Below the pieces are notes generated by a model. That model did not search any database and was not told the origin of the DNA. It saw only the letters and a program-made list of their open reading frames with translations. From Rugalucina vietnamica (lineage: Eukaryota > Mollusca > Bivalvia > Lucinida > Lucinidae), in NCBI GenBank assembly GCA_964017185.1, contig OZ024883.1:1054001-1118000 (forward strand): DNA of 64,000 nucleotides. Reading direction: 5' to 3'. The translations under genes and the position numbers were made by a program. Positions 1 through 64,000 of the stretch are shown piece after piece. Positions within the stretch are counted from its first letter, which is position 1. Each line of letters opens with the position of its first letter.

Positions 1-700
1 TTGTTATATATTTAATGCACGACGAAGACAATTTAAAGTGATTTATTATGCGGTATATTATGCTTCGCTTATGCATGGTGTTACATTGTACTATTTTGTC
101 ACGGCTCAACATAAGAAGACCAGGCGCAAGAGACTGACCAGAGTTCAGATGGCTTTACCATAAATGATATGGTAGATATAAACGATCAACATTACTTAAA
201 CATTTTTTCCATGTACGTGTAATTAAGGTCAATGCCATTTCTTGGCCTTGGACAAAGGATTTTTTTTTAAATATTTCAATTAAAACAACATTTTCTCTGA
301 AAACGCTTGATCAATTAAAGGCAACTTTTATGTGTAGTTTTCTTAAAAACACAAACAAACCAAAATTCATGTAAAACTATGATGAGCCGGAGTCCATGAT
401 GCCACACACCATCAGTTTACCCGGTCCAGAGAAGAAGAGTCGCGGTGGCCATCATGATCATGTGGCCTAGACCATTTATACAAACTTTGGTTACCCTTTC
501 CTAGGGACACTCCATATCAAGATTGACTTTGTTCGGCGAGTGGTTTCAGAGGAGAACATGTTTGATCATTGTGGTCAGCAACGTAAACACCATCAACCGT
601 GAACGACGGACGATGGAGCATGGTTGTACTTTAAGCTCACACTTTCAGTATCACGACTCAGGTGCATTGTTGCCGCCAGGTAGCGCTTCAGAACTCTGTC
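1..700. other. No gene recognised
   Basis: AT-rich sequence with no persuasive ORF, RNA gene or repeat boundary. A short ORF around 523-741 has no recognisable domain and overlaps a promoter-like patch, so it is not called as a gene. Confidence 0.4.
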
Positions 701-704
701 TCGT

Positions 705-745
705 CAGATCTCGCGAGAGTGCCTCAGCTGAGCGGCTATAAATCT
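705..745 (+). promoter_or_regulatory. Promoter-like patch: TCTCGCGAGA motif plus TATA box
   Basis: The palindrome TCTCGCGAGA, a known metazoan promoter element bound by ZBTB33/Kaiso-type factors, lies near 711-720, and GGCTATAAATC lies about 15 bases downstream. The combination and spacing resemble a core promoter facing right. No convincing downstream coding exon is seen: the ORF starting at 799 runs straight into a TCGCGA-rich repeat. It may be the residue of a real promoter or a chance match. Confidence 0.25.
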
Positions 746-879
746 GACCCCGTCCATCCGGACAAAGAGAAATAGATAGTCTACTCTATAAGTTATAAAT
801 GTTTAAATCTACTTGGGTCGTTAAAGAAATAGTTCAGCTCTGCAGAGCAGTAATTATTTTGAATAAAGCTAGTATCTCA

Positions 880-1560
880 CTGGCATGCGAATTTCTCGCG
901 ACTGCTTTGCGAATTTTGTCGCGGACTTTCGCACGACATTCGTGCGAGTGTCACGCGAATGTCGTGAGAATTTTCATGTGTCACGAACTACTGAGTCGCG
1001 AACTTGTCGCGAAGGTTTTAGACATGTTTAAAAATTTGATGCGAATTTTTTCGCCAATATATTTCGCAAGACTGTCGCGCGACGTTCGTGCGAGTGTCGC
1101 GAACCTGTCGCCGCGAAATTTTGGCGAATTTACAATTTATTTGAAATTTTCGCTACACTCGTACGAATGTCGCACGACGGTCGCGCGACAGTCTTGAGAC
1201 ACATGCGAAAACCTCGCGACTATCTGGTGAGAAAATAAAACTAAGCGACATTCGTACGATTGTCGTGCGACACTCGCACGAATGTCGCGCGACTGTCATA
1301 CGACTTAAAATGAAAATAAGCTTTATACGCGGGAAAGTCGTGAGACACTCTCACGAATGTCGCACGACTGTCTTGCGGCAGTCGCGCGACAGTCGCGAGA
1401 TATATTTTCAAAATTAGACCGAAATTCGCGAATTTGTCGCATAAATATCTATTCAGTGAGACTGCAGCATGAAAGTTGTGTTTGTATCGTTAATCTTTGT
1501 CGCGAAATAGTCGCGAACTATTCGCGAACTAGTCTCCAGTTGTCGCATTCCAGTGAGATA
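880..1560. repeat. TCGCGCGAC-rich cryptic repeat block
   Basis: Short near-palindromic words such as GTCGCGCGAC, GTCGTGCGAC and TTCGCGAA recur throughout, often separated by AGT or ATT. CpG density is far above the AT-rich surroundings. No fixed period is obvious, so it is a cryptic repeat rather than a clean tandem array. ORFs at 799-1197 and 1357-1707 exist only because these words rarely create stops; they are not genes. Confidence 0.7.
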
Positions 1561-1981
1561 GGGGCTTTACCATTCACTGTTTTGAGGTCAGTTGTAAGAA
1601 AGGTCAAATCACGCGGAGCGCGAGCGATGTGCATGCTTACAACTGACAGGCAAACAGTGAATAATTACTCAAGTCACCCCCCTGAGCTAATCTATTACGA
1701 TTGCTGAAACCGTCGATATTTTTAAGCTTTCCGCTATTGCACCGCGGAAATCTTGCAAAAAGCCTGTGTACAATTCAAAACCTTACATACGTCATTACAT
1801 GTCCGTTTGTTATGCATTACAACGATATAACGCAGTCTTACACTGTCTGATGAGAAGGTTAACGTAAAAAAATTTAGGATCACGTAGAAAGGGTAGATCT
1901 ACAAAATAACATTATGCTTATTTGTTTGAGTAAATTGTTCGATAATCATTTTAGCCATTGACTAAATGACTGTAGGAAAAC

Positions 1982-2080
1982 AAGTCACTGGAAAAAAGTC
2001 ATGGAAAAAACGTTTTCAGTGACTTTTTTCGTGACTTTATTTCACTGACTTTTTCCTAAGACTTTTTTTCCAGTGAGTTG
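1982..2080. repeat. Inverted-repeat cluster of AGTGACTTTTTTC words
   Basis: The left end holds GTCACTGGAAAAAAGTC and the right end its near reverse complement (GACTTTTTTTCCAGTGA). Between them the word GTGACTTTTTTC recurs in several spacings. The block would fold into a hairpin of about 95 bases. It may be a foldback remnant; no target duplication was found. Confidence 0.55.
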
Positions 2081-3126
2081 TGTTGGAATATATTGTTTTA
2101 CTTATTTCAAGACGAAATAAAAATAAATCGACTCCAATTTTTTGTCGTTTTCGGTAAACCCCAGATAGTGCCATTGCTGTTGTTGTTGCTTCGTAGAGCT
2201 CCGCCGCTGACTGTTCTGCGAACTGGATATCCAAGAATGATTGATCGAATAAAAGTTGTCACTAAAATTCTAAAAGTTTGGATGCAACTTTACTCATTTG
2301 TGTTAACTCCATCAGAGTCAGAATATCATTGTCTACGCATATATGACTAGTACAGTATATATGACCGTCGCACTGAGAAAGAAATGTCGTCGTAAACTTC
2401 TGATTATCTACATAGGGATCGATTCCCTTTGGCGACGCCAGTAAAATGTCGATAATTGATAAACCTATCAAATTGTTCAATCCTGCATCGGCATATTTCA
2501 ATGGTGTGATTGTCTCCTTCCAGGCACAAGGCATTTTCCGACCAAACATCGAGAACTGCTGTGGCTCCCCAACGACGACCACCACCACCACAAGGCAGTC
2601 GGTGTCTAAGAAGCAGAATTGCTAAGGCAATCATAATTGCTTCACCTGACGCCTGCTTCATGCAAGCCGCATAGATTTGCGTGATTCGTGACAGGAAACA
2701 ATTGAAAACATACCATGGCCTTAGCATGCATGTGATCGATGCACAAGATTAAAATTGAAATTGAAAAACTTCAGACACATTCAGAAAAACTTATAAAACA
2801 TGGTACAAAAGTTATCAAACACCTTTGATCGTGTAAGGTAGTAGAAGTATAGGGTTTTCTCCAACTAAGTTGGACAGCCTTGAGATACCCCCTAGAAATC
2901 GATTAAAGTTTCTCGTCTACCGTATATCGTATCTCAGACTAAGTTGGAAATGTCTATTAGGACCTGCAAAAATTTTGAAAATCGGTCAACCGGATTTTGC
3001 ATTGACAAGGGAGGTAATCGATGATCGCAAAAATTGATACTTTTCGAAAATTTTTACTTGATCATGACGATTTAGCCTCAAGTAAGTTATATGTGTAATT
3101 TTAAAATGATTTCGAACAATCATTTC
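2081..3126. other. No gene recognised; relic related to the MYND-element TIR
   Basis: Positions about 2168-2215 resemble the subterminal TIR of the MYND-carrying element at 7655-10675: a GTTGTTGTTG run followed by a CGTAGAG(C/T)TCC(G/A)CCG segment. A minus-strand reading at 2404-2727 is open for 107 codons and hydrophobic at its start, but I recognise no family in it. The rest is AT-rich and unassigned. Confidence 0.35.
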
Positions 3127-3181
3127 AAAATACTAGGGAACTGTTATACCTGGCCAGGTATAACAGTTCCCTGAAAATACT
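3127..3181. mobile_element. 38-bp perfect palindrome flanked by an 8-bp direct repeat
   Basis: Positions 3135-3172 form a perfect palindrome: AGGGAACTGTTATACCTGG followed by its reverse complement, with the centre between 3153 and 3154. It is flanked by AAAATACT at 3127-3134 and 3174-3181. hAT transposons make 8-bp duplications and often end in CAGGG...CCCTG; the right end here reads CCCTG, while the left lacks the initial C. It looks like a mini-element consisting of almost nothing but two joined TIRs. Confidence 0.55.
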
Positions 3182-3765
3182 AAGGATTTACATTTTTTGC
3201 GGGAAAATATTTACCTCCCTGACATGAGATTTTGTACAGAAAATCCATATTCATAAATGTTTCTGACCATAACTTTTTTATTTGTCAACCGGTTTAAAAA
3301 AAAATGCTGCACATTTTGCGACAAACTAAATGCTCAATTGTGCCAAGAAAATTGTTTGGATAAATTCAAACAGTTGCAAAATATCCGCGAAAAACCATTA
3401 TCACACACTAGGAAATACACTTTAGTTAAATTGAATTCGTACACCGCCACACGTTTCAGGACTTAATGAATGCCTCTCGTATTGTTTTTTTTTCAAAAAG
3501 CAAATAAAAAGCACAGCACAAAATATGCGAGTATAAAGCTACATGTAACTGGAAATTCTATCTATAAGCTGCAGTTACAAATGTAAAATCAATTTGCAGT
3601 TGCGACTGTAATTATCTGAAATGTAAAAAAGAGTTGTCCTGAATAAATTTACTACACACTTTTGGTTCTGAAGAGTCGCTTTGTCTGTTATTTTTGTTGG
3701 AAGCCTAACCTTGTGTCAGTGAAATAACGACTGTACGTTATAATAAGGGAACTGTATTATATACG
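3182..3765. other. No gene recognised
   Basis: AT-rich stretch holding a 69-codon ORF (3257-3466) with no recognisable domain. No repeat boundary was identified before the TIR remnant that begins near 3766. Confidence 0.35.
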
Positions 3766-3799
3766 CACCCATTGGTTAACAAGGTATACAGTATATACT

Positions 3800-4015
3800 G
3801 CATGGACGCGTCCTGGAGGTGGTCAGCAGCGCCAGGTACTTGGAGGTTGATATCTCCAGCAATCTAAACTGGAACACCCATGTGCATAGAATAACAGCAA
3901 ATGCTAGCAGGTCCCTAGGTTTTATAAGACGCAATGTTAAAACCAAGTCCCCCCAAATCAGAGAAATGGCTTATCAGTCCCTCGTATGGCCCAGCTTGAA
4001 TATTCTGCAGCAGTT
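3800..4015 (+). pseudogene. 5' part of a truncated LINE reverse transcriptase (LINE A)
   Basis: Translation gives GRVLEVVSSARYLEVDISSN and onward, collinear with GQVLEVVTSAKYLGVDISNG in the LINE at 5998-7368. The reading reaches QLEYSAAV and then stops at the TIR of the 7.9-kb element; the next residues WDPH resume at 11958. The copy is severely 5'-truncated, lacking the endonuclease and the RT catalytic core, so it is dead. One frame change occurs within it. LINE type CR1/L2-like is inferred from the sequence and the short tandem 3' end. Confidence 0.8.
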
Positions 4016-4545
4016 TCACGGGTGGTAATCAGGGGAACTAGCTCCAAAAAGAGTCAACGAGATTTTGTTACCTCTACATATCCGGGAACTCACGAGCTAG
4101 TCCTCTCGACTGAAAGACAGTAAACAAAGGTATGTCTCGAAGCATTTTATCAATATTTATTTCTTTATAAGCTGTCTGCTGCAAAATCCGGCAATGGTAG
4201 TCTGTGTAGATATGATTTAACTCCACTCGCTGATAGGATTGGTCCTTGGAATATGCACAGTGCGAATATGATTGTAAAAGAGCGTTGAAGACACGAAATG
4301 AAAATATGTCAACACGAAGATTTGGGACCACTATTTTTACATTTTTCGTCAAATATATATCCTTCCAATCGCATGAAACATCATCCCCGATAAAACTAAG
4401 CCCCTGAAACCGTACTAAAGCAAAATAATCCGGTCGAAACATTGTTTTGGGAGGATATTGACTAAATTACCGTCCGAGCTAGTCCTCTCGACATGGAGCT
4501 AGGTGCCTCGTCAAGGAGATAGCACCCTCGTTGAGGTTTTACTGA
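4016..4545. repeat. Left terminal inverted repeat of the 7.9-kb element
   Basis: It matches the reverse complement of about 11420-11954 almost throughout, with small indels. The word GAGCTAGTCCTCTCGAC occurs at both its outer and inner parts, so the TIR has its own internal repeat. It also contains a minus-strand ORF (see 4074-4442). Confidence 0.85.
4074..4442 (-). CDS. 122-aa ORF inside the TIR, unknown function
   Basis: The reading is open from ATG to stop within the left TIR. The right TIR carries the same sequence, but small indels break the frame, leaving only the C-terminal portion open (11744-11932; shared RILQQT, INIDKMLRDIPLFTVF and SRGLAREFPD). No known domain, signal peptide or membrane segment was recognised. 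It could be a chance ORF, because TIR length and AT content allow one. Confidence 0.2.
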   Translation of the reverse strand: MFRPDYFALVRFQGLSFIGDDVSCDWKDIYLTKNVKIVVPNLRVDIFSFRVFNALLQSYSHCAYSKDQSYQRVELNHIYTDYHCRILQQTAYKEINIDKMLRDIPLFTVFQSRGLAREFPDM

Positions 4546-5163
4546 GTCAAAAATGTCATTTCATGATAGCTGTCGTTCCTGGTTTTACCACCATAGATAG
4601 GAAATGATCATAAATTGTATACACAATTAGCATGGGCCATGATGGTATACTATTTTGTCACTTGGACATTATGATTTACAATATAAATATCACGAGAAAT
4701 GGGATAGTTAACTGCAATTTTACAGATGTTTTACAGATGTTAACCGTACATAACTCACAGCAGACCACAATTCGTTATGCTACTGTATTATCTAAAAACA
4801 TAGGAACGAAAACAACACATTACGAAAACACGCCTATACAAAATACAGATACTTTTTTTGCTTCATATGGTGACTCACCCGTTTACCGGTGTATACCTTT
4901 TACCAATGCAATTCATAAAATTGCTGTATTTTATATGTTTTACGATTTTCCTTTGCCATTTTTGCAGTTAATGTGCACGATGTGCTGTTTTAATTGGAAA
5001 TAGTAGAATTAATCGAACTTGCTACGCATTCTTCATAAAAGTATAGCTTTTATCAAAATAGCGGCTTTTTGCGATTTTGGCGCTAATAAACACCCTACAC
5101 TATCGTTTCCGTGCCAGTTTTGAATCGAAGGCCCTCTGTTACCATTTTTCTGTGAAGAATATC
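4546..5163. other. Unassigned interior of the 7.9-kb element
   Basis: AT-rich, with one 123-codon plus-strand ORF (4632-5003) of low-complexity, cysteine- and tyrosine-rich composition and no recognisable domain. I see nothing else. Confidence 0.35.
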
Positions 5164-5360
5164 TAAACATCAGGAAAACTTGTCCGTGCAATATATACCC
5201 CCTCAAACCCCACTTTTATATAGTAAAACTGGGGTATGTAGGGGTATACATATTTTCCTTATTTTTGCTCCAAAACATAGATTGTGGGTACTCGTTAGAA
5301 CTATTTCTGGGTCTACGGCCTGGAATGTTGCAGCTTACTGCCTCGGCGAAGTTTGAAGCC
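5164..5360 (+). repeat. Fragment of a foldback repeat with an embedded 42-bp LINE scrap
   Basis: The left part (CATCAGGAAAAC, then a block containing GGGGTATGTAGGGGTATAC, then GCTCCAAAACATAGATTG) matches repeats at 16631-16720 and, inverted, at 24785-24926. At 5299-5340 it is interrupted by 42 bases identical to 5984-6025, the sequence spanning the RT stop-codon end of LINE B, and then resumes with GCCTCGGCGA, the foldback centre. Confidence 0.65.
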
Positions 5361-5464
5361 TCCAAAGCTATACTCACTTTTGTTTTGACGAGTTTTGTGT
5401 ATTTTATAATAAAAATATTTCAACTCGCTATTTTCATGTGGTTTTTCACATGCCAGTAACTTTG

Positions 5465-5765
5465 TGTTACTGATCGTTCCAAGTCGATACTTCTGTAGTG
5501 GTTCTTTTTGTTTTATGTCTTGGTGTTTAAAATTTTTTGTGCTGTTGGCGCCTTATGTATGTTTTCATATTTTTAGTTAAGTTAAGGTAACTGAGTGGCC
5601 ACCTATTGGGAAAATAGCTGCTCATTCGGCTTACGATATGTTTCATGGTATAAGTACCTGATTGTTAGTTTGGTTTTTTCCCACCTCGGTTTTTAGAGTG
5701 GGAATCTTTTTCTGATTGCGCCTTTTCCTGATCTTTGCCTACTTGTACCTTTTCAAATGCGGTTA
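5465..5765 (+). repeat. Dispersed repeat E (CCCACCTCGG...GTGGGAATC type)
   Basis: The same sequence, including the CCCACCTCGGTTTTT...GAGTGGGAATC part, occurs on the minus strand at about 59995-60285 and in part at 34955-35085 and 56775-56830. The pair CCCAC...GTGGG forms a small hairpin. No coding potential is seen, and its class is unknown. Confidence 0.6.
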
Positions 5766-5799
5766 AAAAGATAAAAACTGTAAGCATTAGAAATTCAAA

Positions 5800-7380
5800 A
5801 TATCTATCTATCTATATATCTTCGTATACTGCCATACGCCCTCATGGACATTTTAGGCAGATGCGCTGTCGAAAAAGAAAAAGACTGAAAATTAATGAAG
5901 AGACAGGTTAAAAGCATTCAGTAAGACGGATAAAAGATGATAGGTTAAAATAGCTAAGTTGAAGTTAAAATCATGTTAAAAACAACTATTTCTGGGTCTA
6001 CGGCCTGGAATGTTGCAGCTTACTGACTGCAACCTTGAAGGAATCAAGGTCTGGTAAGCTTGCAACATCTGCAGGGAGGGCATTCCACTGGACAATCGCC
6101 AGTGGAAAGAAGGAGTATTTGTAGTAGTTTTGGGTAGTCTGGAGTTGTTGGAATGTCATTGAATGGCAATGCCTAGAAATTCTGTTTGGAGGGTGGATAT
6201 AATCAGGAAGGGGTACAGCGACAAGGCCATGTACTATTTTGAAGAATAGTACCAGACGCGCATCTGCCCGTCGTAATTCAAGCGTTCTCCATCCAAGGTT
6301 ATTAACAGTGGCAGTAGTGCTTGACCGGTAGTCGTAATTGCTGGTGGTCCAGCGTGCTGCCCTGCGTTGTACTTTTTCCAGCTGGAGTACCTTCTCCTTA
6401 GTGTGTGGGTCCCAAACTGGGGCGGCATACTCCAGCTGAGGGCGGACCAGTGTGTTATAGGCAGTCTCTCGTACCTTTTGATTCTTTGTTTTAATGTTCC
6501 GTTGGATAAAGTTTAGCGTCCTGGTGGCAGTTTTAGTAATGCGGTCTATGTGGGGATTCCAGGATAGGCCATTGGAGATATCAACCCCCAAGTACTTTGC
6601 ACTTGTGACAACCTCCAGGACTTGGCCATGTAAAGTGTAAGTTACGTTAATAAGTTTCCTGGATGTTGTCACCCGTACCACCTGGCACTTAGAGGGGTTG
6701 AATTCCATGTCCCACCTGTCCTCCCACGCAGATAGTCTGTCTAGGTCATTTTGTAGCACTTTGCCATCCTCCGTATCTCCAATTGTCAGGTACACGGCCG
6801 TGTCATCTGCAAATAGTCGAACCTGTGATGACAGTTCATCCGGCAGGTCATTGATATAGATTAGAAACAGGATCGGCCCAAGGACTGAGCCCTGGGGTAC
6901 CCCAGAAGTCACAGGGACCGATTCTGATTCCTCTCCATCAAGGACCACCGTCTGCGACCGGTTTCCCAGGAAGGCACGGATCCAGGCAAGTGCATGTCCT
7001 CTGATTCCATACTGGTGGAGTTTCCAAAGGAGTTTGGAGTGATTCACTTTATCAAAAGCCTTTGAAAAATCCAACAGTATCAAGTCAGTCTGTTTACCTT
7101 TACTCACATTCCTGACAAGGTCCTCGACCAACATGGTAAGCTGTGTCTCGCATGACCTCTTCTCCCTAAAGCCATGTTGTAAATCATACAGGAGATCATG
7201 TGCATTGAGGTGCTTTACCACATGTGAAGCGATGATATGCTCGAGGACTTTACAAAGTATGCAAGTCAGGGATATGGGTCTGTAGTTGGCAGCAGATGAT
7301 TTATTTCCCATCTTAAAGATTGGGGTGACTTGTGCTTTACACCAGTCTGCCGGGAGTTTGCCTGTCACTAATAAAAATTA
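5800..7380 (-). mobile_element. 5'-truncated CR1/L2-like LINE (LINE B)
   Basis: The element lies on the minus strand. Its 3' end is marked by a TATC/GATA microsatellite at about 5802-5822, the same kind of tail that ends LINE A at 12622-12640; short tandem 3' ends are typical of CR1/L2-clade LINEs. The 5' end is lost near 7370-7380, so the endonuclease and the start of the RT domain are missing. Confidence 0.8.
5998..7368 (-). CDS. LINE reverse transcriptase, N-terminally truncated
   Basis: The 456-codon frame is uninterrupted. Visible RT motifs: ANYRPISL near residues 27-34, LILLDFSKAFDKVNH (motif A, catalytic Asp near 100), SGVPQGSVLGP near 155-165, and RLFADDTAVY with the catalytic Asp pair near 188-189. 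The downstream thumb-like region (YLGVDIS, QLEYAAPVWDP, VQRRAARW) is typical of Jockey/CR1-superfamily proteins. The annotated Met is only the first ATG after the truncation point, not a genuine start. Lack of stops suggests fairly recent insertion, but without its 5' half it cannot be autonomous. Confidence 0.85.
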   Translation of the reverse strand: MTGKLPADWCKAQVTPIFKMGNKSSAANYRPISLTCILCKVLEHIIASHVVKHLNAHDLLYDLQHGFREKRSCETQLTMLVEDLVRNVSKGKQTDLILLDFSKAFDKVNHSKLLWKLHQYGIRGHALAWIRAFLGNRSQTVVLDGEESESVPVTSGVPQGSVLGPILFLIYINDLPDELSSQVRLFADDTAVYLTIGDTEDGKVLQNDLDRLSAWEDRWDMEFNPSKCQVVRVTTSRKLINVTYTLHGQVLEVVTSAKYLGVDISNGLSWNPHIDRITKTATRTLNFIQRNIKTKNQKVRETAYNTLVRPQLEYAAPVWDPHTKEKVLQLEKVQRRAARWTTSNYDYRSSTTATVNNLGWRTLELRRADARLVLFFKIVHGLVAVPLPDYIHPPNRISRHCHSMTFQQLQTTQNYYKYSFFPLAIVQWNALPADVASLPDLDSFKVAVSKLQHSRP

Positions 7381-7654
7381 ATCAAGCCGTATGCGGTCGT
7401 GTTTACGATTTATAAAATCAGGTATGAGATTTAAGCAACATAGGATTTAAAATTCACTACGAGAGGAAAACATTTACATGTGTTGTATTTCTATTATCCC
7501 CTACCCCCATCTTTTTTCTGGCGACAGTGAAAAACTAAGAAAATATGTGATATCTCTCAATCCGAAGGGTTGCTTCATTTTAATGATAAAACATAAACTA
7601 TATTCTGTTTTTATGATTGCAAGGTATTGCCACCTTTACGTAGCACTATTAATA
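7381..7654. other. Unassigned spacer
   Basis: AT-rich sequence between LINE B and the MYND-carrying element; no ORF, repeat or site that I can support. Confidence 0.35.
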
Positions 7655-8099
7655 GTGTCTCGGCGTACGGTACCGGACTAATTATGCTAGAGTCTCCGCG
7701 TCCGGCAATGCCGGACGCCGAGCCTATCTTCACTGGAATGGCTCCGTGTCCGGCACTACATTTTTTTCTTACAAGTTTCCTGGTAGTAAATGATAACAAA
7801 AGAAACATAAATCAGATTAATACCGGCTAATGTGTCACAAAATGAATTCGCTACATATTTTTCACATCGAACGCTAAACCGGATGATCCAGTCGTCTAAT
7901 TACATCCTGTCTGTCCTCCATAGAGGCTCTGCCTGCCGATAGAGGGCGTGATAAATCGCGTTAATCGAACGCCGCCATATGTATGTATGTATGTTCGTAG
8001 TGTTCCGCCGTTGACTTATCGGCGCACCTCGTTTGACACTGCATGAATTACTTCAAAAACCTTTATCATGTCACTACACAACGCCCATGTAATATACAA

Positions 8100-8265
8100 T
8101 CTACAAAGATTTTTTTCAGCCGTAAAATTTGAAATTGCATAAGAAAAATTTTGATCTTTTAATATTAAAGCTGAAAACATTGATTGTGTGTACACGTCAG
8201 AACCGCTTTGCCGAAGCGGTTCTAATGAGTACCCATATCTATGTTTTGGATCAAAATTAATAAAA
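8100..8265. repeat. Foldback hairpin fragment around an AACCGCTT/AAGCGGTT centre
   Basis: GTACACGTCAGAACCGCTT is followed by its near reverse complement AAGCGGTTCTAATGAGTAC, flanked by ATTGATTGTG and ATCTATGTTTTGGATC. It is a relative of the foldback family at 5164, 16631 and 24470-24926. Confidence 0.6.
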
Positions 8266-8329
8266 CTTATATACCCGTGTTCATGCTACATGTAATTAAT
8301 TTTTGCCGAATGCAAGAGAGTGATTGCGA

Positions 8330-8870
8330 CCTTTATTTAAACATTATATACGTGTGTAAGACATACATCGTACGTTCTGTTAACGTAGGTCATATAACCG
8401 GCAAATGGAATGCTTCTATTTTGCCTATGCATACTAGCTGGTTTGTGTCTGATCTGGTCGAAAATCAAATAAAACAGTTTGTTATGATAACAACGTTATT
8501 TAAACATTATATGCATGTGTTAGACATAGATCGTACGTTCTAATCACATAGGTCATATAAACGGCAAATAGAATGCTTCTGTGCATACCAGCCGATTAGT
8601 GTCTTATCTGGTCGAAGTTCGCCATGATAAGACAAGGTTAGTTATATACTAGTGTGGAAAATAGACCATATTAAGTTCTTATAACGAATATCATGTAAAT
8701 TGCATCTGCATGGTCATCGGTTTGTGTCTGATCTGGACGAAAATAAATGAAACCTTTTTATATGACAAGCTTAACTAAATACTATATACATGTTTTAATC
8801 ATAGGCCGTACGTTCATATAAGTTGCATCTGCATGATCACCGGTTTGTGTCTGATCTGGTCAAAAACAGA
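8330..8870 (+). repeat. Degenerate tandem repeat, about 4 units of 110-175 bp
   Basis: Shared words are TTTAAACATTATAT, CATAGATCGTACGTTC, AGGTCATATAA and GGTTTGTGTCTGATCTGG, occurring in the same order about four times. Units differ in length through deletions. It lies between the left TIR of the MYND element and its gene. Confidence 0.65.
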
Positions 8871-9265
8871 GACAACATAATTTATTTTTGCATTGCACAT
8901 CTTAATGGATGGATTGTTTTCTACTTTACGTAATTATATTGTTTGTTTGTTTACTTGAGAATGGTCGTTTGTTGTCGGAGATCATTTCAAAAGGAACAAA
9001 AGAGGCGCGCAATTCGCGGTTAGCTGGCTATAGCTACCTTAAAGATGAGAAGAGGCTAATTGGCATCATTTAACGCAAGGTTAAATACATGGGCTTAAAG
9101 AACTTATTTGATAGATAATTATATTTGATAAAAACAACAACAAGATTATATATTTTTATTCAACAACCAAAATACAACATGATATTGAATTCGCTACAGT
9201 TTCATCTTTACACAAGACATAAACAAATTAAGAGTTACATCCCCTTTTCAAAATGAGTGATCGTT

Positions 9266-9278
9266 GAAGATGGCGGAC
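9266..9278 (+). promoter_or_regulatory. YY1-like site upstream of the MYND gene
   Basis: GAAGATGGCGGAC fits the YY1 consensus, which in animals commonly lies at or just after transcription starts of TATA-less genes. It is 36 bases before the proposed start codon, in a plausible 5'UTR position. Confidence 0.4.
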
Positions 9279-9313
9279 GCACATTCTTAGTGGGGATTTG
9301 GATTTAATGAAAT

Positions 9314-10231
9314 ATGGACTCAGAGGAAAATTCTTCTGCCAGTTTTATTCCAGAACACCTCCGAAAGATTCTCAACGTCATCGAGAGCGGCGAAACACGG
9401 CACAAATGGAAGCTGGTCAGGAATGCAGCCAGCTTTACTTTGATAGTTAATTTTCCCGCCAAAACAGACAAAGGACAGGGTCAAGGGAATCAGCCGCCAT
9501 TGAAGAAACGAGCTTCTGGAGTGTCGGCGTGTCAACATAAGGACAAGAAAACAGATTCTTCCGATGTTCGACTAGCTGACCACCCAAAGCCAAAGAAGAA
9601 GAAAACCCCATCTCGTGTGGCCGGGGATCGGAGACGGCGCAGGGAGTTCTGGAAACGTATGAAAGTTGCCAGACGGCTAAGAGCTGAGAACCTTGCTGCC
9701 CACTACGCCAGGCTACAAGAAACAAGGACGGTTGCCAGTCCACAATCTACTGCGGTCAGTCACTCGGAGAATTCCAAGAGCCGCGTGGATCGTAACTCCC
9801 CGGAATCGAGGAGGATTGCCAGTCCGCAGTCACCAGTGGTCAGACATTCAGAGGAATCTGGGTACTTGGATCGTACACCCTTAGTTTCAGAGTCACACAG
9901 TCGTTTAACCATTGAAAGGCAAACCAACATTCAATCGGATATATTAAACGAACTGGCTGCCGAGGAGGCAGAAACAGACAAATCAGTGAATCCTGATAGT
10001 GACGATTCTCAGTTCGAAAAGTGTTTGTTCAATCAGATACCTGACAGCGAACAAGACATTGACTCGCCAGAAAGCTGTGCAAACTGTTTAGCAGAAGGAA
10101 ACTTCCAAAAGTGTTCTGCTTGCAAATATGTGAGATATTGCTCAAAGAAGTGCCAAGCAGAAGATTGGCCATCTCACAAACAGCTGTGTAAAGCTATCAG
10201 AACACTGCCCCGTGTCGAAGAGTGCCTGTAG
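9314..10231 (+). CDS. 305-aa MYND zinc-finger protein carried by a TIR element
   Basis: Intronless ORF from ATG to TAG. The C-terminus (residues about 255-292) is a complete MYND finger: C-x2-C, x8, C-x2-C, then Y-C-x3-C-Q, W-x2-H-x3-C. MYND domains bind proline-rich partners and occur in transcription and chromatin regulators. Before it lies a strongly basic region (KPKKKK...DRRRRREFWKRMK, about residues 94-118), a likely nuclear localisation and nucleic-acid-binding segment, then Ser-rich and acidic linkers with a repeated ASPQS...HSE word. There is no SET domain, so it is not a SMYD methyltransferase. The N-terminus (FIPEHLRKILNVIESG) matches no family I can name. Its position between TIRs suggests an element-encoded accessory protein or a captured host gene. 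The start is chosen at 9314 because the frame before it has no upstream ATG. Confidence 0.8.
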   Translation: MDSEENSSASFIPEHLRKILNVIESGETRHKWKLVRNAASFTLIVNFPAKTDKGQGQGNQPPLKKRASGVSACQHKDKKTDSSDVRLADHPKPKKKKTPSRVAGDRRRRREFWKRMKVARRLRAENLAAHYARLQETRTVASPQSTAVSHSENSKSRVDRNSPESRRIASPQSPVVRHSEESGYLDRTPLVSESHSRLTIERQTNIQSDILNELAAEEAETDKSVNPDSDDSQFEKCLFNQIPDSEQDIDSPESCANCLAEGNFQKCSACKYVRYCSKKCQAEDWPSHKQLCKAIRTLPRVEECL

Positions 10232-10689
10232 ATAAACTTTTAATTCACAGACTTTTATTCACCGGAGCACCTTGTTATAGTAGACATCACAGACTTTTAT
10301 TCACTGGAACACAGTTATTTTATTCACGTTTTAGATAGACTTCACCAAGATAGTGACTTTGTATAGTGCAAAAGTTTTATCCAAACAAATCCCCCCTTTT
10401 ACCGGTTTTACCGGGTGCGCCGATAAGTCAACGGTGGAACTCTACGAAACAACAACAACAACAATGGCGGAACACGAATGAAAAAAATATTTATTCTTCA
10501 AACTGTATTGATAGTAATCAAAATATTTGTACTTTTTACTACTTACAACCAAGAAACTGGTAGGAAAAATGTAGTGCCGGACACGGAGCCATTCCAGTGA
10601 GGATAGGCTCGGTGTCCGGCATTGCCGGACGCGGAGACTCTAGCCTAATTCGTCCGGTACCGGACGCCGAGACACTTCCAATATTAATA

Positions 10690-11097
10690 TTACAAAATAA
10701 CCGAATTACACACGAAATGTAAATACACCGGTAAACGTTATGTTTCCACTTCTCTGGAAAAAGAGGGATACACACATTCTGTGCTGGAGAAAAATTACTA
10801 ACGATTCAAATATCTTTCACAAATGCCTTTATGCTTTCGCACACTCAGAACATATAAGAGGGTTCCATTGGGGTTTACTGATTAGCGATTTTTGGCCATT
10901 TATTTTACCGATTAGCGATTTTTTGGCAAAAATGTTACTGATTAGCGATTTTTGGGCCAACATATTTTACTGATTAGCGATTTTTGGGCCAAACTTTTAC
11001 TGATTAGCGATTTTTAGGCCAAAATTTTACTGATTAGCGATTTCAGAGGTACTCCATTGAAACCCTCATATAAGCGGTTTGTGTACAAGTAATACTA
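10690..11097 (+). repeat. Six-copy GATTAGCGATTTTTGG tandem repeat (10876-11046)
   Basis: ACTGATTAGCGATTTTTGG recurs six times at about 29-36 bp spacing, with variable linkers (CCATTTATTTT, CAAAAATGTT and similar). The array lies between the words GGTTCCATTG and CTCCATTGAA. The sequence before it (10690-10870) is unassigned. Confidence 0.75.
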
Positions 11098-11362
11098 GAC
11101 GAAATGTTCGGTACCTCCTTTCTATGAGTGAACGAGGTACCGAAGTGTAGTGGAGTGCAGGTTAGCCAGCTGATATATCTATCGCCGGTTTGGGCGTCAA
11201 CAAAATGCATCAACGGGAAGAGGGGAGCATGATTTAAAGAAATCGATTGAGTAGATTCAAACAGAGATCAGCTGGCTAAGATGCACCCCGTTACACTTCG
11301 GTGGCAAACATTTGCACAGAGGCACCACGCACGGAAGACCGACGCGAGGATTCCGTCTAATT
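11098..11362. mobile_element. Inverted pair of 9-bp-TSD MITE relatives
   Basis: On the left a reverse-strand copy (starts TAGACGAAAT, contains GAGGTACCGAAGTG and GTTAGCCAGCTGAT); on the right a forward copy (AGATCAGCTGGCTAA, CACTTCGGT, ATTCCGTCTA). They match the small elements at 23627, 24261 and 59900 but are more diverged, and no 9-bp duplication is visible. The two copies face each other and may form one larger inverted element. Confidence 0.5.
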
Positions 11363-11419
11363 CCAACATTAAAACCTCAACGAGGGTGCTATCTCCTTAG
11401 GATTCCGTCTAATACCAAC

Positions 11420-11954
11420 ATTAAAATCCCAACGAGGGTGCTATCTCCTTGACGAGGCACCTAGCTCCATGTCGAGAGGACTAGCTCGGATGGTAATTTA
11501 GTCAATATCCTCCCAAAACAATGTTTCCACCGGATTATTTTGCTTTTACATGTATATGGTTTCAGGGGCTTAGTTTTATCAGGGATGATGTTTCATGCGA
11601 TTGGAAGGATATATATTTGACGAAAAATGACAAAAATAGTGGTCCCAAATCTTCGTGTTGACATATTTTCATTTCGTGTCTTCAATGCTCTTTTACAATC
11701 ATATTCGCACCTTGCATATTCCAAGGACCAATGCTATCAGTGAGTGGAGTCAGATCATACCTACACAGACTACCATTGCCGGATTTTGCAGCAGACAGGT
11801 TATAAAGAAATAAATATTGATAAAATGCTTCGAGACATACCTTTGTTTACTGTTTTCCCGTCTAGAGGACTAGCTCGTGAGTTCCCGGATGTGTCGAGGG
11901 AACAGAATCTCGTTGACTCTTTTTGGAGCTAGTTCCCCTGATTACCGCCCGTGA
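11420..11954. repeat. Right terminal inverted repeat of the 7.9-kb element
   Basis: It is the reverse-complement partner of 4016-4545. Its inner edge carries a partial tandem duplication: the word AACGAGGGTGCTATCTCCTT occurs at about 11380 and again at about 11431, with ATTCCGTCTAAT between them. The outermost bases CCCGTGA adjoin the GTT duplication. Confidence 0.85.
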
Positions 11955-12640
11955 GTTTGGGACCCGCATGTTAAGGAACGCATCAAGAAAATAGAAATGG
12001 TCTAGAGAAGTGCTGCCCGGTGGACCTTAAATGACTATGCAAGATCGTCCAGTGTCCAATGCTTCATCAACTGAACTGGCAGACCCTTGAGACGATCTGT
12101 GGCCCGGCTCTGTCTGTTCTATAAGATTGTAAATGGCCTTGTAGCTGTGCCCATTCCAGATTACATACATCCCTCACACAGGATCTAACGATACCACCAC
12201 TCCATGACTTTCCGTCAAAGTCTGGCAAGGACTATTATAACTACTCCTTCTTTCCACTGGCAGTTGTCCAGTGGAATACCCTCCCAGCCAGTGTTGTAGC
12301 TTCCCCAACATGCCCAAGCCTTGAAATGTTCAAGGCAGCAATTGGGGAGCGGCATCATCCCAAACCCTAGACAGTGCACTGCTTATTTTAACCTGATTTT
12401 AAAGTTTTAGACCCATTATTTCTCATCAGTTTTATGTACTGTCTTAACATTATAAGGTGTTGATCAATCCTAGACAGTTGTTTTTATCTCCCCTTCATCA
12501 TCGATCTAGATTTTAACCTTTCATCTTTCATCTTGACATAGACTCACTATCATTCTTTTTCATAACCCTGACGCGCAGTGCCTGCCAAAAATGCTCGCGA
12601 GGGCATAGGCAGTATTTGAAGGTAGATAGATAGATAGATA
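11955..12640 (+). pseudogene. 3' part of truncated LINE A with GATA-repeat tail
   Basis: It resumes exactly where 4015 stopped: VWDPHVKERIKKIEMV, an in-frame TAG, RSAARWTLNDYARSSSV, then, after frame changes, SVARLCLFYKIVNGLVAVPI and later residues, all collinear with LINE B. A 3'UTR of about 250 bp follows and ends in (TAGA)n at 12622-12640. Stops and frame changes show that it was dead or decaying. Confidence 0.8.
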
Positions 12641-13239
12641 TGGGAGGCGAGAATTTACGGCTGTCGGTCATTTGCCTTTACGGATACGCCATAGATAATT
12701 TCGGACTAAGTCAAAGAGATTTTACAAATCGTATGTGTTCCTTTACGCTGTTGGGCTGGGTTGAACTGAAAGTGTTTCGTCCAGCTTTTCCAGACATCTG
12801 TTCAAGAAAAATGGTATGGTGCAAGATACTGATAATGTATTTTGTTTGCAACTTAAGAAAAATATGTTTCGTGGTATATGCTATAATGCACTTTAATTAA
12901 ATAGTAATATGTGAAATTGCCTTCTCATGGAATCAACTAATTTATATGCACAAACATTTGTGAGAAACTCTGTTCTAGAATTTATCATTTTCTGCAAGAA
13001 AAATAAACAAACAGCATTTTTTCGGAAGAATATTTCCTTTTGAGCAGCCCCCAAATTTTGGACAAGTATATGTTACTTTTGGACTGTCTTTGTGACGTTA
13101 CGGCCGCCAAACTGAGCGCGATACATAATTTGCGAGTATTGTCTTGGAGAATTTACTGCTATATGTTTGTTTTAAGCATATCCTAATTATTAAAAGGCCT
13201 CTGTTTTGAACGAATATGATCAATTATAGAAGAAATACA
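12641..13239. other. Resumed left TIR and interior of the outermost element
   Basis: Positions 12641-12715 are the remainder of the split left TIR (see 3766-14820). An ORF at 12640-12900 begins inside this TIR and has no recognisable domain. The rest is AT-rich and unassigned. Confidence 0.4.
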
Positions 13240-13640
13240 AAATTATACAAACGCGCTTCGAGCGTGTTGACAAAAACGTAAATCCAACATACGTCAGGAG
13301 CACAGTCACGTTTGGGCTCCAAAGATTCTTAAGCATGCTTAAAGATTTTCTGGAAGCTCGACGTGTCTCGGGCTTGTGTCTTGTAGGTTTTGACATGGTT
13401 CCACGCGCGTTACAGGTGCGTTGAATACGCTTTGAACGTGTTTTGTGCACGCTTTATGCACGCCAGTGTATGGTACATGCGCGTTCCGATTTTACAAGAT
13501 ATTGCTTCAGTAACGTGCCCCAAGCGTGTATGAGACGTGCGTTGAACGTTTGATGAACGCCTATAGCGTGTGCTTAGCGTGTCTGGGACGTAACACAAAC
13601 GTACTCCAAAATGTTCAGCCTATTGAGATTTTTTATACAT
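13240..13640 (-). repeat. ACGT/GCGTT-rich repeat, relative of the 21081-22567 element
   Basis: GTTACAGGTGCGTTGAA, CGTTCCGATTTTACAAGA, CCCCAAGCGTGTATGAGACG and GTGTCTGGGACGTAAC occur here in the same order as in 22100-22400. It is therefore a partial internal copy of that TIR element without clear termini. Minus-strand ORFs across it (13220-13598) are by-products. Confidence 0.6.
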
Positions 13641-13779
13641 GTTTGGTAAAATCCCTGCTATAAGCCCCGGTTCCCCGGGGACAAATGACCTTTTACTAAG
13701 CTATCTGAATAATCTTTACTCGCCTATTCCATGGTGGTGAGATTATGCGTAAGTTGGCACTGTGGTGTCAGAGAAAACT

Positions 13780-13782
<3 letters not shown>

Positions 13783-13826
<44 letters not shown>
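13783..13826. repeat. (CA)n microsatellite
   Basis: About 22 uninterrupted CA dinucleotides. Confidence 0.98.
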
Positions 13827-14744
13827 AGGAGAGAGCCTTTGATATTAAATGAACTCAATTCATGTTCTTTAAATTTAACAGCCCATGAAACTAATGTGAT
13901 TAAATGTGAAAGTACAGCTGAATAGTTCTTAAATTAATGTGAGATATTCATGTTTGAAGGTGGGGTTGGACACTAAAATGCTATACTGGCGGGACTCGTC
14001 GGAAGTTAAATCCCGGCACTTAAGCCCCGCTATGTACCTGCTATTTCCGGCTGGTAAAACAGATTCGTAAAACAATAACGGACAGACAAGAAAATTTATG
14101 AAACTTATGAATCAAAAATATCTTCAATTCCTGACGATTCGTGAGACTATTTGTCGTAGGGGCATAACAAAGACAAAACTAAAAGGTTACCTTCCAATAG
14201 TTGAATCCGTAAATCCTGGAAACTTTCTTAGGAAACAGTTACACCAGACACCTCTTCCACTATCCAGTCTGTTTCGCTACAATGTCCGAAAGGAACATAT
14301 ACAGAAAGTCGAAATGTAACATATACGTAGTAAGCAAGTCACCGATACATTTTACATAGGTCGTAAAGGAATATTGACAAAATAGACAAACTATGGCATG
14401 TAAGTATAACATTCGCGATCACTCTTGCCTCAAAAATTTCCACATATTCAAAGTCAAAAGGTTCATCAAAGCTATAAATAATAAATTTATGAACCAGAAA
14501 GTACAAAAATAATTAATTTCATAGCTTTTAACACCGGACTCCAGAACTAAGTCTGCCTTTTGGGCAAACTTTATATAAATATTCTGAGTATGCACACCTC
14601 ATTTTGTAATTCCTCTCATGCAACCACACACCTTATGCTTATTATTATGATTCTTATTGTGTAAACACACTGAATGTGACTGTGTGTTGTCCGAATGTCT
14701 CCAATACCGTGCGTAAATTCTCTATGAGTCCGAAACATTCTTTG
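13827..14744. other. Unassigned interior of the outermost element
   Basis: It contains a 73-codon plus-strand ORF (14098-14319) with a basic C-terminus and no recognised domain. CCGGCACTTAAGCCCCGCTA at about 14013 resembles CCCTGCTATAAGCCCC at about 13651, suggesting a decayed duplication. Nothing else can be supported. Confidence 0.3.
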
Positions 14745-14940
14745 ACTTAGTCGTCAAGGCAAATGACCGATAGCCGTAAATTCACGCCTCCCATATATAC
14801 CTTGTTAACTGGGTGTGATATAGGCCTATATTGAGACTCATTTTGACTGGGCAAGGGTTAACATACATAGCGCATTTAAAAGTCGACAGAGATTGAACTA
14901 TCTTGAACACAAGAACTTACTTGCTTTGGAAGTCACAAAA

Positions 14941-16044
14941 ATGGATACTGTTAAAGTTAAGAGAAAATACGAAGTTGAGCAAGGGAGTTCTGATGAAACA
15001 TTTGAAAGTGTAAGCAATGTCAGTTCAAAGCCATTCTCCAACATTATCTCCGGTCGTCTTGTACAACAGAAACTGATGGAAGGACCACGAGTGCCAGGTC
15101 CTATCATTAACGATCAAATATCAGGAATTGTTCAACTACCGAGCGGTCATGTGGTCGTGGTAGTTCAGCCTATTAAAGGGACTTTTAACCAGAACGGTGG
15201 TAATGATAGATATTTGAAAATACTGGATAAAGGACTAGAGACAAAGCTGTGTATCGATACATGGAGTAAATTACAGCAGCCGCACGAGACGTGTAACAAA
15301 TCTAAAATAAATATAGCATTGTTTGATGGAAGGCGTGTCGCAGCTTCAATTTCTTGTGTTGTGCCGAGCAGAGGGCATGGAGGGCATGTGAATATACTAC
15401 ACGTGTTATCAGTGTTTCCAAACATTGAAATAGGCCAGGAAATCAAATTGAAATATACATGCGAACTCATAGCTTGCTCTAATAATAAGATATATTGTTA
15501 TTCACCGGATCTCAACAAATCAACGCTCATAGCTTGTCCTGGTGTGGAAATGTTGTCAATAAACGGAGAAGTGCTTACAACGATACAGCTATTTGACCAA
15601 GTGTCGTGTTTCTGCCCGTCTGTAGACGGAGGCATCATTTATTTTGGCAATAGAGAGGTGGATGGTTGTAAAACTGAGGTATTCAGGCGTGTAACAAAAG
15701 ACAATGTCGAAGTGTTTAGCCATGCTTGTGTAGAGAAACCGATATATGCTACCGCTGATAAAGCAGGAAATTTGATTGTCCTTACATCACCAGGAAACGT
15801 TATAGTTCTTAACCCAGATGGATCACGTAAACGCGTTTTACTGCACCAAAACTATATGGCAGTTACAGATGAGGATCGGCATTCACTTCTAGATCGTACT
15901 GCGAAGGAAGTTGTCGTTAAAAGGCAACAAACAGCTATACACTTCAGCGAGGACTGTAACATCCTTCTTGTAGCAGGTTTAATCTCGCTTAGGTTTGTCA
16001 CCAGTAAAAAGATATACGCATACAAGCTTCAGTTTTCAAAATAG
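14941..16044 (+). CDS. TRIM/NHL-like beta-propeller protein, intronless
   Basis: The open frame continues upstream to a TAG near 14822, but 14941 is the first ATG (367 aa; MDTVKVKRKYEVEQ). A short charged, Ser-rich N-terminus is followed by repeats of propeller character: ISGIVQLPSGHVVVVV, ELIACSNNKIYCYS, EMLSINGEVLTTIQ, and the NHL-like blade PIYATADKAGNLIVL...VLNPDGSRKRVLL near the C-terminus. This is the layout of the C-terminal half of TRIM2/3/32/56/71-like proteins, which bivalves have in large numbers. No RING, B-box or coiled coil precedes it. It could be the last exon of a larger TRIM gene whose 5' exons are elsewhere, or a retrocopy: it is intronless and followed about 310 bp later by a poly(A) tract. 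Function is likely protein- or RNA-binding; substrate unknown. Confidence 0.7.
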   Translation: MDTVKVKRKYEVEQGSSDETFESVSNVSSKPFSNIISGRLVQQKLMEGPRVPGPIINDQISGIVQLPSGHVVVVVQPIKGTFNQNGGNDRYLKILDKGLETKLCIDTWSKLQQPHETCNKSKINIALFDGRRVAASISCVVPSRGHGGHVNILHVLSVFPNIEIGQEIKLKYTCELIACSNNKIYCYSPDLNKSTLIACPGVEMLSINGEVLTTIQLFDQVSCFCPSVDGGIIYFGNREVDGCKTEVFRRVTKDNVEVFSHACVEKPIYATADKAGNLIVLTSPGNVIVLNPDGSRKRVLLHQNYMAVTDEDRHSLLDRTAKEVVVKRQQTAIHFSEDCNILLVAGLISLRFVTSKKIYAYKLQFSK

Positions 16045-16356
16045 AAATCCCCGTTGCTGTGTACCGAGAAAACGACAAAAACAATTTTCTGATGGAGGAC
16101 TGTGTCTAGTATTCATTCACATGTACTTTGTGAAAGACAAGCATAAAAGCCCGGTAGCTAATTTGACATACATAAAATTGGATAATTTATGGGTTTTTTT
16201 TTTTTTTAACATTTTCCGAAGTGTTTTGCATAGAATTGTGCAAATATATTTCTGTCAGTAGCTCGTGGCAAGCACAGATTGAGACGCTGTAGTTATGGAA
16301 CATGTTCCACCTCCATGTAAATTAGAAGACTAAAACTTTGTTATTGATTATAAATG

Positions 16357-16357
<1 letters not shown>

Positions 16358-16397
<40 letters not shown>
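16358..16397 (+). repeat. Poly(A) tract, possible retrocopy tail
   Basis: A run of about 40 A residues, preceded within 10 bases by TATAAA, a weak polyadenylation-signal variant. It lies in sense orientation downstream of the TRIM/NHL-like ORF. A matching target duplication before 14941 was not found. Confidence 0.6.
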
Positions 16398-16400
<3 letters not shown>

Positions 16401-16630
16401 ATTAGATACACATTTCAATTTACTGTATGACAACCTTTGGTTTTTATTGTTATTGTCTTCTTTGTTTATTACATGTTTATTACATAGTTTTGTCTTTTGT
16501 CTTCGGTCTAATGCCATCTGACTTTCATGCTAACAACTCAATGATTGTCATTACCATAGGAACGTTTAGTTATCCCACAAAAAACATTTACTTGCTAACT
16601 ACCGTTGATAAGGGGCTGACTCAGAAACAA
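16398..16630. other. Unassigned spacer
   Basis: T-rich sequence with no feature I can support; an ORF here (16427-16888) runs into the repeats downstream and is not a gene. Confidence 0.35.
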
Positions 16631-18439
16631 AACATCAGGAAAACATGTCCGTGTTATGTATACCCCCTTGAACCCCATTTTTATATAGCGAAACTGGGGT
16701 ATGCAGGGGTATACCCATTTTTAGCTCACCTGAGCCGAAGGCTCACAGGTGAGCTTATAGTATACCCATGCTCTGTCGTCCGTCCGTCGTCCGTCTGTCC
16801 GTCGTCCGTCGTCCACAATTTCAAAGAGATCTTCTCCTCTGAAACCGCTGGGCCAATCAAAGCAAAACTTCATGTGGAGCATCCTTAGGAAGGGGGAACG
16901 AAAGTTTATATAAATGGTCCAGGTCACATGACCAAGATGGCCGCCATGGCTATAAATAGCAAAAACCTTTAAAATCTTCTTCTCCAGAACCAGTGGACCG
17001 ATTTCCACGAAACTTGGTCTGTAGCATCGGGGACGCGGGCCCATAATAATTTATATAAATCATGACCGTAGGATGACCTTGACCTATTTTACGGCAAGGT
17101 CAACTTAGGTCGCCAATGCATTTGAATGGGAAAAAATGGTAAAATGCTATTTAATGGGTAAAACTTACTGGTAATTGGCAAATGGACAGAAGATTAATGT
17201 TAATGGAAAATTTTAGCCCCTGTGGGGTTGTCTGCCCCTCCCCCGGGGCTATATACATGTATATGACCATAATATTCAAACAGCTTTTTCTCAGAAACTG
17301 CTTAGCCAATCAAAGCCAAACTTTATGTGGAGCATCCTTGGGAAGAGGAAAGAAATGAAAGTTTATATAAATGATCAAGGTCACATGACCAAGGTGGCCG
17401 CCATGGCTATAAATAGCAAAAACGTTTAAAAATCTTCTTTTTCAGAACCAGAAGGCCTATGATTTTGAAACGGTGTGGAGCATCTGGGAATGGAGCTCTA
17501 CAAAGTGTATATAAATCATGACCCTGGAATGACCTTGACCTATTTTACGGCAAGGTCAACTTAGGTCGCCCATGCATTGGAATGGGAAAAAGTAGGAAAA
17601 TCTAATTAAATGGCAGAAAACATGCTAGAAATGAGCAAATGGACAAAAGATTTATGTTTAAGAAAATATTTTGGGCCCAAGGGGGTTGTCTGCCCCTGCC
17701 CCGGGGCTATATACATGTATATGACCATGATATTTAAACATCTTCTTCTCTTATATCGCTTGGCCAATCAAAGCCAAACTTTTTGTGGAGCATCCTTAGG
17801 AAGAGGGAATGAAAGTTTGTTGAAAATAGTCAAGGTCACATGACCAAGATGGCCGCCATGGTTATAAATAGCAAAAACGTTTAAAAATCTTCTTCAGAAC
17901 CAGAAGGCCTATGATTTTGAAACTTAGTATGAAGCATCTAGGAATGAAGCTCTACAAAGTTTATATAAATCATAACCCTGGGATGACCTTGATCTATTTT
18001 ACGGCAAGGTCAACTTAGGTCGCTTATGCATTTGAATGGGAAAAATAGGAAAATGTCATGTAATGGCAGAAAACTTGCTAGGAATGAGCAAATGGACAGA
18101 AGATTCATGCTTATGAAAATATTTTAGGCCCAGGGGTTGTCTGCCTCTGCCCCGGAGCTACATACATGTAGATGACCATAATATTCAAACAGTTTTTTCT
18201 CAGAAACTGCTTAGCCAATCAAAGCCAAACCTTATGTGGAGCATCCTTAGGAAGAGGAAATAAAAGTTTATATAAATGGTCAATGTCACATGACCAAGAT
18301 GGCCGCCATGGCTATAAATAGCATTTTTAGCTCGACTGCACGAAGTGCATAGAGCTATTGCAGTCACCCCGGTCGTCCACGTTCCCGTTCCCGTTCCCGT
18401 TCCCGTGCGCGTTCCCGTGCGCGTGCGCGTCACACTTGC

Positions 18440-19120
18440 GTTAAAGTTTTCTAGAAGTCCATATCTTGACAACCACTCATCAGAAAGCATTCATACTTGG
18501 ACCATAGATACCCTGTAGGGTTAGCTTTCATTCCATGGCATCGGGCCCCTGGGTCCAGGCCAGGGGGTGGGGCTGGAGGTTAAAATATAGAACACCTTCA
18601 AAAATGGCAATTCTTATGTTAAAGTTTTCTAGAAGTCCATATCTTGACAACCACTCATCAGAAAGCATTGATACTTGTGCCATTGACACCCTGTAGGGTC
18701 GGCTTTCATTCCATGGCATCAGATCCCTGGGTCCATGCCAGGGGGTGGGGCTAGAGGTTAAAATCTAGAACACCATTAATAATAATGGCTTTTCTGTGAT
18801 ATAGTATTCTAGAAGTCTATATCTTGAAAACTTTTTATCAGAGGGCTTTCATACTCGAACCAGAGGTACCCTGTAGGGTTGAGTTTCATTCCATGGCATC
18901 GGGCCCCTGGGTCCATGCCTGGGGGTGGGGCTGGAGGTTAAAAACTAGAACACTAAAAAATAGATGTACTGCTGTGTAACTTTTACAAGGAGGCATATCT
19001 TGACAACAACTTATCATAAAGCATTCATACTTCATACACTTTAGGTTCCATGATATAAAACCTCTGGGTCGGAGTCAGGGGACGGGGCTAGAGGTCAAAA
19101 TCTAGAACTCCCCGAATTTT
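18440..19120 (+). repeat. Four tandem units of about 175 bp
   Basis: Each unit contains TTTTCTAGAAGTCCATATCT, ACCCTGTAGGGTT, TCCATGGCATC and GGGGGTGGGGCT. The last unit is the most diverged. Confidence 0.8.
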
Positions 19121-19189
19121 TTTTTCTTTTTATTTCTTAATAGAAACAACTTAGGAGGATGGTTGGTCATTCATCCTTTGACTTTGTGA

Positions 19190-20660
19190 CACTGACTTGT
19201 GTGTCATGACGGTAAGGGTCGGTTGACCTACTTTCCATGGTTCAGTGATTTTGCCTTATATCTTGACACTCAATTAGTATATTTTCTTACTTCTTTCAGA
19301 TTATGAGTTAGTACGACCAGGCCTTTGACCCCAATATACTTATAGGTCACTGTGACCTAATTTCACGGTTCAGTGATTTTGCCTTATATCTTGACACTGA
19401 ATTAGTATATTTTCATACTTTTTTCAGATTATGAGTGAGTATGACCAGACCTTTGACCCCAATATACTTATAGGTCACTGTGACCTAATTTCACGGTTCA
19501 GTGATTTTGCCTTATATCTCGGTACTCAAATGGTTTATGAACAATTTTCTTTCAAAGTATGTTTGCGTATGACAAGACCTTTGACCCTGAAGTAGTCCCA
19601 GGTCACTGTGACCTAATTTCACGGTTCAGTGATTTTGCCTTATATCTTGACACTCGATTAGAATATTTTCATACTTTTTTCAGATTATGAGTGAGTATGA
19701 CCAGACCTTTGACCCCAATATACTTATAGGTCTCTGTGACCTAATTTCACGGTTCAGTGATTTTTGCCTTATATCTCGGTACTCAAATGGTATATGAACA
19801 AACTTCTTTCAAAGTATGTTTGCGTATGACAAGACCTTTGACCCTGAAGTAGTCCCAGGTCACTGTGACCTAATTTCACGGTTCAGTGATTTTGCCTTAT
19901 ATCTTGACACTCAATTAGTATATTTTCATACTTTTTTCAGAGTATGAGTGAGTATGACCAGACCTTTGACCCCAACATACTTATAGGTAACTGTGACCTA
20001 ATTTCACGGTTCAGTGACTTTGCCTTATATCTCGGCACTCAAGTGGTTTATGAACAAACTTCTTTCACACTATGTTTGCGTATGACAAGACCTTTGACCC
20101 TAAAGTAGTCCTAGGTCAATATGACCTAACTTCACGGTTCAGTGATTTTCCTTTATATCTCGGCACTCAATTGGTATATGAACATACTTCTTTCACGAAA
20201 TGTATGAGTATGACAAGACCTTTGACCGTAAAGTATTCCTGGGTCACTGTGACCTAATTTCATGGTTCAGTGATTTTGCCTTATATCTCGACACTCAGTT
20301 GGTATTTTTTCATACTTCTTTCTGATTATGAATGAGTATGACCACACCTTTAACCCAAACATACTTATAGGTCACTATGACTTAATTTCATGGTTCAGTG
20401 ATTTTGCTTTATATCTCAACACTGAATGGGTATATGATCATTTTTCTTTTACATTATGAGTAAGTATCACTAGACCTTTGACCCTGCAATACTTATAGGT
20501 CAGTGTGACCTTTTTTCACGGTTCAGTGATTTTGCCTTGTGTCTTGGCACTCAGTTGGTATATTAACACACTTCTTTCACAATATGAGTGAGACCTTTAA
20601 ATCTTAGGTAGTTATAGTTAACTTTCATGGTTCAGTGATTTTGCCTTATTGCATCAAGGC
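19190..20660 (+). repeat. About 12 tandem units of roughly 120 bp
   Basis: Each unit carries TGACCTAATTTCACGGTTCA, GTGATTTTGCCTTATATCT, a CATACTT(C/T)TTTCA block and GACCTTTGACCC. Units alternate between a TTGACACTCAATTAG version and a CGGTACTCAAATGG version, suggesting a dimeric higher-order unit of about 240 bp. The array decays towards its right end. Confidence 0.85.
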
Positions 20661-21080
20661 AAAAAGATGTATGAGCATAATGCTTTGGGTTACTTGTCGG
20701 GTTTAGCCTTATGTTTGACAAAGGTCAGGGGCCAGTTTCATCAAAAAAGTTCCTAGGACAAATCTTTAAAGTGTCCTAGGACATTTTCTGAGACATGTGT
20801 AAGTCGGTTTCATCAACACGTCCTTAAAATGTCCTACGGCCTTAAATCTGCGTTTCATCAAAAGTGTCCTACTTTAACTATGCTCTTCTGTTGGGCCCCA
20901 TAAATATCATGTGCTTGATCATGTGCGATCTTATTTTAGCTGTGTAATAGCCATAAAAGTTTTAGCTTTTTCAAGCGTTTTAATCACTCGTCTAAATTGC
21001 GAAGAAAAAGAACTGGTATAAAGACGAATATTTTGTAAATTTTAAACAACCATCAATCATTAAATAATTTTCTGTTAATA

Positions 21081-22567
21081 GCAGTCACACATTAGCGTAA
21101 ACGGAGACAAACGCAAACCGGACGTGTTGAAAAAGTGCAAAATTCATCAAACGTCACGTCGGAGTCACGTTAAGGGCATTCGCTGCCAATGAAAAAGTAT
21201 TCAAACTGTTTTTCTTACCACTCTTTTTTTATTCCCAAATACAACACAAGATATTTAAAAACAAAATTAGCACAGGGTAGTGTGTATTTTTTTCAAGCTA
21301 CATGCCTCTGAATGAGACCTCTGAACACCATGCTTTAAATTTAATAATACAATTTTTAATTTTTTGAAATATACCTGTCTTGAACAAAACTTAACCTAGA
21401 ATGCTTTCGAAAGTCTTAATATTTACCTAATGTAGACTATTATGGACCAAAAGCATAGAAAAATTTGCAACTTGAAGTGGTTGACAAAATTTTCAGACTC
21501 ATTATACAACCCTACCCCCATGCTTGAAAACTAGGAAAAGTTCAATATTTTGAAATGGGCCCAAAACCCATATTTGTTGATTCAAACTTTTTCTTGTATT
21601 TTCACACAACATAGAACTTGGTAACATTGTTCTACTAAAAGAAAGAAATATGTAGGGTAGTGAGCATATAAAAGAGAACCAACAACTTGAAAATCGCCAT
21701 TTTAAGCCATTTTCCGGCCGTTTTGTTTCTTAGATCCCATTTCATAAAACCACCCAAAATTTTAAAACTAGCACACCAAAGGCAGAAAGACTGACTTAGA
21801 AGACCCTGTACACATATACTGAGCTGCTAAAATAACTAGTGCAATTAAATTGACGATGTGAAATATTTAAGTTTAATTTACCCTACCCCCTAAATTTTAC
21901 TGACAACTAAAATTTTCTGAAAAGTTGCAGAAAATGGGGTTAAAAAATGAAGTTCATTAGATTGGCAATTTTCATGGCTCGTTCAATGCATATCATCAAT
22001 ATATATCCAAATGTAAAATATTAGGAAAATATCTGCAACAATTTACGAGATATTCAGCAAAAGAAAAACCGGAAGTTCCGAAATGTCAAATGTTAGCAGC
22101 GAACATCCTTAAAACGCGTTACAGGCGCGTCATGTACGCTTTGTGTTCGTCATTGTACGTCGTTATACGTCAGTGCACGTTCCAAGTGCGTTTGGGCTCA
22201 ATACTGGACTCGGCGAGTCGCGAACTTATAAGTTAAACACGCGTTACAGGTGCGCTGAATGCAGGCACGTCAATGAACGCAACATGGGCGTTCCAATTTT
22301 AAGAGACATTGGTTTGGACGCTTGCCGAACGCTTTGAATAGTAATGTTCCCCAAGCGGGTATGAGACGTGCGATAAATACGGTGATACGGTTTAATGTGT
22401 CTGGGGCGTAACCCAAACTTACTCCAAGTTTGTCAGCGTGCCTGAGTCGCATGCAACTGTGTGACTAATTGAAGTTTTTAAAAGAGGCAAATTAATTGTT
22501 ATACTTCCAAAATCTTCAGCGCAAGGCGCGCGTTTGTCTTTCCGTTTACTCGCTAATGTGTGACTGC
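21081..22567. mobile_element. TIR element (GCAGTCACACATTAGCG)
   Basis: The left end GCAGTCACACATTAGCGTAA and the right end (reverse complement GCAGTCACACATTAGCGAGT) match, followed on both sides by AAACGGA...GACAAACGC. The interior is non-coding, with CCCTACCCCC words, then an ACGT/GCGTT-rich part shared with 13240-13640. The same TIR occurs alone at about 57533 and 57639. No target duplication is evident. Confidence 0.75.
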
Positions 22568-23617
22568 TCTTTATGTCACATACTCTGTTTTGTGTTGTGT
22601 GGCGAGGGTTCGCGGATGGGTGCCTGAGTAGGGCTCAAGTGAACCCCTCTTTTTGACCAAATTATTTCGTTTTCATTGAAAATAATATGACAAAATTTTA
22701 GGCGAAAATACGTATGAAAAAGAACCCTCTTTGTAAGTTTTAACCGCCTCTCTTGAAATTCTTGATGCCAACGTCTGTTGGAGTGAAACGTGGAAAGTGT
22801 ATGATATCAGCAGTTTACACACTTCGTTTCTTACAGCATCATGGTTGATAGGTTGTCGTGGTGACCTACAATGGTACATTTTCGAATAAATAAACAATAA
22901 AAAAAAATTCTCAAATTTGTTTTGGGACAAAGAAGTATTTGGGACTGTACGTGCAGCAATTTGTGCACATTTTAATTCGAGTAGGGTTTGAAACGTGTTT
23001 GCTATCTTAACGTTTAAGTTGTCTAAGCGTCGACTGGATGTGTTTTCGATATTTCTGACACAGTCAACTTAATAGAATTATTTTTGTGAAAGTTATTTAG
23101 CGTTGTTCAACAGCCGTTGAAATATATATTTTCAAACTTCAAAATATCGTTATAAAATGTTTAAGATCGACGATCCTCCAAACTTATGAGGATGATTGTA
23201 CTTTTATATTATATGAATAGAGGGTTTCCAATTCAGGGTTGGGTTAATTCTGTCCTTCTGTCTGTTCGTCCAGTCTTCTGTGTTTTCCGACGTCGGTGCC
23301 ACCTCTCAAAGATAAAATGAGCATGTACATAATCACCGGCCTCCAATTAATGTCTCTTTAAAAGCAGCAGCGACGGGTAGTAGACCTAACTATACTTTGA
23401 GGGCTTCGTGGAGGATTGGGAATGACAAACGAGTGTCCCTCTCTAAACGATTGCGTTACCTAGATTAACCGCTGCATGTAGCACACGGGTAGGTCAGCAT
23501 TTTCTTTAGCCTCCAATACCAATTGAAAGGCAGTAGCGGTTTCTAGCACACCAGTCTTTCGGATGAGACTTTAAACCGAGCTCACGTCTCCATATGACCT
23601 TAGCTGTTGAGTGGGAC
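22568..23617. other. Unassigned interior of the GGGCCAG element
   Basis: A minus-strand reading at 22673-22930 is open for 85 codons. Its central part (about 22690-22880) follows an acceptor-like CATTGTAG on that strand, but no family is recognised, so it is not called as a gene. The rest is AT-rich with nothing identifiable. Confidence 0.3.
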
Positions 23618-23626
23618 GAAAAACAC

Positions 23627-23731
23627 TAGATCAGCTGGCTAACTGTCACTCCGCTCCACTTCGGTACCTCGTTCCACTTCTGATATGGTATGGAGAGGTT
23701 GTACGGAATACCGATGGAAATATTCCGTCTA
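23627..23731 (+). mobile_element. 105-bp MITE, 9-bp target duplication
   Basis: It starts TAGATCAGCTGGCTAACTG and ends ATTCCGTCTA. GAAAAACAC lies directly on both sides (23618-23626 and 23732-23740). Only the outermost TAGA/TCTA are inverted. The 9-bp duplication is the size made by Mutator-like elements. Confidence 0.85.
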
Positions 23732-24260
23732 GAAAAACACCAAATCAACCAATTTCTAGTACATGTACAACATTTAGGACAAAAATTGTCAGATAGGACG
23801 CCAAAATAGTTGTCCTACGTTTAAGACAAAATCTGAGAACTTCCTAAATTTTTTGAGTTTGATGAAACACAACTTTTGTCTTTAAAACGTCCTGGGACAT
23901 TTTCAAGGACAAAATCGTGTCTTAAACACTTTGATGAAACTGGCCCCAGAAGCAGTCGAGCATGCTGTCCTGCGACAGCTCTTATTTTAAATCTTCTTCT
24001 TCAGAACCAGAAGGCCTATGATTTTGAAACTTGGCTTGAAGCATTAAGGAACGGAGGTCTACAACATGACCCTGGAATGACCTTGACCTATTTCACGGCA
24101 AGGTCAACTTAGATCGCCCATGCATTTGAATGGAGAAAATTGTTAAAATGTCATTTGAAGAACAAAACTTGCAGTTAATTGGCAAATGCACTTAATGTTT
24201 ATGAGTTGAAAAAGACATTGACTCCATGAGTTATTCTGACCCTGCCCTAGGGTTATATAC

Positions 24261-24362
24261 TAGATCAGCTGGCTAACTGTCACTCCGCTCCACTTCGGTA
24301 CCTCGTTCCACTTCCCTGACATGGAGAGATTTAACGGAATACCGATGGAAATATTCCGTCTA
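24261..24362 (+). mobile_element. 102-bp MITE, 9-bp target duplication
   Basis: Same family as 23627-23731. GTTATATAC flanks it exactly (24252-24260 and 24363-24371). It lies inside the AGCTCAC element. Confidence 0.85.
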
Positions 24363-24926
24363 GTTATATACATGCATTGTACCATTCTAGTCTAACAAGT
24401 TTATTGGTGCATGTATATATCTCAGGTCTCAGGTGAGCGTTTACAGGACCTTTGGTCCTCTGGTCTTAGTTTTGCTCCAAACCTTAGATTGTGGGTACTC
24501 GTTAGACCCGCCTCGGCGAGGCGGGTTTAACGTGTACATTCAGTCTATGTTTCGGGGGAAAATAAGAAAAATATTAAAAAAATTTCAGCTGATTCTGAAG
24601 GGCCAGTTTTCGTATTGAATGCGGGAAGCCTAGTAGTAGTTTAACGGCCCATTTTATTTCCCTGAGAACTAGTCATTACGAAAACTTGCCCATGCAATAT
24701 ACAGAGATTTTTTCACCAGTAAAAATTGAAAATTTCATGAGAAAAATTTTGATATTTTTTTCTTATTTTAGCTCAAAACATAGATTGTGGGTACACGTTA
24801 GAACCGCCTCGCAATCTATGTTTTGGAGCAAAAATAAGAAAAATAGGTATACCCCTGCATACCCCAGTTTTACTATGTAAAAGTGGGGTTTGAGGGAGTA
24901 TACTTTACACGGACATGTTTTCCTGA

Positions 24927-25064
24927 TAGAACGGCCCATTTTATTTCCATGAGAACTTACTAGTTATAGACAAGATAACCTCGTTGTTTTTATGGCATCT
25001 TGAAATGTAACAGCATTTGTGTTAGCTAACTGACATCTACAGCCAAAATTAAAATTATATTTGT
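24927..25064. other. Unassigned spacer
   Basis: No feature supported. Confidence 0.3.
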
Positions 25065-25393
25065 TTCTCCTTACCCGACCGACCCTAAAAAATGCCCCTA
25101 CCCAAAAAAATTTATTTCAATATTTCATACAAGATTATTTTTTCTATTATTGTTAATTATAAAGAGGCAAAAATTTCTTGTTTTAGAAGGATGCATTGTC
25201 TGATAATGCTTTCAATGATAGCCTAGATAGGTAAGTATTATTTCTGCAATCAAGTTTTAGCTATATTTGAACAACTAAAAACAAAATCAATCTATATAAA
25301 ACCTGAGAAAATAAAAATAAAATAATATTCCGACCGACTGACCCACACAGGTCTGAGAAACAGGGTCGGGTAAGGTGAAACAAAAATATTTCT
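25065..25393. mobile_element. MITE of about 330 bp (TTACCCGACC TIRs)
   Basis: The left end contains TTGTTTCTCCTTACCCGACC and the right end the reverse complement of TTGTTTCACCTTACCCGACC; the interior is AT-rich without ORFs. TIRs are about 30 bp. The target duplication could not be fixed. Confidence 0.65.
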
Positions 25394-25482
25394 AAGGTTG
25401 GCCTAATGAATAATATCAGGGAACAAGTGGGATGGTTCTGTGTTAACTCATATAAGCCTGGCGTCCTTTTTATGGGACATTG

Positions 25483-25549
25483 GCAAACAGCATAGCCCTA
25501 GATGTGACGCCGCAGAACGCGGCGTCCCATTTGGGGCTACTCTGTTTGC
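25483..25549. repeat. Long hairpin with GACGCCGC/GCGGCGTC core
   Basis: An 8-bp perfect stem (25506-25513 with 25519-25526, loop AGAAC) sits inside an outer stem pairing GCAAACAGCATAGCCC (from 25483) with GGGGCTACTCTGTTTGC (to 25549). Length and shape would also suit a small-RNA precursor, but nothing else supports that. Confidence 0.5.
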
Positions 25550-25854
25550 TCGGGGAAATTTCATCGAAAAATGAGATAAAAAGAAAAAGTCACTCCTAAC
25601 ATTCCTAAAAAAGAAAGTGGACTCATCCACTTGATAATGGTTGGAGAATCCATTCGTTAAATATGGGTCAATATGATTATACTGTAAAACGCTTTTAAAA
25701 ATAAGCAAGCAACTACATACAGTGTATATTTATTGTTGTAAAGACTATACGTTGATATAAACAAGCTTTGAGCTCTATATGGTGCATTTGCATCTATTAC
25801 AAGATATGAAGTATGAAAAATGCTGTATATAATTAAAAGAAGGAACAAATACAA

Positions 25855-25975
25855 CTTAAAACTGAGTTCCTTTAAGAGCAGTGAACACATTAACGAGAAA
25901 GGGGATGGGACATACCGCGGTTTCGACTATTAAAGTCTCGTCAGTGACCCATTAGATTTAGCAACATGGAACCAA
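25855..25975 (+). repeat. Boundary repeat D, copy 1
   Basis: It contains CCTTTAAGAGCAGTGAACAC, CCGCGGTTTCGACTATT and CTCGTCAGTGACCCATTAG. The same sequence occurs on the minus strand at 33868-33978 and 34242-34342 inside the satellite. Its first part also follows both plus-strand satellite arms (51850-51885 and 62045-62095). Confidence 0.7.
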
Positions 25976-26809
25976 ACAGAATTAATGAATACTTCTTAAT
26001 ACGGAATTTCCCTCTAGTCGTGTCCTCTTCGCACATCTTTCACGTTCGTCTTCTGATGCACTACGAATCAAGTACATAACATTTAAGTCGTATTAAGTAA
26101 TAACAGACTTTCTAAGACAGGGTTTTGATGTTCGTAACGGAGAGTCACGGAATAAACTGCATCCAGAGAGTTGTTCCCCTTTACAATTAAATAAGAAAAT
26201 GATATGCAAATTAGGTTTATTCCGTATTTAATATTTCATAACTATAAGTCTAAGAAATCTGGAGGGTGGGTGGGTATATGGTGGAAGGTGGTGGTAATAT
26301 AGCGGGAATATATTACGGAAATATACGAAGCATCAAATCCTTGGCTTAACAAATCAAATCATTCCGCAAAACAATTGATTGCGATGCAGCTAAAATGGCA
26401 TATTTCTTCAAATACAGGAATAATTTGAGATAACTGCTGAAAGGTAAGATTAGAAAGTACAGAGAGTGTATAGTCAAATTAATGACCCACCCCAGACACC
26501 AAGTGGTAGGACATGATAACTACAGGGACAGCCTTTAGCCACACTAAATATATGACTCCTATTCAGACCTCATAAAGGAGTCATTTAACACCAGCAATAA
26601 TTATTGTCTTGGTGCATGTTTAAGTTTATTTCGTGATACAGGCCACCGGCCCACAACACATTATTCTTATTTCTATGAAGAAGGCTATGAAACAACAAGA
26701 CTTTCTTCGTACTTTGCTCTATAAAGATAAACAACCAATACTTGAAAGCTTCTAGGCTATCCCATGAATATGTGTTTGCCTTGATGCATCAACTAGTTGC
26801 AAATAAATA
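25976..26809. other. No gene recognised
   Basis: AT-rich, with no ORF, RNA gene or repeat boundary that I can support. Confidence 0.35.
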
Positions 26810-27479
26810 GAGAAGGGTCTACTTGCAACATCATTGCTGAGTACGTCCGTACCCAGTACGTTTTTATATCTCTGCCCAGTACGTTATAAGAGTTATCGTT
26901 ATTTCTTAAAAAAGCTATTTTAAGCTAAATATAAATAGACTTAATAGACTTATATATGTTTTTACCATATTATGACAATTAGTCCTTTTTGTGGTCTAAT
27001 TCATAATAAGAGTAATTCATAATAAGAATATTTTTATAGCTTAATTTTATTTGATGACGTTCATGTGTAACATTCACAGTCTAAATATAATATTAAATCT
27101 ACATGTAGTCTTCGACTTTAAACCCACCTGAATATAATAAAATTTGAAATTGAAGGGTATATAAATTACGTGTTGAAACTTTAAAAAGCGATTTTACATT
27201 AGTCCGGCAGATTAATTTATACATATGTAACAGTCAGATAGTGTTTGTTTATTTACGTCCCAGTAAACGATGTTTCAGTCATTGTCCTGGCGGGCGAAAG
27301 CTAATCTAGTTGTTAGATTTGGGCATGAAAGGGCACGTACATGCGACCCATTTCCTACCGAATTTCTTTCTGATTGCATCATTTTTTTATAATCTCTCTA
27401 TTATCATGATTCCAGAAACATGATCCCTGAACAACAATTTAATTAAAATGCCTTTACGAATGCAAAACTAACACTTATG

Positions 27480-27532
27480 ATGGATATAAGTGTTGTTGTG
27501 ATCATAAAAGTTCAATCGACGTTTTGGATTTA

Positions 27533-27563
<31 letters not shown>

Positions 27564-27897
27564 ACTTTTTTGAATCAGTTTTACGTCCCTTTCAATATTA
27601 TTTCAGCTCATATGAGAACGGCCAATCAGAAGGTGGGGCGAAAACGGGAGAACCCCTAGAAAACCCACCTGGCACACCCGCAAGCAGAACTTGGCTTGTC
27701 TCACATGTGGCCAGAGCGGAGCTCGAACCCACACCAGGGCGGGCCCCGTGGCCGAGCGGTTAAGAGCGCTGTTTCTTAATCATTCGATCACCTCACCGCC
27801 GTAAATGGTGTGGGTTCGAGTCCCGATCTGGCCACATGTGAGACAAGCCAAGTTCTGCTTGCGGGTGTGCCAGGGACGTGAAAGGGACGTAAAACTG

Positions 27898-27955
<58 letters not shown>

Positions 27956-28030
27956 AGAGACAGAGATGACATGATCGAGTTATTAAGAAACAGCGCTCTT
28001 AATCGCTCGGCCACTGGAGCCGTCATTGTA
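27480..28030 (-). mobile_element. tRNA-Leu/Ser-like SINE, split by another SINE
   Basis: On the minus strand the head contains the A-box TGGCCGAGCGATTAAGAGCG (28000-28020), and the B-box GGTTCGAGCTCC lies across the insert at about 27720. The body reads CACATGTGAGACAAGCCAAG and CTTCTGATTGGCCGTTCTC. The tail region is a C-run followed by CA repeats at 27533-27564. It is separated by a plus-strand SINE at about 27741-27954. Confidence 0.75.
27741..27954 (+). mobile_element. tRNA-Leu/Ser-like SINE with internal deletion and poly(A)
   Basis: A-box TGGCCGAGCGGTTAAGAGCG and B-box GGTTCGAGTCC lie about 50 bases apart, a long-variable-arm (class II) tRNA layout. The body is cut short: GGGTGTGCCAGG joins directly to GACGTGAAAGGGACG, omitting about 80 bases present in other copies. 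It ends in a 54-nt A run (27901-27954). Confidence 0.8.
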
Positions 28031-28050
28031 TGTATCGAGTCAACAATTAT

Positions 28051-29395
28051 TAGCTTTCTGAGCCGAAGGCTCACAAAGTGAGATGGTCATGCTCCGGCGT
28101 CCGTCCGTCGTCCGTCCGTCCACATTTTCAAAGATCTTCTCCTCTCAAACCGCTTAGCCTATCAAAACCAAACTTCATGTGAAGCATCCCTAGGAAGGGG
28201 GAACCAATGTTTGTATAAATTGTCCAGGTCACATGACCAAGATGGCCGCCATGGCTATAAATCGCAAAAACCTTAAAAATATTCTTCTCCAGAACCAGAA
28301 GGCCTATGATTTTGAAACCTGGCATGAAGCATCAGGGAGAGGAGCTCTACAAAGTTTATATAAATCATGAACTTGGGATGACCTTGACCTATTTTACAGC
28401 AAGGTCAACATAGGTCGCCCATGTATTTGTATGGGGAAAATTGTCAAAATGTCATTTGAAGGGAAAAACTTGAAGGGAAAGGGTAAATGGACTGAACATT
28501 TATGATTCTGAAAAAATGCACCCCAGGGGCTGGTCTACCCCCACTCCGGGGCAATATACATGTATATTGCCATAATATTCAAAGATCTTCTTCTCTGAAA
28601 CTACTTGGTCAATCAAAGCCAAACTTCATGTGGAGCATCCTAAGGAAGTTGGAACAAAAGTTTATATAAATGGTCCAGATCACATGACCAAGATGGCCGC
28701 CATGGCTATAAATAGAAAAAAATATCTTTCTCCAGAACAATAAGGTCTATGATTTTGAAACTTGGCATGAAGCACAGGGAAAGGAGCTCTACATAGTTTA
28801 TATAAATCATGACCCAGGAATGACCTTGACATATTTTATGGCAAGGTCAACATAGGTGGCCCATGCATTTGAAGGGGAAATTTGTCAAAAAGTCATTTGA
28901 AGAGAAAAACATTAAGGAAATGGGCAAATGGACTGAAGATATATGATTCTTAAAAATGGACCCAATGGGCCGGTCTGCCCCCACCCTGGGGCAATATAAA
29001 TGAATATCACCATAATATTCAAAGATCTTCTTCTCTGAAACCGCTTGGCCAATCAAAGCCCGGCAAATTTGATATAAAGCACATGTAGGAAGGAGAAACA
29101 AATGTGTACATAAATAATCCAGGTCACATGACCAAGATGGCCGCCATGTCCATACATGGTAAAAATCATTCTAAAATCTTTTTCTATGGAACGGGTGGAC
29201 CAATTTCAACAAAACTAGGCATGTAGCATTGTAGACTAGAGTACTATATGCGTGCATAAAATTATGACCCTGTGATAACCTTGACCTATTTTACGACAAG
29301 GTCAATATAGTTCGTCCATGACCATACTAGTCAAACAGGTTTATTGGTATATATCCCTGATCTCAGGTGAGCGTTTACAGGACCATTGGTCCTCT
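28051..29395 (+). mobile_element. AGCTCAC repeat element, second copy
   Basis: The head is CTGAGCCGAAGGCTCAC with a GTCCGTCC run; about three units each contain AAGATGGCCGCCATGG, and the end reads TCTCAGGTGAGCGTTTACAG then GACCATTGGTCCTCTAG. The other two X copies lack it at the same place (GTATCGAGTCAACA joined directly to TTTTCAGCTATGTC), so they serve as empty sites. Confidence 0.8.
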
Positions 29396-29399
29396 AGTA

Positions 29400-29575
29400 C
29401 AGGTTTTCAGCTATGTCTGGACAAAGCCAGCGCTTTTTGAGTATTAACCATTACTGTTGTGAGTTAATGTTGTCTTGCTCAAGGACACGGCCCGGAAACC
29501 CCTAGTGGGAATCAAACCCAATACCTCTCGATTCGGAGGCCGGTGCTCTACCACAAGGCTATCGTGCTCCATAAA
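29400..29575 (-). mobile_element. tRNA-Arg-like SINE
   Basis: On the minus strand it begins GGAGCACGATAGCCTTGTGG (A-box TAGCCTTGTGGTAGAGCACC) and has the B-box GGGTTTGATTCCC. The body runs to GCTTTGTCCAGACATAGCTG. Another copy lies at 57290-57457; the third X has only the body. The tRNA assignment is tentative. Confidence 0.65.
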
Positions 29576-29681
29576 ATTCATATAAACAGCCAAGAAACAG
29601 GCATGTTTATGAAAGTTTTTTTACGATATATTCGTTTATCGAGATACATTAGAAAAAAAGAAAGATTATTTCTCAATCCAG

Positions 29682-29747
29682 GTATCACAAGCGCGGAAAT
29701 GTTTCCAAACGCGGATGTGAACCAGTACATCGCGGAAATACACAAGG
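29682..29747 (+). CDS. Candidate orphan exon, 66 bp
   Basis: It is preceded by an acceptor-like TTATTTCTCAATCCAG and followed by a donor-like AAG|GTACGA. The 22 codons between (ITSAEMFPNADVNQYIAEIHK) have mixed, protein-like composition unlike the surrounding AT-rich DNA. It lies in a stretch (29580-30058) missing from the other X copies. No family is recognised, and chance is a real possibility. Confidence 0.2.
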
Positions 29748-30389
29748 TACGAAAACATGCGGCTATAGCATTTAAGTGCTGGTTCAGATAAATAAATGTT
29801 TAATTATTATAAAACACGTATTATATTACAAGTTTCAACAATAAAACGCTTTGCAATTTAATATGCATGGTTGCCATAGCAACAAACCGAACACCACTGG
29901 AGGAAAAATCTAAGATTTCCTTGTTTTAGGGGTTTTCAGATACCTTTATGTCAGAAGCTCTGCGTATCTCGGACGGTCTTACGCATAACGAATAAGTTCT
30001 ACATGCGGTAAATACGCTTTGAACGCTTTCGACGTCTTTGTATGGTCCTCGCCCATTTGTGGCCTAAATAAATAGAAGGGCTGCTTGTGCCTCCAGGCAA
30101 AGCTTCTACGCTACCGACTGACCGTCTGATCATGTCTGAGACTGCCCAAGGAAAGTGGCCAAAGTCAATCATCCATACAAAGTTTATATGGGTCATTACC
30201 AAAAAATGGAGCAATCCAGAAAACTGTAAGGCAAAACAAAAAAAAAATCGTTGTCCAGTTTTTCTTTTTTAATGAGATAGTTTTATTAACAATAGCATTT
30301 AGAATATAGAAATAAAATATGCCGAGTTTAACTGAACAAATTGTGCACCAGCATTAATCAATTGTATGGTACCCTTGAAAAAATATCAG

Positions 30390-32400
30390 TGCTGTCACGA
30401 ACAATTTTTCTTGCGTACAACGCTTATTTGATAAGACTTTCCAAATCTGTAAGTGGGGGTATATATAACTTGTCACAAACCTTAAATTCTTTCAATGAAT
30501 TAACGAGGGAGAGAGCTTCAATGAAAATGCACATACTGTGATTTGTTCTGTTTCTGAAGCGCTTTTTTCTGTAGAGATAATCTTGAAGGATTAAACCAAA
30601 ATTAAGTTCTTCAAAACGTTTACTATTTTAGTATAGTATCATTACATACCAAAAGCAACTACTTTTATATGATGCGTTTTGAGTATTTTAAATAATTATG
30701 ACCGTGACAGCACTGATATCGTGACAGCACTGATGCTGTCGTGACAGCACTGTTAATTATCCGATCTCGCCTTTTTTATTCCAATGTGTGCGGAGTTGAT
30801 TAACTAATTAATTTCTGACAATTAACCGATGAGCTTAAGGACAGTGACTGCCTTACGGTCGCAACCAACGAAGCCTCGGCTAATGCTCGAACCAGGGACA
30901 CCTTTGGGTAGATAACACGACACGTTCGGTACACGCAAACCAAACGCGGTGTAACACGACAAGCGCAATTAGCGCTATTCAGCTTAACACTTTAAGCAGC
31001 TGCAGCATGAGAAAATGTTTTTGGGGCTTTCGACCAGGTCTGAAACAACCAGGATTGTTCACGACAAAAGAGTGCAATTAATTTGGGACCCTATCACGGG
31101 TTTTCTGTGTAGAAGGGCCATTAATAATAACAATACTAATCTCTATATTTATAGAGGATAACGTATTTAGCACAACGGCCAGTCTTCCATACGGTCCTCT
31201 AGTGCATACAGACATTGATTATTTTCGGACCTCTTTTGTTATTATTCGGACATTTTCATATTAGACATGCGATGTTAGTGATGCTATATTTTGTTTTGGG
31301 AGAAGAGAAGCCAGTGCTTGCCTAATAATGCTGAGCGCCAAGCAAGGTAGCCACTGGTACCATTTTTAAAGTCTTTGGCTTGACCCGGCCTGGGATCGAA
31401 CCCACGACCTCCCGCTCCCGAAGCGGACGCTCTCACCATTACGCTATCGGAATCGGCAATTCGTTATCAAGGAGCTTGGGAGAACTGGAAAACATTTGAA
31501 GGGAGTTGGGGATTACTAGAAGAGAACATTTTTAGTTTTTGGAAGCTGGGAGCAAGTAAAAAAATTAGGGAGCTGGGGTCATTTTTCTTTTAGTGAGCTT
31601 GGAGCTAATACCCCCTTGGAAGGTTACACTGCAGCTGAGCTGCACTTTTGCAAAATCATGTCTTCTCATGAAGCGTCTGATATTTATTTTGTATGTACCC
31701 GAGTCAATAACTTTCAGTAATGTCGGGACGAAACTACCACTTTTTTATCTTCGTAGTAACCAGCCTCATTGGGTATACCCTGGTCGACGAAGAATTTTGA
31801 ATTTGCAGTTTTGTATCACCCCCCCCCCCCCACACACACACACACACCTCAAATGGTTTGACCTCTTCTGACTGCTACTGGTGTTAGTAGCTGAGACCCT
31901 CTCGTGAAAGGCGACCTAACTCTTTTCAGTGTAGGAAATTGCCTGAATCCACACCTGCTGACAGAAGTCAACTCAGTGCTGCCACACATCAGTACTGTCA
32001 CGACCGTGACAGCACTGACCGTGATAGTACTGAGTTTCACACATAAATTTAATTATTATGACTAACAGCAGAATGCAGGCTGAAAACTTTGCATATCTAT
32101 TCAAACCGGCCCTAAGCTGAAATTCAGTCATGGCCTTAAAATGTACGTGATATTTGCGACAAGCGGCAAAATGCGCGTGATAGTACTGATGGCTAAAAAA
32201 TTCCCACACCGATTTTGACATGTCTTTATGGAATATGAACGGAGTAATTTTCTCAAAAAGTTGTTTACCATGACTTCATCAGCTTGCTGTCGTCTACAAA
32301 AATGCGATTGTTTTGATCTGAGAAAATGATTCATAACTCTGGTCAAAATAGATGTTTTAAAACTGTGACAGCACTGATATGTTTTCCAGGGACAGCACTA
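30390..32400. repeat. Scattered GTGACAGCACTGAT words
   Basis: The word or its complement occurs near 30392 (inverted), three times at 30706-30751, in an inverted pair around 31999, and at about 32022, 32180 and 32370. Most are followed by ATCGTG or ACCGTG. X copy 3 has the same pattern at about 63000 and 63315-63360. Confidence 0.7.
31375..31460 (-). mobile_element. tRNA-Pro-like SINE head
   Basis: On the minus strand it reads ATAGCGTAATGGTGAGAGCG (A-box) and GTGGGTTCGATCCCAGG (B-box), with CGCTTCGGGAGCG between them as an anticodon-like arm (CGG). It is absent from X copy 3, so it inserted in copy 1. It is judged SINE-derived because flanking bases do not complete a cloverleaf acceptor stem. 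Confidence 0.5.
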
Positions 32401-32819
32401 TAATGTGCCGCCGCTCTTAAATTGCACTTAATATACCATATGATTTTTGAATTTGACTTCAATAACATTATATGCAATAGAGGGTTACAGAAAATGTAAT
32501 TTCTGCCAAGCTTCTTTTGCAATGGAAACAAATAAAACCACTTACCCAGACCCGGGGACACGATAAAAATCTTGCATTTTTTCTTTTAAATAACATACTC
32601 GTAAACGTGAAATCCGTGAGGTTCTTGTAAAGCACGGCTGATAATAATATTATAGAAGGAGGAAGCAAACCTCGGACATCGCGCTTGCGAGAAAATCATC
32701 AGGGACAAGGATTGCTCCATTTTTTGATAATGACCCATGTATACAATGCGTGTCTGCAGCGTAGAAGCGAAAATGGGCTATTTTGAAAATTGTACGGCAT
32801 CATACCAAATATGTGATAC
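31666..32819. other. Gene-free approach to the satellite
   Basis: It contains a C-run with CA repeats (31819-31846), part of the GTGACAGCACTGAT word cluster and otherwise unassigned AT-rich sequence. Short minus-strand ORFs here (31849-32668) overlap one another without recognisable domains. Confidence 0.4.
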
Positions 32820-33867
32820 CGGAACGTTCCAAGTAGAGATCTACAGCGCCATACTCTACCACAACGTTCCAAGTTGAGCTCTAGAGCGCTGTACCCATTG
32901 GGGATTTACCGCAACGTCCCTAGTAGGTATCTACAGCGTCATAGTCTACCGCTGCGTTCCAAGTAGGGTTCTACAGTGTCATATTCTACCGCAACCTCCC
33001 CTACAGCTCCATACTCTGTCACAACGTACCCAGTAGAGATATACAGCGCCTTAGTTTACGAAAGCGTCCCAAGTAGGTATCTTTAGAGCCATACCCTACC
33101 ATAACGTCTACAGTATGGATCATCAGCGTCCCCAGTAAAGATATACAGCACCAAACTGTTATGCAACGTCTTCAGTATGGAAATACAGTGCAATAATCTA
33201 CAACAACGTACCTGTAGGCATCTATAGTGCAATACTCTACTACAACATCTCCAGTTCGCAACTACCGTGCCATAGTCTACCGCAACGTATCCAATTTGGT
33301 ATCTGCAGTGTCATACTCTGCCTAAAAGTACCGAGTAGAGATATACAGAGCAATATTTTACCACAAGGTCCCAATTAAGGATTTACAGTTTTTATCTATA
33401 CCGCAACGTTCCCAGCAGAGACCAATAGCGCCATACTCTATCACGCAGTCTCTAGTTGAGATCTATAGCCAAATACTCTACAGAAACGTCCCCAGTAGAT
33501 ATCTACTTTCAACCACAACATCTGCTGTTTGGATCTTCAGCCACATACTCTATAACGTCCCATTATGGATCAACAGTGCCCTACTATACCGCAAATTTCC
33601 CAATAGGGATCTACATGTCCATAGTCTACCGTCACGTCCCCAGTAGGGATCTACCGTGCAATTCTCTACCGCAACGTCCCAGGTTGTGATATACAGCGCT
33701 ATTTTCTACCACAACGAAACCAGTAGGGATCTTCAGCGCCATGCTGTACCATATTGTTCCAAGTACAGACATATAGCGCCACACTCATATGCAACGTACC
33801 CAGTAGAGATCTACAGCACCATACTCTACTGCGACGTTTCCAATAGGTATCTACAACGACATACTCA

Positions 33868-34342
33868 CTGACGAGGCTTGAATAGCCGAAACCGCGGTAT
33901 GGCCCATCACCTTTCTGGAAAATATGCTCACTGCTCTTAAAGGATCTCAGTTTTATTTTTATTTGCTATTACTGCAGCTGGTGTTGTGCCGTGTGGCGGC
34001 CCTAAAAAGTCTCCCCGTACATCATCCGTAGTGCAGATTATATTTTCCTTTTGGTCCTTTGAGATCAGAGAGGATATTTTGAGAAATCAGAAAATTATCA
34101 TCGGTTTAGATTCATATTCTAACCAACGTTCAATATATTTGGCCACAATTTGATTATACTAGTCTTTGTATCGACTAGCCTGCTGAAAGTTGAAAAATTA
34201 CTGTAACTCTCTTTGGCTCCATGTTGCCAAATCTAAAGGGTCACTGACGAGGCTTGAATAGCCGAAACCGTGGTATGGCCCATCACCTTTCTGGAAAATA
34301 TGCTCAGGGCTCTTAAAGGATCTCAGTTTTATTTTTATTATC
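33868..34342 (-). mobile_element. Insert with about 105-bp direct terminal repeats (repeat D)
   Basis: CACTGACGAGGCTTGAATAG to TTTTATTTTTATT is present at both ends with only a few differences and encloses about 260 bp. It thus resembles a tiny LTR-type (TRIM) element or an unequal-exchange product. Satellite continues directly on both sides. No primer-binding site or polypurine tract was confirmed. Confidence 0.55.
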
Positions 34343-34954
34343 TACTGCAACGTCCCCAGTAGAAATCTACAGACATAAACACTACCGCAACGCCCCAACT
34401 AGGTATCTACAGTGCCATTCTGTAGCGCAACGTCCCCAGTAGATATCAACAGCGCCATACTCTAGTGCAACGTCTTCAGTAAGAATGTACAGTGCCGAAC
34501 TCTACCACAACGTACCCAGTAGGGATATACCGCACAATTCTCTACCGCAATGTCCCCCATAGTGATAAACAGTGCCATATTCTAGCACAACGTCCCCTTG
34601 TGGATATTCAATGCCAAAATCTATCGCAAACTCCCTGTTATGAATATTCAGCGCCATACTCTACTGCTACGTCTACAGCATCTATAACGCCTTTCTCTAC
34701 CGCAACCTCCCCAGTAGGGATCTACAGTGCCATACTCTACAACATCGACCCCAGTTAATATCTACAGAGCCATACTCTACCACAACGTACCCAGTAGAGA
34801 TCAACAGCGCCATACTGTACCACAACGTCTCCAGTAGGTATCTACAGCGCCATACTCTATCGCAATGTCCCCAATAGGGATCTACAATGCCGTATTCCAC
34901 CACAACGTCCCCAGTAGGGATGTACATGCAGTGCCAAATTCTACAAAACGTTCC

Positions 34955-35085
34955 CACCTCGGTTTTTGGAGTGGGAATCTTTTTCTGATTGTGCCTTTTC
35001 CTGATTCCCACCTCGGTTTTTGGAGTGGGAATCTTTTTCTGATTGCGGCTTTTCCTGATCTTTGCCTACTTGTACCTTCTGTTAG
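34955..35085 (+). repeat. Repeat E fragment, internally duplicated
   Basis: CCCACCTCGGTTTTTGGAG to TTTTCCTGATT occurs twice in tandem, then runs into CTTTGCCTACTTGTACCTT, as in 5680-5755. Confidence 0.65.
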
Positions 35086-35174
35086 GGATATACAGAGCCA
35101 TACCCTACAGCAACGACCAAGTATGGTTCTACAGTGTCATACTGTACCATAACGTAGACAGTAGACAGTAGCAA

Positions 35175-35325
35175 AACTAATCGATTGATTATTCGATTAC
35201 TTTTGCAAATCAATTGTAATTGTAATCGAATAAAGCCAGGAAAAATACTTTTAATCGTAATCGTTAATCGTTGAAAGTAATTGTAATCGTTAGTGATTAA
35301 CTTTGAAAGTAATCGATAACAGGTC
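35175..35325. repeat. TAATCG(A/T)-rich cryptic repeat
   Basis: Words such as AATCGATTAC, GTAATCGTTA and GAAAGTAATCG recur irregularly. Low complexity. Confidence 0.6.
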
Positions 35326-35361
35326 TGCCAGGCTCTACCGCAATGGTCCACTAGGGATCTA

Positions 35362-36383
35362 CGTGGGATTATCAAAAATTACGTGGACTTTTCTTATAAC
35401 TTATGATTTAATGACTCGATTCCACTCAAACTTTCAATACACATGGACCCATGTAATATGCAGCAGTGTGCAAAATTTCATCACAATCCCTTCATTCATT
35501 ACAAAATTATTGTGAAGTGAAAACATCCACTTACGCCACCATGGAGCACTCCGATGACGTCAGTGACGTCGACGCAAAAACACTGATTTTGAACCACAAA
35601 ATGTGCTTTTTAGGGCTACTGATTTTTACATTTTTACTGCTCAAAGTATGTTAAAAGATTGTTTAACTATTGGAGCATGGTTTATATTACCAATCTGTAT
35701 AAAGTTTTTAATGTATTGCCTTGATTTGAGAATAAATTTGGACTGGGCATAAGGATGCTGACTTTTAACATTATGATTTAGGCGTTAGAACATTTTAAAT
35801 GACGGATATGAATTTCGATATTTATTTGGAACCTATTTGTTCAAACGTGGACGTAATGTTTCATTTCTAATGCTTTATCGAAGGACCTTGAAGTTTTACC
35901 GGCAAATAAGAAATTAGGATTAGTTTCAAATTGGAATTGTACAATATTGCCGGTTGATCTGTGTTGCATGAAATTCAGACATCGCTTAAACATTATGAAA
36001 CAATCAAACATGTATGCCTAAGCAAAAAAACGTAGGTGCACAACCGGTCCACCATAATTTTTGAGCAAGCATAAATTGTTTTGTTATGCATTCATTAAGA
36101 CACATGGCAGGTTTGGCTGTGATCTGCAAAACCGTTATGAAGAAAACGCAAAAGAAATGCGATACTGCAGTGCCGAACTTAACGTCATTTCTGACGTGCT
36201 CCGTGATGAGGAGGGTGTGGTAAGAAAAACCATCACCAACTGCTAATAAAACATTTTAGATTAACCAAACTTTCAGAATCTAGTGGAGTTAAGCAAGTTT
36301 ATCGTCAGCTGAAATTTGAATATGTTTGCCTAAACCATTGTCAAGTTATGGGAAAAGTCCACGTAATTTTTGATAATCCCTCG
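35362..36383 (+). mobile_element. 1,022-bp TIR element in a TA target, with possible gene cargo
   Basis: The left end CGTGGGATTATCAAAAATTA and the reverse complement of the right end (CGAGGGATTATCAAAAATTA) match for about 40 bases with three differences. It is bounded by TA on each side (35360-35361 and 36384-36385). Removing it restores the satellite word GGATCTACAGTGCC, so the target was TA, as for Tc1/mariner-type elements. No transposase is present; the two protein-like segments inside are described separately. Confidence 0.8.
35541..36246 (+). CDS. Predicted two-exon single-pass membrane protein inside the TIR element
   Basis: Exon 1 (35541-35645) begins in an ideal context, GCCACCATGG. 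It encodes MEHSDDVSDVDAKTLILN and then a hydrophobic stretch (CFLGLLIFTFLLL) that would be a signal anchor, and ends at AAA|GTATGT. Exon 2 would start after CATTCATTAAG at 36100, in the same phase (0), and encodes THGRFGCDLQNRYEENAK and onward, to a TAA at 36244-36246 that overlaps AATAAA (36245-36250). Total about 83 aa: short acidic N-terminus, one membrane segment, then a hydrophilic domain with two Cys. A donor-like GTAAGA near 36223 could instead lead to a further exon. No family is recognised. It may be host exons captured by the element; splicing is a prediction. Confidence 0.4.
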
Positions 36384-36486
36384 TACAGTGCCATATTCTA
36401 ATACAACATCCCCAATATGGATCTACAGTGCCAAAATCTACCCAACGCCCCTAACCACATACTAAGCAGCTATGTCCCCAGTAGTG

Positions 36487-36613
36487 TAGCCTGGGTTCCA
36501 GTCTGATCCTTTTTTTTTTCTTTTTTTTTTTAATTTTTCATTTTTTCAGCCTAGCCTGGGTTCCAGTCTGATCTTTTTTCTTTTTTTTTTTAATTTTTCA
36601 TTTTTTCAGCCTT
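36487..36613 (+). repeat. Direct duplication of about 60 bp (AGCCTGGGTTCCAGTCTGATC...)
   Basis: AGCCTGGGTTCCAGTCTGATC followed by a T-rich run and TAATTTTTCATTTTTTCAGC appears twice in tandem within the satellite. Confidence 0.85.
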
Positions 36614-37910
36614 GGCAACTTTGATTGCATTACTATACTGCAACGACTGCCCCACCCTACCGCAACGTCCCCAGTAGGGATCAACAGTGCCATACTCTAC
36701 CGCAAAGACCCCAGTACGAATCTACAGCGCCATACTCTACATCAAGTAGAGACAAACAGCGCCATACTCTAGCGCAACGTCCCAAGAAGGAATCTACAGT
36801 GCCATACTCTACCGCAACGTCCTCAGTAGAGATAATCTGTCACATATTCTACCGCAACGTCCCCAGTAGCCTAGCGATCTCTGTAGCGTCATACTCTACT
36901 CACCCGTCCCCAGTAGAGATAAACAGCCACATATTCTACCGCAACGTCCCCAGTAGATATCTACAGCGCCTTACTGTATCCCAACGTCCGCAGAAGCGAT
37001 CTCTACAGCGCCATATTCTACCATAACGTCCCCAGTAGGAATCTACAGCCACATGCTGAACCGGAACGTCCCCAGTAGTGATCTACAGTACCATACTTTA
37101 TCGCAACGTCTCCAGTAAGGAACTACAGTGCCATACTCTTCCACAACGTACCCAGTAAGGATATAGAGCTGAACAGCGCCATAATGTATCACAACGGATT
37201 CAGTAGGGATATACAGCCACATACTCTACCGTAACGTATCCAGTAATGATCTAGCGTGACATACTCTTCCACAAGATCCCCAGTAGTGATCTTCAGCGCC
37301 ATACTCTACCGCAACGTCCGCAGTTTGGATCAACAGTGCCATACTATATTGCAATGTCCCCGATAGGGATCAACACTGACATAATCCACCACAACGTCCC
37401 CAGTAGGGATATACGACACTATTCTCTACAACAATCTACCAAGTGATATAAACAGCTCAATTATTTCCACAAGGTCCGTAGTGGATTTTCAGTGACATAC
37501 TCTTCCACATTGTTTCCAAATTAACCTGTAATCTACAACAATGTACCCAGTGGAGGTCTACAGCGCCATAATCTGCTACAAAGTCACCAGTAGGGATATA
37601 AAGCGCCATACTCTATCGCAACCTACCAAGTAGAGATCAACATCGCCATAATCTACCGCAAGGTCCCCAGTATGTATCTTTATTCCATACTCTACCACAA
37701 CGAACCAAGTTGGGATCTACAGCGACATACTCTGCCGCAACGTCCCCAGTAGGATTATAAAGTGCCACAACTTCCCCAATACGTATCTACAGTGTCATGC
37801 TCTACCACAACGTCCCAAATAGGGATCTTCAGTGTTATATTCTACCACAGCGTCCCAAAGGAATCTACGGTGCCATACTCTACCGCAACGTTTCCATAAC
37901 CTCAATTCTA

Positions 37911-38394
37911 AGTTAAATTCGTTTTGCGCAAGAAATCATGGCTGCCTTCTTGAATGACATCTTGAATACGATAATCACTGCATCTTGATAAGGCAATCTA
38001 GCTTGAGTAATGGTTCTGAAAGTTAAAGTGCTTATTGTATGAATAAAAAAGTTAAACCAAAATTACGAAAAACCTTCTTATTTCATCTATACTGTGTTTT
38101 TTATCCTGTCTTGAAAAGAAACTATGATAGAATGTAAATACTTATACAAAACTGATACCTGTTCATCATTTTGTACTGAAATAACCACAGTTTTGCCAGA
38201 TAAAAACAATCAGAGACCCCTGTTAAATATTATTATATATTCTGGCCGCCATCTTAAACGCCATCTTGAAAATACAAAATTGCTCAATGATGCCAAAGTG
38301 GCATCACTCAGATTCTTGTAAGGCAATGCCAACTGAACATAATTCAGTAAAGAAAAAAACTTTAGAACACAATTCCAGGTCAAATTTGTTTTCT
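37911..38394. other. Central spacer between inverted satellite arms
   Basis: A 480-bp non-satellite stretch at the polarity switch. CATCTTGAATACG...AAGGCAAT and CATCTTGAAAATAC...AAGGCAAT suggest an old direct duplication within it. It includes GGCCGCCATCTT (YY1-like, reverse strand) at about 38243. No gene is called; the 65-codon ORF at 38124-38321 has no recognisable domain. Confidence 0.6.
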
Positions 38395-39509
38395 GCCGGA
38401 CTAAGGGGACGGTGTGGTAGATTATGGTGCTGTAGACCTCTACTGGGGACGGTGTGGTAGGATATGGCGCTGTAGATCATTCTGGGGACGGTGTGGTAGG
38501 GAATGTCGCTGTAGATCTCTACAGGGGACGTTTGGGTAGGGAATGGGGCGACAGATCTCTACTGGGGACAGAATGGTAGGGTATGGTGTTGTAGATCCCT
38601 ACTGGGGAAGATGCTGAAGAGAATGACACTGTATATCTCTACTGGGGACGGAGTGGTAGAATATGGCGCTGTTTATCTTTAATGGAGACGGTGTGGTAGA
38701 CTTCCGCACTGTATATCTCTACTGGAGACGGTTCAGTAGAATAGGGTGCTGTAGATCTCTACTGGGGACGTTGGGTAGGGAATGGGGTGATAGATCTCTA
38801 CTGGGGACGGTGTGGTAGATTATGGTGCTGTAGATCTCTACTGGGGACGGTGTGGTAGGATATGGCGCTGTGGATCTTTACTGGGGACGGTATGGTAGGA
38901 TATGTCGCTGTATATCTCTACCGGGGACGTTGTGGTAGGGAATGGGGCGATAGACCTCTACTGGGGACGGAATGGTAGGGTATTGTGTTGTATATCCCTA
39001 CTGGGGACGATGCTGATTAGAATGACTCTATATATCTTTACTGGAGACGGAGTGGAAGGGTATGTCGCTGTAGATCTCTACTGGGGACGTATTTGTAGAG
39101 TAGTTTTGTTTTATAGGTCTACTCGGAACGTTGAAATATGTAGCTGTAGATCTCCACTGGGGACGTAACGGTAGGGAATTGGACGATAGATCTTTACTGG
39201 GGACGGTGTGGTAGGGTATGTCGCTGTAGATCTCTACTGGGGACGTTGTGGTAGGGAATGGGGTGATAGATCTCTACTGGGGACGGTGTGGTAGATTATG
39301 GTGCTGTAGATCTCTACTGGGGACGACGTGGTAGGATGTGGCGCTGTAGATCTTTACTGGGGACGGTATCGAAGGATATGTCGCTGTAGATCTCTACTGG
39401 GGACGTTGTGGTAGGGAATGGGGCGATGGATCTTTACTGGGGACGGAATAGTAGGGTATGGTGGTTTAGATCCCTACTGGGGACGATGCTAAAGAGAATG
39501 ACTTTGTAT

Positions 39510-42500
39510 ATCTCTACTGGGGACGGAATGGTAGGGTATGGCGCTGTATATCTCTACTTAAGACGGTGTGGTAGACTAACTCACCGTAGATCTCTATTGG
39601 GTACGATCCAGTAGAGTTTGGTGTTGTAGATCTCTACTGGGAACGGTGTGTTAGGGTATGCAGCTGTAAATCTCTACTGTGAACGCATTGGTAAAGTAGT
39701 TCGCTTTAGATCTCTACTGGGGACGGTGTGATAGGGTTTGTAGCTGTAGATCTGTACTGGGGACGTTGTGGTAGGGATTGGGGCGAAATATCTCTACTGG
39801 AGACGGTGTGGTAGATTATGGTGTTGTAGATCTCTACTGGGGACCGTGTGGTAGGGTATGTCGCTGAAGATCTCTACTGGGGACGATGTGGTAGGAAATG
39901 GGGCGATGGATCTCTACTGGGGACGGAACGGTAGGATATGGTGTTGTAAATCCCTACTGGGGACAATGCTAAAGAAAATGACACAGTATATCTCTTCTAG
40001 GGACGGGGTGGTAGGGTATGGCGCTGTATGACTCTTTATGTCTCTACTGGAGACGGTGTGGGAGACTACCGCACTGTATATCTCTACTGGGGACGTTGTG
40101 ATAGGGAATGGGGCAATACATATCTCTACTGGGGACGGAATGGTAGGGTATGGTGTTGTAGATACCTACTGTGAAGGATACTGAAGAGAATGATACTGTA
40201 TATCTCTACTGGAGACGGTGTTTTAGGGTATGACGCTGTATATCTCTACTGGAGACGGTGTGGTAGAATACCGCTATGTAGATCTCTACTGGGGACGGTC
40301 CGGTAGAATATGGTGCAGTAGATCTCTACTGGAGACGTATTGGTAGAGTAGTTCGCTTTAGATATCTACTCGGGACAGTGTGATAGGGTATGTAGAGGTG
40401 GCTCTCTACTGGGGACGTTAAGGTAGGAAATGGGGCGATAGATCTCTACTGGGACGGTGTGGTAGGGTATGTCACTGTAGATCTCTACCGTGGACGTTAT
40501 GGTAGGGAAAATGTCGACAGATCTCTACCGTGGACGGAGTGATAGGGTATGGCGCTGTAGATCTCTACTGGGGACGTTGTGGCACGGAATTGGGCGATTG
40601 ATCTCTACTGGGGACGGAATGGTAGGGTATGGCGCTGTATATCTCTACTTAAGACGGTGTGGTAGACTAACTCACCGTAGATCTCTATTGGGTACGATCC
40701 AGTAGAGTTTGGTGCTGTAGATCTCTACTGGGAACGGTGTGTTAGGGTATGTAGCTGTAAATCTCTACTGTGAACGCATTGGTAAAGTAGTTCGCTTTAG
40801 ATCTCTACTGGGGACGGTGTGATAGGGTTTGTAGCTGTAGATCTGTACTGGGGACGTTGTGGTAGGGATTGGGGCGAAATATCTCTACTGGAGACGGTGT
40901 GGTAGATTATGGTGTTGTAGATCTCTACTGGGGACCGTGTGGTAGGGTATGTCGCTGAAGATCTCTACTGGGGACGATGTGGTAGGAAATGGGGCGATGG
41001 ATCTCTACTGGGGACGGAACGGTAGGATATGGTGTAGTAAACCCCTACTGGGGACAATGCTAAAGAAAATGACACAGTATATCTCTTCTAGGGACGGGGT
41101 GGTAGGGTATGGCGCTGTATGACTCTTTATGTCTCTACTGGAGACGGTGTGGGAGACTACCGCACTGTATATCTCTACTGGGGACGTTGTGATAGGGAAT
41201 GGGGCAATACATATCTCTACTGGGGACGGAATGGTAGGGTATGGTGTTGTAGATACCTACTGTGAAGGATACTGAAGAGAATGATACTGTATATCTCTAC
41301 TGGAGACGGTGTTTTAGGGTATGACGCTGTATATCTCTACTGGAAACGGTGTGGTAGAATACCGCTATGTATATCTCTACTGGGGACGGTCCGGTAGAAT
41401 ATGGTGCAGTAGATCTCTACTGGAGACGTATTGGTAGAGTAGTTCGCTTTAGATATCTACTCGGGACAGTGTGATAGGGTATGTAGAGGTGGCTCTCTAC
41501 TGGGGACGTTAAGGTAGGAAATGGGGCGATAGATCTCTACTGGGACGGTGTGGTAGGGTATGTCACTGTAGATCTCTACCGTGGACGTTATGGTAGGGAA
41601 AATGTCGATAGATCTCTACCGTGGACGGAGTCATAGGGTATGGCGCTGTAGATCTCTACTGGGGACGTTGTGGCACGGAATTGGGCGATTGATCTCTACT
41701 GGGGACGGAATGGTAGGGTATGGCGCTGTATATCTCTACTTAAGACGGTGTGGTAGACTAACTCACCGTAGATCTCTATTGGGTAAGATCCAGTAGAGTT
41801 TGGTGCTGTAGATCTCTTCTGGGAACGGTGTGTTAGGGTATGTAGCTGTAAATCTCTACTGTGAACGCATTGGTAAAGTAGTTCGCTTTAGATCTCTACT
41901 GGGGACGGTGTGATAGGGTTTGTAGCTGTAGATCTGTACTGGGGACGTTGTGGTAGGGATTGGGGCGAAATATCTCTACTGGAGACGGTGTGGTAGATTA
42001 TGGTGTTGTAGATCTCTACTGGGGACCGTGTGGTAGGGTATGTCGCTGAAGATCTCTACTGGGGACGATGTGGTAGGAAATGGGGCGATGGATCTCTACT
42101 GGGGACGGAACGGTAGGATATAGTGTAGTAAACCCCTACTGGGGACAATGCTAAAGAAAATGACACAGTATATCTCTTCTAGGGACGGGGTGGTAGGGTA
42201 TGGCGCTGTATGACTCTTTATGTCTCTACTGGAGACGGTGTGGGAGACTACCGCACTGTATATCTCTACTGGGGACGTTGTGATAGGGAATGGGGCAATA
42301 CATATCTCTACTGGGGACGGAATGGTAGGGTATGGTGTTGTAGATACCTACTGTGAAGGATACTGAAGAGAATGATACTGTATATCTCTACTGGAGACGG
42401 TGTTTTAGGGTATGACGCTGTATATCTCTACTGGAGACGGTGTGGTAGAATACCGCTATGTAGATCTCTACTGGGGACGGTCCGGTAGAATATGGTGCAG

Positions 42501-43885
42501 TAGATCTCTACTGGAGACGTATTGGTAGAGTAGTTCGCTTTAGATATCTACTCGGGACAGTGTGATAGGGTATGTAGAGGTGGCTCTCTACTGGGGACGT
42601 TAAGGTAGGAAATGGGGCGATAGATCTCTACTGGGACGGTGTGGTAGGGTATGTCACTGTAGATCTCTACCGTGGACGTTATGGTAGGGAAAATGTCGAT
42701 AGATCTCTACCGTGGACGGAGTGATAGGGTATGGCGCTGTAGATCTCTACTGGGGACGTTGTGGCACGGAATTGGGCGATTGATCTCTACTGGGGACGGA
42801 ATGGTAGGGTATGGCGCTGTATATCTCTACTTAAGACGGTGTGGTAGACTAACTCACCGTAGATCTCTATTGGGTACGATCCAGTAGAGTTTGGTGCTGT
42901 AGATCTCTTCTGGGAACGGTGTGTTAGGGTATGTAGCTGTAAATCTCTACTGTGAACGCATTGGTAAAGTAGTGCGCTTTAGATCTCTACTGGGGACGGT
43001 GTGATAGGGTTTGTAGCTGTAGATCTGTACTGGGGACGTTGTGGTAGGGATTGGGGCGAAATATCTCTACTGGAGACGGTGTGGTAGATTATGGTGTTGT
43101 AGATCTCTACTGGGGACCGTGTGGTAGGGTATGTCGCTGAAGATCTCTACTGGGGACGATGTGGTAGGAAATGGGGCGATGGATCTCTACTGGGGACGGA
43201 ACGGTAGGATATGGTGTAGTAAATCCCTACTGGGGACAATGCTAAAGAAAATGACACAGTATATCTCTTCTAGGGACGGGGTGGTAGGGTATGGCGCTGT
43301 ATGACTCTTTATGTCTCTACTGGAGACGGTGTGGGAGACTACCGCACTGTATATCTCTACTGGGGACGTTGTGATAGGGAATGGGGCAATACATATCTCT
43401 ACTGGGGACGGAATTGTAGGGTATGGTGTTGTAGATACCTACTGTGAAGGATACTGAAGAGAATGATACTGTATATCTCTACTGGAGACGGTGTTTTAGG
43501 GTATGACGCTGTATATCTCTACTGGAGACGGTGTGGTAGAATACCGCTATGTAGATCTCTACTGGGGACGGTCCGGTAGAATATGGTGCAGTAGATCTCT
43601 ACTGGAGACGTATTGGTAGAGTAGTTCGCTTTAGATATCTACTCGGGACAGTGTGATAGGGTATGTAGAGGTGGCTCTCTACTGGGGACGTTAAGGTAGG
43701 AAATGGGGCGATAGATCTCTACTGGGACGGTGTGGTAGGGTATGTCACTGTAGATCTCTACCGTGGACGTTATGGTAGGGAAAATGTCGATAGATCTCTA
43801 CCGTGGACGGAGTGATAGGGTATGGCGCTGTAGATCTCTACTGGGGACGTTGTGGCACGGAAATGGGCGATTGATCTCTACTGGG
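39510..43885 (+). repeat. Four near-identical 1,091-bp higher-order units
   Basis: The same sequence recurs at exactly 1,091-bp steps: for example GGCGCTGTATATCTCTACTT at 39540, 40631, 41722 and 42813. Each unit holds about 27 monomers. Only scattered single-base differences separate the copies, and the fourth unit ends at about 43885, where TCTACTGGGGACGG becomes TCTACTGGGGTTGG. Confidence 0.93.
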
Positions 43886-46800
43886 GTTGGAATGGTCGGG
43901 TATGTTGTTGTAGATCCCTACTGGGGATGATGCTGAAGAAAATGACACTGAATATCTCTACTGGGGACGGAGTGGTAGGGTATGGCGCTGCATATCTCTA
44001 CTGGTGACGGTGTGGTAGACTACCGCATTGTAGATCTCTACTGGGTATGGTCCAGTAGATAATGGTTATGTAGATCTCTACTGGGGACGGTGTGGTAGGG
44101 TATGTCGCTGGTGATCTCTACTGGGGACGTATTGGTACAGTAGTTCGTTTTAGATGTCTACTTGGGACTGTGTGATAGGGTATGTAGCTGTAGATCTCTA
44201 CTGGGGAAGTTGTGGTAGGGAATGGGTCGATATATCTCTACTGGGGACGGTGTGGTAGATTAATGAGCTGTAGATCTCTACTTGAGACGGAATGATAGGG
44301 TATGGTGTTGTAGATCCCTACTGGGGACGATGCTAAAGAGAATGACACTGTATATCTCTACTTGGGACGGAGTGGTAGGGTTTGGCGCTATATATCTCTA
44401 CTGGAGACGGTGTGGTAGACTACCGCACTGTACAGTAGATCTCTACTGGGGACGGTCCAGTAGAGTATGGTGCTGTAAATCTCTACTGGGGACGGTGTGG
44501 TATGGTATGTCGCTGTAGATCTCTCTTGGGGACGTATTGGTGGAGTAGTTCGCTTAAGATGTTTACTGGGGACGGTGTGATAGGGAATGTAGCTTAAGAT
44601 CTCCACTAGGGACGTTGCGGTAGGGAATTGAACGATAGATCTTTACTGGGGACGGTGTGGTAGGGTATGTCTATGTAGATCTCTACTTGGGACGTTTTGG
44701 TAGGGAATGGGTTGATATATCTCTACTTGGGACGGTGTGGTAGATTATGGTGCTGTAAATCTCTACTGGGGACGCTGTGGTAGGTTATGGCGCTGTAGAT
44801 CTTTACTGGGGACGGTGTGGTAGGGTATATCGCTGTATATCTCTACTGGGGACGTATTGGTGGAGTAATTCGCTTAAGATGTTTACTTGGGACGGTGAGA
44901 TAGGGAATGTAGCTGTAGATCTTCACTGGGGACGTTGTGGTAGGGAATTGAACGATATTATTTTTTACCTGGGGACGGTGTGGTAGGGTATGTCTCTGTA
45001 GATCTCTTCTTGGGACATTGTGGTAGGGTATGGGTCGATATATCTCTACTGGGGACGGTGTGGTAGATTATGGTGCTGTAAATCTCTACTTGGTACGCTG
45101 TGGTAGGTTATGGCGCTGTAGATCTTTACTGGGGACGGTGTGGTAGGGTATGTCGCTGCAGATCTCTACTGGGGTCGTTATGGTAGAAATGGGTCCATTT
45201 ATCGCTACTGGGGACGGTGTGGTAGATTAAGGTGCTGTAGATCTCTACTGGGGACGTTGTGGTAGGGACAGGGGCGATAGATCTTTACTGGAGAGGGAAT
45301 GGTGGGGTATGGTGTTGTAGATCCCTACTGGGGGACGATGCTGAAGAGAATGACACTGTATATCCCTACTGGGGACGGAGTGGTAGGGTATGGCGCTGTA
45401 TATCTCTACTGGAGACGGTGCGGTAGACTACCGCACTGTAGAATTCTACTGTGTATAGAGTAGAGTATCCAGTAGAGTATAGTGTTGTTCATCTCTACTG
45501 AGGACGGTGTGGTAGGGTATGTCGCTGAAGATCTCTACTGGGGACGTATTGGTAGAGTAGTTCGCTTTAAATGTCTACTTAGGACTGTGTGATAGGGTAT
45601 GTTGCTGTAGATCTCTACTTGGGACGTTGTGGTAGGGAATTGGGCGATAGATTTCTACTTGGGACGGTGTGGTAGGGTATGTCGCTGTAGATCTCTACTG
45701 GGGACGTTGTGATAGGGAATGGGTCGATAGATATTTACTAGGGACGGTGTGGTAGATTATGTAGATCTCTTCTGGGGACGGTGTGGTACGGTATGGCGCT
45801 GTAAATCTTTACTGGGGACGGTGTGGTAGGGTATGTAGCTGTAGATCTCTACTGGGGACGTTGTGGTAGGGAATGTGACGATAGATCTCTACTGGGGACG
45901 GAATGGTAGGATATGGTGCTGTAGATCCCTACTTGGGACGATGACGGAGAGAATGACACAATACAACTCTACAAGGGACGGAGTGGTAGCGTATGGCGCT
46001 GTATATCTCTACTGGGGATGGTGTGATAGACTTCCGCACTGTAGATCTCTACTGAGGAAGGTCCAGTAGAATATGGTGCTGTAGATCTCTACTGGAGACG
46101 GTGTGGTAGGTTATGGCTTTGTATATCTCTACTGGGGACGGTGTGGTAGGGTATGTCGCTGTATATCTCTACTGGGGGCGTTGTGGTAGAGAATAGGGCG
46201 AAATCTCTACAGGGGACGGAATGGTAGGGTATGGTGTTGTAGATCTCTACAGGGGACGATGCTGATGAGAATGACACTGTATATCTCTACTGAGGACGGA
46301 ATGGTAGGTTATGGCGTTGTATGTATCACTGGAGACGGTGTGGTAGACTACCGCAATGCAGATCTCAACTGGGGACGTTGTGGTTGGGAATGGGGCAAAA
46401 GATCTCTACTGCGGACGCAGTGGTGGGGTATGGTGTTGTAGAACCCTACTGGAGACGATGCTGAAGAGAATGACACTGCATATCTCTACTGGGGACGCTG
46501 TGGTAGGGTTTGGCGCTGTATATCTCTACTGGAGACGGTGTGGTAGAATACCGAACTGTAGATCTCTACTGTGGACGGTCCAATAGAATATGGTGTTGTT
46601 GATCTCTACTGGGAACGGAATGGTAGGGTATGTCGCTTTAGATCTCTACTGGGGACGTTGTGGTAGGAAATTGGGCGATAGATCTCTACTGGGGATGGAA
46701 TGGTAGGGCATGGTGTTGTTGATCCCTACTTGGGACGATGCTGAAGAGAATGACACAGTATATCTCTACTGGAGCGGTGTTGAAGGATATGGCGTTGTAT

Positions 46801-49550
46801 ATCTCTACTGGATACGGTGTAGTAGAAACCGCACTGTAGATCTCTACTGGGAACGGTCCAGTAAAATATGGTGCCGTAGATATCTACTTGGGACGGTGCG
46901 GTAGGTTATGGCGATGTTGATCTTTACTGGGGGCGGTGTGGTAGGGTATGTCGCTGTAGTTCTCTACTGGGGACGTTGTGGTAGGGAATGGGGCGAAAGA
47001 TCTCTACTTGGGACGAAATGGTAGGGTATGGTGTTGTAGATCCCTACAGGGGACGATGCTGAAGAGAATGACACTGTATTATCTTTCTGGGGACGGAGTG
47101 GTAGGGTATGGTGCTGTATATCTCTACTGGAGACGGTGTGGTACACTACTGCATTGTAGATCTCTACTGGGGACGGTCCAGTAGAATATGGTGCTGTAGA
47201 TCTCTACTGGGGACGGTGTGGTAGGGCGTGTCGCTGTAGAACTCTCCTGGGGACGGTGTGGTAGGAAATGGGGCGATAGATCTCTACTGGGGACGGAATG
47301 GAAGGGTATGGTGTTGTTGATCCCTACTTGGGACGATGATAAAGAGAATGACACTGTTAATCTCTACTGGGGACGGTGTGGTAGGGTATGGCGCTGTATT
47401 TCTCTACTGGAGACGGTGTGGTAGACTACCGCAATGTAGATCATTACTGGGGACGTTGTGGTAGGGAATGGGGCAATAGATCTCTACTGGGGACGCAATT
47501 GTGGGGTATGGTGTTGTAGATCCCTACTGGGGACGATGCTGAAGAGAATGACACTGCATATCACTACTGGGGACGGTGTGGTAGGATATGACGCTGTATA
47601 TCTCTACTGGAGACGGTGTGGTAGAATACCGTACTGTAGATCTCTACTTGGGACGGTCCAGTAGAATGTGGTGCTGTAGTTTATACTGGGGAGGGTGTGG
47701 TAGGAAATGGGGCGATAGATCTCTACTGGGGACGTTGTGGTAGGGTATAGTGTTGTTGATCCCTACTGGGGACGATGCTGAAGAGAATGACACAGTATAT
47801 CTCTACTGGAGACGGTGTGGTAGGATATGGCGTTGTATATCTCTACTGGAGACGGTGTGGTAGTAAACCGTACTGTAGGTCTCTACTGGGGACGGTCCAG
47901 TAAAATACGGTGCTGTAGATCTCTACTGGGGGCGGTGTGGTAGGTTATGGCGCTGTTGATCTTTACTGGGGACGGTGTGGTAGGGTATGTCGCTGTAGAT
48001 CTCTACTGGGGACGTTGTGGTAGGGAATGGGGCGATAGATCTCTACTGGGGACGAAATGGTAGGGTATTGTGTTGTAGATCCCTACTGGGGACGATGCTG
48101 AAGAAAATGACACTGTATATCTCTACTGGGGACGGAGTGTTATGGCGCTTAATATCTCTGGAGACGGTGTGGTACACTACCGCATTGTAGATCTCTACTG
48201 GGGACGGTCCAGTAGAATATGGTGCTGTAGATCTCTACTGGGGACTGTGTGGTAGGGTATGTCGCTGTAGATCTCTCCTGGAGACGTTGTGGTAGGACAT
48301 GGGGCGATAGATCTCTAATGGGGACGGAATTGAAGGGTATGGTGTTGTTGATCCCTACTGGGGACGATGATGAAGAGAATGACACTGTTAATCTCTACTG
48401 GGGACGGTGTGGTAGGTTATGGCGCAGTATGTCTCTACTGGAGACGGTGTGGTAGACTACTGCAATGTAGATCTCTACTGGGGACGTTGTGGTAGGGAAT
48501 GGGGCAATAGATCTCTACTGAGGACGCAATGGTATGGTGTTGTAGATCCCTACTGGGGACGATGCTGAAGAGAATGACACTGCATATCTCTAGTGGGGAC
48601 GGTGTGGTAGGATATGGTACTGTATATCTCTACTGGAGACGGTGTGGTAGAATACCGTACTGTAGATCTCTACTGGGAACGGTCCAGAAGAATATGGTGC
48701 TGTAGATCTCTACTGGGGACGGTGTGGTAGGGTATGTCGCTTTAGATCTCTACTGGGGACGTTGTGGTAGGAAATGGGGCGATAGATCTCTACTGGGGAC
48801 GGAATGGTAGGGTATGTTGTTGTTCATCCCTTCTGGGGACGATGCTGAAGAGAATGACACAGTATATCTCTATTGGGGACGGTGTGGTAGGATATGGCGT
48901 TGTATATCTCTACTGGAGACGGTGTGGTAGTAAACCGTACTGTAGATCTCTACTGGGGACGGTCCAGTAGAATATGGTGCTGTAGATCTCTACTGGGAAC
49001 GGTGTGGTAGGTTATTGCGCTGTGGATCTTTACTGGGGATGTTGTGGAAGGTTATGGCGCTGTGAATCTTTACTGGGGACGGTGTGGTAGGGTATGTCGC
49101 TGTAGATTTCTACTGGGGACGTTGTAGTAGGGAATATGGCGATAGATCTCTACTGGGGACGGAATGGTAGGGTATGGTGTCGTAGATCCCTACTGGGGAC
49201 GATGCTGAAGAGAATAGCACTGTATATCTCTACTGGAGACGGAGTGGTAGGGTATGGTACTGTATATCTCTACTGGAGACGGTGTGGTAGAATACCGTAC
49301 TGTAGATCTCTACTGGGAACGGTCCAGTAGAATATGGTGCTGTAGATCTCTACTGGGGACGGTGTGGTAGGGTATGTCGCTTTAGATCTCTACTGGGGAC
49401 GTTGTGGTAGGAAATGGGGCGATAGATCTCTACTGGGGACGGAATGGTAGGGTATGTTGTTGTTCATCCCTTCTGGGGACGATGCTGAAGTATATCTCTA
49501 TTGGGGACGGTGTGGTAGGATATGGCGTTATATATCTCTACTGGAGACGG

Positions 49551-49855
49551 TTGCCGTGTGCGATTTGTAGCTTCCGGAAGTGGAAGTGAGTTAATTCTGT
49601 TCGATTTACGTCTTCTGAAACCAGAAGAGGCCTCATCCGTCAAATCGAACAGGGGTCTTCTGATTCTAGAAGTTCTTCTGTCTCTTCCGAATTTTGAGTG
49701 GAAGACGGAAGACGGAAGAGGTCACGTGACCGCGTTCTTGTCAACAACAATGGCTGCCTCTGCAGCTGGGCCGACTTTCAACGACTTTCACTAGCTCTTG
49801 CGAAATGTATGCTTCATATACATTTTACTAAAAGGATTTAGTGAAAGAAAAAGAC
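49551..49855 (+). promoter_or_regulatory. Promoter-like island inside the satellite
   Basis: A 300-bp non-satellite insert. It holds an ETS site TTCCGGAAGTGG (about 49574), GGAAGACGGAAGACGG repeats, the E-box GTCACGTGACC (about 49721) and then AACAACAATGGCTGCCTCTG, a start codon in good context that reads 14 codons before TAG (49792-49794). The order resembles a TATA-less animal promoter with a first-exon fragment. A hairpin TCTTCTGAAACCAGAAGA is also present. No flanking duplication was seen. Confidence 0.4.
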
Positions 49856-51800
49856 ATGATAGATCTCTACTGGGGACGGTGTGGTAGGTTATTGCGCTGT
49901 GGATCTTTACTGGGGATGTTGTGGAAGGTTATGGCGCTGTGAATCTTTACTGGGGACGGTGTGATAGGGTATGTCGCTGTAGATCTCTACTGGGGACGTT
50001 GTAGTAGGGAATATGGCGATAGATCTCTACTGGGGACGGAATGGTAGGGTGTGGTGTTGTAGATCCCTACTGGGGACGCTGCTGAAGAGAATAGCACTGT
50101 ATATCTCTACTGGCGACTGAGTGGTAGGGTATGGCGCTGTATATCTCTACTGGAGACGGTGTGGTACACTACCGCATTGTAGATCTCTACTGGGGACGGT
50201 CCAGTAGAATATGGTGCTGTAGATCTCTCCTGGGGACGTTGTGGTAGGAAATGGGGCGATAGATCCCTACTGGGGACGGAATTGAAGGGTATGGTGTTGT
50301 TGATCCCTACTGGGGACGATGATGAAGAGAATGACACTGTTAATCTCTACTGGGGACGGTGTGGTAGGGTATGGCGCTGTATGTCTCTACTGGAGACGGT
50401 GTGGTAGACTACCGCAATGTAGATCACTACTGGGGACGTTGTGCTAGGGAATGGGGCAATAGATCTCTACTGAGGACGCAATGGTGGGGTATGGTGTTGT
50501 AGATCTCTACAGGGGACGATGCTGAAGAGAATGACACTGTATATCTCTACTGGGGACGGAGTGGTAGGGTATGGCGCTGTATATCGCTACTGGAGACGGT
50601 GTGGTACAGTACCCCGCATTGTAGATCTCTACTGGGGACGGTCCAGTAGAATATGGTGCTGTAGATCTCTACTGGGGACGGTGTGGTAGGGTATGTCGCT
50701 GTAGATCTCTACTGGGGACGTTGTGGTAGGAAATGGGGCGATAGATCTCTACTGGGGACGGAATGGAAGGGTATGGTGTTGTTGATCCCTACTGGGGACG
50801 ATGATGAAGAGAATGACACTGTTAATCCCTACTGGGGACGGTGTGGTAGGGTTTGGCGCTGTATGTCTCTACTAGAGACGGTGTGGTAGACTACCCCAAT
50901 GTAGATCTCTACTGGGGACGTTGTGGTAGGGAACGGGGCAAAAGATCTCTACTGGGGACGCAATGGTGGGGTATGGTGTTGTAGATCCCTACTGGGGACG
51001 ATGCTGAAGAGAATGACACTGCATATCTCTACTGGGGACGGAGTGGTAGGATATGGCGCTGTATATCTTTACTGGGGACGGTGTGGTAGAATACCCGACT
51101 GTAGATATCTACTGGGGACGGTCCAGTAGAATATGGTGCTTTAGATCTCTACTGAGGACGGTGTGGTAGGGTATGTCGCTTTAGATCTCTACTGGGGACG
51201 TTGTAGTAAGAAATGGGGCGATAGATCTCTACTGGAGACGGAATGGTAGGGTGTGGTGTTGTTGATCCCTACTGGGGACGATGCTGAAGAGACTGACACA
51301 TTATATCTCTACTGGGGACGGTGTGGTAGGATATGGCGTTGTATATCTCTACTGGAGACGGTGTGGTAGAATACCGTACTGTAGATCTCTACTGGGGACG
51401 GTCCAGTAGAATATGGTGCTGTAGATCTCTACTGGGGACGGTGTGGTAGGCTATGTCGCTTTAGATCTCTACTGGAGACGGTGTGGTAGGGCATGGCGCT
51501 GTATATCTCTACTGGAGACGGTGTGGTAGAATACCGTACTGTAGATCTCTACTGGGGACGGTCCAGTAGAATATGGTGCTGTGGATCTCTACTGGGGATG
51601 GTGTGGTAGGTTATGGCGCTGTGGATCCTTACTGGGGACGGTGTGGTAGGGTATGTCGCTGTAGATCTCTACTGGGGGCGTTGTGGTAGGGAATGGGGCG
51701 ATAGATCTCTACTGGGGACGGAATGGTAGGGAATGGTGTTGTAGATCCCTACTGGGGACGATGCTGAAGAGAATGACACTGTATATGTCTACTGGGGACA

Positions 51801-52720
51801 TTGTTACGACATCACCCTTAAACCACTGATAGTTCTCCATTGTAGAATATAAATATAAAACTTAAATCCTTTAAGAGCAGTGAAAATGGGTGTTTAGGCT
51901 ACTTTAGGCTCTGCAGATAGCCTATATGGCATACTATATGCCAACAATGAAAATCGCGGTGTTTAGGACAAACACGTTGTCTTTCGCTGTTCAATAGATC
52001 TGCAGTACTAAATTACAATCTAAAGCCGTGTTCATATGCTATATTTGCAACCGGGTGTAATTTTTCATCCGCTTGTGTAGCGGCCATATGCAGCGAGATC
52101 ATGTTCATATTCGCCTGGTTTTGACATTAAATTTTGACTAAAATGCTCCTTAATAGCAGAGGTCATTTGATGTAGATGGGCTGTTTGTGCCTCAGGCAAA
52201 GCATGTTCGCTACTGACTGGTAATCTGACTACTGGTAAACCACTGCGGCTTGAGCCTGCCCAAGAAAAATGGTTTCAAATCAAACTGGTCATACCTATAA
52301 GCCTTATTGGCTTAGCTGTGTGGTTATATCTTTAGCATTTTTGAATGTCATGACATCCTAACTTTGAGTGAAAGGCCCATAAAGTGGATACAATCTCCAG
52401 ATATGACCTAAGCTATTGTCTGGGACGTAAAGTATCAATTCAAACAAACAAAAATGTGTAACGATTAAGCGGTTTGCGTTTATATACACACAATACACAC
52501 GGGTGCAAAAATACACCCGGCTGCAATTCAATTTGCTCCACCTGGAAAGTAGGAGAAAATTTGCACCAGAGTGTAGTTTTGCAGGGTGTAGTTTTCATGG
52601 CATACCATACACCCGGGGTTCAAATTTACATCCAGTGTGCAAAAATACACCCGAGTTCAAATGTTGCACATGAACATGGCTTTAGAATTAGACTCCACGT
52701 CACTCAGGATAAACGGCAAT
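51801..52720. other. Right boundary of the satellite arm and unassigned DNA
   Basis: The last monomer passes into TTACGACATCACCCTTAAAC and CACTGATAGTT, exactly as at 62000-62030, then into the start of repeat D (CCTTTAAGAGCAGTGA). Positions 52170-52310 resemble the CTGCTTGTGCCTCCAGGCAA part of X. CACCCG/GTGCAAA words (52500-52660) form a small cryptic repeat. No gene. Confidence 0.6.
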
Positions 52721-52721
52721 C

Positions 52722-52950
52722 CCAAGCACGGCCTAGCGGTAGACCAACTAACTCCAAATCGAAAAGGCCTGTGTTCGATCCCCACTTGGGCTGCCGTGTT
52801 GTGTCATTGAGCAAGACACATTGGCCCATAACTGTCTTATACCCATGGAACATTGCCACTTTGCCGACATGATTGAAAATTTGTTGACTCCCTCGTTAAC
52901 CCTTGATACAAACAAACAAACAAACAAACAAACAGACAAACAAACAAAAC
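52722..52950 (+). mobile_element. tRNA-derived SINE with (CAAA)n tail
   Basis: A-box-like GGCCTAGCGGTAGACCAAC and B-box TGTTCGATCCCC lie about 50 bases apart; the body ends in an (AAAC)n run at 52913-52945. The minus-strand ORF over the tail (52748-52963) is an artefact. Confidence 0.7.
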
Positions 52951-53024
52951 ACTTAATGGGCACCCAAATCTTTAATCATTAAATTTTGCATGTTGGAAAA
53001 ACATTTTATTTAAATTGTTCGTTC

Positions 53025-53310
53025 AGGGTAGCGCGGTCGCCTATCGGTCGATGATCGGACTCAGAACGAAAAGGTCTTTGGGTGAGAACCCAAATAGATA
53101 GCAGGTATGAGGCCTATCACAAAACACGTTGAATCTTTAACACTGTTAAAAACTTGAGCTCTTGCTAGACATGACAGTGACTGAAACATCGTTGACTGGG
53201 GCGTTAATCCACAAAAACGCCAAACTCACTGTCACGACTGTATAAAAATGCATATCTGCTAGACTATCTCTTGTCGGCAAAAAAATAAAATAAAATAAAA
53301 TATATATACC
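53025..53310 (+). mobile_element. tRNA-derived SINE with AAAATA tail
   Basis: The head has GGGTAGCGCGGTCGCCTATC and a weak B-box (GGGTGAGAACCC). The 3' body ACAGTGACTGAAACATCGTT then GACTGGGGCGTTAATCC is shared, on the opposite strand, with about 27250-27300 and 56680-56705. The tail is (AAAATA)n. Confidence 0.6.
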
Positions 53311-53640
53311 CTTCAATTTTAAGTTTTACTTTATACAAGTGGGTTTAAGAGTCTGCAGAATACAATAATATTTAATCTTCTTGACAATGAATTTTAAACT
53401 TGAACGTAATTAAATGAAAACAAAAATATAAAATCTATATACATGTAAAATTGGACCATCAAAGGTACTCATTATGTAAGTTACACTGTCAATATATCTA
53501 AACGATTTTATTTATAAATAGCTTTTTAACGATTCTATTTATAATTAGCTTAAAATAGCTTTTACCGTACTGGGCAATGATATTAAACCGTACCCAGCAA
53601 CGACGTACTCGGCAAGGATGTTGCAAGTAGATACTACTGG
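53311..53640 (-). repeat. Inverted copy of the start of segment X
   Basis: The reverse complement matches 55889-56280 and 26815-27170: GTTGCAACATCCTTG(C), CGTACTGGG(C/T) words, AAAGCTATTTTAAGCTAA, CTTCAATTTTAAG. It faces X copy 2 across about 2.2 kb. Confidence 0.65.
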
Positions 53641-53693
53641 ATTTTGGGGCATGCAAAACAAATGTGCAATGCAACTGTGCGCATCACAAGAAT

Positions 53694-53762
53694 TGTCTTA
53701 TATTAAGATATAAATTGTCTTATGTTAAGATATAAATTGTCTTATATTAAGATATAAATAAT
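53694..53762 (+). repeat. Three 23-bp units (TTGTCTTATATTAAGATATAA)
   Basis: Each unit is nearly palindromic around TATTAAGATA; three tandem copies. Confidence 0.9.
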
Positions 53763-53973
53763 AGCTTCTATGATATGTCTTATGATGAAACATGCTCAAA
53801 AGGTAGATCCAATCATGTATGTAAACGAAATAAACCGCCAAATTTATACTAAAAAAACTGTTATTATTTTTCATAATATGAAAGATATGATTGTTTTAGA
53901 ACTGTGTTATAACTAGACTTGGTCATAACGAAAGACGAGTGCTTTGACAGATTCCTGAAACGATTCAGTACAG

Positions 53974-54216
53974 GACCCGAGGTTATAAAACTTTTTTTCA
54001 AGCTCAGCTCAGCTGAGCATGAAATTTCTACTGCTCATAAATGCTGAAATAGTCAAAATTAGTGGAGATTACATGTTCAAAACTCAAAAACTAGAAATTA
54101 ATCCTGCTCAAAAATCATGGTTAAAATGCCAACAATTGGCATTTTAACATTTATGAGCAGGATAGATTTTAGTCTCAGCTGAGCTGAGCATGAAAAAAGT
54201 TTTATATCCTCGGGTC
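53974..54216. mobile_element. Foldback MITE of about 243 bp
   Basis: The left end GACCCGAGGTTATAAAACTT and the right end (reverse complement GACCCGAGGATATAAAACTT) continue inward as TTTTTTCA(A/T)GCTCAGCTCAGCTGAGC and more loosely beyond, so most of the element can fold on itself. No clear target duplication. Confidence 0.75.
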
Positions 54217-54219
54217 AAG

Positions 54220-55117
54220 GTCTACCTAGAATAACCCCAGTAAACCTGGTTTATATATACATGTAGTACGTCTACAAACAACAATCCCAGTATCCTTTGT
54301 GCATATATATTTGGTCTACCTAGAACTATCCCAGTATCCCTGGTGTGTATATATTTGGTCTACCAAGAACAATCCCAGTAAACCAGGTATATATATATTT
54401 GGTCTACCTAGAACAATCCCATTATACCCGGTGTATATATTTGGTCTACCGAGAACAATCACAGTACACGTGTATGTATTTGGTCTACCGTGAACAATCC
54501 CAGTATACCTGGTGTATATATTTGGTCTACCTAGAACTATCCCGTTCCAGGTGTGTATATTTGGTCTACCTAGAACAATACCAGTAAACCAGGTGTATAT
54601 ATATTTGGTCTACATAGAACGATCCCAGTATACCAGGTGTAGATATTTGGTCTACATAGAACAATCCCAGTATACCAGGTGTATTTATTGGTCTACGTAG
54701 AACAATCCCGGTATCCCTGGTGTATATATTTGGTCTACCTAGAACAATGCCATTATACCTGGTGTATATATTTGGTCTACTGAGAACAACCCCAGTATAC
54801 GTGGTGTACATCCCAGTTTATCTCTTGTACATGTATATATTTGGTCTGCCTAGAACAATCTCAGTGTACGTGGTGTATATACAAGTATTTGGTCTACCGT
54901 GAACAATCCCAGTATATTTGATGTATATACAATTGTATTTCGTCTATTTAGAGCAATCCCAGTACTCCTGATGTATTTATTTCGTCAACCAACAACAATT
55001 CCAGTATACCAGGCGTATATATTTAGCCAACCTAGAACAAACCCAGTATCCTATGGTGTATATATTCGGACTACCTAGAAAAAATCCCAGTATACCAGGT
55101 GTATATATTTGGTCTAC
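54220..55117 (+). repeat. 42-bp minisatellite (TATATTTGGTCTACCTAGAA...)
   Basis: Roughly 21 units of about 42 bp: GTGTATATATTTGGTCTACC then TAGAACAATCCCAGTATACC with variations. Because 42 is a multiple of three, frames stay open across several units (YIFGLPRTIPV-type translations); stops and length changes break them all, so they are not considered genes. The last unit overlaps the stop codon of the peptide gene on the opposite strand. Confidence 0.95.
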
Positions 55118-55352
55118 AGGTAATGAACCATTTCGCGTTTCGGCATTAGTGTCCTAATTAACTTGACAACAGAATCAGGGAGGATTTCAGCGGATTCCTC
55201 TACAAAGCAAATTATCTAACTTTAAAGAAACAAAGTAGAAAAAAGAAAGAATTAAATTGAAGTTAACTACAGACAGAGCAAAAAAGAAAACACTCACCCA
55301 ATTTTGAAGTGAGCAGGCTCAATAAAACGATCAGTAAAACTGTTCTATCCAT
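55114..55352 (-). CDS. Candidate two-exon gene for a small secreted peptide
   Basis: On the minus strand, exon 1 runs from ATG (55352) to 55298 and encodes MDRTVLLIVLLSLLTSKL, a textbook signal peptide, followed by a strong donor G|GTGAGT. A 98-bp intron has a pyrimidine-rich 3' part and ends TTGCTTTGTAG. Exon 2 (55199-55114) continues in phase: EESAEILPDSVVKL and so on to PKREMVHYL-stop. A PKR dibasic site in the mature part would suit prohormone-type processing, but the 28 residues are not a known peptide family to me. GTATAAAC (about 55376-55383) could serve as TATA box. The stop lies in the final unit of the minisatellite. Splicing and expression are predictions. Confidence 0.45.
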
Positions 55353-55884
55353 GCCAAAATTTAACACACATTCAGTTTATACATGCTTGCTTTGTTTATT
55401 ATATCCCTAGTTCCAAGTTAATATATGCTTATATTTCTCAGTAATTCCAACCGAATGTAATCAGAAAATTCGTAAAACTGATTGGAAAATTAGCGAGCAT
55501 GTTTATACAATCGTCTTTCTTATAATAAATAATTAATAAAGTAAACTAATTATGAAACAGGGGGATATCTATTTATTTTACAGAATTATTATCAAGGTCA
55601 TTATATACAATACCATGAATACGCATTGTCCCGAGAAACAGTCAGTAGCGTTTCATACTTATAAATGCTCATACACGTTTGCGGGGGTTGTCCAAAAAGT
55701 GCTAGTCCCACTGCGCTATCGCTATACGATTGTCCAAATATTAATTTGGGGGCCATTTCTTTGGCCCCAATACGCAAATTAAGGAAGCATAAACACGCTG
55801 GAAAACATTTTACTTACACGTAATTTGCATGCTCAGTCTTATTAGTCAAAACTAATGATTACACAATCGTACGATTCCTTACGA
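55353..55884. other. Upstream region of the peptide gene; no other gene
   Basis: It contains the TATA-like GTATAAAC on the minus strand near 55380. The 76-codon ORF at 55552-55782 has no recognised domain. Otherwise AT-rich. Confidence 0.4.
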
Positions 55885-56944
55885 TTCGAGAAGGGTCTAG
55901 TTGCAACATCCTTGCCCAGCACGTCCGTACTGAGTACGTCTTTATATCGCTGCCGAGTACGGCGGATGTCGTTATAACACTTTTAAAGAGAGAGTTATCC
56001 TTCTTTTTAAAAAGCTATTTTAAGCTAAATATAAATAGACTAATATATGTTTTAACATATTTTGTCAATTTACTACACATAATAAGTCCTTTTCATGGTC
56101 TAATTCATAATAAAAGTAATATATTATAATAGTATTTTTATATCTTAATTTTATTCGATGACGTTCATGTGTAACATTCACTGTCTATAAGAGTAAATGT
56201 GCATTGTAGTATTCGACTTTAAACCCACCTGCATAAAGTAAAATTTGAAAATGAAGGGTATATATAGTACCTGTTTCACCACTTCGAAAGCGATATAGTC
56301 CGGCAGATTAGTTTATACTTATATATATATATTTATATCAAAGTCAGATTTATTTATTTACGTCTCAGTAAACGATTTTGTTTGTTTGAATTAATGCTTT
56401 ACGTCCCAGTCAACAGCCAATGTCATGTCGGGACGTTGCCTCCACTTTATGGGACTTTTAACCAAAATGAGGATGTCATGTCATCCAACAAGTGCTTGAA
56501 ATATGCATCAAACCAAGCCAAAAAGGCTTACAGGTATGGAGGGTTTGACTTGAAACCACTTTTCCTGGGCAAGCTCTGAGCGGATAACCAGTAATCAGAT
56601 GGTCAGTCATTAGCAAAGAAGCTTTGCCTGGAGACACTAACAGCCCATCTATTTCTTTAGGCCCCGGGGGCCCCAGTAAACGATGTTTCAGTAATTGTCC
56701 TGCCGGACAAAGCTAAGGCTCTAGTTGTTAGTTTTAGGCATGAAAGGACACGTACATGCGATCCATTTCCCACCCCTCGGTTTAAGGAGTGGGAATTTAT
56801 TTCTGATTGCGTCATTTTTTGATTACCTCTCTATCATGCTTCCTAAGATCTGACATGGAAGATCTAGCAATCTAGCCCACCGCGCTGCCCCGATAAACAA
56901 TTTAATTAATATACTTTTACGAATGCAAAACTAACACTTATGAT

Positions 56945-57245
56945 GGATATAAATGTTCTTGTGAACATAAGAGTTCAATTACCCCCCCCCCCCCACCCCA
57001 ACTTTGATTTTTCAAATCAGTTTCACGTCCCTTTCAAGATTATTTCAGCTCATATCAGAACGGCCAATCAGAAGGTGGGGCGAAAACGGGAGAACCCCGA
57101 GAAAAACCACCTGGCACACCCGCAAGCAGAACTTGGCTTCTCTCACATGTGGCCAGAGCGGGTCTAGAACCAACACCAGACAAAGCGGTGAGATGATTGA
57201 GTGATTCAGAAACAGCGCTCTTAACCGCTCGGCCACGGCAGCCGT
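56945..57245 (-). mobile_element. tRNA-Leu/Ser-like SINE, full length
   Basis: On the minus strand: TGGCCGAGCGGTTAAGAGCG (A-box, about 57222-57241), GGTTCTAGACCC (decayed B-box), CACATGTGAGAGAAGCCAAG, CTTCTGATTGGCCGTTCTG, AAAGGGACGTGAAACTGATT, then a G-run (C-run on the plus strand, 56981-56999). Confidence 0.8.
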
Positions 57246-57289
57246 CATTTTTTATTTGATTGTATGTATCGAGTCAACACTTTAACATG

Positions 57290-57457
57290 TTTTCAGCTAT
57301 GTCTGGACAAAGCCAACGCTTTTTTAGTATGAACCATCACTGTTGTGAGTTAATGTTGTCTTGCTCAAGGACACGACTCGGAAACCCCTGGTGAGAATCA
57401 AACCACATACCTCTCTATTCGGTCCGGTGCTCTACCACAAGGCTATCGTGCTCCATA
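57290..57457 (-). mobile_element. tRNA-Arg-like SINE, second copy
   Basis: Same as 29400-29575: on the minus strand GGAGCACGATAGCCTTGTGG at its head and GTCCAGACATAGCTG at its inner end. The region between the boxes has small deletions. Confidence 0.65.
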
Positions 57458-57530
57458 AAGTTCTTATAAACAGCCGAGAAACAGGCATGTTTAATAAAGT
57501 TGTTTTTTTCTCGATATATTCGTTTAAACA

Positions 57531-57719
57531 GCAGTCACACATTAGCGTATAACCCAAACGCGCGCCCGGCGTATGAAAAATGTCAACACGCTGAAGATTT
57601 TGGACGTATAAAATTTATTTGTACCTTTAACTCGCTTTAGCAGTCACACATTAGCGCGCGACAGAGGCGTGTGCTGGACGTATAAAAAATCTCAAAGTTT
57701 TAGAGTACGTTTGTCTTAC
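57531..57719. mobile_element. Two solo TIR fragments of the GCAGTCACAC element
   Basis: GCAGTCACACATTAGCGTAT at 57534 and GCAGTCACACATTAGCGCGC at 57640 are in the same orientation, each followed by ACGC- and GGACGTATAAAA-type sequence. They look like nested or repeated truncations of the element at 21081-22567. Confidence 0.7.
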
Positions 57720-58721
57720 GTCCCAGATCTACAGTGCCAAAAATTACCGCACGGTACCCAGTAGAATATTCTGTGCCATGCTCTACCAAAGCGTTCGTAG
57801 TAGAGACATATAGTCCCAGAATCTACCACAACGTTTCCAGTAGAGATCTGAATCTGAATAGTTCACTGGTGACACGCCAAATGATATTATTTCACCAGCA
57901 CCAGTAGAGATCGGAAGAGCGATATATTCTATCGAAACGTCTCCAATAAGGATTTATAGTGCGATTTTATTCTGAAACGTCTTCAGTAGGGATTTACAAT
58001 GACATACTCTACCACAATGATGCCAGAAGGTGTCTAACAGGCCATTCTCTGCCGCAACGTACCCAGTAGGAATCTACCGTACCGTACTTTATTGCAACTT
58101 TCCCTGTAGGGATCTTTAGCGCCATACAGTAGTTTACTTGAATTTTTATACTTGAATAAATGGTCTTAACCATACGTCTACACATATCTATAAGTTTGAT
58201 TCTGTATGAGAGGTTAGAATAAGAATCCTCAGAAAACGTGTACACAGTTGTTTTTTCGGTACGCTCTGTACATTTATTTATTTTGATGCTTACAGTACGC
58301 ATTTTGAAAAATAATTATCTTCATTACTGATACTTTATCACAACGTACCCTATAAAGATATAAAGCGGCATAGTTTAGCTCAAGGTCACGAGTAGGGAAC
58401 TTCAGTGCCAAACTCTACCACATCGTTCTCAGTACAGACCGTTAGCTTCATATTCTACCACAACGTTTTCAGAAGGGAGCAACAGTGCAATACTAATTGC
58501 AACGCCCCCAAGAAAAACATACAGCGACATACTCTACCGCAACGGTCCCAAAAGGGATTTGCTGTGCCATACTCTACCACACCAGCACCAGTAGAGATAA
58601 ATAGCGCCATAGTTAACCCAGCAGGGATCTTCATACTCTACAAAATCGGTCCTTGTTGAAACTTATAATGTAATTCTATACCACAACTTACCCAGTAGAG
58701 ATCCATAGCGCCATTCTCTAT

Positions 58722-59580
58722 TGCAACGTCCCCAGTAGGGCTCTACATTGCCATATTTTATCTTAACGTCTCCAGTAGGGATATACACTTGTATACTTTT
58801 CTACATCAACGTCCCCAGTAAGGATCCACAGCGCTATACTCTACAACAACGTGCCTAGTACAGATATACAGCACCATAGTTTACCACAAGGTCCGACGTC
58901 CCCAGTAGGGATCTACATTGCCATATTTTATCTTAACGTACACAGTAGGGATGTACACTTGTATACTTTTCTACAGCAACGTCCCCAGTAAGGATCCACA
59001 GCGCTATACTCTACAACAACGTACCTAGTACAGATATACAGCACCATAGTTTACCACAAGGTCCGACGTCCCCAGTAGGGATCTACATTGCCAACTTTTA
59101 TCTTAACGTCTCCAGTAGGGATATACACTTGTATACTTTTCTACAGCAACGTCCCCAGTAAGGATCCACAGCGCTATACTCTACAACAACGTACCTAGTA
59201 CAGATATACAGTACCATAGTTAACCACAAGGTCCGACGTCCCCAGTAGTGATCTACATTGCCATATTTTTCTTAACGTCTCCAGTAGGGATATACACTTG
59301 GTATACTTTTTACAGCAACGTCCCCAGTAAGGATCCACAGCGCTATACTCTACAACAACGTACCTAGTACAGATATACAGCACCATAGTTTACCACAAGG
59401 TCCGACGTCCCCAGTAGGGATCTACATTGTCATATTTTATCTTAACGTCTCCAGTAGGGATATACACGTGTATACTTTTCTACAGCAACGTCCCCAGTAA
59501 GGATCCACAGCGCTATACTGTACAACAACGTATTTGGTACAGATATACAGCACCATAGTTTACCACAAGGTCCGACGTCC
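58722..59580 (-). repeat. Five 170-bp higher-order units
   Basis: GGTCCGACGTCCCCAGTAG recurs near 58891, 59061, 59231, 59400 and 59570, giving a period of 169-170 bp, i.e. four variant monomers. Copies are nearly identical, unlike the rest of this arm. Confidence 0.92.
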
Positions 59581-59899
59581 CCAGCAGAGATCTAATGCGG
59601 CCTACTCTAATACAACGTCAACAGTAGGGGTTCACAGCGCCATACTCTACCACAACGTTCCTAGTTGGTATCTACTGCACCATACTTTACCACAAGTCCC
59701 CAGTAGAGATCTACAGTACCACATCCTCAATGTAACCAGTAGAGATCTGAAGCACCATACTCTTCATCATCGTCACCAGAGGATATCAAAAGCGCCAAAC
59801 ACTACCACAGCATCAAGAATACGGATCTTTTGCGCCCTATTTTACAGTAATGTACCCAGTAGAGATCTACAGCACCATATTCTACTACATCGTGCCAAA

Positions 59900-59984
59900 T
59901 AGATCAGCTGGCTAACTGTCTCTCCGCTCCACTTCGGTACCTCGTTCCAGGTTTAACGGAATACCGATGGAAATATTCCGTCTA
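59900..59984 (+). mobile_element. 85-bp MITE, 9-bp target duplication
   Basis: Same family as 23627 and 24261, with an internal deletion of about 18 bp. It is flanked by CGTGCCAAA (59891-59899) and CGTTCCAAA (59985-59993), one mismatch. It sits in the satellite. Confidence 0.8.
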
Positions 59985-59994
59985 CGTTCCAAAA

Positions 59995-60285
59995 AAGTAC
60001 AAATGGCAATGATCAGGGAATGACACAATCAGAAATACAATCCCACTCCATAAACGAGAGGTGGGAAAAAATAAAATGACACTTAAGTACTTAAACCATG
60101 AAAACATGTCGTAAGCCGAGTGAGCAGCTATTCTCCAGTAGGCGGCCATTCAGTTACCCGAACTGAACTAAAATATGAAAACGCACATAGGGCCCAAACA
60201 GCACAATTCTACTCCACAACACAAAACAATTAGACCTACAACAGAAGTTTCGCCTTGGAACGATCCGTTATATAAAATTACTGTA
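59995..60285 (-). repeat. Repeat E, minus-strand copy
   Basis: Reverse complement of the 5465-5765 repeat, from the CCCAC(C)TC...GTGGGA hairpin through AATAGCTGCTCA(T/C)TCGGCTTACGA to CGTTCCAAG. It directly abuts the 9-bp-TSD MITE. Confidence 0.65.
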
Positions 60286-60780
60286 GGGTTAAAGATCTAA
60301 AATGCCATACTCTACCGCTACTTCGACACTAGGGATCTATATCGTCATATTGTACTATACCGTCCCCAGTAAGGAGCTACTGCGCCATACTCTGGCACGT
60401 CACCAGAAGACACTTACGGCGCCATACTCTACCGAAACGTCCCCAGTAGGAATCTACAGAACCATTATCTACCGTAACGTCCCAATTAGAGATCTACATC
60501 CACAAAGTCTACCGAAACGTCCCCAGTAGGGATCTATCTTCTGATACTGAGTCGATCAATTTCTGATCATCACCTCAGGTAGAGTATGGATCTACTGCAT
60601 CATTCTCTACCGTAACGTTCCCAGTGGAGATCTAAATACTGTACCGCGATATCCCCGATAGGTAACTGCAGTTCTATACTGTATCCCAACGTCCCCAGTA
60701 GGGATCTACATTGACATACTCTACCGCAACGTCCCCAGTAGAGATATACAGCGCAATAATTTTCCGCAACGTGCATTATT

Positions 60781-60839
60781 TACAAGCCAATATCAAAAAA
60801 CATTGCCGATAGATACAATGCTGGAAATTCACATGAACG
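60781..60839. other. Spacer at second satellite polarity switch
   Basis: About 60 bp of non-satellite sequence (TATTTACAAGCCAATATC and onward). It shows no resemblance to the 480-bp spacer at 37911-38394. Confidence 0.6.
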
Positions 60840-62010
60840 TGATTTATCTCTACTGACGACGGTGTGGTAGATTATGGTGACGAAAAACTCTACTGGGGAC
60901 GAAGCGATAGGGTATGACGCCTTAGATCTTTACTGGAGACGGTGTGGTAGGGTGTGACGCTGTAGATCTCTACTGGGGACGTTGTGGTAGGAAATGTGAC
61001 GATAGATCTCTACTGGGGACGGAATGGTAGGGTATGGTGTTGAAGATCCCTACTGGGGACGATGCTGAAGAGAATGACACTGTATATCTCTATAAGGAAC
61101 GGAGTGGTAGGGTATGGCGCTGTTTATCTCTACTGAAGACGGTGTGGTAGACTACCGCACTTTAGATCTCTACTGGGGACGGCCCAGTAGAGCTTTGAGC
61201 TGGAGATCTCTACTGGGGACGTTGTGGTAGGGTATGTCGCTCTAGATCTCTACTTGGGACGTATTGATAAAAAATAGAGTAGTTCGCTTCAGATGTCTAC
61301 TAGGGACGATGTGATAAGGTATGTAGCTGTGTCGTAGATCTCTACTGGGGACGATGCTGTTGGGAAACACTGTATGGTAGGGTATAGCGCTGTATATCTC
61401 TACTTAAGACGGTGTTGTAGACTACCGCACTGTCTCTATTTGGGACGGTCTGGTTGAAAATGGTGCTGTAGATCTCTATTGGAGACGGAGTGGTAGGTTA
61501 TGGCACTGTATATCTCAACTGGAGACGGTGTGGTGGAATACCGCACTGTAGATCTCTACTGCGGTCGGTCCAGTAGAATATGGTGCTGTAGATCTCTACT
61601 GGGAACCTATTGGTAGAGTATGTCGCTTAAGATATCCACTGGGGACGGTGTGGAAGAGTATGTTGTTGTAGATCCCTACTGGGGACGATGCTGAAGGGAA
61701 TTTCGGTATATTTCTATAGCGGGGACGTTGTGGTAGATAATGGCGCTGTATATGTGTACTTGGGACATTCTGGAAGGGTATGACGTTGTAGATTCTCCTG
61801 GGGACGGTGTATAAGAGTATGACGCTGTATATCTCCACTGGGGACGATTTGGTATACTATAGCGCTGAAGAACCTCCTGGAAACATTATAATAGAGTATG
61901 GCGCATTAGATCAATACTGCGCAGGCCATAAAGTATGACGCTATAGAAACCTACTGTGAATATTGCGGTAGATTGTGTCACTGTAGATCTCTACTTGGGA
62001 CGGTGTAACG
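60840..62010 (+). repeat. 40-bp satellite, second plus-strand arm
   Basis: Same monomer and variant order as 38395-51800 (GATGCTGAAGAGAATGACAC, GTCCAGTAGAATATGGTGC) but only about 28 monomers and more diverged, especially at its right end. Confidence 0.93.
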
Positions 62011-62129
62011 ACATCACCCTTAAACCACTGATAGTTCCCCCATTGAAGGATATGAATATATACTTAGATCCTTAAAGAGCAGTGAGCATATTAATGAGAT
62101 GATGTTTAGGCTACTTTAAGCTCTTCAGA
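62011..62129 (+). repeat. Boundary sequence with start of repeat D
   Basis: AACGACATCACCCTTAAACC and CACTGATAGTTC, then CCTTAAAGAGCAGTGAGCAT and GTTTAGGCTACTTTAAGCTC, collinear with 51815-51920. Confidence 0.75.
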
Positions 62130-64000
62130 GAGCCTTTATCATGCTTCCTAAGATCTGACATGGAAGATCTAGCAATCTAGCCCACCGCGCTCCCCTGATA
62201 AACAAGTTAATTAAAATGCTTTTACGAATGCAAAACTAACACTTATGATGGATATAAATGTTCTTATGAACATAAAATTTCAATCGTCGTTTAGGATTTA
62301 CATTCCCACTTTTATAAATCAGTTGCACGTCCCATTCAAGATTATTTTAGCTCATACGATAACGGCCAATCAGAAGGTGGGACGAAAACGAAAGAACCAC
62401 CTGGCACACCCGCAAGCAGAACTTGGCTTGTCTCACATGTGGCCAGAGAGGGTCTCGAACCCACACCAGACACAGCGGTGAGATGATCGTGTGATTAAGT
62501 ATCAGCGCTCTTAACCGCTCGGCCACGGGAGCCGTCCTTCTTTATCTGATTGTATGTATCGAGTCAACACTTAAACATGTTTTCAGCTATGTCTGGACAA
62601 AGCCAACGCTTTTTTGAGTATTAACCATAACTGTTGTGTTAATGCTGTCTTGCTCAACTAAATAAATAGAAGGGCTGCTTGTGCCTCCAAAGCTTCTACG
62701 CTACCGACTGACCGTCTGATTACGCTGATTACTGTTTAAAAGTCAGATCATGTCTGAGACTGCCCAGGGAAAGTGGTCAAAGTCAATCATCCATACAAAT
62801 TAGTTTATATGGGTCATAATCACAAAATGGATCAATCAAAATAGGCAAAACGATAAAAAAATAATTGCCCATTTTATCTTATTTAATGAGATAGTTTTAT
62901 TTACAAAAGCATAATGAAAAAAAAAAGAAATAAAATATGCCGAGTTTAACTTATAAAATAGTGCACCAGCATTAATAAATTGTATGGTACCCTTAAAAAT
63001 ATCAATGCTGTCACGAACAAACTTTCTTGCGTAAAACGCTCATATGATAAGACTTCCCCAATCTGTAAGTGGGGGTATATATAACTTGTCACGAACAATA
63101 GTTAACACAAACCTTAAATACTTTCAATGAATTAACGAGGGAGAGAGCTTCAATGAAAATGTACATACTGTGATTTGTTCTCTGAAGTGCTTTATTTTTG
63201 TAGACATAATCTTGTAGGATTAAACCAAAAATAAGTTCTGTATAGCATCATTACATACCAAAAACAATCACTTTTATTTGATGCGTTTTGAGTATTTTAA
63301 ATGATTATGACCATAACAGCACTGGTATCGTGACAGCACTGATGCTGTCGTGACAGCACTGATAATTATCCGATCTCGCCTTTTTTATTTCAATGTGTGC
63401 AGAGTTGATTAATTTCTGACCATTTACCGATGAGCTTAGAGGCAGTGACTGCCTTACTGTCACAAAACGAAGCCTCGGCTAATGCTCGAACCAGCGACAA
63501 TTTTGGGTGGATCCATTACTCTTACTAATACAGCACGTTCGCTATACGCAAACCAAACGCGGTGTAACACGTAAAGCGCAGTAGAAACGATATTCAGCTT
63601 ATCACTTTAAGCTGCAGCATGAGCAAATGTGTCTTTGGGGCTTTCGACCAGGTATGAGACAACCAGGATTGTGAGCGACAAAAGACTTCAATAAATTTGG
63701 GACCCTATCACTGGTTTTAGGTAGCTGGGTAGCAGGGACATTTGTTTTCAGGGAGCTTGGGAGAACTGGAAACATTTCAAGGGAGTTGGGGATTACTAGA
63801 AGAGAACATTTTAGTTTCAGGAATCTGGGAGCAAGGGAGTTGGGGATTACTAGAAGAGAACATTTTAATTTCAGGAATCTGGGAGCAAGGAAAACATTTT
63901 AGGGAGCTGGGGAGAAAGGTCATTTTTCTTTTAGTGAGTTTGGAGCTAAAACCCCCTTGGAAGGTGTCATTGCAGCTGAGCTGCACCTTTGCAAAATCAT
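62130..64000 (+). repeat. Segment X, copy 3 (runs off the window)
   Basis: Collinear with 27400-27740 and 30060-31665 of copy 1: GAAGGGCTGCTTGTGCCTCC (62671), TATGCCGAGTTTAAC (62937), GTGACAGCACTGAT words (63315-63360), AACCAAACGCGGTGTAACAC (63551) and GGAGCTTGGGAGAACTGG (63751). A 54-bp unit (GGGAGTTGGGGATTACTAGA...) near 63781 is duplicated in tandem here but single in copy 1. It includes GATTACGCTGATTACTG (about 62717), absent from copy 1. Confidence 0.8.
62245..62535 (-). mobile_element. tRNA-Leu/Ser-like SINE, third copy
   Basis: On the minus strand: TGGCCGAGCGGTTAAGAGCG, GTGGGTTCGAGACCC (intact B-box), CACATGTGAGACAAGCCAAG, CTTCTGATTGGCCGTTATC. This copy has the least-decayed promoter boxes of the family in the window. 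Confidence 0.8.

Follow-up and report, generated by a model that had tools for sequence, protein, structure and literature searches.

Tetris of Drosophila virilis is portrayed, in the portions of its description drawn on here, as a non-coding foldback transposon with opposed tandem repeats inside its inverted arms, complete copies of which have 8-9 bp target-site duplications and an arm length that varies by repeat number (PMC4079207). Passages from the literature on Galileo, a foldback-like member of the P superfamily, report long terminal repeats, tandem-repeat expansion, non-coding and chimeric copies, and subfamilies (PMC3573991, PMC2775673). Partial accounts also give an 8-bp duplication for the P elements of Anopheles (PMC1562414) and describe maize Ac/Ds macrotransposons, in which nearby copies move as a unit with 8-bp duplications, together with a proposal that tandem P elements move en bloc (PMC9910405, PMC1562414). 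In the Pacific oyster, non-autonomous Helentron mobile elements reportedly spread satellite-like arrays through the genome (PMC7492417).

Our analysis of a Rugalucina vietnamica window, meaning the whole 64,000-nt stretch at positions 1,054,001-1,118,000 of OZ024883.1 (GCA_964017185.1, forward strand), indicated that a giant cut-and-paste-type transposon, non-coding and mobilized in trans, is very probably present at this locus in two direct copies, one of subfamily A and one of subfamily B, whose joint entry would have spanned 56,169 bp; this judgment applies to the explanation as a whole. The element appears to work like foldback, Galileo, and Tetris elements but is much larger. It resembles Tetris in being non-coding, in its opposed tandem repeats, in its 8-bp duplications, and in an arm length that changes with repeat number. 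Tetris has units of ~220 bp and inverted repeats of up to 1,735 bp in the portions consulted; element 1, by contrast, has arms of ~5 and 13 kb built from a 40-bp unit and situated kilobases away from the terminal repeats, and the family median is 22 kb. Arms of inverted tandem repeats are present, as in foldback elements; in element 1, these tandem repeats are not part of the terminal inverted repeats. Features in common with Galileo are long terminal repeats, tandem-repeat expansion, subfamilies, and non-coding as well as chimeric copies; Galileo differs, in the passages seen, in its 7-bp duplications, terminal repeats of up to ~1.26 kb, and known transposase. As with the Helentron-borne arrays of the Pacific oyster, satellite-like arrays are dispersed here by a non-autonomous mobile element. 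Helentrons transpose by a rolling-circle route and make no target-site duplication, whereas the present element makes 8-bp duplications. In contrast to the Ac/Ds and P cases, the apparent partners each measure 27 kb, bear satellite, and come from different subfamilies, and the unit is 56 kb, a reading drawn from sequence only. The element was not recognized in the open-licence papers searched, and this statement is limited to those papers.

Organization of the elements and their relatives

Two elements lie in the same orientation at the locus, copy 1 belonging to subfamily A and copy 2, which passes the window edge, to subfamily B (Table 1). Between its left and right ends, each has satellite on the minus strand, then a short core, then satellite on the plus strand, and the minus-core-plus plan is common to elements 1 and 2 and the copies on C1, C13, and C10. 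Opposed 40-bp satellite arms were found in these five of the six copies inspected; in the 4 kb of the C6 copy inspected from ~0.4 kb inside its left end, plus-strand satellite comes first and a minus arm is absent. The arms of element 1 begin ~6.0 kb inside its left end and stop ~1.8 kb before the right end. Its left end and reverse-complemented right end match in five blocks of 76-97% identity over ~660 bp, with the best inverted-repeat core (28/30 bp) starting from base 9, and the outermost 8 bases are not alike between the two ends.

Aligned blocks between element 1 and the C13 copy (whole) or 20 kb of the 23.1-kb C1 copy were 93.5-98.9% identical. Because these same-plan copies align at such levels, a chance association between the satellite and segment X, as the sequence starting at the left end was called in the original prediction, is excluded. 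Element 2 shared 97.6% identity over 3.7 kb with the B copy on C10, and their right ends shared 99.1% over 454 bp, whereas the matched non-satellite blocks of copies 1 and 2 were only ~80-89% alike.

Table 1. Coordinates of features at the locus, numbered from the first base of the window
Feature	Position	Strand	Remarks
Target-site duplication AATAAATA, left outer edge	26802..26809	.	Identical 8-bp twin at 82979-82986, beyond the window
Element 1 (subfamily A), left end to right end, 26,830 bp	26810..53639	+	Left end GAGAAGGGTCTACTTGCAACATC; right end GATGTTGCAAGTAGATACTACTG
Left imperfect terminal inverted repeat, element 1	26810..27467	+	Match to reverse-complemented right end; X of the original prediction starts here
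~458-bp tandem repeat, ~2.7 copies, inside element 1	28124..29320	+	
Minus-strand satellite arm, 40-bp unit, element 1	32794..37892	-	Broken by other sequence at ~35.2-36.4 kb and by shorter gaps
Core between opposed arms of element 1, ~510 bp	37893..38405	.	
Plus-strand satellite arm, element 1	38406..51804	+	
Right end region of element 1	51805..53639	+	D-like repeat at ~51869 and right terminal inverted repeat
2.2-kb DNA trapped between elements 1 and 2	53640..55887	.	
42-bp tandem array within trapped DNA	54280..55117		
Part of dispersed short repeat within trapped DNA	~55697..55887		
Element 2 (subfamily B), in-window part	55888..64000	+	Whole element 27,091 bp, ends at 82978
Minus-strand satellite, element 2	57725..60772	-	57725-59903 and 60354-60772
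170-bp higher-order block, element 2 minus satellite	58726..59594	-	
First plus-strand array, element 2	60844..62006	+	
Internal piece of element 2, reaching ~64114	62007..64000	+	D-like repeat, internal X fragment, relatives of 30124-31770
Internal X fragment, element 2	62134..62657	+	
Later plus-strand arrays, element 2, beyond the window	64317..70487 and 73458..80579	+	

Ends and target-site duplications across the genome

In the 1.09 Gb scanned, the exact end 23-mers occurred 120 (left) and 141 (right) times, and the reversed control of each gave 0. Pairing was assessed for 84 left and 99 right ends, each set taken from 100 listed; those on C12-C14 were left out, since the listed right ends reached only the start of C12. 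A same-strand right end lay no more than 70 kb away for 78 of the 84 left ends (median, 22.3 kb), whereas none of the 84 had a right end on the opposite strand within 35 kb; six left and 23 right ends were unpaired in the exact lists. Among the 78 pairs are a known mispair, a 109-bp pair, and a case of two left ends with a common right end.

Flanks were compared in 29 nearest pairs, 28 of which were testable, the remaining pair having no left end in the stretch examined. A perfect 8-bp target-site duplication (8/8 flanking octamers) was present in 26 of the 28, compared with 0 of 784 cross-pair controls at an octamer match of 7/8 or better. The octamers at C16:22.74 differ, with a right flank resembling further right-terminus sequence, and those at C9:21.75 do not match in register but do so after a one-base shift. 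One more 8/8 pair, on C2, does not enter the totals, its right end having been counted before, and a 62-kb C6 pairing, serving as the wrong-pair control, matched at 1/8. The flanks of the C13 copy (GAAATTTT) and the C10 B copy (AAACAAAG) are each identical at 8/8. The locus and its relatives combine terminal inverted repeats with a fixed-length 8-bp duplication, as TIR (cut-and-paste) transposons do.

On C2, a distance of 5.1 kb separates two copies of X, which raised the question of whether X is a long terminal repeat. This was rejected, since the element has inverted ends flanked by 8-bp duplications; the C2 left-end pair looks like a local duplication because both members have the same flank. 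Three divergent left-end relatives (one on C6 and two on C9, partial stretches) had open frames of at most 119 aa. Satellite positions were checked for 26 of the best 41 matches, leaving out eight on C12-C16 and seven repeats within one array: 21 lay inside a left-right pair, five no farther than 40 kb from an end on the same strand, and none elsewhere, in a comparison biased by a query taken from an element and by the use of best matches only.

Probable joint insertion of the pair and source of mobility

Both outer flanks of the pair read AATAAATA, whereas the inner flanking octamers, GATTTTGG and TACGATTC, are unlike each other; the left outer end belongs to subfamily A and the right outer end to subfamily B. 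A duplication common to the outer but not the inner ends is the mark of a composite (macro)transposon, and this pattern fits transposition of both copies as one composite. The pair and the 2.2 kb of trapped DNA seem to have entered as a single 56,169-bp unit, a reading based on a single locus and a single 8-bp match, in A+T-rich DNA. In such a macrotransposition, the transposase would have used copy 1's left end and copy 2's right end, carrying along 2.2 kb of donor DNA.

Alternatively, two independent nearby insertions could have been altered later by ectopic recombination or gene conversion between the copies, without joint transposition. Simple independent insertions would predict matching flanks within each copy, but neither copy has them and the outer flanks match at 8/8. 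A single exchange would be expected to swap one pair of flanks and would not make the outer flanks match when the left end is of type A and the right end of type B. We consider this scenario unlikely. In its favor, ectopic recombination acts well on large copies that are nearly identical, C2:70.32 has two left ends that share a flank and are separated by 5.1 kb, and the Galileo passages seen describe chimeric copies whose flanks do not match (PMC3573991).

In the main reading, each copy combines imperfect terminal inverted repeats (~660 bp in copy 1) with mirror-opposed 40-bp satellite arms and would be mobilized in trans by a putative transposase making 8-bp target-site duplications. Neither window copy contains a long open frame. 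A reading in which the element is autonomous, an unusual mobile element with a mobility gene that Pfam missed, is very unlikely: the longest stop-to-stop frames in the two copies, read without splicing, are 136 and 140 aa, and the 10 frames scanned of the 23 listed for element 1 gave no Pfam match at the cut-off, although the element is large, numerous, and similar between copies, and the search for a separate autonomous partner came up empty. KDZ, P-type, MULE, and hAT transposase domains are present in the genome (at least 197 matches in total), and none of the 197 listed matches to these four families lies within 75 kb of the 120 listed left ends. The P-type domain has at least 20 matches, and a similar terminus was not found in the 2 kb upstream of the best of these (1 of 20). 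The 8-bp duplication has a length fitting the P superfamily. The length also fits hAT elements, whose 8-bp duplications have the preference nTnnnnAn; among the 29 duplications, position 2 was T in six and A in 20, and position 7 was A in eight, so this preference was not seen.

A more speculative and rather unlikely proposal is that of a non-coding ~17-46 kb satellite-dispersal family, in which the arms would be amplified binding sites of the putative transposase, arranged as end-facing mirrors so that widely separated ends could be synapsed; the same reach would allow ends from neighboring copies to be paired and composites of more than 50 kb to be moved. The satellite unit and the terminal repeat gave a suggestive alignment (CAGTAG-TATCTAC / CAGTAGAGATCTAC). 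As evidence that the unit derives from the terminal repeat it is a lead only: the best shuffle values were 0.008-0.02 and 0.025-0.05 and others ranged to 0.8, which is unconvincing given eight comparisons per run in two runs.

Module limits and growth of the satellite arms

The original prediction placed three same-orientation copies of X at the locus, each preceded by a boundary sequence, D, in a tandem D-X-minus-plus module that could represent either a giant satellite-carrying transposable unit or serial segmental duplication. The transposable unit is borne out: it has terminal inverted repeats, is flanked by 8-bp target-site duplications, and is dispersed among the chromosomes. Minus- and then plus-strand satellite indeed follows the first two X copies (Table 1), and X does not occur mostly apart from the satellite, both lying in one element in five copies (elements 1 and 2 and those on C1, C13, and C10; whole or most). 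X starts were recovered at 26810 and 55888; the supposed third copy (62130) has no X start, since 62134-62657 matches only internal sequence at 56829-57368 (86.6%) and the same piece lies inside the C10 B copy. D-like sequence is indeed present at ~25865, 51869, and 62069, but D is a dispersed repeat rather than a boundary: in the surrounding 198 kb, 12 of 16 probe matches on both strands fell outside the two elements, a few weak ones possibly by chance (24-base probe, up to 5 errors, no shuffle control). The module was out of phase, the unit running from X to ~1.8 kb past the plus arm, and the minus-strand arm expected soon after 64,000 did not appear, the next arrays being plus-strand. Although modules recur locally in the same order, serial segmental duplication has a negligible probability, given that the two copies are ~80-89% alike in their matched non-satellite blocks, yet each has closer relatives on other chromosomes (93.5-98.9% for A and 97.6% over 3.7 kb for B), that the ends of dispersed copies bear 8-bp target-site duplications, that D is dispersed and the third X internal, and that the later minus arm is absent.

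In the plus arm of element 1, a 1,091-bp higher-order block is repeated at 96-99% from ~39406 to 43500, and the C1 copy is without 40240-43506 (3,266 bp, ~three blocks), with 592 bp of non-satellite sequence instead. Satellite arms may grow by duplicating multi-monomer blocks. Because an 8-bp duplication brackets each insertion, array growth can be set side by side for separate insertions from a single family, a comparison that is difficult with ordinary satellites. The family offers a concrete mechanism for sowing kilobases of satellite DNA over chromosomes with sharp insertion points, and it shows that non-coding elements of 17-46 kb, and probably also the 56-kb composite, are within the capacity of a cut-and-paste-type system. 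The ~458-bp repeat family represented inside element 1 is also found at 16831-18323, outside that element.

Layout of the locus and its two elements

The window (positions 1,054,001-1,118,000 of contig C15 in a 1.09-Gb genome of 47 contigs) was analyzed within a stretch widened to 198 kb, where positions are given in window coordinates even past 64,000. It holds element 1 (26810-53639, plus strand, subfamily A) and the start of element 2 (55888-82978, plus strand, subfamily B), giant transposon copies that carry opposed arrays of a 40-bp satellite unit. A repeating module had been proposed in which boundary sequence D and segment X precede a minus and then a plus satellite arm. The X copies at 26810 and 55888, where the transposons have their left ends, indeed share a genuine common start; the third, at 62130, contains the interior of X only (62134-62657 against 56829-57368, 86.6%). 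The next satellite arrays past 62006 are both on the plus strand, and the minus arm predicted after 64,000 is therefore absent. A 24-base D probe (up to 5 errors, both strands of the 198 kb) gave 16 matches, 4 inside elements 1 and 2 and 12 outside.

Satellite arrays and plus-arm gaps
Feature	Coordinates	Strand	Basis
Minus-strand satellite, element 1	32794-33866, 34341-35165, 36385-37892	-	Profile search, 40-bp unit
Plus-strand satellite, element 1	38406-51804	+	Profile search, 40-bp unit
Minus-strand satellite, element 2	57725-59903, 60354-60772	-	Profile search, 40-bp unit
Plus-strand satellite, element 2	60844-62006, 64317-70487, 73458-80579	+	Profile search, 40-bp unit
Plus-arm gaps, C1 copy	about 12823-13415 and 17458-18030		Coordinates of joined stretches read
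Plus-arm gap, C13 copy	about 12519-13091		Coordinates of joined stretches read

The left end at 55888 represents a second subfamily, matched in 20 other places at 89-98% before identity falls to 76-88%. A member on contig C10 spans about 20.9 kb, is flanked on both sides by AAACAAAG, and has the minus-plus plan together with the internal D/X piece of element 2, lying between plus arrays, which makes the third X an integral component of both subfamily B copies seen. Two more long tandem arrays downstream (103739-110204 and 131812-135125) do not match the 40-bp satellite profile, and a direct duplication of about 4 kb (94.8-96.5% identity) lies upstream of the window at -33659 to -29619 and -16127 to -12131.

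Transposon ends, copy number and coding capacity

A 591-base X query returned 387 first-look candidates, of which the 40 scored were 96-100% identical, with the match beginning at base 1 of the query in 39 of these 40. Element 1 aligned with the C1 copy (20 kb read out of 23.1 kb) and the C13 copy in blocks of 93.5-98.9% identity, minus arm, core and plus arm included. The right end, as seen in the C13 copy, is an inverted left terminus (30 bases compared from base 9 onward, 28 of them matching), and patchy similarity between the inverted termini of element 1 extends to about 660 bp. The outermost 8 bases are unlike at the two ends (GAGAAGGG versus CAGTAGTA), which is an unusual mismatch. Exact left-end and right-end 23-mers occurred 120 and 141 times in the genome, and their reversed controls nowhere genome-wide. 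A same-strand right end lay at most 70 kb away for 78 of the 84 left ends examined (median 22.3 kb), and an opposite-strand one within 35 kb for none of the 84; no partner turned up for 6 of the 84 left ends or for 23 of the 99 right ends. Taking 120 copies at 22 kb, the total load would be about 2.6 Mb. Possible miniature deletion derivatives were observed at C8:52551246-52551413 (left and right ends within about 170 bases) and C5:55547344-55548096 (about 750 bases that take in a left end and, inverted, a stretch with 66% similarity).

The longest stop-to-stop frames reach 136 aa in element 1 and 140 aa in element 2, and a Pfam scan of 10 of the 23 listed frames (at least 70 aa, non-satellite parts of element 1) gave no match at cut-off. 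The genome contains transposase domain matches of the KDZ (at least 2), P-type (at least 20), MULE (at least 59) and hAT (at least 116) classes, and none of these 197 listed hits lies within 75 kb of the 120 listed left ends. We therefore conclude, judging on uninterrupted frames, that the copies are non-autonomous and mobilized by a putative partner. P-type transposase domains do occur in long open frames of up to 856 aa (e.g., C8:22857446); no link between the genome's P-type domains and the giant-element ends was found.

Target-site duplications and the proposed composite pair

Flanks of the first 20 left-right pairs carried identical octamers in 18 and non-identical octamers in 1, the left end not being found in the remaining 1; nine further nearest pairs, picked mainly for large size, gave eight exact matches and one with a one-base shift. 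Pooled, 26 of 28 testable pairs matched at 8/8, with flank-matching pairs spanning 17.5 to 45.6 kb, while a cross-pair control gave 0 of 784 at 7/8 or better and a wrong 62-kb pairing matched at 1/8. The 8-bp length is equally compatible with P-type and hAT elements. hAT elements have a preferred target-site pattern, and this preference is not shown by the duplication octamers.

Elements 1 and 2 each fail the duplication test singly, with GATTTTGG after the right end at 53639 and TACGATTC before the left end at 55888, and their outer ends jointly pass, as do 26 of 28 other pairs: AATAAATA stands both before 26810 and after 82978. A single ancestral element, filled in later, is an awkward account because the outer ends differ in subfamily: the left one is of type A, the right one of type B, with 99.1% identity to the C10 copy across 454 bp. 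The simplest reading of this one case is macrotransposition of elements 1 and 2 as one unit, a process described for maize Ac/Ds (PMC9910405) and proposed for P elements (PMC1562414). In the right third of the 2.2-kb spacer between elements 1 and 2, the first 408 bases match just one other place (88%) among the 40 scored candidates, and no donor copy of that third is thus visible among these. Part of a short dispersed repeat (55697-55887), which abuts the left end of element 2, was matched by 38 of these 40 scored candidates, at 81-88% in the best stretches.

Satellite arm change and other internal repeats

Between about 39406 and 43500, the plus arm of element 1 consists of repeats of a 1,091-bp monomer block that are 96-99% alike. 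Roughly three of these blocks (40240-43506) are missing from the C1 copy, which carries 592 bp free of satellite at that point; arm length therefore changes, at least in part, via gain and loss of multi-monomer blocks. Satellite-free gaps of 572-592 bp, possibly nested insertions, break the plus arms of the C1 and C13 copies. The best-conserved part of the arms resembles the right terminus, unconvincingly after allowing for the number of comparisons. In the 4 kb read of a divergent relative on contig C6, plus satellite was met first, which counts against a shared plan. A tandem repeat family of about 458 bp lies both within and outside the elements (16831-18323, 28124-29320 and 81209-82454); the stretch at 81209-82454, close to where element 2 ends, is oriented the other way. 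At 27742-28021, a tRNA-like stretch that comes with a poly-A run and a partial copy in inverted orientation resembles a tRNA-derived SINE.
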